This document shows positions 1-46,871 of a stretch of DNA of 46,871 bases, piece by piece; position 1 is the stretch's first letter, and each line of letters begins with the position of its first letter. Source of the stretch: Clostridia bacterium (GTDB lineage Bacteria; Bacillota; Clostridia; Oscillospirales; Acutalibacteraceae); assembly GCA_017410195.1 (NCBI GenBank), contig JAFQRF010000037.1, positions 1 to 46,871 of the forward strand, written 5' to 3'. The position numbers and the translations under genes were made by a program. The notes under the pieces are model-generated. The model made no database searches and had not been told where the DNA came from. It saw nothing but the letters and a program-made list of their open reading frames with translations.

Positions 1-82
1 AATCAATTTCTTCGGGAGTGAGTGTGAGAATCATAAGTTTTATGCATGCAAGCGGTGCAAGACCGATGCCGAGAATTTTAAA

Positions 83-1057
83 TTATCCCGTTTGATATTT
101 CCAAAGAGTTTCTGCGCTGAAAACGCCGTCTTTATCCGCCGCAACCGTATCGGAAAGAACCTTTGCGGCTTTGAGGCTGTTTGCAATGCCTGAGCCTATT
201 AGGGGAACGGTCATAAATGCGCTGTCGCCGATAGCGGCATAACCGTCTGCAATCATAATTGCGGGCGGCTGACGCACAGGAATTTCAACGAACTGACCGC
301 CTCTGAGCTTTTCTTTGCCGAGACGGGGATTGGTTTCGCGGAGAAAGTCGGAAAATCTTTCAACCTCGTTCATATCGAACTTCTCAAATCTGCCGATAAG
401 AAGGTCGGTATATTTTTCTTCGGATGCAATCCAGCCGATGCCTTTGACTCCGCCGGGGAAGAGCATAACTTTGAATTTTGCTTCTGCTTCTTCTTCGCTT
501 CCGATGTTAAAGAAAGCTCTGTAAATAAGAATTCTTTCATTGTCGGCAACCTCTTTGTCAATTCCGAACAGCGATGGAAGGTTTGTTCTAACGGGAGATC
601 TCATGCCGCAGGCATCAATAATAAGATCGCCGTAAACATCGCCCTTTTCGGTTTTGATGCCGACAACTCTGTTGCCGAGAACGATGGGAGCCTGAACCTC
701 GCAGTCATAGACTATTTTAACACCGCATTCAAGAGCATGATTTATGAAATGCTCATATATATCACGGCGCTCCATTTTTATTTCAAGCTTTTCCTGAGGA
801 ACATGCTGTTGAAGCTTTTTGGTAAAAGAAGGATTGAAAAAGGTCATATCCTCTTTATATTCATATTTATCTTCGGGCGGCATGTCCATTCCTGCAATCT
901 CAAGTGCCTGAGGAGCGAAGATATCGGTCCAGTCGTATCCGAGAGTGCCTTCGCTTTTCTTTTCGTAAACGGTAACGTCATGTCCCTGCTTTGCGATAAG
1001 TGCCGCTGCGGCGATACCGCCGTGACCGAGACCTGCAACAATAATCTTCTTACCCAT
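83..1057 (-). pseudogene. FAD-dependent oxidoreductase, interrupted by an in-frame stop and running off the left edge
   Basis: The 324-residue product starts with a Rossmann dinucleotide-binding motif (GLGHGG at residues 9-14) followed by an acidic strand end (VYEKK), and carries a second FAD-contacting GDSAF motif near residue 275. This is the layout of geranylgeranyl reductase/halogenase-like flavoprotein oxidoreductases; the substrate cannot be told. RBS AGGAG precedes the ATG at 1057. Reading stops at a TAA (83-85), but the same frame stays open beyond it to the window edge for 26 codons, and the residues (FKILGIGLAPLACIK) look like the helical tail such proteins have after a W-x-Y motif. 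The stop probably replaces a Tyr codon. Full family members are near 400 residues. It could be a nonsense mutation, an assembly error, or a true shorter protein. Sure of the fold, unsure of function. Confidence 0.7.
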
Positions 1058-1086
1058 ATATTTCTCCTGTCAACTGTATTTATATA

Positions 1087-1115
1087 ATTTTATCATATGT
1101 AAAAATTTATAGCAA
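1087..1115 (-). promoter_or_regulatory. Predicted sigma-A promoter of the FAD oxidoreductase
   Basis: On the minus strand TTGCTA (1115-1110) is followed after 17 bp by TAAAAT (1092-1087), about 30 bp before the ATG. It overlaps the end of the upstream gene's terminator by two bases. Confidence 0.5.
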
Positions 1116-1158
1116 TATAAAAGAACCGTACTGTTACAAATGTAACGGCACGGTTCTT
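1114..1158 (-). terminator. Rho-independent terminator of the DUF1846 gene
   Basis: A long hairpin with outer arms AGAACCGT/ACGGTTCT and an inner GTTAC/GTAAC pair lies just after the stop at 1167 and is followed by a T-rich run in the minus direction. Confidence 0.75.
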
Positions 1159-1166
1159 GGTTTGAA

Positions 1167-2654
1167 CTATTTATGATAAAGCTTTTTTGTCTGGTATCTC
1201 GGCTCGCAGGTGAGGTTGAGTCCGATTTTTCTGTAAACATCAGAATCAACCTGAGAAAGGATAACCGTTGAATGAGCTTCGCAGCCTTTGAGGTTTTCAA
1301 TTGCATCGAGAGCTTTTTTTGCAACGGGATTGGTGTTTGCACTCATCGAAAGGGCAATAAGAGTTTCGTCGGAATGCAGTCTTGGGTTATGACCTTTGAG
1401 AATGCCGGTTTTGAGTTCCTGGATAGGCTCAATGATTGAAGGTGCAATCATAAGAAGGTCATCGGGAAGCCCTGCAATTGCCTTTGCGGCGTTGAGAAGT
1501 GCTGCGCTGGATGCACCGAGAAGGTTTGAGGTTTTGCCGGTAACGATTCTGCCGTCGGGAAGCTCAATCGCAACGGCAGGCTGACCTTCGGTCTCTTCGC
1601 TTCTGTCAAGAGCTGCTTTGATAACCTTTCTGTCTTCAATGCTGACTCCTGCCTGATTCATAAGGCTGACTATTTTATCAACCGCCTCTTGCTTTCCTCT
1701 GCCGGTTGATGCATCGCAGAGCGCCGCAAAGTATCTTCGTATTATTTCTTCTTTTGAAGCCTCTATGACCGCCTCGCTGTCACATATCGCATACCCCGCC
1801 ATGTTAACGCCCATATCCGTAGGTGACTTGTAGGGGCTTACGCCCTCGATTTTTTCAAAAATAGCGTTAAGCACCGGGAAAACTTCAACATCTCTGTTGT
1901 AGTTGACGGTTGTTTCGCCGTATGCTTCAAGGTGATAAGGGTCAATCATGTTAACGTCATTTAAATCTGCGGTTGCGGCTTCATAAGCAAGGTTAACAGG
2001 GTGCTTTAGCGGAAGATTCCAGACGGGGAAGGTTTCAAATTTTGCATAACCCGCTTTGTTTCCGCGCTGGTTTTCATGGTAAAGCTGAGAAAGGCAGGTT
2101 GACATTTTTCCGCTGCCGGGACCGGGTGCCGTGATAACAACAAGAGGTCTGGTTGTTTCGATAAAATCGTTTTTGCCGAAGCCTGCATCGCTTACAATGT
2201 GCGCAACATTATAAGGATAGCCCTCAATGGGATAATGGATGAAAACTCTGATTCCGAGCTGTTCAAGCTTTTCTTTAAATGCCTGTGCGGCAGGCTGACC
2301 CTTAAATTGAGAGAGAACAACGCTGCCGACGTAAAGACCCGATGCTCTGTATGCATCAATGAGTCTGAGTACGTCAACGTCATAGGTAATTCCGAGATCA
2401 CGTCGCATCTTGTTGCTTTCAATATCACCGGAGCTGATAACGATAACAACCTCAACATTTTCCGCAATGCTTTTAAGCATCTGCAGCTTGCTGTCGGGAG
2501 CAAAACCGGGAAGAACACGGGATGCGTGATAATCGTCAAAAAGCTTGCCGCCGAATTCAAGATAAAGCTTGCCGCCGAATTCGTTGATTCTTTTTCTGAT
2601 TTGCTCGGACTGCTTGCTGATATAAACAGCATTGTCAAAACCGACTCTCTTCAA
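1167..2654 (-). CDS. DUF1846 (UPF0371) family protein
   Basis: About 495 residues. The N-terminus (GFDNAVYISKQSEQIRKRI, then KLYLEFGGKLFDDYHASR) and the P-loop-like GPGSGKMSTCLSQLYHE near residue 190 are hallmarks of the DUF1846/UPF0371 family, whose biochemical role is not settled. The length is normal for the family. An upstream ATG at 2699 would add 15 residues (MQFSVALRRNERVFE), but it lies only about 10 bp after a perfect TATAAT box and has no RBS. The TTG at 2654 has AAAGGGTG just upstream and yields the usual family start (LKRVGFDN), so it is preferred. The gene is monocistronic, with its own promoter and terminator. Confidence 0.88.
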   Translation of the reverse strand: MKRVGFDNAVYISKQSEQIRKRINEFGGKLYLEFGGKLFDDYHASRVLPGFAPDSKLQMLKSIAENVEVVIVISSGDIESNKMRRDLGITYDVDVLRLIDAYRASGLYVGSVVLSQFKGQPAAQAFKEKLEQLGIRVFIHYPIEGYPYNVAHIVSDAGFGKNDFIETTRPLVVITAPGPGSGKMSTCLSQLYHENQRGNKAGYAKFETFPVWNLPLKHPVNLAYEAATADLNDVNMIDPYHLEAYGETTVNYNRDVEVFPVLNAIFEKIEGVSPYKSPTDMGVNMAGYAICDSEAVIEASKEEIIRRYFAALCDASTGRGKQEAVDKIVSLMNQAGVSIEDRKVIKAALDRSEETEGQPAVAIELPDGRIVTGKTSNLLGASSAALLNAAKAIAGLPDDLLMIAPSIIEPIQELKTGILKGHNPRLHSDETLIALSMSANTNPVAKKALDAIENLKGCEAHSTVILSQVDSDVYRKIGLNLTCEPRYQTKKLYHK

Positions 2655-2710
2655 TTCAAACACCCTTTCGTTCCGTCTGAGCGCGACGGAGAATTGCATA
2701 ACTATTTACT

Positions 2711-2739
2711 ATTATATATCACACTTCATTCCAAATCAA
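2711..2739 (-). promoter_or_regulatory. Sigma-A promoter of the DUF1846 gene
   Basis: TTGATT (2739-2734), a 17-bp spacer and consensus TATAAT (2716-2711) on the minus strand. Its position supports the TTG start at 2654 over the ATG at 2699. Confidence 0.75.
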
Positions 2740-2896
2740 GTGGAAAGCAAAAATAAATTTTTTGATGCGGAAATGAATTTGTGTTTATCAAAATGCAGGA
2801 AAAGTTGAAAGTTTTATTGTCAATCGTTGCAAAACATCGCTTTTTTGAGGGCTGTTTTTATGAAATCTTACAAAATAATGAAAGTTGCGATAATTT

Positions 2897-2926
2897 TTGT
2901 TGCATTTTGCTTCCGATTGGTATAGA
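2897..2926 (+). promoter_or_regulatory. Possible gdhA promoter
   Basis: TTGTTG, 18 bp, TATAGA(AT), about 75 bp before the gdhA start. The match is moderate and the leader between it and the RBS shows no clear riboswitch or attenuator. Confidence 0.4.
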
Positions 2927-3003
2927 ATAATTCACAAATCAGACATAATTAACATATTGTGTAATAAAACAGCTGTTTTCAAGGCTGTAAAGGAGTGTCA
3001 AAC

Positions 3004-4347
3004 ATGAGTTATATCCAGAGAACAATCGAAGCGGTTGCAAAGAAGCACGCAAATGAACCTGAGTTTGTGCAGACTGTAACAGAGGTTCTTGAGTCGCTTG
3101 CACCTGTTATCGACCAGCATCCCGAATATGAAAAGGTTTCTCTTCTTGAGAGAATGGTTGAACCCGAAAGACAGATTTCCTTCCGCGTTACATGGGTTGA
3201 CGATAACGGCAAGGTAAATGTTAATACAGGCTACAGAGTTCAGTTCAACGGTTCAATCGGACCCTACAAGGGCGGTCTCCGCTTCCATCCTTCGGTATAT
3301 ATTGGTATTATGAAATTCCTTGCTTTCGAGCAGACCTTCAAGAACAGCCTTACGGGTCTTCCCATCGGCGGCGCAAAGGGCGGCTCGGATTTTGACCCCA
3401 GAGGCAAGAGCGATGCTGAAATCATGCGTTTCTGCCAGGCTTTTATGACAGAGCTTTACAGACACATCGGTCCCGATGTTGACGTTCCCGCAGGTGATAT
3501 CGGCGTAGGCGGCAGAGAAATCGGCTATCTCTATGGTCAGTATAAGCGCATCAAGGGCGTTTTTGAAAACGGCGTTCTTACCGGCAAGGGCCTTTCCTAT
3601 GGCGGTTCACTCATCAGACCCGAAGCAACAGGCTACGGTGCAACATATTATGCAGTTGAAATGCTCAAGCATTTCGGTGAAGAAATCAAGGGCAAGACCT
3701 TCGCAATTTCAGGCTTCGGCAACGTTGCATGGGGTGCAGTTGAAAAGATTACCGAGCTTGGCGGCAAGGTTGTAACAATTTCCGGTCCCGACGGCTATGT
3801 TTACGATGCAGACGGCATTAACACTCCCGAAAAGATTGCATATATGCTTGAAATGCGTGCATCAGGCAGAGATAAGGTTCAGGATTATGCAGATAAGTTC
3901 GGCGCAGAGTTTCATGCAGGAGAGAAGCCTTGGGGTGTTAAGGTCGATGTTGCAATGCCTTGCGCAACTCAGAACGAAATCAACATGGATGAAGCAAAGA
4001 AGCTCGTTGCAAACGGCGTTCCTTATTATATTGAAGTTGCAAACATGCCCACAACCAACGATGCTCTTGCATATCTCAAGGAAAACTGCAAGGCAGTTGC
4101 TCCCTCAAAAGCAGTTAACGCAGGCGGCGTAGCTGTTTCAGCTCTTGAAATGAGCCAGAACTCAATGAGATACAGCTGGACTGCAGAAGAGGTTGACAGC
4201 AAGCTCAAGCAGATCATGAAGGATATCCACGACAACTCAGCTAAAGCTGCAGAGCAGTACGGCCTCGGCTATGACCTCGTTGCAGGTGCAAACATCGCAG
4301 GCTTTATTAAGGTTGCTGATGCAATGATGGCTCAGGGTCTTATATAA
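3004..4347 (+). CDS. gdhA: NADP-type glutamate dehydrogenase
   Basis: A 447-residue hexameric-type glutamate dehydrogenase, interconverting 2-oxoglutarate plus ammonia and glutamate in the cytosol, so a link between nitrogen assimilation and central carbon. Seen are the substrate-lysine loop GGAKGGSDFDP (near residue 120), PAGDIGVGGREIGYLYGQYK, and the nucleotide-binding GFGNVAWGAVEK (near 235). Length matches the roughly 445-residue bacterial GdhA class. A GTG at 2995 is in frame, but AAGGAG at 2990-2995 is properly spaced only for the ATG at 3004. Single gene with its own terminator. The NADP rather than NAD preference is inferred from overall similarity to GdhA. Confidence 0.96.
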   Translation: MSYIQRTIEAVAKKHANEPEFVQTVTEVLESLAPVIDQHPEYEKVSLLERMVEPERQISFRVTWVDDNGKVNVNTGYRVQFNGSIGPYKGGLRFHPSVYIGIMKFLAFEQTFKNSLTGLPIGGAKGGSDFDPRGKSDAEIMRFCQAFMTELYRHIGPDVDVPAGDIGVGGREIGYLYGQYKRIKGVFENGVLTGKGLSYGGSLIRPEATGYGATYYAVEMLKHFGEEIKGKTFAISGFGNVAWGAVEKITELGGKVVTISGPDGYVYDADGINTPEKIAYMLEMRASGRDKVQDYADKFGAEFHAGEKPWGVKVDVAMPCATQNEINMDEAKKLVANGVPYYIEVANMPTTNDALAYLKENCKAVAPSKAVNAGGVAVSALEMSQNSMRYSWTAEEVDSKLKQIMKDIHDNSAKAAEQYGLGYDLVAGANIAGFIKVADAMMAQGLI

Positions 4348-4369
4348 GCAAACAATTGCAATAAATACA

Positions 4370-4410
4370 AATACGGTACGGTTCATTTGAGCCGCACCGT
4401 ATTTTTTATT
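4370..4410 (+). terminator. Terminator of gdhA
   Basis: A 12-bp stem (AATACGGTACGG against CCGCACCGTATT, one mismatch) followed by TTTTTT. It sits between convergent genes and may also slow transcription from the minus strand. Confidence 0.85.
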
Positions 4411-5341
4411 TATTATTAAAGGTTTTCTTTCTTTCGCTGACCGATTTTTTTCTGAATTCGGCGGGAGTTGAGTCTGCATGTTCTTTGAATATACGGTTGA
4501 AGTGCTGAACCGTTTTGAAGCCCGTCATGCTTGCGATGTCTTTTATAGGTACCTCTGTGAATTCAAGCTGTTTTTTTGCAACCTTTATCCGGTAGTCCAT
4601 AAGATATTCTATTGCGGTGCAGCCGAATTCCTCTTTCATCAGGGCTGTCAGCGAGGTGTGGTTAATACCTGCGTTTGATGCTATATCCGAAAGACTTATG
4701 TTTTCGCCGTAATGACCTTCGATGTATAAAACCGCATCCCTGAGCTTGGGATTCTGAATCATCGGGGTGCTGTCAGGCTCTTTTTCGTTGAAGCCGTAGC
4801 CTATAAGACCGTACATTCTTTCAAGCATGATTATTATTTCCATAAAATATGCACGCCCTCTGCAGGACCAGTACCAGTCACGCTGAATTTCAAGCTCTTC
4901 ACGCATATATTCAACAGACTGTTCAATTCTCTCAAATTGATTTTCGCAAATCGGAATAATATGCACTTTGTCAATAAAGGGTTTAAGAAGAAACATATCG
5001 TGGGTTGTTGCCATATCGCCGTAATTATCGGCGCGAATCAGCTTAAAGGACATATTGATATTTAAAAATTTAGGATGAAAATATACGCAGGTATATTCCG
5101 CTTTCCGCTTTGAAACAAGAACCGGATTTTCCGTTTCATCAAAGCAGACAAAGGCAGGCGCGGTTGCGGATATTCTTTCTTTGCCTGTTTTGAAATCCAG
5201 TCTTCCTTTTGTCAGGATAATAAGAAGAAAACACTTGTCTTTGATATCGATATTTTTCAGCTTGTCGTTTTTGGTGCATTCAACGAATGCAACCTTACCT
5301 TCGTTATATTTTTTACCTATTGTTATATGCTCCGTAATCAC
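4406..5341 (-). CDS. AraC-family transcriptional regulator
   Basis: About 311 residues: an N-terminal cupin-like sensing half and a C-terminal double helix-turn-helix of the AraC/XylS type (ISLSDIASNAGINHTSLTAL, then VPIKDIASMTGFKTVQHFNR). The effector is not evident. Two upstream ATGs (5401, 5374) overlap the promoter: a TTGTAT-N17-TAGAAT element ends inside the second, so they cannot both be translated from that transcript. The GTG at 5341 has AGAAGG at the right distance and is preferred, with moderate certainty. The gene is divergent from the secreted-protein operon, and two 11-bp direct repeats 21 bp apart lie between them, so it may control itself, that operon, or both. Confidence 0.88.
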   Translation of the reverse strand: MITEHITIGKKYNEGKVAFVECTKNDKLKNIDIKDKCFLLIILTKGRLDFKTGKERISATAPAFVCFDETENPVLVSKRKAEYTCVYFHPKFLNINMSFKLIRADNYGDMATTHDMFLLKPFIDKVHIIPICENQFERIEQSVEYMREELEIQRDWYWSCRGRAYFMEIIIMLERMYGLIGYGFNEKEPDSTPMIQNPKLRDAVLYIEGHYGENISLSDIASNAGINHTSLTALMKEEFGCTAIEYLMDYRIKVAKKQLEFTEVPIKDIASMTGFKTVQHFNRIFKEHADSTPAEFRKKSVSERKKTFNNK

Positions 5342-5372
5342 CGCCGCCCTTCTCAAGCTTTGTTCCTTGTTC

Positions 5373-5401
5373 ATTCTAACACAGAATAATAACAGATACA
5401 A
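5373..5401 (-). promoter_or_regulatory. Promoter of the araC-type gene
   Basis: TTGTAT (5401-5396), 17-bp spacer, TAGAAT (5378-5373) on the minus strand. Confidence 0.6.
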
Positions 5402-5410
5402 CCTTAATCG

Positions 5411-5442
5411 TTATCTGATTTGAAATTTGTTTTATCTGATTT
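5411..5442. promoter_or_regulatory. Direct repeats, candidate AraC-type operator
   Basis: TTATCTGATTT occurs at 5411-5421 and again at 5432-5442. The start-to-start distance is 21 bp, two helical turns, the spacing at which AraC-family proteins often bind tandem half-sites. The pair lies just upstream of the araC-type promoter and about 90 bp before the ECF-like element of the divergent operon. Confidence 0.5.
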
Positions 5443-5462
5443 TAAGAATATCCGAAATTTTG

Positions 5463-5491
5463 TTGAAACGGATAAAACTGCATGATAATAT
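5463..5491 (+). promoter_or_regulatory. Weak sigma-A-like promoter before the secreted operon
   Basis: TTGAAA, 17 bp, TAATAT. The -10 is poor; listed because the operon could have a basal promoter besides the ECF-like one. Confidence 0.25.
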
Positions 5492-5534
5492 GAATGCGGA
5501 AATAATTCCGAACCGAAAAATTTTCAAAAACATT

Positions 5535-5563
5535 AGACCAAATCAGTTTATGATTCGTCTTAT
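5535..5563 (+). promoter_or_regulatory. ECF-sigma-like promoter element, copy A
   Basis: AGACCAAA (5535-5542), 12 bp, TCGTCTTAT (5555-5563). The same two blocks with the same spacing occur at 16721 and 43933. CGTC is a common ECF -10 core, and it stands 16 bp from GACC. A start site near 5567 would give a leader of about 28 nt with a strong RBS (AGGAGG) before the ATG at 5595. Confidence 0.65.
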
Positions 5564-5594
5564 GTATGTAAGCAAAAACAAGGAGGAATTAACA

Positions 5595-6848
5595 ATGAAA
5601 AAATCAATCAGAAAAATCCTTTGTGCAATCCTCGCAATGACCGTGGCATTCGGCAGCCTGACCGCCTTTGCTGCTGACGGTGAACCGATTTATTTTTCCG
5701 ACGGCTCGGAAGTACCCTTTGCAGGTGAACTGAAGGAGGGAAGCAACACCGTAAGCAACTCTGACGGCGACGAAAGCATTTATGTAACTTTTGATGCAGA
5801 AAAAGACGGTTATTATGTTTTTTCTTATGAAACCGAAGTTGACTGTTGGCTTTATCATGCAGAACTGGATGAAAACCGCAGGATAACTTATTCCGATGAT
5901 ATGGGAGATGAGTTTCTGCTGTATGCTTTTGACGGCGGAGAGTCGTTTACGCTGAATACCTTTATTGAACTCAAAGCCGGAGAAAATATACTTATCATTT
6001 CATGGGATAGCGAAACTGTTGCCGAAGAAACAATCGGCGTATCATATATGGGCAAAGAAATTGCCGGAGTCGATTTCTCGGCAGGTTCGGATTACACTTT
6101 GACTGCAAATGATTTGTATGAAGTGTATTATGAGCTTGTTGATGCGGAATATCAATACGGTTTATCAACCGATGATTTTGTTCTTACGTTTGATACCGGA
6201 AAAACATTTGAGACGGATTCCGCTCGTGTTTTCTTTGAAAGCGAAACAATTATTACTGACGGTGTGTATGATATCGGAGTTTACTTCGGCAAAAAAACCG
6301 TTCCTGCTCAAATTGAGGTTCGGCCGATAACCTTCTTCGTTGAAAATGCCGAAGCGGATAACCCTGAAGATTTCATCATAGCCGAATACTATGACGGAAC
6401 GCAAGACTTCGTTCCCTATGAAGGAACTTTTACCGTAACTTTGAAAAACGGTGAGAAGATAAAGGTGAATGAGGAATGGGAAGACGTTGTTATTCCGGGT
6501 ACGAACCCCGACGGATATTGGCTTTACGCTAAAGAAAATGACGAAGAAAAAACGGTTGAGATACGTCTTGCGGGATATGGCTTTGAAAAATATGAGTGCA
6601 AGACTCAGAAAGCAACAACCGAGCAGAATTTCAACCATATGAAAGAAAAAATTACATATACATTTAACAATTTCAAATATGTTATCGACTATTTCTATGA
6701 AATTATGGTGAATTCCGATTCAAAGGCAGATACTCTCAGGGCATTCGGCACATGGATTTCGCATATCAATAACAGTGTGATTCCCGTGCTTGGCAATATA
6801 ATCGGAGAATTCTTTGATTTTGTCAGTTATGAAATTCTCCATTTCTGA
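5595..6848 (+). CDS. Secreted protein of a four-member paralogous family, member 1
   Basis: No known family recognised. 417 residues from the ATG at 5595 (RBS AGGAGG at 5581; a longer upstream reading frame would run through the promoter). Residues 1-26 form a signal peptide ending in AFA-AD. Next comes a probable beta-rich domain with EGSNTV, YVTFDAEKDGYYVFSY and ELKAGEN, reminiscent of PPC-type beta sandwiches (inference only). A second region around residues 235-330 carries PITFFVENAEADNPEDF, EYYDGTQ, TVTLKNGEKIKV and IPGTNPDGY. A helical tail of about 80 residues begins at ATTEQNFNHM. It has no LPxTG motif or membrane anchor, so it is probably released or loosely wall-bound. First gene of an operon behind an ECF-like promoter. 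Confidence 0.85.
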   Translation: MKKSIRKILCAILAMTVAFGSLTAFAADGEPIYFSDGSEVPFAGELKEGSNTVSNSDGDESIYVTFDAEKDGYYVFSYETEVDCWLYHAELDENRRITYSDDMGDEFLLYAFDGGESFTLNTFIELKAGENILIISWDSETVAEETIGVSYMGKEIAGVDFSAGSDYTLTANDLYEVYYELVDAEYQYGLSTDDFVLTFDTGKTFETDSARVFFESETIITDGVYDIGVYFGKKTVPAQIEVRPITFFVENAEADNPEDFIIAEYYDGTQDFVPYEGTFTVTLKNGEKIKVNEEWEDVVIPGTNPDGYWLYAKENDEEKTVEIRLAGYGFEKYECKTQKATTEQNFNHMKEKITYTFNNFKYVIDYFYEIMVNSDSKADTLRAFGTWISHINNSVIPVLGNIIGEFFDFVSYEILHF

Positions 6849-6878
6849 TTTCATGCAATAAAAAGGGAGGTACTCAAA

Positions 6879-8132
6879 ATGAAAAAATCAATCAAAAAAA
6901 TCCTTTGCACTATTCTCGCAATGGCCATGGCATTCGGCAGCCTGACCGCCTTTGCCGCCGACGGTGAATCGATTTACGCCAACGGCATAGAAATCGGATT
7001 TGCAGGTGAGCTTAAGGAAGGCGGCAATACCGTGAATTATCCCGGCAAAATGCTTTATGTTACTTTCAACGCAGAGAAAGACGGCTACTACACTTTTGTT
7101 CATGAATCGAAGGCAGGCTTCAGATATTCGCATTGGCTTACCTGGGTTGAAACTGACGAAAACGGAGTAGTTACAGATGGAAAAAACTTCATTTTTTCGG
7201 AGCTTACAGTAGATCCGGCTACTGTTGTAACTCTTTTCAGGCTCAAGGCAGGCGAAAACAAATTTGTTGTTCAATGGCAGGAAGAGATTGCTCCTGAAGA
7301 AAAGGTGACTGTCAGTTATCTCGGCGCAGAGTTAACGGACATTGAATTTTCGGAAGGCATTGATTACGCAATGGTTTACGGCAGCGATATTTATGAGGTG
7401 TATTATTCCGGCGTCGATTACGGCGATTCGTACGGCTATGCGTTTTATGTTGATGAAATAAAGTTTTCATTTGATTCCGGTGAAAAACTGGAATTTGATA
7501 ATTTCGGAGCCGTTCCATGCATGAGTGAAACGGAAATAGAAGACGGCTTGTACGACATTGAGGTTTTCTTGGAAAAAGAGGAAACCATCCCTGCTCAAAT
7601 TGAGGTTCATCCCATAACGCACTATGTTGAGAATGTTGAAGCCGATAATCCCGAAAAATATGTCGGTGTTGAATATTATGACGGCGAAAAAGGGTATTAC
7701 GGGTATGATGGTACATATACGGTAACTTTGAAAAACGGTGATAAAATCAAGGCTTATCCGGAAGAAAATGTTATCATTCCGGGTACAAACCCCGAGGGAT
7801 ATTCTGTTTATTCTTATGTATACAGCAGAGATAGTTTTGCGGTTATCGAATTGGGAAACAAAACATTTGAAGAATATGAGTATACGAAGCAGCCTGCAAC
7901 AACCGAGCAGAATTTCAACCACATGGCTGAGAAAGTAACGGATATTATTAATAATTTTAAATGGGAATTCGACCATTTTTATTATGAAATGACAAATGCC
8001 GGTTCAAAGGCAGATACTCTCAGGGCGTTCGGAACATGGATTTCACATATAAACAACAACATACTTCCCGTGTTCGGCAACATTATCGCAGAATTCTTTG
8101 ATTTTGTCGGCTATACGGTTCTTCATCCTTGA
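6879..8132 (+). CDS. Secreted paralogous family, member 2
   Basis: 417 residues, same length as member 1 and clearly a tandem duplicate. The signal-peptide coding DNA (GSLTAFAADGE at the cleavage end) and the tail (SKADTLRAFGTWISHINN) are almost unchanged, while the middle has drifted. It keeps EGGNTV, YVTFNAEKDGYYTF, LKAGENKF, HPITHYVENVEADNPEKY, EYYDGEK, TVTLKNGDKIKA and IPGTNPEGY. RBS GGGAGG sits in the 30-bp gap after member 1, so the two are cotranscribed. Many Asp/Glu and Tyr residues, no cysteine pairs and no catalytic signature. Function unknown; export is well supported, the domain fold is not. Confidence 0.85.
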   Translation: MKKSIKKILCTILAMAMAFGSLTAFAADGESIYANGIEIGFAGELKEGGNTVNYPGKMLYVTFNAEKDGYYTFVHESKAGFRYSHWLTWVETDENGVVTDGKNFIFSELTVDPATVVTLFRLKAGENKFVVQWQEEIAPEEKVTVSYLGAELTDIEFSEGIDYAMVYGSDIYEVYYSGVDYGDSYGYAFYVDEIKFSFDSGEKLEFDNFGAVPCMSETEIEDGLYDIEVFLEKEETIPAQIEVHPITHYVENVEADNPEKYVGVEYYDGEKGYYGYDGTYTVTLKNGDKIKAYPEENVIIPGTNPEGYSVYSYVYSRDSFAVIELGNKTFEEYEYTKQPATTEQNFNHMAEKVTDIINNFKWEFDHFYYEMTNAGSKADTLRAFGTWISHINNNILPVFGNIIAEFFDFVGYTVLHP

Positions 8133-8172
8133 TTGTTCAGGCTTGTTAATCATTAATAAGGAGGATATTAAA

Positions 8173-9456
8173 ATGAAAAAGATTATGAAAAAATTAACGG
8201 CTGTTATGCTTGCCGCAATGATTTGTCTTGCAGCAGTCCCTGCATTTGCGGCGGACAGTGAGGAAACTGTTTACTGGTATTACGATGATAATGACAGTTG
8301 GGCAACTTCTTATACTTGTATCGGAGAAGTTGCCGAAGGCGAAAATACCATTGAATACGGTTTTGAAAATCATATCGAAGATGATTATTACATTCCGGAA
8401 CAGTATGTTTATCTTACTTTTGAAGCTGAAAAGAGCGGCTACTATCTCTTTAAAACCGATTTTGCAAGCTACAATATAGATGTTCCCGAAAAGTACGGAG
8501 AGGACAATAAGGTTTACGGCTATGCGGACTGTGAGAACGCATACGATGACGATTATGATTATATGTATTATTATCTGCCTGCAGGTGAAAACATAATCGG
8601 TCTGGAATGGTGGACATATTATTCTGAGCAGTATAGCTTTGATATTGAATATCTTGGAGACGCCGTAAATGATATTATTTATGACGAATCGGCACTTGAA
8701 GATTTGATGGAAGGAACCGATATATATGTTTACAGTGATGAAAAGTCTGCAAGTCTTTACAATCTTGATTACGAAGTTGTATTCTCCGAAAAGACCGTAA
8801 AGTTTGAAGAAGAATCCTTATATTGCGATATCGACCCCGAAACGGGTGAATACAGCCTCACTTTCCTTGATTATTCCGAAAAGGCGGATATCACAACTAT
8901 AAAGCCCGAGGATATTGTTAAAAACGTTGAGGTTGTTAATCCCGATGAATGCCTTGCGGGTATTGAATACTACGACGGCTCGGTTGATGCGGTCGGTATG
9001 CTTTCGTTGGAAGAGATTAAGGTAACATTTGCCGACGGAACTGTTGAAATTTATGAGGTTGATGAGGACGGACAGGCAGTAATAGAGCTTCAGAACGGAA
9101 GAACATATTACGCCGGTGTATATTATGATGATTGGTATTATTGGAATTATGAGACTGATAGCTACGAATGGGCTATGGTAACGTATTTTGAAAGCAAAGA
9201 ATACAGCGCAAGCAAGCTTAATACAACCGAAGCGGATTTCAACAGCAACATGGACAGAATGATGGATAATAACAAGCAGTGGTTTGACAGTGCAACCTGC
9301 GATGCCGAAAACAGAATTAACATGGCGTTAAGTTCAGATACATCTTTCACCAAAAAATTAGAGCTTCTTTCGGCTATTCCTTTCCTTTACACCAATGCTC
9401 TTTATCAGGCATTCTGCAATTTCGTTGAGCTTGCGGAATATTATGAAGTTTTATAA
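8173..9456 (+). CDS. Secreted paralogous family, member 3
   Basis: 427 residues from the ATG at 8173 (RBS GGAGG, 40-bp gap from member 2). Signal peptide ends in PAFAAD. It is more diverged and very rich in Tyr, Asp and Glu (for example DNAYDDDYDYMYYYLPAGEN), which suggests an acidic, perhaps cation- or envelope-binding surface (inference). The family signature is kept: EGENTIEYGF, YLTFEAEKSGYYLF, IVKNVEVVNPDECLAGIEYY, KVTFADGTVEIYEV, then a helical tail after TTEADFNSNM. The opening VYWYYDD resembles the VRWYYSE of member 4, so members 3 and 4 form one subgroup and members 1 and 2 the other. Confidence 0.85.
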   Translation: MKKIMKKLTAVMLAAMICLAAVPAFAADSEETVYWYYDDNDSWATSYTCIGEVAEGENTIEYGFENHIEDDYYIPEQYVYLTFEAEKSGYYLFKTDFASYNIDVPEKYGEDNKVYGYADCENAYDDDYDYMYYYLPAGENIIGLEWWTYYSEQYSFDIEYLGDAVNDIIYDESALEDLMEGTDIYVYSDEKSASLYNLDYEVVFSEKTVKFEEESLYCDIDPETGEYSLTFLDYSEKADITTIKPEDIVKNVEVVNPDECLAGIEYYDGSVDAVGMLSLEEIKVTFADGTVEIYEVDEDGQAVIELQNGRTYYAGVYYDDWYYWNYETDSYEWAMVTYFESKEYSASKLNTTEADFNSNMDRMMDNNKQWFDSATCDAENRINMALSSDTSFTKKLELLSAIPFLYTNALYQAFCNFVELAEYYEVL

Positions 9457-9477
9457 ATCAGAAAGAAGGGCGAATAT

Positions 9478-9867
9478 ATGAAAAAGACAAGACTCGGCAT
9501 CAGCACTTCGTTGCTGGCAGCTCTGGCTTATTTTACGGCGGCATTCGGCGGATATCCCGCAACTCTGCTTGTCTGCGGATATATCCTGCTCTTTGAAAAA
9601 GACGGGAAGCTCAGAAAATCTGCAGTAAAAGCGCTCGTATTAATGGTCTTGTTTACGGCGGTTTTGTCGTTCACAAGTATTTTCGGAACATCAACCGTAG
9701 GCATTTCGTCAATGGTATCGCCGATAAATGCCGGTTCCGCAACTGTTTATACGCTTGTTGTACTTATTCTGAGCGTACTTCCGAAGCTTGTTCTCAGCGT
9801 TCTCGGCATTCTTGCACTCTTGGAAAAGGATAAAAACGTGCAGGCTTCGAACGAGAATGAACAATAA
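9478..9867 (+). CDS. Small integral membrane protein, last gene of the secreted operon
   Basis: 129 residues, 21 bp after member 3, with RBS AGAAGGG. Three or four hydrophobic segments can be seen (about residues 8-38, 47-65 and 85-113) with short charged loops (FEKDGKLRKS) and a hydrophilic tail (KDKNVQASNENEQ). No family recognised. Its place at the end of the operon suggests a membrane partner of the secreted paralogs or a membrane response to the same stress signal; this is inference from context only. No convincing terminator hairpin follows it. Confidence 0.75.
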   Translation: MKKTRLGISTSLLAALAYFTAAFGGYPATLLVCGYILLFEKDGKLRKSAVKALVLMVLFTAVLSFTSIFGTSTVGISSMVSPINAGSATVYTLVVLILSVLPKLVLSVLGILALLEKDKNVQASNENEQ

Positions 9868-9958
9868 CATAATAATTTATTTGAGGCTGTTTTGCTCCTG
9901 CCGTTTTTCAGATAGTATAATTGTTAAAAACCTTTGCGGATATTAAAAAGACTTTTGC

Positions 9959-9987
9959 TTGAAATGCAAATACAGTTTGTGTATTAT
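9959..9987 (+). promoter_or_regulatory. Promoter of the XRE regulator
   Basis: TTGAAA, 17 bp, TATTAT; start site about 15 bp before the GTG start. Confidence 0.6.
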
Positions 9988-10010
9988 TTGAGTGAAAGGA
10001 GATGACTGCT

Positions 10011-10424
10011 GTGAAACTGGCAGATAATATTTATAGTTTTAGAAAAGCAAACGGTCTTTCGCAGGAAAAATTAGCAGAAAAAATAAACGTTTCAAGACAA
10101 ACAATTTCAAATTGGGAGCTTGGAGAAACCGCACCTAACCCCGAGCAGTTAATATTGCTTTCATCTGTTTTTGAGAAAAGTATTGATGAACTGGTGGGTA
10201 AAGAAATAAAGTCTGAAACAAAAGAAGTTACAAAGGATAATATCAATAAAATAAAATTAATCTATGTCGGACTTGCTGTTTTAGGTGCTTTGACTTTAGG
10301 TGTATGGTCTGCAACGGCTAACAGATTTCAGATGTGGGAAACATTCGGAATAACTGTTGCTGGAGCTTTTATCGGTGCAGCTTTGGCGGCGGTAATTCAT
10401 GGATTTATTAAAACTAAAAAATAA
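10011..10424 (+). CDS. XRE-family regulator with membrane segments
   Basis: 137 residues. The N-terminal cro/CI-type helix-turn-helix (LADNIYSFRKANGLSQEKLA, then NVSRQTISNWELGETAPNPE) is followed by a charged linker (KEIKSETKEVTKD) and two hydrophobic helices (about residues 80-98 and 106-130). This DNA-binding-plus-membrane build is common in Firmicutes and suggests sensing or tethering at the membrane. An ATG at 10002 overlaps the RBS (AAAGGAGA at 9995-10002), so the GTG at 10011 is the likely start. It lies downstream of the secreted operon but has its own promoter. Confidence 0.88.
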   Translation: MKLADNIYSFRKANGLSQEKLAEKINVSRQTISNWELGETAPNPEQLILLSSVFEKSIDELVGKEIKSETKEVTKDNINKIKLIYVGLAVLGALTLGVWSATANRFQMWETFGITVAGAFIGAALAAVIHGFIKTKK

Positions 10425-10436
10425 TGTGAAATAAGT

Positions 10437-10462
10437 TGAGCCGACGAAAAACCGTCGGCTCA
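10437..10462. terminator. Hairpin between convergent genes
   Basis: A perfect 10-bp stem TGAGCCGACG/CGTCGGCTCA with an AAAAAC loop. The T-tract is weak on both sides, so it probably serves both converging genes. Confidence 0.65.
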
Positions 10463-10464
10463 CA

Positions 10465-10947
10465 TCATTTTATTGCAAAGTTTTTTAGTTCATCACCCGT
10501 CATTCTGTAGATTGTCCAGTCATCAAGCGGCTTTGCACCGACGGAAAGATAGAAGTCGATACTCGGTTTGTTCCAGTCAAGGCAGCACCATTCAAGTCTG
10601 CCGCATCCTCTTTCAACTGTTGTTTTTGCAAGAAATTTCAAAAGAGCCTTGCCGTATCCTTTGCCTCTGTGTTCGGGAAGCACAAACAAATCCTCAAGAT
10701 AAATTCCCGACCTGCCGAGAAAAGTTGAAAAATTATGGAAGAAAAGAGCAAATCCGACCTCTTTTCCGTTTTCAACGGCAAAAACCACCTCTGCTTTTTT
10801 CTTTTCGAATATCCATTGTCTGAGTATTTCGGGTGTTGCAACAACCTCGTTGCTCATTTTTTCGTATTCCGCAAGCCTTTTGATAAAATCAAGAATGATT
10901 TCCGTATCCTTTTCTTCAGCAAAGCGTATTTCAAAAATCTTTTCCAT
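10465..10947 (-). CDS. GNAT acetyltransferase of the diamine/thialysine type
   Basis: 160 residues from the ATG at 10947, which has AAGAGG upstream; an earlier in-frame ATG at 11007 falls on the promoter and is rejected. The acetyl-CoA site is LEDLFVLPEHRGKGYGKALL, and the C-terminal part (LEWCCLDWNKPSIDFYLSVG) is close to spermidine/spermine and thialysine N-acetyltransferases (SSAT-like). It would transfer acetyl from acetyl-CoA to a small amine; the true substrate is not known. Monocistronic. Confidence 0.88.
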   Translation of the reverse strand: MEKIFEIRFAEEKDTEIILDFIKRLAEYEKMSNEVVATPEILRQWIFEKKKAEVVFAVENGKEVGFALFFHNFSTFLGRSGIYLEDLFVLPEHRGKGYGKALLKFLAKTTVERGCGRLEWCCLDWNKPSIDFYLSVGAKPLDDWTIYRMTGDELKNFAIK

Positions 10948-10978
10948 TGAATATTCCTCTTTCTGCTGTATTGCATCT

Positions 10979-11007
10979 ATTATATCATCAATTATTATTG
11001 CAGGCAA
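10979..11007 (-). promoter_or_regulatory. Promoter of the GNAT gene
   Basis: TTGCCT (11007-11002), 17 bp, TATAAT (10984-10979) on the minus strand, back to back with the pyr promoter. Confidence 0.65.
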
Positions 11008-11034
11008 TATATATCGGGTTTTTGTTTTTTACGG

Positions 11035-11062
11035 TTGACTTTTTCTGTTAATATGGTATACT
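11035..11062 (+). promoter_or_regulatory. Promoter of the pyr operon
   Basis: TTGACT, 16 bp, TATACT. The start site should fall near 11069, leaving a leader of only about 24 nt before pyrC. That is too short for a PyrR-type attenuator. Confidence 0.65.
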
Positions 11063-11092
11063 GTATAGAGTAACTAATGAAAGGGTCAGACG

Positions 11093-12337
11093 ATGGATTT
11101 TACCGTTAAAAACTGTAAAATAAACGGACAGGGCAATCCTGTTGATATAAGTGTTTCAGGCGGCGTCATCGGCGGTGCCTCCGATACCGTTTTTGAATTT
11201 AATAACTGTGCTGTTTTTCCCGGCTTTATTGATGTTCATGTTCATCTCAGAGAGCCGGGATTTTCTTATAAAGAAACGATAAAAAGCGGTACTTCTGCGT
11301 GTGCAAAAGGCGGTTACACAACCGTCTGCTCAATGCCCAACCTCAACCCTGTACCCGACAGCAAAGAACATCTCGGTGAGCAGCTTGAGCTGATAAAGAA
11401 TGATGCCGTTATGAATGTTGTGCCCTACGGCTCAATTACTGTCGGTCAGAATGGCGAAGCACTTTCCGATATGGATGAAATGGCTGAATTTGTCTGTGCA
11501 TTTTCCGATGACGGTAAGGGTGTGCAGAGCGATGAAATGATGAGAGCTGCAATGCTCAAGGCAAAATCGCTCGGCAAGATGATTGTTGCTCACTGCGAGG
11601 ATAACAGTCTGCTCAAAGGCGGATATATCCACGACGGCAAATACGCAAAAGAGCACGGTCACAGAGGAATCTGCTCCGAAAGCGAGTGGAAACCCATTGA
11701 GCGTGATTTAAAGCTTGCGGAAGAAACGGGATGTGCTTATCACGTCTGCCACATTTCAACCAAAGAGAGCGTCGAGCTTATCAGAAAAGCAAAAGCTCAG
11801 GGGGTTGACGTAACGTGTGAAACAGCACCGCATTACCTCATCCTCAGCGACAAGGATATGCAGGAACACGGCAGATTTAAGATGAATCCTCCCTTACGTG
11901 ACGAGAGTGACAGGCTTGCGCTGATTGAAGGTGTCTGCGACGGCACGATTGATATGATAGCGACCGACCACGCGCCCCATTCAGCAGAAGAAAAGGGCAG
12001 GGGACTCGAAAAGAGCGCAATGGGTATTGTCGGAATCGAAACCGCATTCCCTCTGATTTACACTTACCTCGTCAAAACAAACATCATCACTCTCGATAAA
12101 TTAGTTGAGCTTATGAGCACAAATCCGGCAAAAAGATTCGGCTTTGATTGCGGAATTTGTGATGGTAAACCCGCAAATTTTACGGTGTTTGACCTGAACA
12201 AAGAATACGAAATTAATCCCGAAGAATTTATTTCGATGGGCAGAGCAACTCCGTTTGAAGGATATAAAGTATTCGGCGAATGCCTTATGACAGTTTGTAA
12301 CGGAAAGATTGCATACAAAAAAGGAGAAGAAAAATGA
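11093..12337 (+). CDS. pyrC: Dihydroorotase
   Basis: 414 residues. Cyclises carbamoyl aspartate to dihydroorotate, step three of UMP synthesis. The amidohydrolase metal site is visible: DVHVH (H49, H51), FSDDG (D139/D140, where class I enzymes use Asp instead of a carboxylated Lys), HCED (H167), CHIST (H220) and the catalytic Asp of TDHAPH (D292). Length and motifs fit class I, the type found with separate pyr genes in Firmicutes. First gene of the operon, RBS AAAGGG; its stop overlaps the next start by 4 bp. Confidence 0.96.
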   Translation: MDFTVKNCKINGQGNPVDISVSGGVIGGASDTVFEFNNCAVFPGFIDVHVHLREPGFSYKETIKSGTSACAKGGYTTVCSMPNLNPVPDSKEHLGEQLELIKNDAVMNVVPYGSITVGQNGEALSDMDEMAEFVCAFSDDGKGVQSDEMMRAAMLKAKSLGKMIVAHCEDNSLLKGGYIHDGKYAKEHGHRGICSESEWKPIERDLKLAEETGCAYHVCHISTKESVELIRKAKAQGVDVTCETAPHYLILSDKDMQEHGRFKMNPPLRDESDRLALIEGVCDGTIDMIATDHAPHSAEEKGRGLEKSAMGIVGIETAFPLIYTYLVKTNIITLDKLVELMSTNPAKRFGFDCGICDGKPANFTVFDLNKEYEINPEEFISMGRATPFEGYKVFGECLMTVCNGKIAYKKGEEK

Positions 12338-13065
12338 ACAGAGGAATTTATAAAATCGTCTCCAATAAGCCTTTGACCAAGGATATATATGAAATGAAGC
12401 TTGATGGTGAAACCTCGCATATAACAGCCCCCGGTCAGTTTCTCAATATTCTGCTTGACGGCTTTTATCTTCGCAGACCCATTTCAATCTGCGACTATGA
12501 TGAGAAAACAGTAACAATCATCTATAAAGTTGTCGGTCACGGCACAGATGCTATGGCAAAGCTTCCCGAAGGAGCGGAGCTTGATATTCTCTGCGGTCTC
12601 GGCAACGGCTTTGATACCGCTATATGCGGCAAAAAGACCGTACTTATCGGCGGCGGTGTCGGTGTACCTCCGATGTATAATCTTTGCAAAAAGCTTATCG
12701 CAGAGGGCAAGGAAGTTGCCGTTATTCTCGGCTTTAACACAAAAGACGAGATTTTCTATGAAGAAGAATTCAAAGCGCTCGGTGCAAAGGTTTATGTTTC
12801 GACCGTTGACGGTTCATACGGAACAAAAGGCTTTGTAACCGATGTGCTTAAAGACCTTGAATACGATTACTTCTGCACATGCGGACCTATGCCCATGTTC
12901 AGAGCAATTGAAAAAATCGCTGCGACAAGCGGTCAGTACAGCTTTGAAGAGCGTATGGGATGCGGCTTCGGCGCTTGCATGGGATGCTCGTGCAAAACCA
13001 AATACGGCTATAAGAGAATCTGCAGGGACGGACCCGTGCTTGAGAGGGAGGAGATAATATGGTAA
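12334..13065 (+). CDS. pyrK: Dihydroorotate dehydrogenase B, electron-transfer subunit
   Basis: 243 residues with an N-terminal ferredoxin-reductase FAD domain (FYLRRPISICDY), a nucleotide-binding region (LIGGGVGVPPMYNLCKKL) and a C-terminal [2Fe-2S] site with C210, C215, C218 and C230 (CGFGACMGC...C). It passes electrons from PyrD flavin to NAD+. Its presence next to pyrD marks the NAD-linked class 1B enzyme typical of anaerobic and facultative Firmicutes. It overlaps pyrC by 4 bp (ATGA) and pyrD by 7 bp. Confidence 0.95.
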   Translation: MNRGIYKIVSNKPLTKDIYEMKLDGETSHITAPGQFLNILLDGFYLRRPISICDYDEKTVTIIYKVVGHGTDAMAKLPEGAELDILCGLGNGFDTAICGKKTVLIGGGVGVPPMYNLCKKLIAEGKEVAVILGFNTKDEIFYEEEFKALGAKVYVSTVDGSYGTKGFVTDVLKDLEYDYFCTCGPMPMFRAIEKIAATSGQYSFEERMGCGFGACMGCSCKTKYGYKRICRDGPVLEREEIIW

Positions 13066-13976
13066 ACACAAAGGTCAATCTTTGCGGAATCGAGCTTGAT
13101 AATCCCGTTATTCCCGCTTCGGGTACTTTCGGCTTCGGCTATGAATTCGCAGAGCTTTACGATATCAACTGCCTTGGTACATTCTCATTCAAAGGCACAA
13201 CCAAAGATCCCAGATTCGGCAATCCCACTCCGAGAATTGCAGAATGTGAAAGAGGAATGATAAATGCCGTCGGACTCCAGAATCCCGGCGTTGAAAAGGT
13301 TATCAGCGAAGAACTTCCCAAGCTTGCAAAGTGTTTTTCAAAGCCCGTTATGGCAAATGTCAGCGGATTTTCGCTTGAAGAATATGCATATACCTGCGAA
13401 AAGCTTGACAAAGAGGAGCAGGTAGGCTGGCTTGAAGTCAATATAAGCTGCCCCAATGTTCATGGCGGCGGAATGAGCTTCGGCACATCTCCCGAAGCAG
13501 CAGCAGAGGTAACAAAAGCGGTTAAGGCTGTCACAACAAAGCCTGTTATCATCAAGCTTTCACCCAATGTTACCGACATAGTTGCAATTGCAAAAGCTTG
13601 CGAAGAAGCAGGTGCAGACGGTCTGAGCCTTATCAATACGCTTTTGGGAATGAGAATAGACCTCAAAACAGGAAAACCTGTCATTGCCAACAAAATGGGC
13701 GGCTTTTCGGGTCCTGCAATAAAGCCCGTAGGACTCAGAATGGTTTATCAGGTAAGCTCCGCAGTTAATATTCCCGTTGTCGGAATGGGCGGCGTTGAAT
13801 CCGCAGAGGATGTTATTGAGTACATTATGGCAGGCGCAACGGCTGTTGAGGTCGGTGCAGCTAACCTTGTCAATCCCTATGTCTGCAAGGAAATCATTGA
13901 TGACCTTCCTGCGGTCATGGCTAAATACGGTATTAAAAATTTAAACGATATAAAAGGAAGTGCACACAATGGGTAA
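13059..13976 (+). CDS. pyrD: Dihydroorotate dehydrogenase, class 1B catalytic subunit
   Basis: 305 residues, an FMN-binding TIM barrel oxidising dihydroorotate to orotate as a complex with PyrK. The catalytic base is C131 in [15 protein letters not shown], as in class 1 enzymes (class 2 uses Ser). The N-terminus [16 protein letters not shown] is typical of 1B, and the FMN phosphate site [11 protein letters not shown] is near residue 245. RBS GGGAGGAG lies within the end of pyrK. The gene overlaps pyrF by 8 bp, showing tight coupling. Confidence 0.96.
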
Positions 13977-14667
13977 AGATGTAATCGTTGCTTGCGATTT
14001 CAGCAGCAAGCAGGCAGTAATGGATTTCCTTGATAAGTTCACCGAGGAAAAGCCTTATGTAAAAATCGGTATGGAACTTTTCTATGCCGAAGGTCCTTCA
14101 ATCGTAAAAGAAATCAAAGAGAGAGGCCACAAGATTTTTCTTGACCTCAAGCTTTGCGATATCCCCAACACAGTCAAGAAGGCTATGAGCGTACTCAGCG
14201 GTCTTGATGTTGATATGACCAATCTCCACGCAAGCGGTACAATTGAAATGATGCAGGCTGCTATCGAAGGTCTGACAAAGCCTGACGGCACCCGTCCTCT
14301 TCTCATTGCGGTTACTCAGCTTACTTCAACAAGCGAAGAAAGAATGAGAGAGCAGCTTCTCATCGACAAGCCCCTTGACGAGGTTGTTATGCATTACGCA
14401 TCAAATGCAGAAAAAGCAGGTCTTGACGGCGTTGTCTGCTCACCGCTTGAAGCAGGCAAGGTTCACGACAGATGCGGTGCAAAGTTTCTCACGGTTACTC
14501 CCGGCGTGCGTTTTGCAGACGGCGATATCGGCGATCAGGTAAGAGTTACAACTCCCGAAAAGGCAAAGGAACTCGGTTCGGATTATATCGTTGTCGGCAG
14601 ACCCATCACAGCGGCAGAAGACCCCGTTGCAGCTTACAGAAGATGCGTTGCCGAGTTTGTCGGCTAA
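13969..14667 (+). CDS. pyrF: Orotidine 5'-phosphate decarboxylase
   Basis: 232 residues, converting OMP to UMP. The catalytic Asp-Lys-Asp array is D59, K61 and D64 in [12 protein letters not shown]. The substrate-phosphate region near the C-terminus reads [16 protein letters not shown]. Length is right for the type I enzyme. A GTG at 13960 is in frame, but AAGGAAG is well spaced for the ATG at 13969 and the family starts at this point. It overlaps the end of pyrD, so translation is probably coupled. Confidence 0.95.
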
Positions 14668-14702
14668 TTGATTTGTTAATAATTCTCAGGAGGTAATATA
14701 TT

Positions 14703-15341
14703 ATGCAGAAACTTATCGCAAAAGATTTGCTTTCAATCGGTGCTGTTTTCCTTCGCCCCGAAGAACCCTTCACATGGGCAAGCGGTATCAAAAGTCCCAT
14801 TTACTGTGACAACAGACTCACTTTGACTGCTCCTGCAGTGCGTACAGACGTTGAAAAGGGTCTTGCAGAAATCGTAAAAGAACATTATCCCGAAGCAGAA
14901 GTGCTTATGGGTACATCAACCGCAGGTATCGCTCACGCAGCTATTACCGCTCATATGCTTGATATGCCTATGGGTTATGTACGCTCAGGCGCAAAGGATC
15001 ACGGCAGAGGCAACCAGATTGAAGGTAAGCTTGAAAAGGGTCAGAAGGTTGTTGTTATTGAAGACCTTATCTCAACCGGCGGCAGCGTTATCGAAGTTGT
15101 TGATGCTCTGCGTGAAGCAGGTGCAGAAGTTCTCGGTATCGCAAGCATCTTTACCTACGGCATGAAGAAGGGTCTTGACAGACTTGCAGCAGCCGAGGTT
15201 AAGAACGTAAGCCTTACAAACCTTGATGTAATAGCAGAAGTTGCGGCAGAAATCGGCTATATTAAGCCCGAGGATGTTGCACGTCTTATCGCTTTCAGAA
15301 ATAACCCCTCCGACGAAAGCTGGATAGGGGGAGCAAAATGA
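14703..15341 (+). CDS. pyrE: Orotate phosphoribosyltransferase
   Basis: 212 residues, joining orotate with PRPP to make OMP. The PRPP-binding motif [13 protein letters not shown] spans residues 116-128, and the flexible catalytic loop [15 protein letters not shown] is residues 94-108. Strong RBS (AGGAGG) in the 35-bp gap after pyrF. The end overlaps pyrB by 4 bp. Order F then E means the two halves of eukaryotic UMP synthase are adjacent but separate. Confidence 0.96.
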
Positions 15342-16252
15342 GAAGTCTTATAGACATTCTATCGCTCTCAACAGATGAAATAGACGAGCTTATTGCCGTT
15401 GCGGAGGATATTATTGCACGCCCCGAGGAATACAGAGAAAAGTGCAGATACAAAAAGCTTGCAACGCTTTTCTTTGAACCTTCAACAAGAACGCGTCTCA
15501 GCTTTGAGGCTGCTATGTATGAGCTTGGCGGCTCTGTTCTCGGTTTCTCTGAAGCCAATTCATCTTCAGCTGCAAAAGGCGAGAGCGTTGCCGATACTGC
15601 GAGAACAGTCAGTTGTTATGCGGATATCATCGCAATGCGTCACCCCAAAGAGGGCGCACCCCTTGTTGCTTCAATGGCGTCAAGTGTTCCCATTATCAAT
15701 GCCGGTGACGGCGGACATAACCATCCCACCCAGACTCTCACCGACCTTCTTACAATAAAGCGTGAAAAGGGCAGACTCAATAATCTGACTGTCGGCTTTT
15801 GCGGCGACCTCAAGTTTGGCAGAACCGTGCATTCACTTATCGAAGCTCTTTCGAGATACACGGGCATTGAATTTGTCCTTATTTCACCCGAAGAATTAAA
15901 GCTTCCGGGTTATCTCAAAAAAGACCTTCTTGACGTCAAGGGTATCAAATATACCGAAACAACCGACCTTGAAGGCGTTATGCCCGAGCTTGATATTCTT
16001 TATATGACCCGTGTTCAGCGTGAACGCTTCTTCAACGAAGAGGATTATTTAAGACTTAAGGACAGCTATATTCTTACTCCCAAAAAGCTTGAGAATGCAA
16101 AGGATGACCTTGCAATTCTTCATCCGCTGCCCAGAGTCAACGAAATCCATACTTCTGTTGATGCAGACCCCAGAGCCTGCTATTTCAGACAGGTGCTTAA
16201 CGGAAAGTTCATCCGTATGGCGCTTATCCTTAAACTTCTGGAGGTGGAATAA
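15338..16252 (+). CDS. pyrB: Aspartate carbamoyltransferase, catalytic subunit
   Basis: 304 residues, making carbamoyl aspartate from carbamoyl phosphate and aspartate. The carbamoyl-phosphate loop [13 protein letters not shown] places S49-T50-R51-T52 as in the E. coli enzyme; HPLPRVNEI near residue 260 belongs to the aspartate domain. It overlaps pyrE by 4 bp and abuts pyrI directly, consistent with assembly into a regulated catalytic-regulatory complex. Placement after pyrE, not at the head of the operon, differs from Bacillus-type pyr operons. Confidence 0.96.
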
Positions 16253-16675
16253 ATGCATATTGATTCAATCAAAAACGGCGTTGTTATTGATCACATCAAA
16301 TCAGGCAAGAGCATGGAGATTTATCATCATCTTGAGCTTGATAAGCTTGACTGCACCGTCGCAATAATCAAGAATGTCCACAGCAAGAAGATGGGATATA
16401 AGGATATTATCAAAATCGACTCTGAAATGGAGGTTGACCTTGATGTCCTCGGTTATATCGATCCCGATATAACCGTTAATATAATCAAGAATGAGGTTCT
16501 TTGCGAAAAGAAGAAGCTTACTCTACCCAATCAGATTAAGGATGTTATCAAGTGCAAAAATCCCCGCTGCATAACAACAACGGAGCAGGATTTGCCCCAT
16601 ATCTTCAAGCTTACCGATGCGGCAACAAAAACTTATCGCTGCATCTATTGCGAAACAAAGGCAAAAACAGAATAA
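16253..16675 (+). CDS. pyrI: Aspartate carbamoyltransferase, regulatory subunit
   Basis: 140 residues. An N-terminal nucleotide effector domain is followed by a zinc domain with C101, C106, C130 and C133 (CKNPRC and CIYC), which bridges to PyrB. It gives allosteric control by nucleotides, so flux may be controlled at the enzyme here, since no RNA attenuator is seen at the operon head. RBS GGAGGTGG lies at the end of pyrB. Last gene, followed at once by a strong terminator. Confidence 0.95.
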   Translation: MHIDSIKNGVVIDHIKSGKSMEIYHHLELDKLDCTVAIIKNVHSKKMGYKDIIKIDSEMEVDLDVLGYIDPDITVNIIKNEVLCEKKKLTLPNQIKDVIKCKNPRCITTTEQDLPHIFKLTDAATKTYRCIYCETKAKTE

Positions 16676-16681
16676 ATTTTT

Positions 16682-16720
16682 ATCCCGTACAGATTTTATA
16701 ATTTTGTACGGGATTTTTTT
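16682..16720 (+). terminator. Terminator of the pyr operon
   Basis: A perfect 10-bp stem ATCCCGTACA/TGTACGGGAT followed by a run of T up to 16720. The next base begins the ECF-like element of the following gene. Confidence 0.9.
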
Positions 16721-16749
16721 AGACCAAAGCACCTTTATAATCGTCTTAT
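16721..16749 (+). promoter_or_regulatory. ECF-sigma-like promoter element, copy B
   Basis: AGACCAAA (16721-16728), 12 bp, TCGTCTTAT (16741-16749), identical in both blocks and spacing to copies A and C. The ATG of the secreted gene follows 45 bp later behind AGGAGGTG. No TATAAT-type promoter is visible in the gap, so this element is likely the promoter. Confidence 0.65.
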
Positions 16750-16793
16750 GTTATGAAAGGATATATATCTTTAATTTTCAGGAGGTGTCAGGT

Positions 16794-18098
16794 ATGATGA
16801 AGAAAATGAAATCTGTTACTGCATTTGTGCTTGCTTGTGTTATGATGTTCTGTGCTTTCCCTGCTTTTGCGGCAGAAGCCGATGAAACCGTAAGGTGGTA
16901 TTATTCCGAAAACTACATCGAGTATACCTATGCAGGAGAACTCAAAGAAGGCCAAAACAGTGTTGAAGCCTACGACAACGATATAATCTATTGTAATTTC
17001 AAGGCGGAAAAAGCAGGCTATTATTTATTCTTTAACGAGAACACATATGTTGATGAAGATGTTTTTACCGGAATTGAAAACGGAAGGGTAAAAGATGTAA
17101 GACAAGACGGAGAATGGATAGGTTTTTTTGGTGATTACGGAGGAAGCGGAAGCTTTTATTATCTTGAACCCGGAGAGGTATTTATTGGATTTTATTTAGT
17201 CGGAGGTACGGGTTTTCCTGTTTCTCTTGATTTCGGAGAGATAACCGTCACATATTGCGGCGAAGTAACGGACATGATCTTTGCGGAAAACTCGTTTGAT
17301 GTTATACCGAACACAAGTGATGTGTGGGGTTGGGATCCTTATAACGATGTTTATAATGCTGATGAAGATATTTACACTTATGCTGTTGATGTTAAAGATG
17401 TTCATGTGGGATTTTCGTCAGGGAAAACGATTGAAATGGGGGAGCGTGCATACAAAATTATTACAGACGAAAGCCTGGATGTTGCCGGAAATCATAATGC
17501 AAAAATATGCTTCCTTGGCTATGAAGAAGATATTGTTATAAATGCACACCCGGTAAGTGATTACATAAAAAGCGTAGACGTAAAAAATGCTGAAAAAAGT
17601 GCGGTTGTTAAGGAATATTATAACGGAGATATTGCTTGGGATTACCGTTCTTTGGGATATGAAACCGCTGTTGTAACTTTTGCAGACGGCACCGAAGAAG
17701 AACTTATTCTTAATGAATTCGGTAACGGTAAAATAACTCTTTGTAACGGAAGAACATATACAGTCTATACAACAATTGAAAACGTTAATGAAGACAATCG
17801 CAAATCGGTTTATCTTCTTGTTTGTCTGAGCAATAATACGGATTTGGTTCTTAACTCCTACGAATGCAAGACCGTTAAAGCAAATAACGATGAAAACTAT
17901 GAGCATCTTATTGAAGTTACAATCGGAGATTATGTTGGCGCGCTTGTTTACTATCTGGAGCTTGCATCCGATGCCGATTCGGCAACGGAATTTGTAAACA
18001 GCCTCAGTGCTTTTTGGGCTGTTTTCAAAGAGTGTGTCAAAAACAGAAGCGACTCAATTATTGAAGAAGTTTTCAAATACGCTTGCTCGCTGATATAA
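16794..18098 (+). CDS. Secreted paralogous family, member 4
   Basis: 434 residues from the ATG at 16794, RBS AGGAGGTG. Signal peptide with a long hydrophobic core ends in PAFAAEAD. Family marks are ETVRWYYSENY, YAGELKEGQNSVEAYDND, YCNFKAEKAGYYLFF, HPVSDYIKSVDVKNAEKS, VVTFADGTEEELIL, and a helical tail after NDENYEHLIE. It stands apart from members 1-3, about 7 kb away beyond the pyr operon, yet has the same ECF-like promoter, which ties the family together by regulation as well as sequence. No anchor motif. Function unknown. Confidence 0.85.
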   Translation: MMKKMKSVTAFVLACVMMFCAFPAFAAEADETVRWYYSENYIEYTYAGELKEGQNSVEAYDNDIIYCNFKAEKAGYYLFFNENTYVDEDVFTGIENGRVKDVRQDGEWIGFFGDYGGSGSFYYLEPGEVFIGFYLVGGTGFPVSLDFGEITVTYCGEVTDMIFAENSFDVIPNTSDVWGWDPYNDVYNADEDIYTYAVDVKDVHVGFSSGKTIEMGERAYKIITDESLDVAGNHNAKICFLGYEEDIVINAHPVSDYIKSVDVKNAEKSAVVKEYYNGDIAWDYRSLGYETAVVTFADGTEEELILNEFGNGKITLCNGRTYTVYTTIENVNEDNRKSVYLLVCLSNNTDLVLNSYECKTVKANNDENYEHLIEVTIGDYVGALVYYLELASDADSATEFVNSLSAFWAVFKECVKNRSDSIIEEVFKYACSLI

Positions 18099-18108
18099 TA
18101 GTTATCTC

Positions 18109-18137
18109 TTGAAAAAATGTAAGCAATGTGTTAAAAT
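18109..18137 (+). promoter_or_regulatory. Promoter of the Dabb gene
   Basis: TTGAAA, 17 bp, TAAAAT; a reading frame starting on the -35 is rejected for this reason. Confidence 0.6.
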
Positions 18138-18168
18138 CGGATTAATAAATTTATGGAGTGATAACCCT

Positions 18169-18459
18169 ATGATTAAACACATTGTATGCTTCAAATTGAA
18201 GGATAACAGCCCTGCCGAATGCGAAAAGGCAAAGGAAGTTCTTCTCTCGATGCAGGGGAATGTCCCTCAACTCAGAGGAATTGAGGTCGGAATAGATTTT
18301 CTCCATTCCGAGCGTTCATATGACCTTATTCTCGAAGTCCTTCTCGATGATGAAGCGGCGCTTGAAAGCTATCAGAATGACCCGTATCATTGCTCGGTTG
18401 TCAAAACCCATATGCACGCAGTCAGAGAATCGAGCATAGCGGTTGATTATGTAATTTAA
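18169..18459 (+). CDS. Dabb (stress-responsive alpha/beta barrel) domain protein
   Basis: 96 residues from the ATG at 18169 (RBS GGAG). IKHIVCFKLKD at the start and HMHAVRESSIAVDYVI at the end are typical of the dimeric alpha/beta barrel Dabb family, found in small stress-linked proteins and some cyclases. The whole protein is a single domain. The activity is unknown. Own promoter and terminator. Confidence 0.88.
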   Translation: MIKHIVCFKLKDNSPAECEKAKEVLLSMQGNVPQLRGIEVGIDFLHSERSYDLILEVLLDDEAALESYQNDPYHCSVVKTHMHAVRESSIAVDYVI

Positions 18460-18464
18460 TTGTA

Positions 18465-18490
18465 GGGCGTCCTTTGGACGCCCGTTTTTA
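18465..18490 (+). terminator. Terminator of the Dabb gene
   Basis: An 8-bp GC-rich stem GGGCGTCC/GGACGCCC with a three-base loop, then GTTTTTATTT. Confidence 0.9.
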
Positions 18491-18491
18491 T

Positions 18492-18520
18492 TTGACACTT
18501 TATTCATCATATGATATATT
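18492..18520 (+). promoter_or_regulatory. Promoter of the GH3 gene
   Basis: Consensus TTGACA, 17 bp, TATATT; RBS AGGGG precedes the ATG at 18551. Confidence 0.75.
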
Positions 18521-18550
18521 AAAAATATACAGATATTAAGGGGTAATGTT

Positions 18551-21016
18551 ATGAGTATCATAAAGAAAAAGGTTATGAAGCTCGTCAGCACGGTTGTAAA
18601 TTCCGTAACGTCAGCGACTTCTCAGGGTACATCCGACGGAGAACTCGGAAAGAGCTTTGTACCCGATGAAAAGATTATTGAGCTTTGCAGAAAAACAGGC
18701 ACCGAAGGTGTTGTAATGCTCAAAAATAATAATAACGTCCTTCCGCTGAAAAGTGAAAATGTTGTTTCTGTTTTCGGAAGAGTTCAGAACGATTATTTTT
18801 ATGTCGGCTATGGCTCCGGCGGTGATGTCAAAGCGCCTTATAAAGTCAGCCTTATGGAAGGCATAAAGAATAACGGCAAGATCAAATATAACGAGCTTCT
18901 TGCAGCAACATATGAAAAATGGCGTGAACTTAACCCCGTTGATGACGGCTTTTGGGGTAACTGGCCGATGTGTTACGACGAAATGCCCGTTGACCTTTCA
19001 ATGGCACGCACCGCCGCCTCAATGTCTGATACGGCAATTGTTGTTATCGGCAGGTCGGCAGGTGAGGACAGAGAAAACAAGCTCGAAGAGGGAAGTTATT
19101 ATCTTACCAAAACAGAAAAAGAGCTGCTCGACTCCGTAACAACCGCATTCGAAAGAGTAATCGTTCTGCTCAATTGCGGCAGCATTATGGATATGGGTGA
19201 GCTTGATAATTACGGCGATAAGATTTCAGCAATTCTTTATGTCTGGCAGTCAGGCATGGAGAGCGGCAATGCAATTGCGGATGTTCTTTCGGGAAATGCA
19301 TACCCGAGCGGAAAGCTCGCTGATACAATTGCATGCAGCTATTATGATTATCCCGGCAGCAAGGATTTCGGCGGCAGAAAATATAATTGCTATACCGAGG
19401 ATATTTATGTCGGCTACAGAGGCTTTGAAACCTTTGCGAAAGACAGAGTGCTTTATCCGTTCGGTTTCGGTCTCGGCTATACCGAATTTGCTGTTGAAAA
19501 GAAAAAATACTCCTGCAAAAACGGCGTGATTACTGTTTCGGCGGAAGTGAAGAATATTGGCGGATATTCAGGCAAGGAAGTTCTTCAGGCATATTTTGAA
19601 GCTCCCTGCGGCAGACTCGGAAAGCCGGCAAGAGTGCTTTGTGCATTCGCTAAAACCTCCGAACTTAAACCCGGTGAAATCGAAAAGGTGACTCTTACGT
19701 TTGCGGTCAACGATATGGCATCATATGATGACGAATCGGAGTATTCTTACATTCTCGAAAAGGGAAATTACAATATTTATCTCGGCACGGATGTGCGTAC
19801 GGCTGAGCTTTGCGGTACATATGAGCAGGAAAAGAATGAAATAATTCAAAGACTTTCTCAGGCTTCCGCACCCGTTCATGAATTCAAACGCATGAAGTTT
19901 ATTGACGGCAATGTAGTTTATGAAAATGTTCCCACCGCAAAATATAATCTCAAACAGATAATTACCGATAATATTCCCGAAGCAAAACCGCAGACGGGTG
20001 ATATGGGCTTCAAGCTTTCCGATGTTAAGGAAGGCAAAGTCAGCATGGCAGACTTTGTTGCACAACTCAATAACGATGAACTTGAGGCAATTAGCCGAGG
20101 CGACTATGTTATGAACAGCCCACTCGGTGCGGCAGGCAATGCAGGTACATTCGGCGGTGTCCTCAAATCTATGCGTGAAAAGGGAATTCCTGCCGTAACA
20201 ACGACAGACGGACCTTCAGGTGTCAGAATCAACAAAGGGGCATCGCTTCTTCCCGTTGCAACCTCACTTGCAAGTACATGGAATCCCATCCTTATCGAAG
20301 AACTATATGAGCAGGTCGGACTTGAAATGAAGCGTGTCGGTTCCGATATTCTTCTTGCACCGGGCATGAATATTCACAGAAATCCTCTTTGCGGCAGAAA
20401 CTTTGAGTATTTCTCTGAAGACCCTTATCTGACAGGCATTATGGCATCTGCGTTTGTAAAAGGCATTCAGAAAACGGGTGTTTCCGCTTGCCCTAAGCAT
20501 TTTGCCTGCAATAATCAGGAAACAAACAGAACCCATAATGATTCTGTTCTTTCCGAGCGTGCATTGCGTGAGATTTATCTCAAAGGCTTTGAAATCTGCG
20601 TAAAGACCTCGAACCCACAGAATATAATGACTTCCTATAACAAAATCAACGGCGTATGGGGTCACTATAATTACGAGCTTTGCGAAAGAATTCTGAGAAG
20701 CGAGTGGGGATTTGAAGGAAATGTTATGACCGACTGGTGGATGCGTTCCTCAAAGTCACCCGAATTTCCGAAGCTTCGTGATCAGGCTTACAGAGTGCGT
20801 GCGGGTGTCAATGTACTCATGCCCGGCGGCGACAGAACCGGCAGACGAAAGCCCGACGGAACACTCCTTGAAACTCTCGGCAAGTCCGACGGCATAACTC
20901 TTGGCGAGCTTCAGCGTAATGCTTCGCAGATTCTCGGATTTGTAATGAACAGCAGCGCAATGGGTGCTGACCGCCCCGAACCCGAAAACGCTGAAAAAAG
21001 AAAATTGATGTTATAA
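18551..21016 (+). CDS. Glycoside hydrolase family 3 beta-glucosidase, permuted domain order
   Basis: 821 residues. The (alpha/beta)6 sandwich domain comes first (GVVMLKNNNNVLPL near residue 55, VVIGRSAGEDRE near 165), then a fibronectin-like part (VKNIGGYSGKEVLQAYF), and last the TIM-barrel domain (PAVTTTDGPSGVRI, PKHFACNNQE, MTDWWM). The nucleophile is D728 in MTDWW. Usual GH3 enzymes have the barrel first; the reversed order is known from rumen bacteria such as Butyrivibrio fibrisolvens and Ruminococcus albus beta-glucosidases. No signal peptide, so a cytosolic enzyme acting on imported oligosaccharides or glycosides; exact specificity is uncertain. Monocistronic. Confidence 0.92.
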   Translation: MSIIKKKVMKLVSTVVNSVTSATSQGTSDGELGKSFVPDEKIIELCRKTGTEGVVMLKNNNNVLPLKSENVVSVFGRVQNDYFYVGYGSGGDVKAPYKVSLMEGIKNNGKIKYNELLAATYEKWRELNPVDDGFWGNWPMCYDEMPVDLSMARTAASMSDTAIVVIGRSAGEDRENKLEEGSYYLTKTEKELLDSVTTAFERVIVLLNCGSIMDMGELDNYGDKISAILYVWQSGMESGNAIADVLSGNAYPSGKLADTIACSYYDYPGSKDFGGRKYNCYTEDIYVGYRGFETFAKDRVLYPFGFGLGYTEFAVEKKKYSCKNGVITVSAEVKNIGGYSGKEVLQAYFEAPCGRLGKPARVLCAFAKTSELKPGEIEKVTLTFAVNDMASYDDESEYSYILEKGNYNIYLGTDVRTAELCGTYEQEKNEIIQRLSQASAPVHEFKRMKFIDGNVVYENVPTAKYNLKQIITDNIPEAKPQTGDMGFKLSDVKEGKVSMADFVAQLNNDELEAISRGDYVMNSPLGAAGNAGTFGGVLKSMREKGIPAVTTTDGPSGVRINKGASLLPVATSLASTWNPILIEELYEQVGLEMKRVGSDILLAPGMNIHRNPLCGRNFEYFSEDPYLTGIMASAFVKGIQKTGVSACPKHFACNNQETNRTHNDSVLSERALREIYLKGFEICVKTSNPQNIMTSYNKINGVWGHYNYELCERILRSEWGFEGNVMTDWWMRSSKSPEFPKLRDQAYRVRAGVNVLMPGGDRTGRRKPDGTLLETLGKSDGITLGELQRNASQILGFVMNSSAMGADRPEPENAEKRKLML

Positions 21017-21021
21017 AAATT

Positions 21022-21051
21022 ACCGCAGGAGTTTTGCTCCTGCGGTTTTTT
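21022..21051. terminator. Bidirectional terminator between GH3 and LRR genes
   Basis: ACCGCAGGAG and its complement form a 10-bp stem, with T-runs on both sides, serving the two converging genes. Confidence 0.88.
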
Positions 21052-21068
21052 GATGATTTGGTTAATAT

Positions 21069-24000
21069 TTAGAATTTGATTACCTGCTCGATAATTCTGT
21101 TGATGCCGAAAAGGTTTTTGAAGAATGAAACAATCTTCTGCCAAAAGCTTGCGTTGGATTTGATTTCCTGCTCGGAAACATGTTCAATGCCGTCTGCATC
21201 TGTGTATTTTGCTGTGACGGTTACATCACCCGTTGATGTTGACGTTACGGCACATGTTTTACCGTCTTCGGAAGGAACGATTGTCACGCCCTTGCCCTCA
21301 ACACTCCATTCGATTGTTGCTCCTTCGGGGATGCTTTCAAAATCAGCGTGGAGAATGAGAGTTTCACCATATTTGACGGTTGATGTCGAAGGCTTCTTGA
21401 TGATTTCTTCTTTAATCGGTTCGGGTTCAGTTGTTGATACGGGTTTGGTTGTAGGTGCAGTTGTCGGTTTTGTTGTTTCAACAGGTTTATCGGGTTCTGT
21501 TGCAGGTTTAGTTGTTGTCGGAATTTCAACAGGTTTTGTTGTTGAAGGTTCTGTTACTGCGGGTTTGGTTGTTGTGGGAACCTCAACGGGTTTTGTTGTT
21601 GTAGGTTCTGTTGCGGGTTTCGTGGTTTCAACAGGCTTTGTTGTCAACTCATCTTCGGAAACATTTTTATAATGAATTGTTGCAGTTGAGAGAACTTCGT
21701 TGCCGTAAGTGTTTATGCTGATTTTCTTCCACTCTTCCTCTGTTCCCTCATAGTAAACATCGGTAAGGCTTGTGCAATTACGAAATACCATACCGTAAAT
21801 ATTTGTAACAGATTTAGGGATTGTAATGCTCTTAAGAGCTGTACAATTTTCGAAAATTCCGGGTCTCATCTCCTTGATTGAGTTCGGTATAGTAACACTC
21901 TCAAAACTATCGCAATCTTTGAAAGCATATGGCGCAATAGCTAACGTTCCGTCTTTTATTTTGTATTCGCCGCTTACGGAGCTGTTCGCAGCTATCAGCC
22001 ACTTGTTTAAATACAAAACACCGTTTTCCCAATTTGACTTGTCATTATAGTATCCGGAATCATAAAATGCTTTTTCACCAATGCGTGTAACGCTTTCCGG
22101 GATTGTTATGTTTGTAAGATTTGTACAGCCATAAAATAAGTAATCATCAATATATTCAACACCATCCGGGATAGAAATATTTTCAAGAGCAGTACAACCA
22201 TAAAATGTATAACCACCCAAAAAACCTGAACCTATACTTGTGACACTCTCGGGGATTTTTATACTATTAAGAGAGGTACAGTTTCGGAAAGCATTATCTC
22301 CAATATATGTAACCGAATCAGGTATTGTAACACTTTCAAGTGCCGTACAACCATTGAAGGCACCATTGCCTATGGTTTCAACAGAATCCGGAATTGTTAT
22401 GCTTGTAAGGTTCGGGAGATTGTTTAATGCTAATCGCCAAACCGTTGTTACGCCATCCTGTATAATAAGCTCTTTCGGAGACAGATCTGACAAATCGCAA
22501 AGCCCTTCTTCTCCGGTACCCTTGGTTAAGATAACCTTATCACACTGCCCAAAAGCATAAATGGCTGTATCGGCTGTGAACGGGAGAGTAACGCTTGTAA
22601 GTGTGTCGCAATTCACAAATGCTTTAGCTCCTATATATTCCACACCGTTGCCTATTATTACGCTGTTCAGCTTATCATTACCATAAAATGCGGCATCTTC
22701 GATTATTTGAACGCTGTCAGGAATGATTAAATCCGAAAAAGCGCAATACGCAAAGGCATCTTTACCTATATATTCAACAGAGTTCCCGATTTTTACGTTC
22801 GCAAGGGAGTAGCAGTCAAAGAACGCATATTCATCGATAATCTCTACGCTGTCAGGAATGTCAACGGATGTAATTTTCTCACAATGTTCAAACGCATAAG
22901 CGCCGATGCTTGTGACCGAATCAGGAATAGTGATACTTTTAAGAGCGGTACAATAACCGAATGTATGTTTACCGATGCTTGTGATCGAATCCGGAATATT
23001 CACACTTTCAAGAGCTTCACAAGCATAGAATGCAGTTTCACCTATATTGGTTACACTGTCGGGAATTGTAATGTTCGTAAAGTTGTTGCAATATGCAAAT
23101 GCGGCACTGCTTATATCGGTTACACTGTCGGGAATAGTAAGGCTTGTCTTTTGAATTTTCTTGGCACATACGATAAGCTGTGTTTTGTTTTTGTTATATA
23201 AAATACCGTCAACAACCGTGAAATTTTTGTTGTCTTTATGAACGCTGATGCTCTCAAGGCTCGAACAATACTTGAAAGCATCGTTTCCTATGTTTTTAAC
23301 AGTTGCCGGGATAGTGACTGTTGTGCAGGAAGAACCAAAAGCACCGTTTGCGATTAAAACAGTACCTTCTTTTATAGTTGAGTTGCCTTTTGTATATATA
23401 AGATGATTGTTGATATACAATGCATTGTTTTCCCAGTTGTCGTTATTGTTGAAATAACCCGTGTAATGGAATGCATCTGAACCGATATTTTCAATGCTGT
23501 CGGAAAGCGTTATTGCTTGAAGAGCAGAACAATTATAAAACGCCTGAACTCCGATAATTTTAACACTGTCGGGAATATTGATATTTACAAGTTTTGCGCA
23601 ATTATAAAACGCACCATCTCCAATACTCTCGACTGAGTTCCCTACTGTAATACTCTCAAGATTCTCACAATCTCTGAAAGCAAAATTGCCGATGCTTTTT
23701 ACGGAATCCGGGATTTTGAAGCTTGTAAAACCGTTACAATATCCGAACGCTGTATAACCTATGCTTGTAACAGAAGCCGGAATTACTATGCTCGTAAGAC
23801 TGTCACAATATGCAAATGCCCAATCACGAATACTAATAACAGAAGTCGGGATAGTAATGTTTGTAAGATTGGAACAAGCGAAAAAAGCACACATACCTAT
23901 GCTTGTAATACCATCGGATATTGTTACGGTCTTAATGTATTTGTTGTCCCAATACCACGGAACGTCACAGTATTCGGGCCAATCTGTCATTTCACCTATA

Positions 24001-24197
24001 CCCTCGATAGCAAGCACGCCTGTTTCGGTATTAAGTGACCAGAAAATTTCATCTCCGCAGATACCGGTTTTTTCCGCCGCCTCTGCCTTCACTGCGAACT
24101 CCGACCAATCAACATCCGAAAACCCGAATGCAAATGAGCCGAAAAATACTGTTAGGGCAATAAGAACCGAAAGACTCCTTTTTAAAGTGTTTTTCAT
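21069..24197 (-). CDS. BspA-type leucine-rich-repeat surface protein
   Basis: 1042 residues from the ATG at 24197 (RBS AAGGAGG; an earlier in-frame ATG lies upstream of the promoter). Signal peptide, then a short domain (CGDEIFWSLNTETGVLAIEG), then many roughly 23-residue BspA/LRR_5 repeats of the form IPDSVTSIGxxAFxxC. Two non-repeat islands with SNWENGVLYL-like cores interrupt the array. After it come a Thr/Pro-rich linker of TTKPV/ATEPTTTKP units (about 80 residues), an Ig-like domain (VKYGETLILHADF, TIEWSVEGKG) and a C-terminal amphipathic helix SFWQKIVSFFKNLFGINR. Probably an extracellular binding or adhesion protein. No sortase motif. Its promoter carries palindromes likely read by the divergent XRE protein. 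Confidence 0.9.
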   Translation of the reverse strand: MKNTLKRSLSVLIALTVFFGSFAFGFSDVDWSEFAVKAEAAEKTGICGDEIFWSLNTETGVLAIEGIGEMTDWPEYCDVPWYWDNKYIKTVTISDGITSIGMCAFFACSNLTNITIPTSVISIRDWAFAYCDSLTSIVIPASVTSIGYTAFGYCNGFTSFKIPDSVKSIGNFAFRDCENLESITVGNSVESIGDGAFYNCAKLVNINIPDSVKIIGVQAFYNCSALQAITLSDSIENIGSDAFHYTGYFNNNDNWENNALYINNHLIYTKGNSTIKEGTVLIANGAFGSSCTTVTIPATVKNIGNDAFKYCSSLESISVHKDNKNFTVVDGILYNKNKTQLIVCAKKIQKTSLTIPDSVTDISSAAFAYCNNFTNITIPDSVTNIGETAFYACEALESVNIPDSITSIGKHTFGYCTALKSITIPDSVTSIGAYAFEHCEKITSVDIPDSVEIIDEYAFFDCYSLANVKIGNSVEYIGKDAFAYCAFSDLIIPDSVQIIEDAAFYGNDKLNSVIIGNGVEYIGAKAFVNCDTLTSVTLPFTADTAIYAFGQCDKVILTKGTGEEGLCDLSDLSPKELIIQDGVTTVWRLALNNLPNLTSITIPDSVETIGNGAFNGCTALESVTIPDSVTYIGDNAFRNCTSLNSIKIPESVTSIGSGFLGGYTFYGCTALENISIPDGVEYIDDYLFYGCTNLTNITIPESVTRIGEKAFYDSGYYNDKSNWENGVLYLNKWLIAANSSVSGEYKIKDGTLAIAPYAFKDCDSFESVTIPNSIKEMRPGIFENCTALKSITIPKSVTNIYGMVFRNCTSLTDVYYEGTEEEWKKISINTYGNEVLSTATIHYKNVSEDELTTKPVETTKPATEPTTTKPVEVPTTTKPAVTEPSTTKPVEIPTTTKPATEPDKPVETTKPTTAPTTKPVSTTEPEPIKEEIIKKPSTSTVKYGETLILHADFESIPEGATIEWSVEGKGVTIVPSEDGKTCAVTSTSTGDVTVTAKYTDADGIEHVSEQEIKSNASFWQKIVSFFKNLFGINRIIEQVIKF

Positions 24198-24226
24198 ATA
24201 AATTCCTCCTTGTTCCACATAAAAGT

Positions 24227-24242
24227 GGACTGATTTCAGTCC
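24227..24242. promoter_or_regulatory. Palindromic operator O1
   Basis: GGACTGATTTCAGTCC is a perfect 7-bp inverted repeat with a two-base centre. It lies immediately downstream of the -10 of the LRR gene promoter, over its expected start site, where a bound protein would block transcription. Confidence 0.65.
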
Positions 24243-24243
24243 C

Positions 24244-24272
24244 ATTATAACATAATAATTGCATATAATCAA
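24244..24272 (-). promoter_or_regulatory. Promoter of the LRR surface protein gene
   Basis: TTGATT (24272-24267), 17 bp, TATAAT (24249-24244) on the minus strand, framed by the two operator-like sites. A TATAAT on the plus strand at 24264-24269 may be the -10 of the divergent regulator. Confidence 0.75.
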
Positions 24273-24281
24273 GATGAAAAT

Positions 24282-24297
24282 GGACTGAAATTGGTTC
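24282..24297. promoter_or_regulatory. Operator-like site O2
   Basis: GGACTGAAATTGGTTC matches the bottom strand of O1 at 13 of 16 positions. It lies just upstream of the LRR promoter and about 17 bp before the XRE start codon. Confidence 0.5.
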
Positions 24298-24313
24298 TTT
24301 TTGAGGTGGTAAT

Positions 24314-24550
24314 ATGCAAGAACAGAAAATTAAGCAAGATGCTATACAGATAGGCTGTAATATTCGCAGGGTGAGGAAGAATGCAGGGGTAGGGCAAACG
24401 GAACTTGTCAGAATACTCCAGCTTAACGGTGTTGATATGACACGGGAAACGCTTGTGAAAATCGAAAGGGGAATACAGCATATTCAAGCAACCCAGCTGC
24501 GAGCTATTCGGGATGCTTTAAATACGACTTATGACGAATTATTGAAATAA
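24314..24550 (+). CDS. Small XRE-family regulator divergent from the LRR protein
   Basis: 78 residues, essentially one cro/CI-type helix-turn-helix: GCNIRRVRKNAGVGQTELVR, then TRETLVKIERGIQHIQATQL. RBS GAGGTGG. The divergent arrangement, the short 116-bp gap and the two related palindromes in it make it the likely repressor of both itself and the LRR surface protein. It has no sensing domain, so the signal, if any, acts through another protein or through dosage. Function inferred from family and context. Confidence 0.85.
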   Translation: MQEQKIKQDAIQIGCNIRRVRKNAGVGQTELVRILQLNGVDMTRETLVKIERGIQHIQATQLRAIRDALNTTYDELLK

Positions 24551-24557
24551 AAAAATG

Positions 24558-24596
24558 AAGCGGTTTGCAAAAAATGAAATTGCAAGCCGCTTTTCA
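24558..24596. terminator. Terminator of the XRE gene, probably bidirectional
   Basis: A 13-bp stem AAGCGGTTTGCAA/TTGCAAGCCGCTT with one G-U pair. A T-run follows in the minus direction and TTTTC in the plus direction; it also serves mazF. Confidence 0.75.
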
Positions 24597-24611
24597 ATTC
24601 AAATATATTTT

Positions 24612-24965
24612 TTACTCCGCAACGCCGATACCCAGGCTGACGGAGAGCGCTCTGTCAACCCTGAGCATATCGGATTCATCGAGAATGCCCATTTTTTCTC
24701 TGAGTCTTTTCTTATCGAGTGTACGTACCTGTTCAAGAAGAACAATCGAATCCTTGGCAAGTCCGCAGCCGTCGGCATTGACTCTTATATGTGTGGGCAG
24801 ACTTGTTTTGAATCGCTGACTTGTTATGGCGGCGGCGATAACCGTCGGGCTGAATTTATTGCCGACGTCGTTCTGGACTATCAGTACGGGTCTTGTGCCG
24901 CCCTGCTCCGAGCCGATAACGGGACTCAGATCCGCATAATAAATTTCTCCCCGTTTAACGTTCAT
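24612..24965 (-). CDS. mazF: MazF/PemK-type endoribonuclease
   Basis: 117 residues from the ATG at 24965 (RBS CAGGAG). Compared with B. subtilis EndoA, the catalytic residues are in place: R25 in [12 protein letters not shown] and T48 in [27 protein letters not shown] and TLDKKRL are also standard. It cleaves single-stranded RNA at short motifs. An antitoxin gene (mazE or ndoAI type) is expected just upstream, but the roughly 200 bp there hold no such reading frame. It is therefore an orphan, or its antitoxin is elsewhere. Confidence 0.92.
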
Positions 24966-25119
24966 AAAATAATCACTCCTGATGTTTATGGTTAACTTTA
25001 CACCACTATTTTTGGCACACGGCAGGCGAATTAAACGCACTTTTGAAATCGGGGAGCAAAAAATTTCAAAATTGCCTGTCCTTACAGTTTCAGTATATTC
25101 ACTTATGTATAATAATGTT

Positions 25120-25160
25120 AAAAGGAACATTTTCACTTTTGAATGAAAATGTTCCTTTTT
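25120..25160 (-). terminator. Terminator of the UDG gene
   Basis: A perfect 16-bp stem AAAAGGAACATTTTCA with its complement; T-rich on the minus-strand 3' side. It separates the UDG gene from mazF. Confidence 0.8.
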
Positions 25161-25163
25161 GAA

Positions 25164-25640
25164 TCATTCTGATATTATTTTCCACGCATCAACGAGTTTT
25201 TCAATGTTCCATGCAGCGTTTGCAGGACTTGTTGACGGCAGGCAGAATGCTTTTATACCTGTTTTCGGATATGTATACTTTTTATAATATTTTTCCGCTG
25301 TTTTGCCGTTTACAAAAATTCTGTCAACATTGCTGTTTTCAAGGATGATGCTTAAATCGTTTGCGGTGACATTGCTTATTGTGCTGTCAGCGCTGCCTTC
25401 AATTTCGCAGGACTGAATAACATCCCACATTGCAAGCTTGTTCTCGAGAACAAGCTTCTTTTTTTCTTCAACCGTCTGTGGCTTTTCGTATCCGTAGATT
25501 TCGGCAATGACTGCCCAGAATCTGTTCTGCGGATTACCGTAAAAGAATGCGGCTTCTCTCGATTTGACCGACGGAAACGAACCGAGAATGAGTGTTTTTG
25601 ATTCTTCGTTAAAAAGGGGAGGAATGGGATGGATGATCAT
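25164..25640 (-). CDS. Family 6 uracil-DNA glycosylase (DNA-deoxyinosine glycosylase type)
   Basis: 158 residues. LILGSFPSVKSRE near residue 17 and GNPQNRFWAVIAEIYG are typical of the hypoxanthine-DNA glycosylase branch of the UDG superfamily; LPSTSPANA near residue 135 is the second active-site loop. It removes deaminated adenine (hypoxanthine) from DNA in base excision repair. The start sits 1 bp after the stop of the transporter gene, so the two are one transcript behind the FMN riboswitch, an odd pairing with no clear logic. Confidence 0.87.
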   Translation of the reverse strand: MIIHPIPPLFNEESKTLILGSFPSVKSREAAFFYGNPQNRFWAVIAEIYGYEKPQTVEEKKKLVLENKLAMWDVIQSCEIEGSADSTISNVTANDLSIILENSNVDRIFVNGKTAEKYYKKYTYPKTGIKAFCLPSTSPANAAWNIEKLVDAWKIISE

Positions 25641-25641
25641 A

Positions 25642-26205
25642 TTATTTCACCTTTACATATTTCTTGAGAATTCCTGCGATTGGAGTAAATACCGCAAAGG
25701 TGATTGCGGAGTTGATGCCTGCCTTGAGAAGATTGAAAGGAATGATTGCCGGAATCAGCATTTCAACAACCGCCTGAGTGCCTGCACCCATGAAAATTCC
25801 GGTAAAAATGAGGTTAAGCGGAATCATAACGACGGTCATTGCAATTGAGCCGACAATAAGACCGATAATGAGGCTCAGAGTTGTTTTTTTGCGCTTATAG
25901 ATTAATGATGAAATGAGAACAAGCACCGACGAAGCGATGAAATGCATCATAAATCCTATCCATCCGCTTGCTGCGCTGACGGTTAATGCCTGAATCAGGC
26001 AGACCGCAAGCAAGGTGACAAGACCCGATACGGGTCCGAGCATCATTGCGCCTATGAGTACGGGTACATCCGCAGCATCATATTCAAGGAAAGGCGCGGC
26101 AGGGATAAGCGGAAAATGAATGACGTAAACGAGTACAATTGAAAGTGCCGTGAGCATCGCCATTATTGCGGTTTTGATAATTTTGTCTGATCTTGTGTTT
26201 TTCAT
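25642..26205 (-). CDS. ribU: ECF transporter S component, RibU-like riboflavin uptake protein
   Basis: 187 residues with about five or six hydrophobic helices (KTAIMAMLTALSIVLVYV and others) and the entry loop FPLIPAAPFLEYDAADVP typical of RibU. It binds riboflavin in the membrane and works with a shared energising module (EcfA/A'/T) that is not in this window. The FMN riboswitch directly upstream confirms the vitamin. The start is the ATG at 26205 (GGAG upstream); the open frame running to 26286 would begin inside the riboswitch. Followed at once by the UDG gene. Confidence 0.92.
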   Translation of the reverse strand: MKNTRSDKIIKTAIMAMLTALSIVLVYVIHFPLIPAAPFLEYDAADVPVLIGAMMLGPVSGLVTLLAVCLIQALTVSAASGWIGFMMHFIASSVLVLISSLIYKRKKTTLSLIIGLIVGSIAMTVVMIPLNLIFTGIFMGAGTQAVVEMLIPAIIPFNLLKAGINSAITFAVFTPIAGILKKYVKVK

Positions 26206-26233
26206 ATTTTTACTCCATTCCCTCGGAGAGCGA

Positions 26234-26265
26234 TAAAAACAAAAGCCCTGCAATAAATGCAGGGC
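26234..26265 (-). terminator. Expression-platform terminator of the FMN riboswitch
   Basis: Stem GCCCTGCA/TGCAGGGC with a five-base loop, followed on the minus strand by TTTTGTTTTTA. It should form when FMN is bound and stop transcription before ribU. Confidence 0.85.
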
Positions 26266-26283
26266 GAAATGCTTCTTTAATCG

Positions 26284-26397
26284 CATTCTCTGTCATCCGG
26301 ACTATACCGTCGGTTACGGAATTCCACCGTATCGGCTGCAAATGCAGTTAGCGGACTGTCACCGCCGGTGGGGAATCACACCCCGCCCCGAGAATTA
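26284..26397 (-). ncRNA. FMN riboswitch (RFN element)
   Basis: The minus strand carries the conserved RFN blocks in order: GGGGCGGGGTGTGATTCC, CACCGGCGGTGACAGTCCGC, GGTGGAATTCCG, ACCGACGGTATAGTCCGGAT, and a closing GAGAAT that pairs with ATTCTC at the start. It precedes a terminator and ribU, so it lowers riboflavin uptake when FMN is plentiful. Confidence 0.95.
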
Positions 26398-26408
26398 TTA
26401 TTGTTTTT

Positions 26409-26436
26409 ATTATAGTACACACAGCTCATTTGTCAA
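26409..26436 (-). promoter_or_regulatory. Promoter of the riboswitch-ribU transcript
   Basis: TTGACA (26436-26431), 16 bp, TATAAT (26414-26409) on the minus strand; the start site falls at the beginning of the aptamer. Confidence 0.75.
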
Positions 26437-26459
26437 TATAAAATTGATTAATTTTTAGT

Positions 26460-26488
26460 TTGTATTTTATGTCGGAATATGATATAAT
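26460..26488 (+). promoter_or_regulatory. Promoter of the yhaM-prmA operon
   Basis: TTGTAT, 17 bp, TATAAT; about 30 bp to the ATG at 26520. Confidence 0.65.
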
Positions 26489-26519
26489 ACTATTATATAT
26501 AACCGAAAGAAGGTTTTTT

Positions 26520-27497
26520 ATGAATTTCACACCTGTCGGAGGGGCGGGAGCGCATGAAGGCTTCTGTCTTATCAAATCCGTTGAGAAAAAACAAACCGCA
26601 AAGGGTGTACCTTATCTTGACCTGGTTCTTGCCGATAACAGCGGCGAAATAAGCGCAAAGCATTGGGATTATAAGGAAACACCTGCAAATAAATTCAAAA
26701 GCTATGATTTTGTTAAGGTCAGGGGCAGCTATGTACCTTTTAACGATACAATTCAGTTCAGAGTTGAGCGTATCCGCCATGTTTTGCCCGAGGATGAAGT
26801 TTGTATCGAGGATTATGTTCCCTCGGCAGTGCTGACGGGCGAGGTTATGCTTGCCGAGGTTGAAAATATCGTTGATTCCTTTAACGATGAAGAGCTTAAA
26901 AGGCTTGTTTCTGCAGTAATTGAAGAATACAGAGATAAACTCATTTACTGGCCTGCCGCAAAGAATCTTCATCATGCCGTCAGAAGCGGACTTCTTATGC
27001 ACACGCTTTCAATTCTGCGACTTGCAAAAAGCGTTTGCGGTATATATAAATTTGTAAATTACGATTTGCTTTGCTCGGGTGCGATTCTTCACGACATTGC
27101 AAAAATCGAAGAGCTTCAGGCATCCGAAACGGGCATCGCAAGCGAATATACCGTAAGAGGAAACCTTATCGGTCATCTTGTTATGGGTGCAATAAATATT
27201 GACAGAATCGGAACGGAGCTTGGTATCAGCAGGGATACGCTGACTCTTGTTGAACATATGCTTATATCGCACCACGGTACTCCCGAATTCGGAGCGGCAA
27301 AGCTTCCGATGTTTATTGAAGCGGAGCTTCTTTCGCAGCTTGACCTTATGGATGCCCGTCTTTATGAAATGAATGCAGCGGTTCAGGCGGTTGATGAGGG
27401 CGCGTTCACTCCGAGGCAGTGGGCGCTCGAAAACAGAAATCTTTATAACCACGGCAAAGCTCCCGACGGTGGAGTTGAGCTTATGGAAAATAATTAA
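26520..27497 (+). CDS. yhaM: YhaM-family 3'-5' exoribonuclease (OB fold plus HD domain)
   Basis: 325 residues from the ATG at 26520 (RBS AGAAGG; an earlier frame start lies in the promoter). The N-terminal OB-type nucleic-acid domain (YLDLVLADNSGEISAKHW) is followed by an HD phosphohydrolase domain with HHAVRSGLLMHTLSIL, ILHDIAKIEEL and the distal SHHGTPEFGAAKLP. This is the order in B. subtilis YhaM, which degrades RNA and single-stranded DNA from the 3' end. First gene of a four-gene plus-strand run. Confidence 0.9.
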   Translation: MNFTPVGGAGAHEGFCLIKSVEKKQTAKGVPYLDLVLADNSGEISAKHWDYKETPANKFKSYDFVKVRGSYVPFNDTIQFRVERIRHVLPEDEVCIEDYVPSAVLTGEVMLAEVENIVDSFNDEELKRLVSAVIEEYRDKLIYWPAAKNLHHAVRSGLLMHTLSILRLAKSVCGIYKFVNYDLLCSGAILHDIAKIEELQASETGIASEYTVRGNLIGHLVMGAINIDRIGTELGISRDTLTLVEHMLISHHGTPEFGAAKLPMFIEAELLSQLDLMDARLYEMNAAVQAVDEGAFTPRQWALENRNLYNHGKAPDGGVELMENN

Positions 27498-27511
27498 TTC
27501 GGAGATTTGAA

Positions 27512-28438
27512 ATGGATTGGACAGAAATTAAAATAACGGTCAACGCAGATGATGTTGACAGAGCAGGGGATATTGCTCAGATGGCAGTTCCCTACGGAAT
27601 ATATATTGAGGATTACCGTACTCTTGAACAGGAGGCATGGGAGATTGCGAGAATAGATCTGATTGATGAAGATTTGCTTGCTAAAGACAGAAGCAAGGGC
27701 ATCGTTCATATCTATATTTCACCTGAGGAAAATCCTGCCGAAGCGGTGTCGTTTCTTACCGAAAGATATTCGGCGGAGGGCATTGAGTGTGAAATTGACG
27801 AAAACATCTGCAAAAACGAGGACTGGGAGAATAACTGGAAGAAGTATTTCAAGCCTATGCCCATCGGTGAAAGACTTCTTATCCGCCCCATTTGGGAAGA
27901 AGAATACGATGCAGGTGACAGAGCCGTTCTTCATCTTGAACCCGGTCTTGCCTTTGGTTCAGGTACCCATGACACAACAAGACTCTGCCTCGAAACACTC
28001 GAAAAATATGCGAATCCCGGCAGAACCGTGCTTGATATCGGCTGCGGAAGCGGTATTCTTTCAGTCGCATGTCTTCTTTTGGGTGCGGATAGTGCGGTAG
28101 GTGTTGATATCGATGCTCTTGCGGTCAAGACAGCAAGGGAAAACGGAAAAACAAACGGCTTTGACGAGCCGAAGTTTACCGTTCTTCAAGGCTCGACAAC
28201 CGATAAGGTTAAGGGAAAATTTGACATAATCGCCGCAAACATCGTTGCGGATATAATCGTAAACATCTGTGAAAATGTCAAGGATTACATGAATCCTGAT
28301 GCCGTATTTATTACTTCCGGTATAATCGAGCCGAGAGAGGATGACGTTCTTGCGGCATTTGCCGCAAACGGACTTGAGGTTATTGCCCGTCATGAAAGCG
28401 GCGGCTGGCTCTGCTTTGAAACGAAGGTGGCAAAGTGA
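27512..28438 (+). CDS. prmA: Ribosomal protein L11 methyltransferase
   Basis: 308 residues. An N-terminal substrate-recognition part ends in WENNWKKYFKPMPIGERL; the SAM-binding domain has PGLAFGSGTHDTTRLCLE, then motif I VLDIGCGSGILSVA, and ANIVADIIV as the NPPY-like motif. It methylates ribosomal protein L11. Its usual partners in Firmicutes are dnaJ or the 16S RNA methyltransferase rsmE; here it sits with a YhaM nuclease instead. The stop overlaps the next start by one base. Confidence 0.94.
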   Translation: MDWTEIKITVNADDVDRAGDIAQMAVPYGIYIEDYRTLEQEAWEIARIDLIDEDLLAKDRSKGIVHIYISPEENPAEAVSFLTERYSAEGIECEIDENICKNEDWENNWKKYFKPMPIGERLLIRPIWEEEYDAGDRAVLHLEPGLAFGSGTHDTTRLCLETLEKYANPGRTVLDIGCGSGILSVACLLLGADSAVGVDIDALAVKTARENGKTNGFDEPKFTVLQGSTTDKVKGKFDIIAANIVADIIVNICENVKDYMNPDAVFITSGIIEPREDDVLAAFAANGLEVIARHESGGWLCFETKVAK

Positions 28439-29103
28439 TGAATATTCAGGAAGAACTCAAAGCATTTTTGCTTGAAAAAGGGGTTGCCGATGTCGGTTAT
28501 TTTAAGGTTGATGACGAAGAGGCTCTGCCCTACGGAGTGAGTATAGTTGCCCGCCTTTCCGAAAGCATTATCGACGAAATCGAGGATGAACCGACCCACA
28601 CATATTTCAATCATTACCGTAATGTTAATGCGTTTATAGATGCGATGCTTCTGCAGGCAGGAATGTTTTTGCAGAGAAAAGGTTATAAATATATAACCGT
28701 TGCCGCATCGCAAAGCATCAATAAAGACGGTTGGAATTATATGGCGAGATATTCCCACAAAAAAGGAGCCTGCCTTGCAGGGCTTGGCTCAATCGGAAGA
28801 AATTCGCTGTTTCTGCATAATGAATACGGCAGCTATGTCCGTCTCGGTACTATTTTTACCGACTGTCCGTTTGAATGCGACAACACTCTTGCAAAAAGTG
28901 TTTGCACCGGATGTGATATCTGTGTCAAAGCGTGTCCCGCACATGCAATCAAGGGCGGTGACTGGACTCCGGGTACACCGAGAGAAGAAATATTTGACCC
29001 CGAGGCATGCAGTCAATATATGAAAACAAAATTTCAGAAAATCGGAAGGGGAGCCGTCTGCGGCATCTGTATGAAGGTCTGCCCGATGAACAAACCGAGG
29101 TAA
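28438..29103 (+). CDS. QueG-like 4Fe-4S double-cluster protein
   Basis: 221 residues. The C-terminal half has two cysteine motifs, CTGCDICVKACP and CGICMKVCP, giving two [4Fe-4S] clusters as in epoxyqueuosine reductases and related proteins, and GLGSIGRNSLFLHNEYGSY is part of the same family. At 221 residues it is far shorter than QueG (over 350) and lacks its C-terminal repeat part, so the tRNA-queuosine role is doubtful. More probably a related iron-sulfur redox protein of unknown partner. Starts inside the prmA stop. Confidence 0.8.
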   Translation: MNIQEELKAFLLEKGVADVGYFKVDDEEALPYGVSIVARLSESIIDEIEDEPTHTYFNHYRNVNAFIDAMLLQAGMFLQRKGYKYITVAASQSINKDGWNYMARYSHKKGACLAGLGSIGRNSLFLHNEYGSYVRLGTIFTDCPFECDNTLAKSVCTGCDICVKACPAHAIKGGDWTPGTPREEIFDPEACSQYMKTKFQKIGRGAVCGICMKVCPMNKPR

Positions 29104-29107
29104 GAAT

Positions 29108-29842
29108 ATGAAAATAATTGAAATTAAACTTACAAACGAGCTTGCAAGGCTTACGGTGTATCTGCCCGAAAAGTCGCCTGAAATGCCCTATATGGACGTC
29201 CGACCCGGAATGCTTGTTATTCCCGGAGGAGGATATTTTATGTGTTCCGACCGTGAAGCTGAGCCTATCGCTTTTTCGTTCATTGCAAAGGGTTATGCAG
29301 CGTTTATTCTTCGCTATACCGTCGGTAATGATAAGGGATATGATTTCTCAATGCCGTTTGCCGATGTCAACGAAGCGATGAAAATAATACATGAAAATGC
29401 TGCTGAGTGGGGTGTTGATAAAGAAAAAATCTCTGCAATCGGTTTTTCGGCGGGCGGTCATCTCTGCGCAGCACTTTCAACAATGGGTGATATCAGACCG
29501 GCCGCAAGTGTTCTTGTTTATCCCTGCATTGTTGAATCAATCAGCAAAATTCTTGCTTTTCCCGTACCCGGTCTTGACGATAAGGTTGATGAAAAAACTC
29601 CGCCGGCATTCATTATCGCCGCGTGTGCGGATAACCTTGTTCCGATTGAAAATTCGCTTGCTTACGCATCGGCACTTGATAAGGCAAACATCCCGTTTGA
29701 AATGCATATTTACGAAAAGGGTTATCACGGTTTTTCGCTTGCGGACAGAACTGTATATACCAAAGCCGAAGCGGATTACTGCGCACACATCAGAGGTTGG
29801 TTTGATTTGTGCGTGACATGGCTTTCCAAAAGATTTGAATAA
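29108..29842 (+). CDS. Alpha/beta-hydrolase, acetyl-esterase type
   Basis: 244 residues with an oxyanion motif IPGGGYFMCSDRE, nucleophile S114 in GFSAGG, acid D175 in CADNLVPIE and base H207 in YEKGYHGFS. The family includes acetyl-xylan and other carbohydrate esterases and BD-FAE-like enzymes. No signal peptide, so it acts inside the cell, perhaps on acetylated sugars taken up alongside the glycosidase substrates of this region. Last gene of the run, 4 bp after the iron-sulfur gene. Confidence 0.87.
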   Translation: MKIIEIKLTNELARLTVYLPEKSPEMPYMDVRPGMLVIPGGGYFMCSDREAEPIAFSFIAKGYAAFILRYTVGNDKGYDFSMPFADVNEAMKIIHENAAEWGVDKEKISAIGFSAGGHLCAALSTMGDIRPAASVLVYPCIVESISKILAFPVPGLDDKVDEKTPPAFIIAACADNLVPIENSLAYASALDKANIPFEMHIYEKGYHGFSLADRTVYTKAEADYCAHIRGWFDLCVTWLSKRFE

Positions 29843-29849
29843 TAAATTA

Positions 29850-29888
29850 AAAAGGAGCGTCTCAGTAACAAACCGAGGCGCTCCTTTT
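29850..29888. terminator. Terminator between converging operons
   Basis: A 14-bp stem AAAAGGAGCGTCTC/GAGGCGCTCCTTTT with one mismatch, ending in TTTT. Confidence 0.8.
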
Positions 29889-29901
29889 GATATACATTGA
29901 A

Positions 29902-30342
29902 TTATTCAACAGTAACAGTACCGTCTTCAGCAACGGTGATTTTCATTCCGTCTTTAACGTAGTCAAGGAATTCCTGACCGAGGCAGTCAACCGTTACCAT
30001 GGGTTCGTCTGCCCATACGGCTGCGAGAACTGCGCCTGCACAAGCAAGGGAGTCGATGTGCTCGGAGAAAAGCATGCAGGTGGGGTTTCTCTTCATTGCA
30101 TTTGCGCAGTAGAGAACCATACCGCCTGTTGTTGAGCCGATAGTCTGGGGAAGGCAGAGAGCTGTGTTTACCATGGGCTTACCATAGAGGTCAGCGTTGT
30201 TCTGGTCGCCGCACTTTGCTTCCTTGTCGCCGAACTGAAGTGCATTCTGGAAAGAGGCGAGAGTATTGAAACCGCCGTGTGAAACAAGAGCTGTTGCTGT
30301 GCACTTACCTGCAACAACGGGACGTCCTTTGAACTGTTTCAT
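29902..30342 (-). CDS. Aconitase X small subunit (swivel domain)
   Basis: 146 residues from the ATG at 30342 (RBS AAAGGAGG). RPVVAGKCTATALVSHGGFN, LYGKPMVNTALCLPQTIGST and DCLGQ match the DUF126/AcnX swivel domain. It pairs with the large subunit encoded just upstream; the start falls one base after that stop. AcnX enzymes are dehydratases acting on hydroxy acids, with cis-3-hydroxyproline and phosphomevalonate as known substrates in some groups. The substrate here cannot be read from the sequence. Confidence 0.9.
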   Translation of the reverse strand: MKQFKGRPVVAGKCTATALVSHGGFNTLASFQNALQFGDKEAKCGDQNNADLYGKPMVNTALCLPQTIGSTTGGMVLYCANAMKRNPTCMLFSEHIDSLACAGAVLAAVWADEPMVTVDCLGQEFLDYVKDGMKITVAEDGTVTVE

Positions 30343-30343
30343 C

Positions 30344-31630
30344 TTACTTTGCCTCCTTTGTGATGATATCAAGAATTTCTTCGCTTCTGTAGTAGCGAGA
30401 TGTTGTGTATGTTCTGAGCTTGTTTGAGTTTGTGATAACGGGCATCTTCTTGCAAAGAGGATTGTTCATATACATAAGCGGGCAGATGTAGCTGAGAACA
30501 ACGCCAGTTTCTTTAAGCTTTGCGGCATAGGGAGTCTTGTTGAATTCTTCAACAACCGCGGGAGCAGCTGTGAATACGGTAGGAACGGAAACCTTCTTGA
30601 GACCGTTCTTTTTAAGACCTGCAACAACGTTATCGGTCCATTCAATAAGCTGTGCGTGTGAAAGGTGGGGGCAGCCTACGAAGCAGAGCTTGGGCTTTGC
30701 ATTCTTATCTTTCCACATAACGGGGTAGTTTGCCTGAACTCTTGCAAGTTCTGCGTCATCAACAACATAAACCTGAGCGCCTTCTGCAATGATGCTTTCA
30801 CCTGATTCAACTGCTTCGGGAGTGAGGTTAGCAACATGATAAAGACCGACGGCGCCGTTTGATGCTGTTGCAGCACCGAAATCCTTGAGATATGCTTTGG
30901 TATCGCCGTCAAGCTCTGTACCGATCCACTTATCAAGACCCTTGATATATGGAACGTCTTCCATAACCTTCATACCGATAGCGGAGCCGAGAATCTGAGC
31001 TTCGGGCTTCTTTGAAGTTTTAACTTCAACAATCCATGTTGCCTTTCTGCCTTCATCGGTAACAAGTCCGAAATAGGGAACTCTGCCGACGATTGAACCG
31101 AAAAGCTCGATGATACCGGAGTTTCTGTTGCAGCGTGCGCCGAGAACGGAGTTTGCATAAACAACAGCCGATGATTCAGCCCAGGAAAGAACCTCGCCCT
31201 TTTTGGGGACATTGCCTACTTCATCCATATAGCAGGTGCAGGTGTAGGACTTATCGTCAATAAGACCGAGCTTTGAAAGCTGAGCATCGTAGCTGTTCTG
31301 CATGCTGTACATGAACTTGTTGAAGATAAGCTTCTGAAGGAAGTTTGCGGGAACGTTGGGGTCAAGAGGCTTGGGGTCAACAGAGAATTTCTGCTGCGAG
31401 AGTGCGCCGCCTGCGATAAGCTGATCCATAAGGTCATAAACAGGCTTCATAACCTTAAGACCGAAGCTTGTAACGAGGTGACCCATTTTGCTTTCAACGG
31501 GAACCATCTTTGTTGCGCCGAAGGCTTCGCCGTAAAGAACAAGGGTTTTCATAACCTTTGCCATTGCCTCACCCTTGGAGCCATTGAGTATATCCTGCTC
31601 TTCGGGAGTGAGAATCATTTTGTATTCCAT
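30344..31630 (-). CDS. Aconitase X large (catalytic) subunit
   Basis: 428 residues from the ATG at 31630 (AAAGGA upstream; the ATG at 31648 has no RBS). DUF521/AcnX marks: MILTPEEQDILNG, SVLGARCNRNSGIIELFG, TDEGRKATW, and CFVGCPHLSHAQLIEW, whose cysteines likely hold the iron-sulfur cluster. Forms a heteromeric hydro-lyase with the downstream swivel subunit. No proline-racemase, amino-acid transporter or mevalonate gene is adjacent, so context gives no clue to the substrate. Two-gene operon. Confidence 0.92.
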   Translation of the reverse strand: MEYKMILTPEEQDILNGSKGEAMAKVMKTLVLYGEAFGATKMVPVESKMGHLVTSFGLKVMKPVYDLMDQLIAGGALSQQKFSVDPKPLDPNVPANFLQKLIFNKFMYSMQNSYDAQLSKLGLIDDKSYTCTCYMDEVGNVPKKGEVLSWAESSAVVYANSVLGARCNRNSGIIELFGSIVGRVPYFGLVTDEGRKATWIVEVKTSKKPEAQILGSAIGMKVMEDVPYIKGLDKWIGTELDGDTKAYLKDFGAATASNGAVGLYHVANLTPEAVESGESIIAEGAQVYVVDDAELARVQANYPVMWKDKNAKPKLCFVGCPHLSHAQLIEWTDNVVAGLKKNGLKKVSVPTVFTAAPAVVEEFNKTPYAAKLKETGVVLSYICPLMYMNNPLCKKMPVITNSNKLRTYTTSRYYRSEEILDIITKEAK

Positions 31631-31665
31631 AATGAACTGTCCTTTCATTATAATTTATTCATTTT

Positions 31666-31694
31666 ATTGTAACATTTTATATAAATTAATTCAA
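31666..31694 (-). promoter_or_regulatory. Promoter of the aconitase X operon
   Basis: TTGAAT (31694-31689), 17 bp, TACAAT (31671-31666) on the minus strand. Confidence 0.55.
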
Positions 31695-31740
31695 CTGTAT
31701 TTTGCAATATTTTTAAATAAAAGTTTATCGAAACACATAA

Positions 31741-31773
31741 TAAAAGCAGATGTGCCGTTTATGACACATCTGC
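31741..31773 (-). terminator. Terminator of the ireB operon
   Basis: Stem GCAGATGTG/CACATCTGC with a ten-base loop; TTTTA follows on the minus strand. Confidence 0.8.
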
Positions 31774-31780
31774 CGGATTT

Positions 31781-32071
31781 TTATGCGGTTTCTTTAAGCT
31801 CTCTTTCAAGCCAGATGCAACCGATATCCATTGCATTATAAAGACCTCTGCGCTCAGCCTTCTTAACAATCTTATCCTTCATTCTTACGTCGGGATCGGT
31901 GTTGACAAGCTGAACAACAACTCTGTCTGCAACCTCAACACCCTTGACTTCACGGGTGCTTGTTATCTGCATGATGACAACATAGGGATCGCTCATATAG
32001 CCGTAATATATGGTCTTTCCGCTTCTGACAAGAGGCTTACCTTTATACATAAGAAACTTTTTCTTTGCCAT
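31781..32071 (-). CDS. Conserved 96-residue protein paired with IreB
   Basis: 96 residues (RBS AAGGAGT). It starts MAKKKFLMYKGKPLVRSG and contains YYGYMSDPYVVIMQI, a short beta-rich region, and a basic patch KDKIVKKAERRG before NAMDIGCIWLERELKE. To my recollection similar short proteins occur in Clostridia, but I know no assigned function. The 11-bp gap after ireB makes it part of that two-gene operon, so a link to the IreB/IreK Ser/Thr-kinase pathway is possible. Inference from context only. Confidence 0.8.
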   Translation of the reverse strand: MAKKKFLMYKGKPLVRSGKTIYYGYMSDPYVVIMQITSTREVKGVEVADRVVVQLVNTDPDVRMKDKIVKKAERRGLYNAMDIGCIWLERELKETA

Positions 32072-32082
32072 GATGTTACTCC

Positions 32083-32331
32083 TTATTTAATACCGAGATA
32101 GCACTTTACCATAGCCTGAAGAAGTTCATCTCTGTCAAGCCTTCTGACGAGGCTGCGTGCGTTATTGTGTGTTGTTATATAAGTCGGGTCCTCGGAGAGG
32201 ATATAGCCGACAATCTGGCTGATTGAGTTATAACCTTTTTCGTTCAAAGCTTCATAAACGGCGAGAAGATTTTTCTTCATCTCAACCTCATTTTCGTCTT
32301 TGATTGAAAATTTAATCGTTTTATCAGTCAT
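32083..32331 (-). CDS. ireB: IreB family regulatory phosphoprotein
   Basis: 82 residues from the ATG at 32331 (RBS GGAGGTG; the GTG at 32340 is the RBS itself). DKTIKFSIKDE, VYEALNEKGYNSISQIVGYI, DPTYITTHNNAR and LDRDELL are the DUF965/UPF0297 signature. In Enterococcus, IreB is phosphorylated by the PASTA kinase IreK and affects cephalosporin resistance. In many Firmicutes it lies before ruvX (yqgF) and a DUF1292 gene; that arrangement is absent here and the next gene is a different 96-residue protein. Confidence 0.92.
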   Translation of the reverse strand: MTDKTIKFSIKDENEVEMKKNLLAVYEALNEKGYNSISQIVGYILSEDPTYITTHNNARSLVRRLDRDELLQAMVKCYLGIK

Positions 32332-32354
32332 TTCGGTCACCTCCGTTACAGTTC

Positions 32355-32383
32355 ATTATATAACAAGTTTTTAAATAATACAA
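32355..32383 (-). promoter_or_regulatory. Promoter of the ireB operon
   Basis: TTGTAT (32383-32378), 17 bp, TATAAT (32360-32355) on the minus strand. No strong hairpin ends the pheT transcript upstream. Confidence 0.65.
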
Positions 32384-32428
32384 GGTTTTTTCGAAAATTA
32401 TTGATTATTGTTTACAAAACCGAAAAAA

Positions 32429-34792
32429 TTATGCTCTGATTGTTACTCCGATTTTGCCGAGATTTGCAAGAATTGAATCAATCCAGCCCTGAACTTCTTC
32501 CATTTCAAGAGTTCTTTCCATAGATGCGAAAACAAGACGGATTGTCATGCTCTTAATGCTTTCGTTTTCATAAGTATCAATAACCTTAACGCTTTCAAGC
32601 TCTGCAAGGTTGAGTGCTTCCCAGCAAGCGGCGATATCGGAATACTTTGTATTCTCGGCAAGAACAAGCGAAAGGTCATACCATGTTGACTGTTGAGTGC
32701 TGGGTTCACGGAATTTGATTGCGTTTGCATCAATTGAGCTGAAATCGTTCATATCAATCTCAAAGCATACAGCACAAGCCGTCTTGTCAAGCTTCGCTCT
32801 GTTTGCGGGGTGCATTGCGCAGAGAACACCGACCTTTTTTCCGTCAATGAGGATTTCGGCAGTATTTTTTGGATGCTGCCATGCATGCTCGGGAGCAATC
32901 TTGTTGTACTGAGCATTCTTCTGCTTGATTGTGCCTATGATGCAGTTAATGATTTCAACAGCCTTGAGATAAACAGCTTTTTCGTTTCCGCTCTTGTCGT
33001 AAAGAACAACGCCGAGATGCTTTCTTTCGTTGCTTGTGCCGTCAGCCTTTACTCCGTCAACAACTCTGCCGATTTCAAAGATGCCGTATTTATCGGCGAA
33101 ATCTTTGTTTTCCTGAGCCATTGAAAGGAGAGTGGGAAGCATTGAGTTACGAAGAACGCCGTTATCAGAGTTTTCGATATTGAGAACCTTTACGTTATCT
33201 TCAACCTCGATGCCGAGCTTCTTGAATTTTCTGCCGTCGCACCATACATAGGAATGAACCTCGTGGAAGCCGTACTTCTTGACGAGCATATCCTTGATTT
33301 CGTTATCCTCCATGCGTGCGTAATCGTTGGGTACGGGCTTGAGAGGACTGTTTGTTGTTGTAATTTCAAAGTTATCGTAGCCGTAGATTCTTGTGATTTC
33401 TTCGATGATGTCAGCTTTGATTGTAACGTCCTTTGTTGCTCTCCATGTGGGAACTTTTACAGTATATTCACTGTTTGAGTAGTCAACGGCAAAGCCGAGA
33501 GCTGTAAGTGTCTTGTTAATCTGCTCATCGCTGATGTCGATACCTGTGTAGCGGTCAACATACTTCTTATCGAATGAAAGTGTGATTTCGGGATATTTCT
33601 TTACATACTTGTCGGTAACCTTCGATGCAACTCTTGCACCGCTGTCGATATCTTTGACGAGCTTGACGAATCTGCCGACTGCATCCATGGTAAGCTCGGG
33701 ATCGAGCATCTTTTCGTATCTTGCGCTTGCATCGGTTCTGTGACCGAGTCTTGATGAGGATTTTCTGATGCTTACGCCGTCGAAGTTTGCAGATTCAAGA
33801 ACGACCGAACCCGTGTCATCTTCAATTTCAGATTCAAGACCGCCCATGATACCTGCAATACCGACGGGTGTTTCGCCGTTGCAAATCATAAGAGTTTCTT
33901 CGTCAATGTCTCTTTCTACGCCGTCAAGAGTTGTGAACTTTGTCTTTTCCTTGGGAGTAGTAACTACTATCTTATCAATGGCGGTGCCTGCAAAAGCGTG
34001 GGTAGGCTGACCGATTTCAAGCATAATATAGTTGGTAACGTCTGCAAGAAGATTGATTCCTCTCATACCGCAGTAGTAAAGGCGGATTCTCATATCAAGA
34101 GGACTCTTGTTCTTTGTTATATTGTCCATTTTTATGCAGGAATATCTGTAAACGAGGTCTTCTCTGCCGATTTCAACGTCAACGGTTTCATCGCCGTCGT
34201 ATGAAAGGTCACCCATTTCAAGAGGCTTGAGTTCTCTTCCGGCGAGTGCTGCAATTTCTCTTGCGATTCCGTAGTGACCCCAAAGGTCAGGACGGTTTGT
34301 GAGTGACTTGTTGTCAACTTCAAAGATGATGTCGTCAATGGGGAAAATATCCTTGATGTTTGTGCCGTTTTTGAGCGAGGAGTCAAGCTCCATGATTCCT
34401 GAATGGTCGTCGCTGATGCCGAGTTCCTTTTCGGAGCAGCACATACCTTCGGATTCATAGCCAGCAACGGTTGCAATCTTGATTTCGCCGCCGCAGACTC
34501 TGCCGCCTGCAAGCGCGAGAGCAACCTTCTGACCGACTGCAACGTTGGGTGCGCCGCATACTATGTTGCAGACTTTTTCGCCTGCATCAACCTTGAGAAG
34601 GTGGAGCTTCTTTGAGTTGGGGTGATTTTCAACAGAAATGATTTCGCCGACTACAACATTCTGTACGTCTGCGCCTTTTTCAATTATATCTTCAACCTCT
34701 GCGGTTGCGAGAGTGAAGCTTTCAATAAGCTTTTTTATGTCCAGACCGTCAAGGTCAACATAGTCTTTAATCCAATTTATTGATACAAACAT
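32429..34792 (-). CDS. pheT: Phenylalanyl-tRNA synthetase beta subunit
   Basis: 787 residues. An N-terminal tRNA-binding OB domain (VVVGEIISVENHPNSKKLHL), the B3/B4 editing region (YSCIKMDNITKNKSPLDMR), B5 (DISDEQINKTLTALGF) and a C-terminal FDX-ACB domain (REPSTQQSTWYDLSLVL) are in the expected order. It forms an alpha2-beta2 enzyme with PheS that charges tRNA-Phe. Starts 18 bp after pheS with RBS AAGGAGG. Control comes from the T-box leader upstream of pheS. Confidence 0.97.
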   Translation of the reverse strand: MFVSINWIKDYVDLDGLDIKKLIESFTLATAEVEDIIEKGADVQNVVVGEIISVENHPNSKKLHLLKVDAGEKVCNIVCGAPNVAVGQKVALALAGGRVCGGEIKIATVAGYESEGMCCSEKELGISDDHSGIMELDSSLKNGTNIKDIFPIDDIIFEVDNKSLTNRPDLWGHYGIAREIAALAGRELKPLEMGDLSYDGDETVDVEIGREDLVYRYSCIKMDNITKNKSPLDMRIRLYYCGMRGINLLADVTNYIMLEIGQPTHAFAGTAIDKIVVTTPKEKTKFTTLDGVERDIDEETLMICNGETPVGIAGIMGGLESEIEDDTGSVVLESANFDGVSIRKSSSRLGHRTDASARYEKMLDPELTMDAVGRFVKLVKDIDSGARVASKVTDKYVKKYPEITLSFDKKYVDRYTGIDISDEQINKTLTALGFAVDYSNSEYTVKVPTWRATKDVTIKADIIEEITRIYGYDNFEITTTNSPLKPVPNDYARMEDNEIKDMLVKKYGFHEVHSYVWCDGRKFKKLGIEVEDNVKVLNIENSDNGVLRNSMLPTLLSMAQENKDFADKYGIFEIGRVVDGVKADGTSNERKHLGVVLYDKSGNEKAVYLKAVEIINCIIGTIKQKNAQYNKIAPEHAWQHPKNTAEILIDGKKVGVLCAMHPANRAKLDKTACAVCFEIDMNDFSSIDANAIKFREPSTQQSTWYDLSLVLAENTKYSDIAACWEALNLAELESVKVIDTYENESIKSMTIRLVFASMERTLEMEEVQGWIDSILANLGKIGVTIRA

Positions 34793-34810
34793 TTCTTATG
34801 TCCTCCTTGA

Positions 34811-35878
34811 TTATTTCTCGGGTCTGGTGAAAGGCTTTTCGTCAAACTGTGAAAGTGACTTGAGACTTCCGCTGTTAAATACACGGATATCCTTGACACC
34901 GTAGGTCATCATTGCAAGACGGGTCATGCCGAGACCGAAAGCAAAGCCCGTGTATTTTTCGGGATCAATGCCTGCAGCTGTAAGAACATTGGGGTGAATC
35001 ATGCCGCAGGGGCAAAGCTCGAGCCAGCCTGAATCCTTACATGAGGGGCAGCCTGCACCCTTACAGATTGTGCACTGAATGTCAAGCTCAAATCCGGGTT
35101 CAACGAAGGGGAAGAAGCCGGGGCGGAGTCTGACGGTGATATCCTTCTGGAAAACTTCGGAAAGCATGGTTTTCATGAAATAGATAAGGTTTGAAATGGA
35201 GATATCCTTGTCAACCATGATGCCTTCCATCTGGAAGAATGTATTTTCGTGGCAGGCGTCAATCTTTTCATTTCTGAAGCATCTGCCGGGGAAGATTGCA
35301 CGGATGGGGTTGCCGTTTTCGAGATTCTTTGCATACTTGCGCAGAATTGTATTTTGAGCTGCCGAAGTATGAGTCTTGAGAAGCTGACCCGTACTCAGAT
35401 AATAGGTATCCTGCATATCTCTTGCAGGGTGATGCTTGGGAATGTTGAGTGCCTCAAAGCAGTTGTAGTCATCAGTGATTTCGGAATAATCTTCAACCGC
35501 GAAGCCCATGCTAAGAAAGATGTTTTCAACATCACGGCTGACGAGAGTGATGGGGTGGTATGAGCCGAGGTCTGCATCTGTGGGCATTGATTCGTCATAA
35601 CTTTCTGCGGCATCAATCATCTTCTGCTCTTCGAGCTTTTTAAGCTCCTCAAGCTTTGCTGCGATTGCGGTTTCGATAAACTGCTTTGTTTCGTTTATCG
35701 CCTGACCTGCCTCTTTTTTCTGGTCGTTGGGTACGTTGCGAAGCTCCTGCATAAGAGCGGCAACGGAGCCTTTTTTGCCGAGGAATTCGATTCTGAGCTG
35801 TTCAACTTCAGCTGTTGAGGCAACGCCTGCAATCTTTTCTTCAAACAGCTTTTTTAATTCTGCGGGCTTTTCAAACAT
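34811..35878 (-). CDS. pheS: Phenylalanyl-tRNA synthetase alpha subunit
   Basis: 355 residues. An N-terminal coiled coil (about residues 1-100) is followed by the class II catalytic core: LGSYHPIT, motif 2 CFRNEKIDACHENTFFQMEG, and motif 3 GFAFGLGMTRLAMMTYGV. A cysteine-rich insert (CTICKGAGCPSCKDSGWLEL, then CPCG) with six or more Cys looks zinc-binding; shorter cysteine inserts are known in other bacterial PheS proteins. Preceded by a Phe-type T-box leader and RBS AAAGGA. Confidence 0.96.
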   Translation of the reverse strand: MFEKPAELKKLFEEKIAGVASTAEVEQLRIEFLGKKGSVAALMQELRNVPNDQKKEAGQAINETKQFIETAIAAKLEELKKLEEQKMIDAAESYDESMPTDADLGSYHPITLVSRDVENIFLSMGFAVEDYSEITDDYNCFEALNIPKHHPARDMQDTYYLSTGQLLKTHTSAAQNTILRKYAKNLENGNPIRAIFPGRCFRNEKIDACHENTFFQMEGIMVDKDISISNLIYFMKTMLSEVFQKDITVRLRPGFFPFVEPGFELDIQCTICKGAGCPSCKDSGWLELCPCGMIHPNVLTAAGIDPEKYTGFAFGLGMTRLAMMTYGVKDIRVFNSGSLKSLSQFDEKPFTRPEK

Positions 35879-35904
35879 TTTATATCAATCCTTTCATAAT
35901 TTAC

Positions 35905-36160
35905 AAAATAAAAATCCCTCATCATCCGAAGATGACGAGGGACGAATAAAATCCGCGGTACCACCCTGCGTTCACGGCAAAAGCCGTGCGCTTTATTATC
36001 CGTAACGGGGATAAGCCGTCAAACCCTACTGCTGTTTCAGATTCGCCGCTAACGGGTGAACTTCGGCAAAACCTCTGCACAGTCCGCTTACAGCCGATGA
36101 CGGACATTCTCTGAGTGTTTTGGAAATGCTTACTCTCCCGATCTCTGCGTTTACATATCT
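35905..36160 (-). ncRNA. T-box leader of pheST
   Basis: The minus-strand leader holds the T-box core AGGGTGGTACCGCGG (35967-35953), which pairs with the tRNA 3' end. A terminator follows (CCCTCGTCATC, TTCG, GATGATGAGGG, then ATTTTTATTTT at 35941-35905). A possible UUC specifier is in GAAGTTCACC (around 36055-36065), as expected for tRNA-Phe; I did not fold Stem I. Uncharged tRNA-Phe should favour read-through into pheST. The leader fills the gap between pheS and the next gene. Confidence 0.92.
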
Positions 36161-36165
36161 CGATT

Positions 36166-36194
36166 ATTCTATCACAAGAAAAATATTTTTGCAA
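36166..36194 (-). promoter_or_regulatory. Promoter of the T-box-pheST operon
   Basis: TTGCAA (36194-36189), 17 bp, TAGAAT (36171-36166) on the minus strand, starting directly after the upstream gene's stop. Confidence 0.6.
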
Positions 36195-36197
36195 GTG

Positions 36198-38533
<2,336 letters not shown>

Positions 38534-38550
38534 TTAAATTTAATGATAAC

Positions 38551-38579
38551 ATTATATCAATTAAAATACGTAAAATCAA
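38551..38579 (-). promoter_or_regulatory. Promoter of ligA and the GcvH-like gene
   Basis: TTGATT (38579-38574), 17 bp, consensus TATAAT (38556-38551) on the minus strand. Confidence 0.72.
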
Positions 38580-38584
38580 TATTT

Positions 38585-39214
38585 TTATTCGACCATAACA
38601 TCAGGCACCGACCCGACTATAACCGTCTGCGCAACGCAGAATGAGGTTTCAACGGTTTTCGGAATACGCCTGCCTGCAAGGCTGAGCATAACAGTTGTTT
38701 CAACGTTGAGCATAACGCTGTGCTGAGTCTGATTTATGCCTGCACTTTCAAAAATATTCTCAAAATCCGTTTTTGTTGAAGATGAAAATCCGACATCAAT
38801 TCCGATATGCGGACCAAGTCCCGAAAAAAGGATTATTCCGCTTGCCGTGCCGAGAGAAACCGGAATTTCAGTTTTGCTCATCGCATCAAATTCGCTGTCA
38901 ATGGCATTTGTGACCTGCGATTTGAAAAGATTCATCTTCATTATGTCAGTTGTGATTCCCGTTATTGCGTTGCTGCTGCTGTAATTTATGCTCACAAGCT
39001 CCGAATATGCAGGTGCATTCCGTGAAAGAATTTTTTCAACCGCAGTATTAACTCTCTCCGATGAAATTGCATAAGCCTCAAGAGTTGCAAGGTCATAAAC
39101 GGCAGGACGGATTTTTGCATCAATCAGTAAAACAGATATCAAAAAAACGATAACCGTACATATAATTATAAATATTGCGGGATTTCTCCGACGGTAAAAG
39201 TGTCTGTATCTCAC
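38585..39214 (-). CDS. yunB: Sporulation protein YunB
   Basis: 209 residues from a GTG at 39214 with AAAAGGGGTGG upstream. One N-terminal membrane helix (AIFIIICTVIVFLISVLLI) is preceded by a basic stretch (RYRHFYRRR), then an outside domain with LGTASGIILFSGLGPHIGID near the middle. This matches YunB, made in the mother cell during sporulation in B. subtilis (sigma-E control) and needed for full spore formation. Monocistronic. Supports a spore-forming host or recent spore-forming ancestry. Confidence 0.9.
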   Translation of the reverse strand: MRYRHFYRRRNPAIFIIICTVIVFLISVLLIDAKIRPAVYDLATLEAYAISSERVNTAVEKILSRNAPAYSELVSINYSSSNAITGITTDIMKMNLFKSQVTNAIDSEFDAMSKTEIPVSLGTASGIILFSGLGPHIGIDVGFSSSTKTDFENIFESAGINQTQHSVMLNVETTVMLSLAGRRIPKTVETSFCVAQTVIVGSVPDVMVE

Positions 39215-39230
39215 ATAAACCACCCCTTTT

Positions 39231-39238
39231 ATTATATG
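39231..39238 (-). promoter_or_regulatory. Possible sigma-E type -10 of yunB
   Basis: CATATAAT on the minus strand is one base from the sigma-E -10 form CATACAAT. No clear -35 was found, so this is tentative. Confidence 0.3.
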
Positions 39239-39269
39239 CAGGTAAAACAAGTTTGTTCTTCTGTGTAAT

Positions 39270-39306
39270 TAAAAACGGAGACAACCCCGGTTATGAAGTG
39301 TCTCCG
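39270..39306 (-). terminator. Inverted repeat with minus-strand T-run before yunB
   Basis: Stem CGGAGACA/TGTCTCCG with TTTTTAATT following on the minus strand. It lies beyond the stop of the GH2 gene (39367) and ends the sugar operon before yunB. Confidence 0.75.
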
Positions 39307-39366
39307 AAAACATATAATCCGTGCAGGGCGGGATGCCCGTATCCGGCTGTGGAATTTTAATAATTA

Positions 39367-41076
39367 TCAATCTTCAATTGCCGCCTTGCGGGAGTTGATT
39401 TTTCTGAATATTTCGGTATCGAACTTGGGTGTTCTGTCGTAATAGTAAAGACCGTTCTGCTCCTGTTCGATGTCGTAAAGCTGTGTATAACAGAAGCCGA
39501 ACATTCTGTAGTTGTCGAGAAGCGCATTGGTAAGACCCGCATATCTCTCAACAAATTCTTCCTCTGATTTGGGTGCGTTACCGTAGCCCCAGGCGTCGCC
39601 TCTGTCGCCTTTTGACCATTGAAGTCCGCCGTATTCGCTTACCCATGCACAGCCCTTGCCCGAGTACATCTGTCTGTCGGGGAATCTTTCATAAAAAATT
39701 CCCTCGGTCATAAGTTTATCATAATTTTCTTTGAAAACATTATAGTCCTGCTCATAATCGTGGACGTCATAGATATCGGTTATTGTGTGGAAATTACCGC
39801 TTGTGTCAATGCAGGGGCGGGTTTCATCCATATACTTTGTGACTTTGTATATCGTTGAGATAACCTCGTCATACTGCTTTCTGCCGTTGATATCCCATGT
39901 TTCGTTGAACGGACACCAACCGATGATTGAAGGATGGTTGAAGTCTCTTTCAACACATTCACACCATTCGGGAAGCATTGCGGCAAGTGCATCCTTCTGT
40001 GACCAATCAAGACCCCAGTTGCCGTATTCACCCCATACAATGTAGCCGAGTCTGTCGCAATGATAAAGGAATCGGGGTTCAAAAACTTTCTGATGAAGTC
40101 TTGCTCCGTTGAAGCCGACCGCCATTGAAATTCTGACATCGTTTTCAAGGTCTTCTTCTGCCGGTGCGGTGTAAATACCGTAGGGATAGAAGCCCTGGTC
40201 AAGAACAAGTCTTTGGAAAACTGATTTGCCGTTGATGAGGAATTTATAATCGTCAAGCTTTACGTTGCGCAGTCCGAAATATGATTTGATTTCGTCGTCG
40301 CCGAAAGTGAGAGTGAGGTCATAGAGTCTGCCGCAACCGACTTCCCAGAGATGAATTTCAGAAAGGTCGATTTCACCCGAAACAGTTGACGATGCGGTTT
40401 TTTCAAAGCTGCCCATGGGCTTACCGTTAAAGGATGCCTCCGCAACAAATTCACCCTCGCCCTCAACAACTGCAGTAACTGCAAGTGTGCCGTTTATGTA
40501 GTCGGGGAAAAGCTTGAAGCTCTTGATGTATGCCTTGGGTACGAATTCAAGCCACACGGTCTGCCAGATGCCCGTTGTTCTTGTATAGTCACAGCCTCGG
40601 GATTTCAGCTCTTCGCACTGCTTTCCTCTGGGTACAAGAGGATTTCTGACATCGTCAACCGCATTGACGATAACCGTGTTCTCACCTTCGTTGAGGAATT
40701 CGGTGATATCAATTTTAAATGAAGCATAGCCGCCGGTATGCGTGCCTGCAAGCTTGCCGTTGATATAAACCTTTGCTTCATAGTCAACAGCACCGAAATG
40801 AAGAAGGACTCTGCCTTCAAGCTGAGCGGCGGTTATATCAAAACTTCTTCTGTACCATACTGCAGGAATGAAATCTGTATATTCGATGCCCGAAAGCTTG
40901 CTTTCGGGGCAGAAGGGAACAATGATTTTCTTTTCCCATTCGGCTTTCTCAAGGATACCTGCGGCATATTTACTGTTGCCGAAGTCAAATTCAAAATCCC
41001 ATTCTCCGTTAAGATTGAGCCAGTTTGCACGCTCCGATTGCGGATTGGGATGCTCGGGTCTGGGTATGTTAATCAT
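39367..41076 (-). CDS. Glycoside hydrolase family 2 protein
   Basis: 569 residues: a sugar-binding jelly-roll (LNGEWDFEFDFG, WYRRSFDI, LHFGAVDYEAKVYINGKLAG), an Ig-like domain, and a TIM barrel with the acid/base Glu in PFNETWD and the likely nucleophile Glu in VSEYGG. GNWGLDWSQ and VERDFNHPSIIGW are typical of the beta-galactosidase/beta-glucuronidase family. It is short for GH2 and has no signal peptide, so it is intracellular. Exact sugar unknown. Third gene after a ROK kinase and a SIS isomerase, so it likely frees the sugar those enzymes use. Confidence 0.9.
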   Translation of the reverse strand: MINIPRPEHPNPQSERANWLNLNGEWDFEFDFGNSKYAAGILEKAEWEKKIIVPFCPESKLSGIEYTDFIPAVWYRRSFDITAAQLEGRVLLHFGAVDYEAKVYINGKLAGTHTGGYASFKIDITEFLNEGENTVIVNAVDDVRNPLVPRGKQCEELKSRGCDYTRTTGIWQTVWLEFVPKAYIKSFKLFPDYINGTLAVTAVVEGEGEFVAEASFNGKPMGSFEKTASSTVSGEIDLSEIHLWEVGCGRLYDLTLTFGDDEIKSYFGLRNVKLDDYKFLINGKSVFQRLVLDQGFYPYGIYTAPAEEDLENDVRISMAVGFNGARLHQKVFEPRFLYHCDRLGYIVWGEYGNWGLDWSQKDALAAMLPEWCECVERDFNHPSIIGWCPFNETWDINGRKQYDEVISTIYKVTKYMDETRPCIDTSGNFHTITDIYDVHDYEQDYNVFKENYDKLMTEGIFYERFPDRQMYSGKGCAWVSEYGGLQWSKGDRGDAWGYGNAPKSEEEFVERYAGLTNALLDNYRMFGFCYTQLYDIEQEQNGLYYYDRTPKFDTEIFRKINSRKAAIED

Positions 41077-41088
41077 AATGGTTTCTCC

Positions 41089-41709
41089 TTATTTATCAAA
41101 AAAATTATCTTCAATCATCGCTGCAAGGCAATGATATACGGGCAACGTAAGTTCCTGAACCTTGAAGGTTTCGGTTTCGGGAAGCTTTATGCATATGTCG
41201 GAAAATCTCGAAAGTGCGCTTTCTTTTTCTCCGGTTATTGAAATAACTTTCATATCTGCCGCAAGCGCTGTTTCAGCGGCATAGACGATATTTTCGGAAT
41301 TACCCGAAGTACTGAAACACAAAAGAACATCTCCGCTTTTTGCGTATGCATAAACCTGCTGTGCAAAAACGAGCGAAGGTACGGCATCATTTGAAAACGC
41401 GGTCATAAGCGCCGAATGAGCGCATAGCGATATTACGGGCAGACCTTTTTGCAGATTATCCGCAATGAATTTATCGCCGAATTTTTCTTTTTCACTGTCG
41501 GAAAGAGGCCTTTTTTTAAGGAAGCCTTTAAGCAGTTCGCCTGCAAAATGGTCGCAGTCGGCAGCTGAACCGCCGTTGCCGCAACAGAGAAGCTTTCCGC
41601 CGTTTTCAAAGCACGTTGCCATTATTTCGAATGATTTGAATATATCTTCTCTGCAGATTTCAAGAGAAGGATATCTTTCAAAAAGCTCATCAAAGATTTT
41701 GTCTGTCAT
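41089..41709 (-). CDS. SIS-domain sugar-phosphate isomerase, GmhA-like
   Basis: 206 residues. LLCCGNGGSAADCDHFAGEL and LLCFSTSGNSENIVYAAETA are the two phosphosugar-binding loops, and the build is that of sedoheptulose-7-phosphate isomerase (GmhA) relatives. True GmhA makes heptose for LPS, not expected in a Gram-positive. Its place between a ROK kinase (4-bp overlap) and a GH2 enzyme suggests a catabolic sugar-phosphate isomerase or a sugar-phosphate sensor. Activity not certain. Confidence 0.85.
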   Translation of the reverse strand: MTDKIFDELFERYPSLEICREDIFKSFEIMATCFENGGKLLCCGNGGSAADCDHFAGELLKGFLKKRPLSDSEKEKFGDKFIADNLQKGLPVISLCAHSALMTAFSNDAVPSLVFAQQVYAYAKSGDVLLCFSTSGNSENIVYAAETALAADMKVISITGEKESALSRFSDICIKLPETETFKVQELTLPVYHCLAAMIEDNFFDK

Positions 41710-42662
41710 CTTTTTGCCTCCGCAAAATCCTTTGCAACGCCGATTGCGGCAAAATCTCCGATTTCGTCACCGAGCATTGCAGGAACTATTTTACAGCAAT
41801 CCGCAGAAATTGCAAGAGCTTCTTTTTTTATCGTTTCATTCATTGCATCTGCAAGAAGATAGCCCGAGCGCTGAAAAATGCTTCCAATAACGATTCTTTC
41901 GGGGTTAAGAATATCAATAAGAATTGAAATTCCGAGACCGAGCTTTTCGCCGCATCTGCGGTAGATTGCGTTTGCGAGCTTATCGCCTCCGACCGCTGCC
42001 TCGGCAATTGTTTTGGCGGTAACATTGTCACGGGGTATTGTTGTCACTCCATTATAAATCGAGAGCATTTTTTTGCCCATAACAGCAATGCCTGCACCGC
42101 TGCAGAAACCTTCAAATGAGCCTGCTTTTCCGTATGCTGCCGGACCGTCGGCATCAAGTCTTATGTGACCGACTTCGCCTGCGGTGCCGCTGGTGCCCGA
42201 GTAGAGCTTTCCGTCAAGGATAAGACCTGCTCCCATTCCCGTGCCGAAGGTGAGGAATATCATATTCTTTGTGCCTTTTCCTGCTCCGAACTGCCATTCT
42301 GCAAGTGCGCACGCATCCGCATCGTTCCTGACCTTGCACGGAATGCCGAGAGCCTCTGTTATCATATCCGCAAGCGGGACGTTATCCCAGTCCGAAAGAT
42401 TGGGAGGTGACATAATTATTCCCTTGTCGCTGTCAAGCGGACCGCCGCAGCTTACTCCGCACGCAAGTACGTCGGAAGATTCGATTCCGTTTCTGTCAAG
42501 AATTTCTCGTACAGATGAAATAAGCTGAGCGATTATTTCTTTGTATCCTCTTTCGGCTTTGGTGTCAAATCTGATTTTGTCCTTAATATTCACAGCATTT
42601 TTTTCGCTGAGGATAACGGCACATTTCGTTCCGCCTATATCCATTCCGAGGTAATATTTCAT
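41706..42662 (-). CDS. ROK-family sugar kinase without the zinc cysteines
   Basis: 318 residues from the ATG at 42662. ATP site YYLGMDIGGTKCAVI; catalytic Asp region RNDADACAL (residues 112-120); GTGMGAGLILDGKL; and GEVGHIRLDADGP with H166. In most ROK kinases a CxCGxxGC zinc motif follows; here it reads AAYGKAGS (175-182), so all three cysteines are missing. Likely phosphorylates a hexose or amino sugar released by the GH2 enzyme. First gene of the operon; overlaps the SIS gene by 4 bp. Confidence 0.9.
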   Translation of the reverse strand: MKYYLGMDIGGTKCAVILSEKNAVNIKDKIRFDTKAERGYKEIIAQLISSVREILDRNGIESSDVLACGVSCGGPLDSDKGIIMSPPNLSDWDNVPLADMITEALGIPCKVRNDADACALAEWQFGAGKGTKNMIFLTFGTGMGAGLILDGKLYSGTSGTAGEVGHIRLDADGPAAYGKAGSFEGFCSGAGIAVMGKKMLSIYNGVTTIPRDNVTAKTIAEAAVGGDKLANAIYRRCGEKLGLGISILIDILNPERIVIGSIFQRSGYLLADAMNETIKKEALAISADCCKIVPAMLGDEIGDFAAIGVAKDFAEAKR

Positions 42663-42692
42663 GGAAATCACCGCCTGCATCTGTTTGTGTTC

Positions 42693-42721
42693 ATAATACA
42701 ACAAAACTAATATTTAGTCAA
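42693..42721 (-). promoter_or_regulatory. Promoter of the ROK-SIS-GH2 operon
   Basis: TTGACT (42721-42716), 17 bp, TATTAT (42698-42693) on the minus strand. Confidence 0.65.
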
Positions 42722-42756
42722 TAATTACCCATAATAACCCGGAAAGGATGATTTAT

Positions 42757-43434
42757 TTGGCGGTAACTCTGATAAGGGCGACAATTCTTTATTTAACTAT
42801 AATATTTCTTATGCGGCTTATGGGTAAAAGGCAGATAGGCGAGCTTCAGCCGTCAGAGCTTGTGATAACCATTCTTATTTCGGAAATCGCATCAATACCC
42901 ATGCAGGATAACAGCGTACCGATTCTTCATTCAATTGTTGCTCTGTTTACGCTTGTTGCCTATGAAATTTTTTCTTCCGCACTCAGCCTTAAAAGCGACC
43001 GTCTGCGTGCGCTGATTCAAGGGCATCCCATAATTGTTATCCGAGACGGCAAAATTGATATGAAAGCGATGCGCAAGCTGAGAATGTCGGTCAATGATCT
43101 GATTTCGCTTCTGCGACAGAAGGATGTTTTCGATATATCACAGGTATCCTATGCCGTTTTTGAAACGAACGGAAAAATCAGCGTTCTCTTAAAGCCCGAG
43201 AACAGAAATTCAACCGCAAAGGACCTCGGAATTATCCCTGCTGACTGCGGAATGCCGTTTGCCGTTGTGTGCGACGGGAAAATTATTGAGGAAACCGTTG
43301 CGGATTCGGAGTTGGATATAACTAAAGTAAACAAGCTTATTCTTTCAAGTAAAATTCCGCTTGAGAATATACTGATTATGACTGTCAACAAAAACGGTGT
43401 TTCGTTTGTTGAAAGAAAGGATAATGAGGATTGA
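42757..43434 (+). CDS. DUF421 membrane protein (YetF type)
   Basis: 225 residues. Two or three N-terminal membrane helices (RATILYLTIIFLMRLMGKRQ, then PSELVITILISEIASIPM and HSIVALFTLVAYEIF), then a cytoplasmic DUF421 domain (RALIQGHPIIVIRDGKIDMK, KLRMSVNDLISLLRQKDVF). Related proteins are linked to sporulation and stress in Bacillus. An ATG at 42748 touches the RBS (GGAAAGG at 42741-42747), so the TTG at 42757 is the better start. Cotranscribed with the DUF4363 gene by a 4-bp overlap. Confidence 0.87.
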   Translation: MAVTLIRATILYLTIIFLMRLMGKRQIGELQPSELVITILISEIASIPMQDNSVPILHSIVALFTLVAYEIFSSALSLKSDRLRALIQGHPIIVIRDGKIDMKAMRKLRMSVNDLISLLRQKDVFDISQVSYAVFETNGKISVLLKPENRNSTAKDLGIIPADCGMPFAVVCDGKIIEETVADSELDITKVNKLILSSKIPLENILIMTVNKNGVSFVERKDNED

Positions 43435-43817
43435 AAAGGGTAGTTGCAGCCGTTTTTCTGTTGAGCTGTGCCGTTCTGATTTCAGTATGGACGGGATATG
43501 TTTTTAACTCGGAGATGAACGGTCTTTTGACCTCTTTGCAGGAGCTTACCGAATGTGCCGAGTCGGATTCGGATGAAATTCTCGGCAATAAAACCGAGGA
43601 ACTTCTTGAAAAGTGGCATAAATCATCAAAAATTCTTCATGCGCTTGTTATGCATGAGGGTATGGATGAGCTTGAAGAGAATATCACCGCATTACCGCTT
43701 GTTTTGAAATATTCCGACCGTAATGAATTCAAAAGCAAATGCATTGAAGCCATCAACCGGATTGAAAATCTGTTAAATTCGGAAAAACTGAATTTTGAAA
43801 ATGTTCTGAAAATTTGA
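43431..43817 (+). CDS. DUF4363 family protein
   Basis: 128 residues starting at a TTG that overlaps the DUF421 stop. One N-terminal membrane helix (VVAAVFLLSCAVLISVWTGY), then a helical, acidic outside domain (LTECAESDSDEILGNKTEEL, KSSKILHALVMHEGMDELEE). DUF4363 genes commonly follow DUF421 genes in Clostridia. Function unknown; extracytoplasmic, membrane-anchored. No clear terminator hairpin follows. Confidence 0.85.
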   Translation: MKRVVAAVFLLSCAVLISVWTGYVFNSEMNGLLTSLQELTECAESDSDEILGNKTEELLEKWHKSSKILHALVMHEGMDELEENITALPLVLKYSDRNEFKSKCIEAINRIENLLNSEKLNFENVLKI

Positions 43818-43932
43818 AGAAACACCGTTTTTGCAGTTTCTGCAAAATTGATGTTGAAAATTCATCAGAAAGTGTTATTTACTTACACTGAACTATGAGT
43901 TAGTATATTTTTAAGGAAAAAACAAAAAGTTC

Positions 43933-43961
43933 AGACCAAATCGTGTTTTCGCTCGTCTTAT
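43933..43961 (+). promoter_or_regulatory. ECF-sigma-like promoter element, copy C
   Basis: AGACCAAA (43933-43940), 12 bp, TCGTCTTAT (43953-43961), the same as copies A and B, 137 bp before nfeD. A tiny frame with its own RBS (ATG at 43982, MYEL, stop) lies in the leader. NfeD-flotillin genes are under the ECF factor sigma-W in B. subtilis, which supports the reading. Confidence 0.65.
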
Positions 43962-44022
43962 TTGTGAAAGGGTGATAAATTATGTACGAATTGTAAAATC
44001 GGAGAATTCGGTTGCGGAAATA

Positions 44023-44051
44023 TTGAAAATTGTCGGGAAAAGTGGTAGAAT
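44023..44051 (+). promoter_or_regulatory. Second, sigma-A-type promoter of the nfeD operon
   Basis: TTGAAA, 17 bp, TAGAAT; would give a short leader and basal expression besides the ECF-like promoter. Confidence 0.55.
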
Positions 44052-44098
44052 TAATTCAAGCGAAAGCTTAAATCAGCTTGAAAAAGGAGGTATGTATT

Positions 44099-44539
44099 AT
44101 GGACTTTGAATTTTCCATGCTGATTTTTTGGATCGCAATGCTCGTTATCCTGATTATCGTTGAAGCAGTGACGGCGCAGATGGTTACTATCTGGTTTGCC
44201 GCAGGTGCGGCTGCCGCAATCGTTGCAGAGCTTCTCGGAGCTCAGGTGTGGCTGCAATGGATTGTTTTTGTTGCTGTTTCGGCAATAACGCTTGTTGCGA
44301 CCCGTCCTCTTGTGAGAAAGCTTACCCAAACAAAGGTACAGCCGACCAATGCTGACCGATGTATAGGGCAGACAGCGATTGTTGTTGAGGATATCAACAA
44401 TGTCGAGGGCAAGGGGCAGGTACACGTTAACGGCGTTATCTGGACCGCGCGATCGTCTGACGGTTCGGTTTTCAAAAAGGATGAACGTGTAACGGTCGAA
44501 AAAATCGACGGCGTAAAGCTGATTGTCAAAGCACAGTAA
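44099..44539 (+). CDS. NfeD-type membrane protein (short form)
   Basis: 146 residues from the ATG at 44099 (RBS AAAGGAGG). N-terminal helices (MLIFWIAMLVILIIVEAVTA, then VTIWFAAGAAAAIVAELLGA and WLQWIVFVAVSAITLVATRP) are followed by a soluble OB-fold domain (CIGQTAIVVEDINNVEGKGQ, VHVNGVIWTARSSDGSVF). Short NfeD proteins act with SPFH proteins in membrane microdomains; the next gene is such a partner. In B. subtilis the related yuaF-floT genes respond to envelope stress through sigma-W. Confidence 0.92.
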   Translation: MDFEFSMLIFWIAMLVILIIVEAVTAQMVTIWFAAGAAAAIVAELLGAQVWLQWIVFVAVSAITLVATRPLVRKLTQTKVQPTNADRCIGQTAIVVEDINNVEGKGQVHVNGVIWTARSSDGSVFKKDERVTVEKIDGVKLIVKAQ

Positions 44540-44570
44540 AAAAATTTTTTGAATTCAGGAGGAAATATTA

Positions 44571-45494
44571 ATGGAATTTATTATTCTTACAGTTCTTGCA
44601 CTTATTATAATCGTAGTCGTAATTCTTAATATAAAAATCGTTCCTCAGTCAAAGGCATATGTTATTGAAAGACTCGGAACATACAGTACGACATGGCAGA
44701 CAGGACTTCATGTCAAAATTCCTTTCATTGAAAGAGTTGCAAAGCAGGTTTCACTCAAGGAGCAGATTGTTGATTTCCCGCCTCAGCCCGTTATCACAAA
44801 GGATAACGTAACGATGCAGATTGATACGGTTGTTTTCTTCCAGATTACAGACCCGAAGCTCTTCTCTTACGGTGTTGAAAGACCCCTTTCGGCTATTGAA
44901 AATCTGACCGCAACAACGCTCAGAAACATCATCGGCGAAATGGAGCTTGACCACACTCTCACTTCAAGAGACGTTATCAATGCAAAAATCAGAGGAATTC
45001 TTGACGAAGCAACAGATCCCTGGGGAATCAAGGTCAACAGAGTTGAGCTTAAGAATATCCTTCCCCCCAAGGAAATTCAGGATGCAATGGAAAAGCAGAT
45101 GAAGGCAGAGCGTCAGCGCCGTGAAGCTATCCTCACCGCTGAAGGCGAAAAGGCAAGTAAGATTCTCGTTGCCGAAGGTCAGAAGGAAAGCAAGATTCTT
45201 GCTGCAGAAGCAGAAAAGCAGAGTGCAATCCTTGCTGCCGAAGCTATTAAGGAAGCAAAAATTCGCGAGGCCGAAGGTGAAGCGGAAGCTATTCTTAAGG
45301 TTGAGCAGGCGAGAGCACAGGCAATCGGACTTATCAATGAAGCTGCACCCGGTCAGGGCTATCTTACAATTAAGAGCCTTGAAGCCTTTGAAGCTGCCGC
45401 AGACGGTCAGGCAACAAAGCTTATTATTCCCAGCGATTTGCAGGGAGTTGCGGGTCTTGCCGCAAGCGCAAAGGAAATTCTTTCGGATAAATAA
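44571..45494 (+). CDS. SPFH/band 7 membrane protein
   Basis: 307 residues: an N-terminal membrane helix (FIILTVLALIIIVVVILNIK), then the SPFH domain (VPQSKAYVIERLGTYSTTWQ, LKEQIVDFPPQPVITKDNVT, RNIIGEMELDHTLTSRDVIN) and an Ala/Glu-rich coiled coil (from about residue 185; repeats of ILAAEAEKQSA type). It is the stomatin/paraslipin (QmcA-like) class that oligomerises on the membrane. RBS AGGAGG, 31 bp after nfeD, so one operon. Likely a membrane-scaffold pair with NfeD. Confidence 0.94.
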   Translation: MEFIILTVLALIIIVVVILNIKIVPQSKAYVIERLGTYSTTWQTGLHVKIPFIERVAKQVSLKEQIVDFPPQPVITKDNVTMQIDTVVFFQITDPKLFSYGVERPLSAIENLTATTLRNIIGEMELDHTLTSRDVINAKIRGILDEATDPWGIKVNRVELKNILPPKEIQDAMEKQMKAERQRREAILTAEGEKASKILVAEGQKESKILAAEAEKQSAILAAEAIKEAKIREAEGEAEAILKVEQARAQAIGLINEAAPGQGYLTIKSLEAFEAAADGQATKLIIPSDLQGVAGLAASAKEILSDK

Positions 45495-45501
45495 AAAATT
45501 A

Positions 45502-45535
45502 AAGCGGAGTGTTTCGGCACTCCGCTTCGTTGTTT
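45502..45535 (+). terminator. Terminator of the NfeD-SPFH operon
   Basis: A perfect 10-bp stem AAGCGGAGTG/CACTCCGCTT with a six-base loop, then CGTTGTTT. Confidence 0.82.
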
Positions 45536-45600
45536 ATATTTGAAATGAATTGTGCTTAGCACACATGAAAGATGGAAAGCTCCATTAGGAGCATGAATTG

Positions 45601-46029
45601 TTACGACGAGCCGAATTTTTCGTACTGCAAACGGCTGCCGACATAATAGTATTTGTGCTTTACGCCGTTAACGGTCTTTGAGGTGCGAAGTCCGTCAACA
45701 TCATAGGTGTAGGTGACGGTTTTTCCGTTACCCGAAAGCGATGCAAGCTGTCTGCCGTTCTGCCAATCAAGGGTATATCCTCTGTAGGAAAGGGGATTGC
45801 CGATTGCATCATAGGTTATCGACTGACCGTTATATGCAGTCAGCTTATCCTTCCAGTTTGAGTCGCCGTAAACATAGTTAACCGTTTTGGTTGCTGTTAC
45901 TCCGCTGAGGCTTCCCCATGTGAGAGGATAGGTTACGATGCTTGTGATGTTTCCGCCGTTATCGTAATTATACACCTCCGTGCAATATGTTACAGTACGA
46001 AATTCAGAATATGTATAGCCGGAGAACAA
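45601..46029 (-). pseudogene. RHS/YD-repeat protein fragment
   Basis: 142 codons with clear RHS repeats: EVYNYDNGGNITSI, ITYDAIGNPLSYRGYTLDWQ, GRQLASLSGNGKTVTYTYD, VDGLRTSKTVNGVKHKYYYV. The 5' end (MFSGYTYSEFRTVTYCTE) does not look like RHS and has no good RBS, and the frame stops at QYEKFGSS, where RHS proteins normally run on through the rest of the core and a variable tip. So it is a piece of a larger secreted or wall-associated polymorphic-toxin-type protein, left by deletion or recombination. Its neighbours are unrelated. Confidence 0.75.
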
Positions 46030-46182
46030 CTTGTGTTATGATTATCCGTACCATCTTAAAGAAGGCTGAAATCGTTGGTATACAACGGTCTTAGCTTTTT
46101 TTCTGTTATTTTTACTCCTTGGACATTATTCTTGAAAAAACAGGCTTTTTGCCTTGTTCCAAGCGGTTTTGCGAAAAAAACA

Positions 46183-46236
46183 GGACGTTACTCAGAGCAG
46201 TTTTCACTGCCGGGTAATGTCCTTGTTTATTTTTAA
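46183..46236 (+). terminator. Two-part hairpin with a T-rich end
   Basis: Outer arms GGACGTTAC/GTAATGTCC and inner arms GCAGT/ACTGC are followed by TTGTTTATTTTT. No plus-strand gene ends here, so it may be a leftover terminator. Confidence 0.45.
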
Positions 46237-46265
46237 ATATTTTTGTGATTGAAAATGATTGTGTC

Positions 46266-46282
46266 CGACAAATTGGAATTTG
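46266..46282 (+). repeat. Inverted repeat flanking the EamA gene, left copy
   Basis: CGACAAATTGGAATTTG; the other copy is at 46750-46766 on the opposite strand with one mismatch. Each copy is also partly self-complementary (CAAATT/AATTTG). Confidence 0.5.
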
Positions 46283-46320
46283 ATGCTTCGCCAAACTGAA
46301 AGTTTATGTACTGTGCATGA

Positions 46321-46734
46321 TTACATAACCATTATTAATGTTCCTATTCCAATCAGAATACATCCTACCAATGACTTGATTGTAAACTCTTCGTGCAAAA
46401 ATACAAACGCCAACACTAAGGTAATTACTACACTTAATTTATCTATCGGTACAACTTTTGATGCATCACCAATCTGCAATGCTTTGTAGTAACACAGCCA
46501 TGATGCACCTGTTGCCAATCCTGACAAAATCAAGAATATCCAGCTCTTTCTGCTAATTTCTGTTATACCGTTTTGTGCATTCGTGAGGAATACCATTCCC
46601 CATGACATAGCAACTACAACAACAGTTCTTATAGCTGTTGCAAGATTCGAGTTGACCCCTTCTATACCGACCTTGGCCAGTATAGAAGTAAGTGCTGCAA
46701 AAATTGCAGACAGTAATGCGAATACAAACCACAT
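46321..46734 (-). CDS. EamA-family transporter, single-domain
   Basis: 137 residues with five hydrophobic helices: MWFVFALLSAIFAALTSILA, ATAIRTVVVVAMSWGMVFL, SWIFLILSGLATGASWLCYY, LSVVITLVLAFVFLHEEF and SLVGCILIGIGTLIMV. This is one EamA unit; most drug/metabolite transporters have two, so this form should work as a dimer. Substrate unknown. RBS GGAGG. It follows the acyltransferase gene after 35 bp, and the region between contains a repeat copy that may form a hairpin around the RBS. Confidence 0.9.
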   Translation of the reverse strand: MWFVFALLSAIFAALTSILAKVGIEGVNSNLATAIRTVVVVAMSWGMVFLTNAQNGITEISRKSWIFLILSGLATGASWLCYYKALQIGDASKVVPIDKLSVVITLVLAFVFLHEEFTIKSLVGCILIGIGTLIMVM

Positions 46735-46749
46735 ACAATGTTACCTCCA

Positions 46750-46766
46750 CAAATTCTAATTTGTCG
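46750..46766 (-). repeat. Inverted repeat flanking the EamA gene, right copy
   Basis: CGACAAATTAGAATTTG on the minus strand. ACAAATT/AATTTGT can fold just 5' of the GGAGG of the EamA gene. Confidence 0.5.
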
Positions 46767-46769
46767 AAC

Positions 46770-46871
46770 TCAATCAAGCACTGAGATTTTCTCTTCAAGC
46801 TTCTGAACAAACTGACCAACAAAATAACCGTCAATAAAACGGTGGTTCACGTCAAGAGTCATATTGATAAT
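46770..46871 (-). CDS. CAT-like acyltransferase, C-terminal end only
   Basis: The last 33 residues of a gene that runs in from beyond the right edge. VNHRFIDGYFVGQFVQKLEE carries the HxxxDG catalytic motif shared by chloramphenicol acetyltransferase and the E2 acyltransferase domain of 2-oxo acid dehydrogenases. The position of the motif 23 residues from the end fits a stand-alone CAT-type trimeric enzyme. Which one it is cannot be told from this end piece. Confidence 0.65.
   Translation of the reverse strand: MINMTLDVNHRFIDGYFVGQFVQKLEEKISVLD

Follow-up and report, generated by a model that had tools for sequence, protein, structure and literature searches.

Three identical bipartite sites in the 46,871-nucleotide stretch analysed here (contig C30 of a Clostridia bacterium genome; the window) are part of a genome-wide set of promoter-like sites before genes, and judging from sequence these sites are likely the promoters of self-activating, membrane-tethered ECF sigma factors that are probably released by proteolysis. 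The motif with its spacing and placement, the sites before sigma genes, the homology, and the co-occurrence of motif and sigma can all be read directly from the DNA. Because the motif also stands ahead of the sigma genes, self-activation is expected. ECF sigmas fused to a membrane part have been described before (IutY, ECF52); what is new here is an ectodomain related as a sibling to the secreted proteins that its own sigma would control.

The pattern AGACCAAA-N12-TCGTCTTAT occurs in three exact copies at 5535, 16721 and 43933, all on the + strand, and the distance from GACC to CGTC is 16 bp in each, as the preliminary description of this DNA had claimed. Its statement that each copy heads a transcription unit was likewise borne out, the units being 5595-6848 with two more paralogs, 16794-18098, and nfeD-SPFH at 44099-45494. 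The sites and the genes behind them are as follows.

5535..5563, + strand: putative ECF-type promoter, copy 1, exact match; -35 element AGACCAAA, -10 element TCGTCTTAT
5595..6848, + strand: secreted paralog 1 (P0006), opens the operon; N-terminus like a signal peptide
6879..8132, + strand: secreted paralog 2 (alignment with paralogs and ectodomains, Pfam scan)
8173..9456, + strand: secreted paralog 3 (alignment with paralogs and ectodomains, Pfam scan)
9478..9867, + strand: 129-aa hydrophobic protein, no Pfam family in the scan
16721..16749, + strand: putative ECF-type promoter, copy 2, exact match
16794..18098, + strand: secreted paralog 4 (P0007), matching the C-terminal part of P0002, a sigma, at E 1e-11
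43933..43961, + strand: putative ECF-type promoter, copy 3, exact match
44099..44539, + strand: NfeD (Pfam PF01957, 4.7e-17)
44571..45494, + strand: SPFH/Band 7 protein (Pfam PF01145, 9.3e-42)

The 129-aa protein is the probable last gene of its operon, to judge from a gap of 21 bp. The first paralog, P0006, has no Pfam family over the cut-off; it is homologous to P0007 (2e-20) and was aligned with the sigma ectodomains (alignment A2). Motif and secreted paralogs occupy the same place, after pyrimidine genes (named by eye), in the window and in the related genome G010. Near the contig end, an RHS/YD-repeat-like fragment was seen by eye at 45601-46029.

Within the window, a scan allowing up to three mismatches gave no match beyond the three exact copies; in shuffled sequence such a scan is expected to give 0.17 matches, and three were reached in 0 of 100 shuffles. 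The genome-wide count (2.36 Mb, 88 contigs, 93.55% complete) was based on 16 fixed bases, AGACCAAA-N12-TCGTCTTA, and gave 6 copies without a mismatch, 3 copies with a single mismatch, 3 with two mismatches and 20 with three. Such a search, with a list of the downstream genes, had been proposed as a check, and it placed the sites chiefly between genes: among the 12 copies that have no more than two mismatches, 11 lie in intergenic DNA and point, on the same strand, to a gene that starts within 300 bp downstream, compared with 0 of 18 three-mismatch sites. At up to three mismatches a backward-read control outnumbers the motif in this genome (43 vs 32), so the three-mismatch matches are noise as a class. 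At up to one mismatch the motif counts 9 and the control 0, and across 45 genomes of the genus the figures are 48 and 5. A looser core, AGACCA-N14-WCGTNNNA, found 9 genome sites, each already known (control 1). When any spacing from 5 to 25 was allowed between exact halves in the 45 genomes, all 20 pairs found had a spacing of 12.

The motif with at most one mismatch is present in 9 of the 45 genomes of the genus. The family draw comprised 300 genomes, of which five belong to the genus, and exact copies occurred in G000 only. No exact copy was found in the 295 sampled genomes outside the genus, where nine have a single one-mismatch match, a number not above the backward control. Short motifs do recur, but the expectation of 0.17 in the window, the lack of exact copies in the out-of-genus sample, the intergenic placement, and flanks and spacers that are unlike between copies leave chance or a repeat family a negligible probability; these counts already refute it.

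Fixed spacing, single orientation and a place ahead of genes fit a promoter, and the sites have cores about 16 bp apart, on one strand, before a sigma's own gene, in support of the ECF-type layout with fixed spacing originally proposed. Alignment of the 38 distinct sites with at most one mismatch showed, in most of them, a third conserved block just 3' of the -10 element, TaggTGaAAgGg (RTGAAAGGG), which was not part of the search pattern and is absent from the preliminary description. Its five best positions hold T in 34, G in 34, A in 34, A in 32 and G in 28 of the 38 sites. C or T stands directly ahead of the -35 element in 38/38, with A/T tracts upstream. The block would sit at or just past the transcription start; candidate roles are initial transcribed sequence, extended recognition or a feature of the mRNA leader. 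In the window, copy 1 has only part of the block, and at copy 2 the block lies one base farther downstream. It is listed here with two neighbouring elements.

16682..16720, + strand: terminator-like hairpin (16682-16714) plus T run, fold -17 kcal/mol, z -7.0, abutting copy 2
16753..16760, + strand: third block at copy 2, ATGAAAGG, one base downstream of the consensus place
43964..43972, + strand: third block at copy 3, GTGAAAGGG
44023..44051, + strand: possible second promoter of nfeD, sigma-70-like, TTGAAA-17-TAGAAT with TG before the -10

A simple terminator scan covering only loops of 3-8 did not list the hairpin at 16682. By eye, several leaders past the promoter also have an apparent short G-rich/C-rich hairpin right after RTGAAAGGG (L110:3726, L109:4064, L102). 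Since the sigma-70-like site lies about 60 bp downstream of copy 3, nfeD may have two promoters; the site is a consensus match only, one of three such in the region against 0.9 expected. This site could also be taken to mean that the motif serves as operator for an activator or repressor that binds DNA, and that the promoter is another element. AGAC/GTCT does form a short inverted repeat, and the third block goes past a plain -35/-10 pair. However, the halves make a poor palindrome (AGACCAAA vs TCGTCTTA), 11 of the 12 own sites read toward the gene on the same strand, the spacing equals that of ECF promoters, sites stand before ECF sigma genes, and no sigma-70-like site was found near copy 2 (16600-16850). 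An operator is very improbable on this evidence.

The preliminary description had noted that no sigma gene lies in the window, and indeed none of the 20 sigma-region-2 matches of the genome is on C30. Elsewhere in the genome the motif stands ahead of three genes for long ECF sigmas, with two mismatches at two of them and three at the other.

Contig C51: P0001, 760 aa, sigma2 and sigma4, motif upstream
Contig C57: P0002, 764 aa, sigma2 and sigma4, motif upstream
Contig C43: P0003, 600 aa, ECF sigma domains, with an 88-aa ORF between site and gene

In all three, Sigma70_r2, Sigma70_r4_2 and TIGR02937 are over the cut-off and no sigma3 match is listed, which is the composition of group IV ECF sigmas (sigma2 and sigma4 without sigma3). 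The nearest fold to P0001 and P0002 is SigW, and these two proteins have no other Pfam domain over the cut-off. Past residue 190 they continue with a conserved juxtamembrane stretch, an Ala/Gly-rich linker, one transmembrane-like hydrophobic segment at about 265-288 and then a C-terminal part of some 470 residues; P0003 shares this general plan, with a large C-terminal part of its own. From about residue 335 the C-terminal part of P0001 and P0002 aligns full-length with the window's secreted paralogs (alignment A2), with pairwise E values of 4e-23, 1e-11 and 3e-13; the pair P0001-P0006 is weak (2e-4). P0003 instead ends in a Thr-rich tail, and the next gene encodes a 1626-aa BspA-type LRR surface protein. 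Because the homologous paralogs have signal-peptide-like N-termini, the C-terminal part is most likely outside, and the predicted N-in/C-out topology is very probably correct. The transmembrane-like segment is only moderately hydrophobic (Kyte-Doolittle about 1.8), and a second pass could hide in the Ala-rich linker.

A copy of the motif before an ECF sigma/anti-sigma pair had been predicted. The sites before sigma genes were found, but what they precede are fusion genes and not sigma/anti-sigma pairs. P0001-P0003 contain no zinc-finger or anti-sigma family at Pfam E 0.1, and inspection by eye of the genes next to P0001 and P0002 gave no recognisable anti-sigma. In two of the three autoregulation candidates (P0001, P0002) the fused part is homologous to the secreted paralogs. 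A short 191-aa ECF sigma on contig C7, 56% identical to the sigma domain of P0002, was also noted (L104:4011-4586; L106:4889-5464); it is without membrane segment, ectodomain and motif, has a relative (51%) in G013, and might compete for the same promoters.

Across the genus, full-length sigmas of the P0001/P0002 type number ten genes in 8 of the 45 genomes, those of G010 and G013 being near-identical. The motif is upstream of nine of the ten at 1-3 mismatches, the best values for all ten being 2, 2, 2, 1, 1, 1, 3, 2, 2 and 4, with its first base 59-107 nt ahead of the start codon. The weak tenth case is the G019 gene (four mismatches, shuffle p 0.05). In a tree of secreted proteins and ectodomains, the ten ectodomains form one group (SH-aLRT 98). 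Presence of the motif at up to one mismatch tracks the sigma, with 7/8 genomes that have it against 2/37 that do not (p 6e-6). The one sigma-bearing genome without such a site, G026, is 63% complete and has three mismatches before its sigma. Conversely, G023 and G031 (74% and 81% complete) have the motif, and no full-length sigma of the P0001/P0002 type was found in them; as both encode related tethered sigmas, the motif may be read by one or more sister sigmas.

These two genomes would also suit ECF promoters read by another sigma, either a canonical one with an anti-sigma or the C7 paralog, the tethered sigmas being mere targets. The supply of 20 sigma-region-2 genes and the closeness of the C7 protein to P0002 speak for such a reader. 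On the other hand, none of the other sigma genes in the genome has the motif upstream at up to two mismatches, the motif follows the full-length tethered sigma throughout the genus, and in other genomes sister tethered sigmas have a sister promoter, in exact copies, at their loci. We consider another reader improbable and hold, with good confidence from these patterns, that the tethered sigma reads the motif sites.

The sister sigmas, which lack the P0001/P0002-type ectodomain, lie behind the same motif or the sister promoter TGAACCGA...TCGTCTAAT-GGGTGAAAGG. With up to one mismatch allowed, 30 sites of the sister pattern were found, spread over 11 of the 45 genomes and absent from the genome studied here, and since the backward control is as frequent (39), this count alone is uninformative. 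Exact matches number 20; 19 of them have a relative of P0002 within some 5 kb, in nine genomes that include G009 and G012, apparently with one shared contig; most have the same downstream block. The coordinates of sigma matches and motif sites on G009:C43 and G012:C69 are identical, as for a shared or misbinned contig. Between promoter and sister tethered sigmas we observed a conserved protein of 77-98 aa (VNLDGxHSLxISV...YAEKFDxPCNYLK; L108:3474, L110:9056, L112, L114:3237, L115:6126), a possible partner or inhibitor.

When 200 genomes of the family were drawn, 17 from outside the genus, representing 15 genera, proved to encode relatives whose match covers the sigma and membrane region, in open frames of 413-1303 aa; none of these relatives matches beyond residue 379 at E 1e-30. 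Seven of the eight that were read have a hydrophobic segment at the threshold applied. Ten relatives, seven from other genera and three from the genus, were scanned for the domain behind the membrane segment, with BspA-type LRR in seven (one below the cut-off), CAP in two and neither in one. The sigma-plus-membrane chassis thus seems to carry exchangeable surface-protein ectodomains. Named relatives of P0002 come from MAGs called Clostridia, Ruminococcaceae and Clostridiaceae bacteria, several of which were obtained from the gut of goats or roe deer.

Besides the sigma genes and the window units, the motif in this genome precedes a GPH/MFS_2 transporter (P0008), two small ORFs of 64 and 85 aa on C51, a 1984-aa surface protein on C20 (BspA-like by eye), the membrane protein P0005 on C48, whose peptidase M50 match is just over the cut-off, and the secreted paralog P0004 on C57. 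Targets common to motif-bearing relatives are the transporter (83% identical in G013), NfeD (81%, G013), the M50 protein (49%, G010), the 85-aa ORF (G017) and secreted paralogs (G010, G013, G018, G023, G031). The M50 gene is present in 4 of the 45 genomes, with a site upstream in two of the four, and units of the secreted family divide into 10 with a site and 12 without. Of the eight motif-bearing genomes that keep nfeD, only two have the motif upstream of it. The earlier idea of one ECF factor driving NfeD-SPFH together with the secreted family is supported in part; NfeD-SPFH is no general member of the regulon but, by its distribution, a lineage-specific one. Loss of the motif where the gene is kept, named beforehand as evidence against the proposal, was seen for nfeD and not for the sigma genes. 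The term envelope stress is an inference from the gene list.

In the course of events that we propose, RNA polymerase with the tethered ECF sigmas (P0001, P0002, possibly P0003) would read the three window sites. The ectodomain would perceive the cell surface or a surface-bound ligand, and the signal would lead to cleavage, perhaps by an M50-type site-2 protease, the gene for one of which also has the motif upstream. Once free, the sigma domain would drive its own gene together with those of the secreted siblings and, varying with the lineage, NfeD-SPFH, the GPH transporter, the large surface protein and others. The secreted siblings could in turn compete with or bind the tethered copy.

The release step has its own alternative. 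Regulators of the ToxR/CadC kind work membrane-bound, and a tethered sigma might act uncut in the same style. No protease gene was seen next to P0001 or P0002, and the M50 gene with its 4/45 occurrence is accompanied by a site in only two genomes; however, general site-2 proteases could serve, and IutY, a fused ECF sigma of like layout, is released by Prc and RseP (PMC5411451; PMC8999054). An uncut sigma is therefore rather unlikely, and on balance we lean toward release by proteolysis.

Several known systems resemble the tethered sigmas in part. SigW of Bacillus subtilis is a separate protein held by the anti-sigma RsiW, whereas here sigma, membrane segment and C-terminal part are fused; the -35 core here is GACC, and P0002 stays below the SigW equivalog levels (121.5 vs 209 bits and 110.1 vs 243.1). 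The fused membrane layout is shared with IutY and with ECF48, ECF52 and ECF53, the topology here being deduced from the signal-peptide-like N-termini of the paralogs. IutY of Pseudomonas putida (ECF243) likewise joins an ECF sigma and an extracytoplasmic part in one protein, and it is the closest studied case for release (PMC5411451; PMC8999054). Unlike the ectodomains here, its periplasmic part is an anti-sigma domain that serves iron cell-surface signalling, with an outer-membrane receptor as the driver, and no statement that this part resembles secreted targets was found in these sources. ECF48, ECF52 and ECF53 of Actinobacteria (SCO4117) combine sigma, transmembrane region and extracytoplasmic domain (PMC8999054; PMC5826349), and SCO4117 regulates its own gene (PMC5826349). 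These groups have a zinc-finger domain, not found in P0001-P0003 at Pfam E 0.1; ECF52, which has a carbohydrate-binding domain, is described as exclusive to Actinobacteria. Several parallel surface sensors are also known from SigI/RsgI of Clostridium thermocellum, where exocellular carbohydrate-binding modules sense and cellulosome components are controlled (PMC10575876). In that system, unlike the fusion here, the sensor is the separate anti-sigma RsgI, and SigI is not an ECF sigma. Carbohydrate-binding modules like those of RsgI are also present in SigI/RsgI-regulated enzymes. A literature search, outside which most subscription papers lay so that absence is unproven, found no clostridial fused ECF sigma with an ectodomain of its target family.

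We tentatively suggest that gut Clostridia possess modular transmembrane ECF sigmas whose ectodomain is a captured copy of the secreted family under the sigma's control (PPC/Ig-like here; BspA-type LRR or CAP in relatives). The cell would then read its own exported products, and the state of export or surface would be passed to transcription without a separate anti-sigma. A gut bacterium may thus sense its own surface with a copy of its own product. If true, sensor, membrane transducer and sigma factor would be joined in one protein in gut Clostridia, the sigma-promoter pair would be open to testing, and a regulator would be attached to uncharacterised secreted families. Given the relatives in 15 other genera (17 genomes), sensors of this kind waiting for a signal may be numerous; should ectodomain and target match in general, the ectodomain could hint at what an orphan sensor controls.

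Some further sites and loci were observed. An exact copy at C69:17298 on the - strand (L037:8299-8326) points at the 3' end of a glycosidase-like gene that runs toward it; no ORF follows, and the copy is perhaps that of a small RNA or an orphaned promoter. A one-mismatch site on C69 (L037:8342-10264) is followed by ORF fragments that resemble one broken gene. Distant secreted-family genes without the motif (L203, L205, L201, L202, L194, L196) have, by eye, TTACA upstream every 10-11 bp or so, repeats that are like the sites of another regulator.
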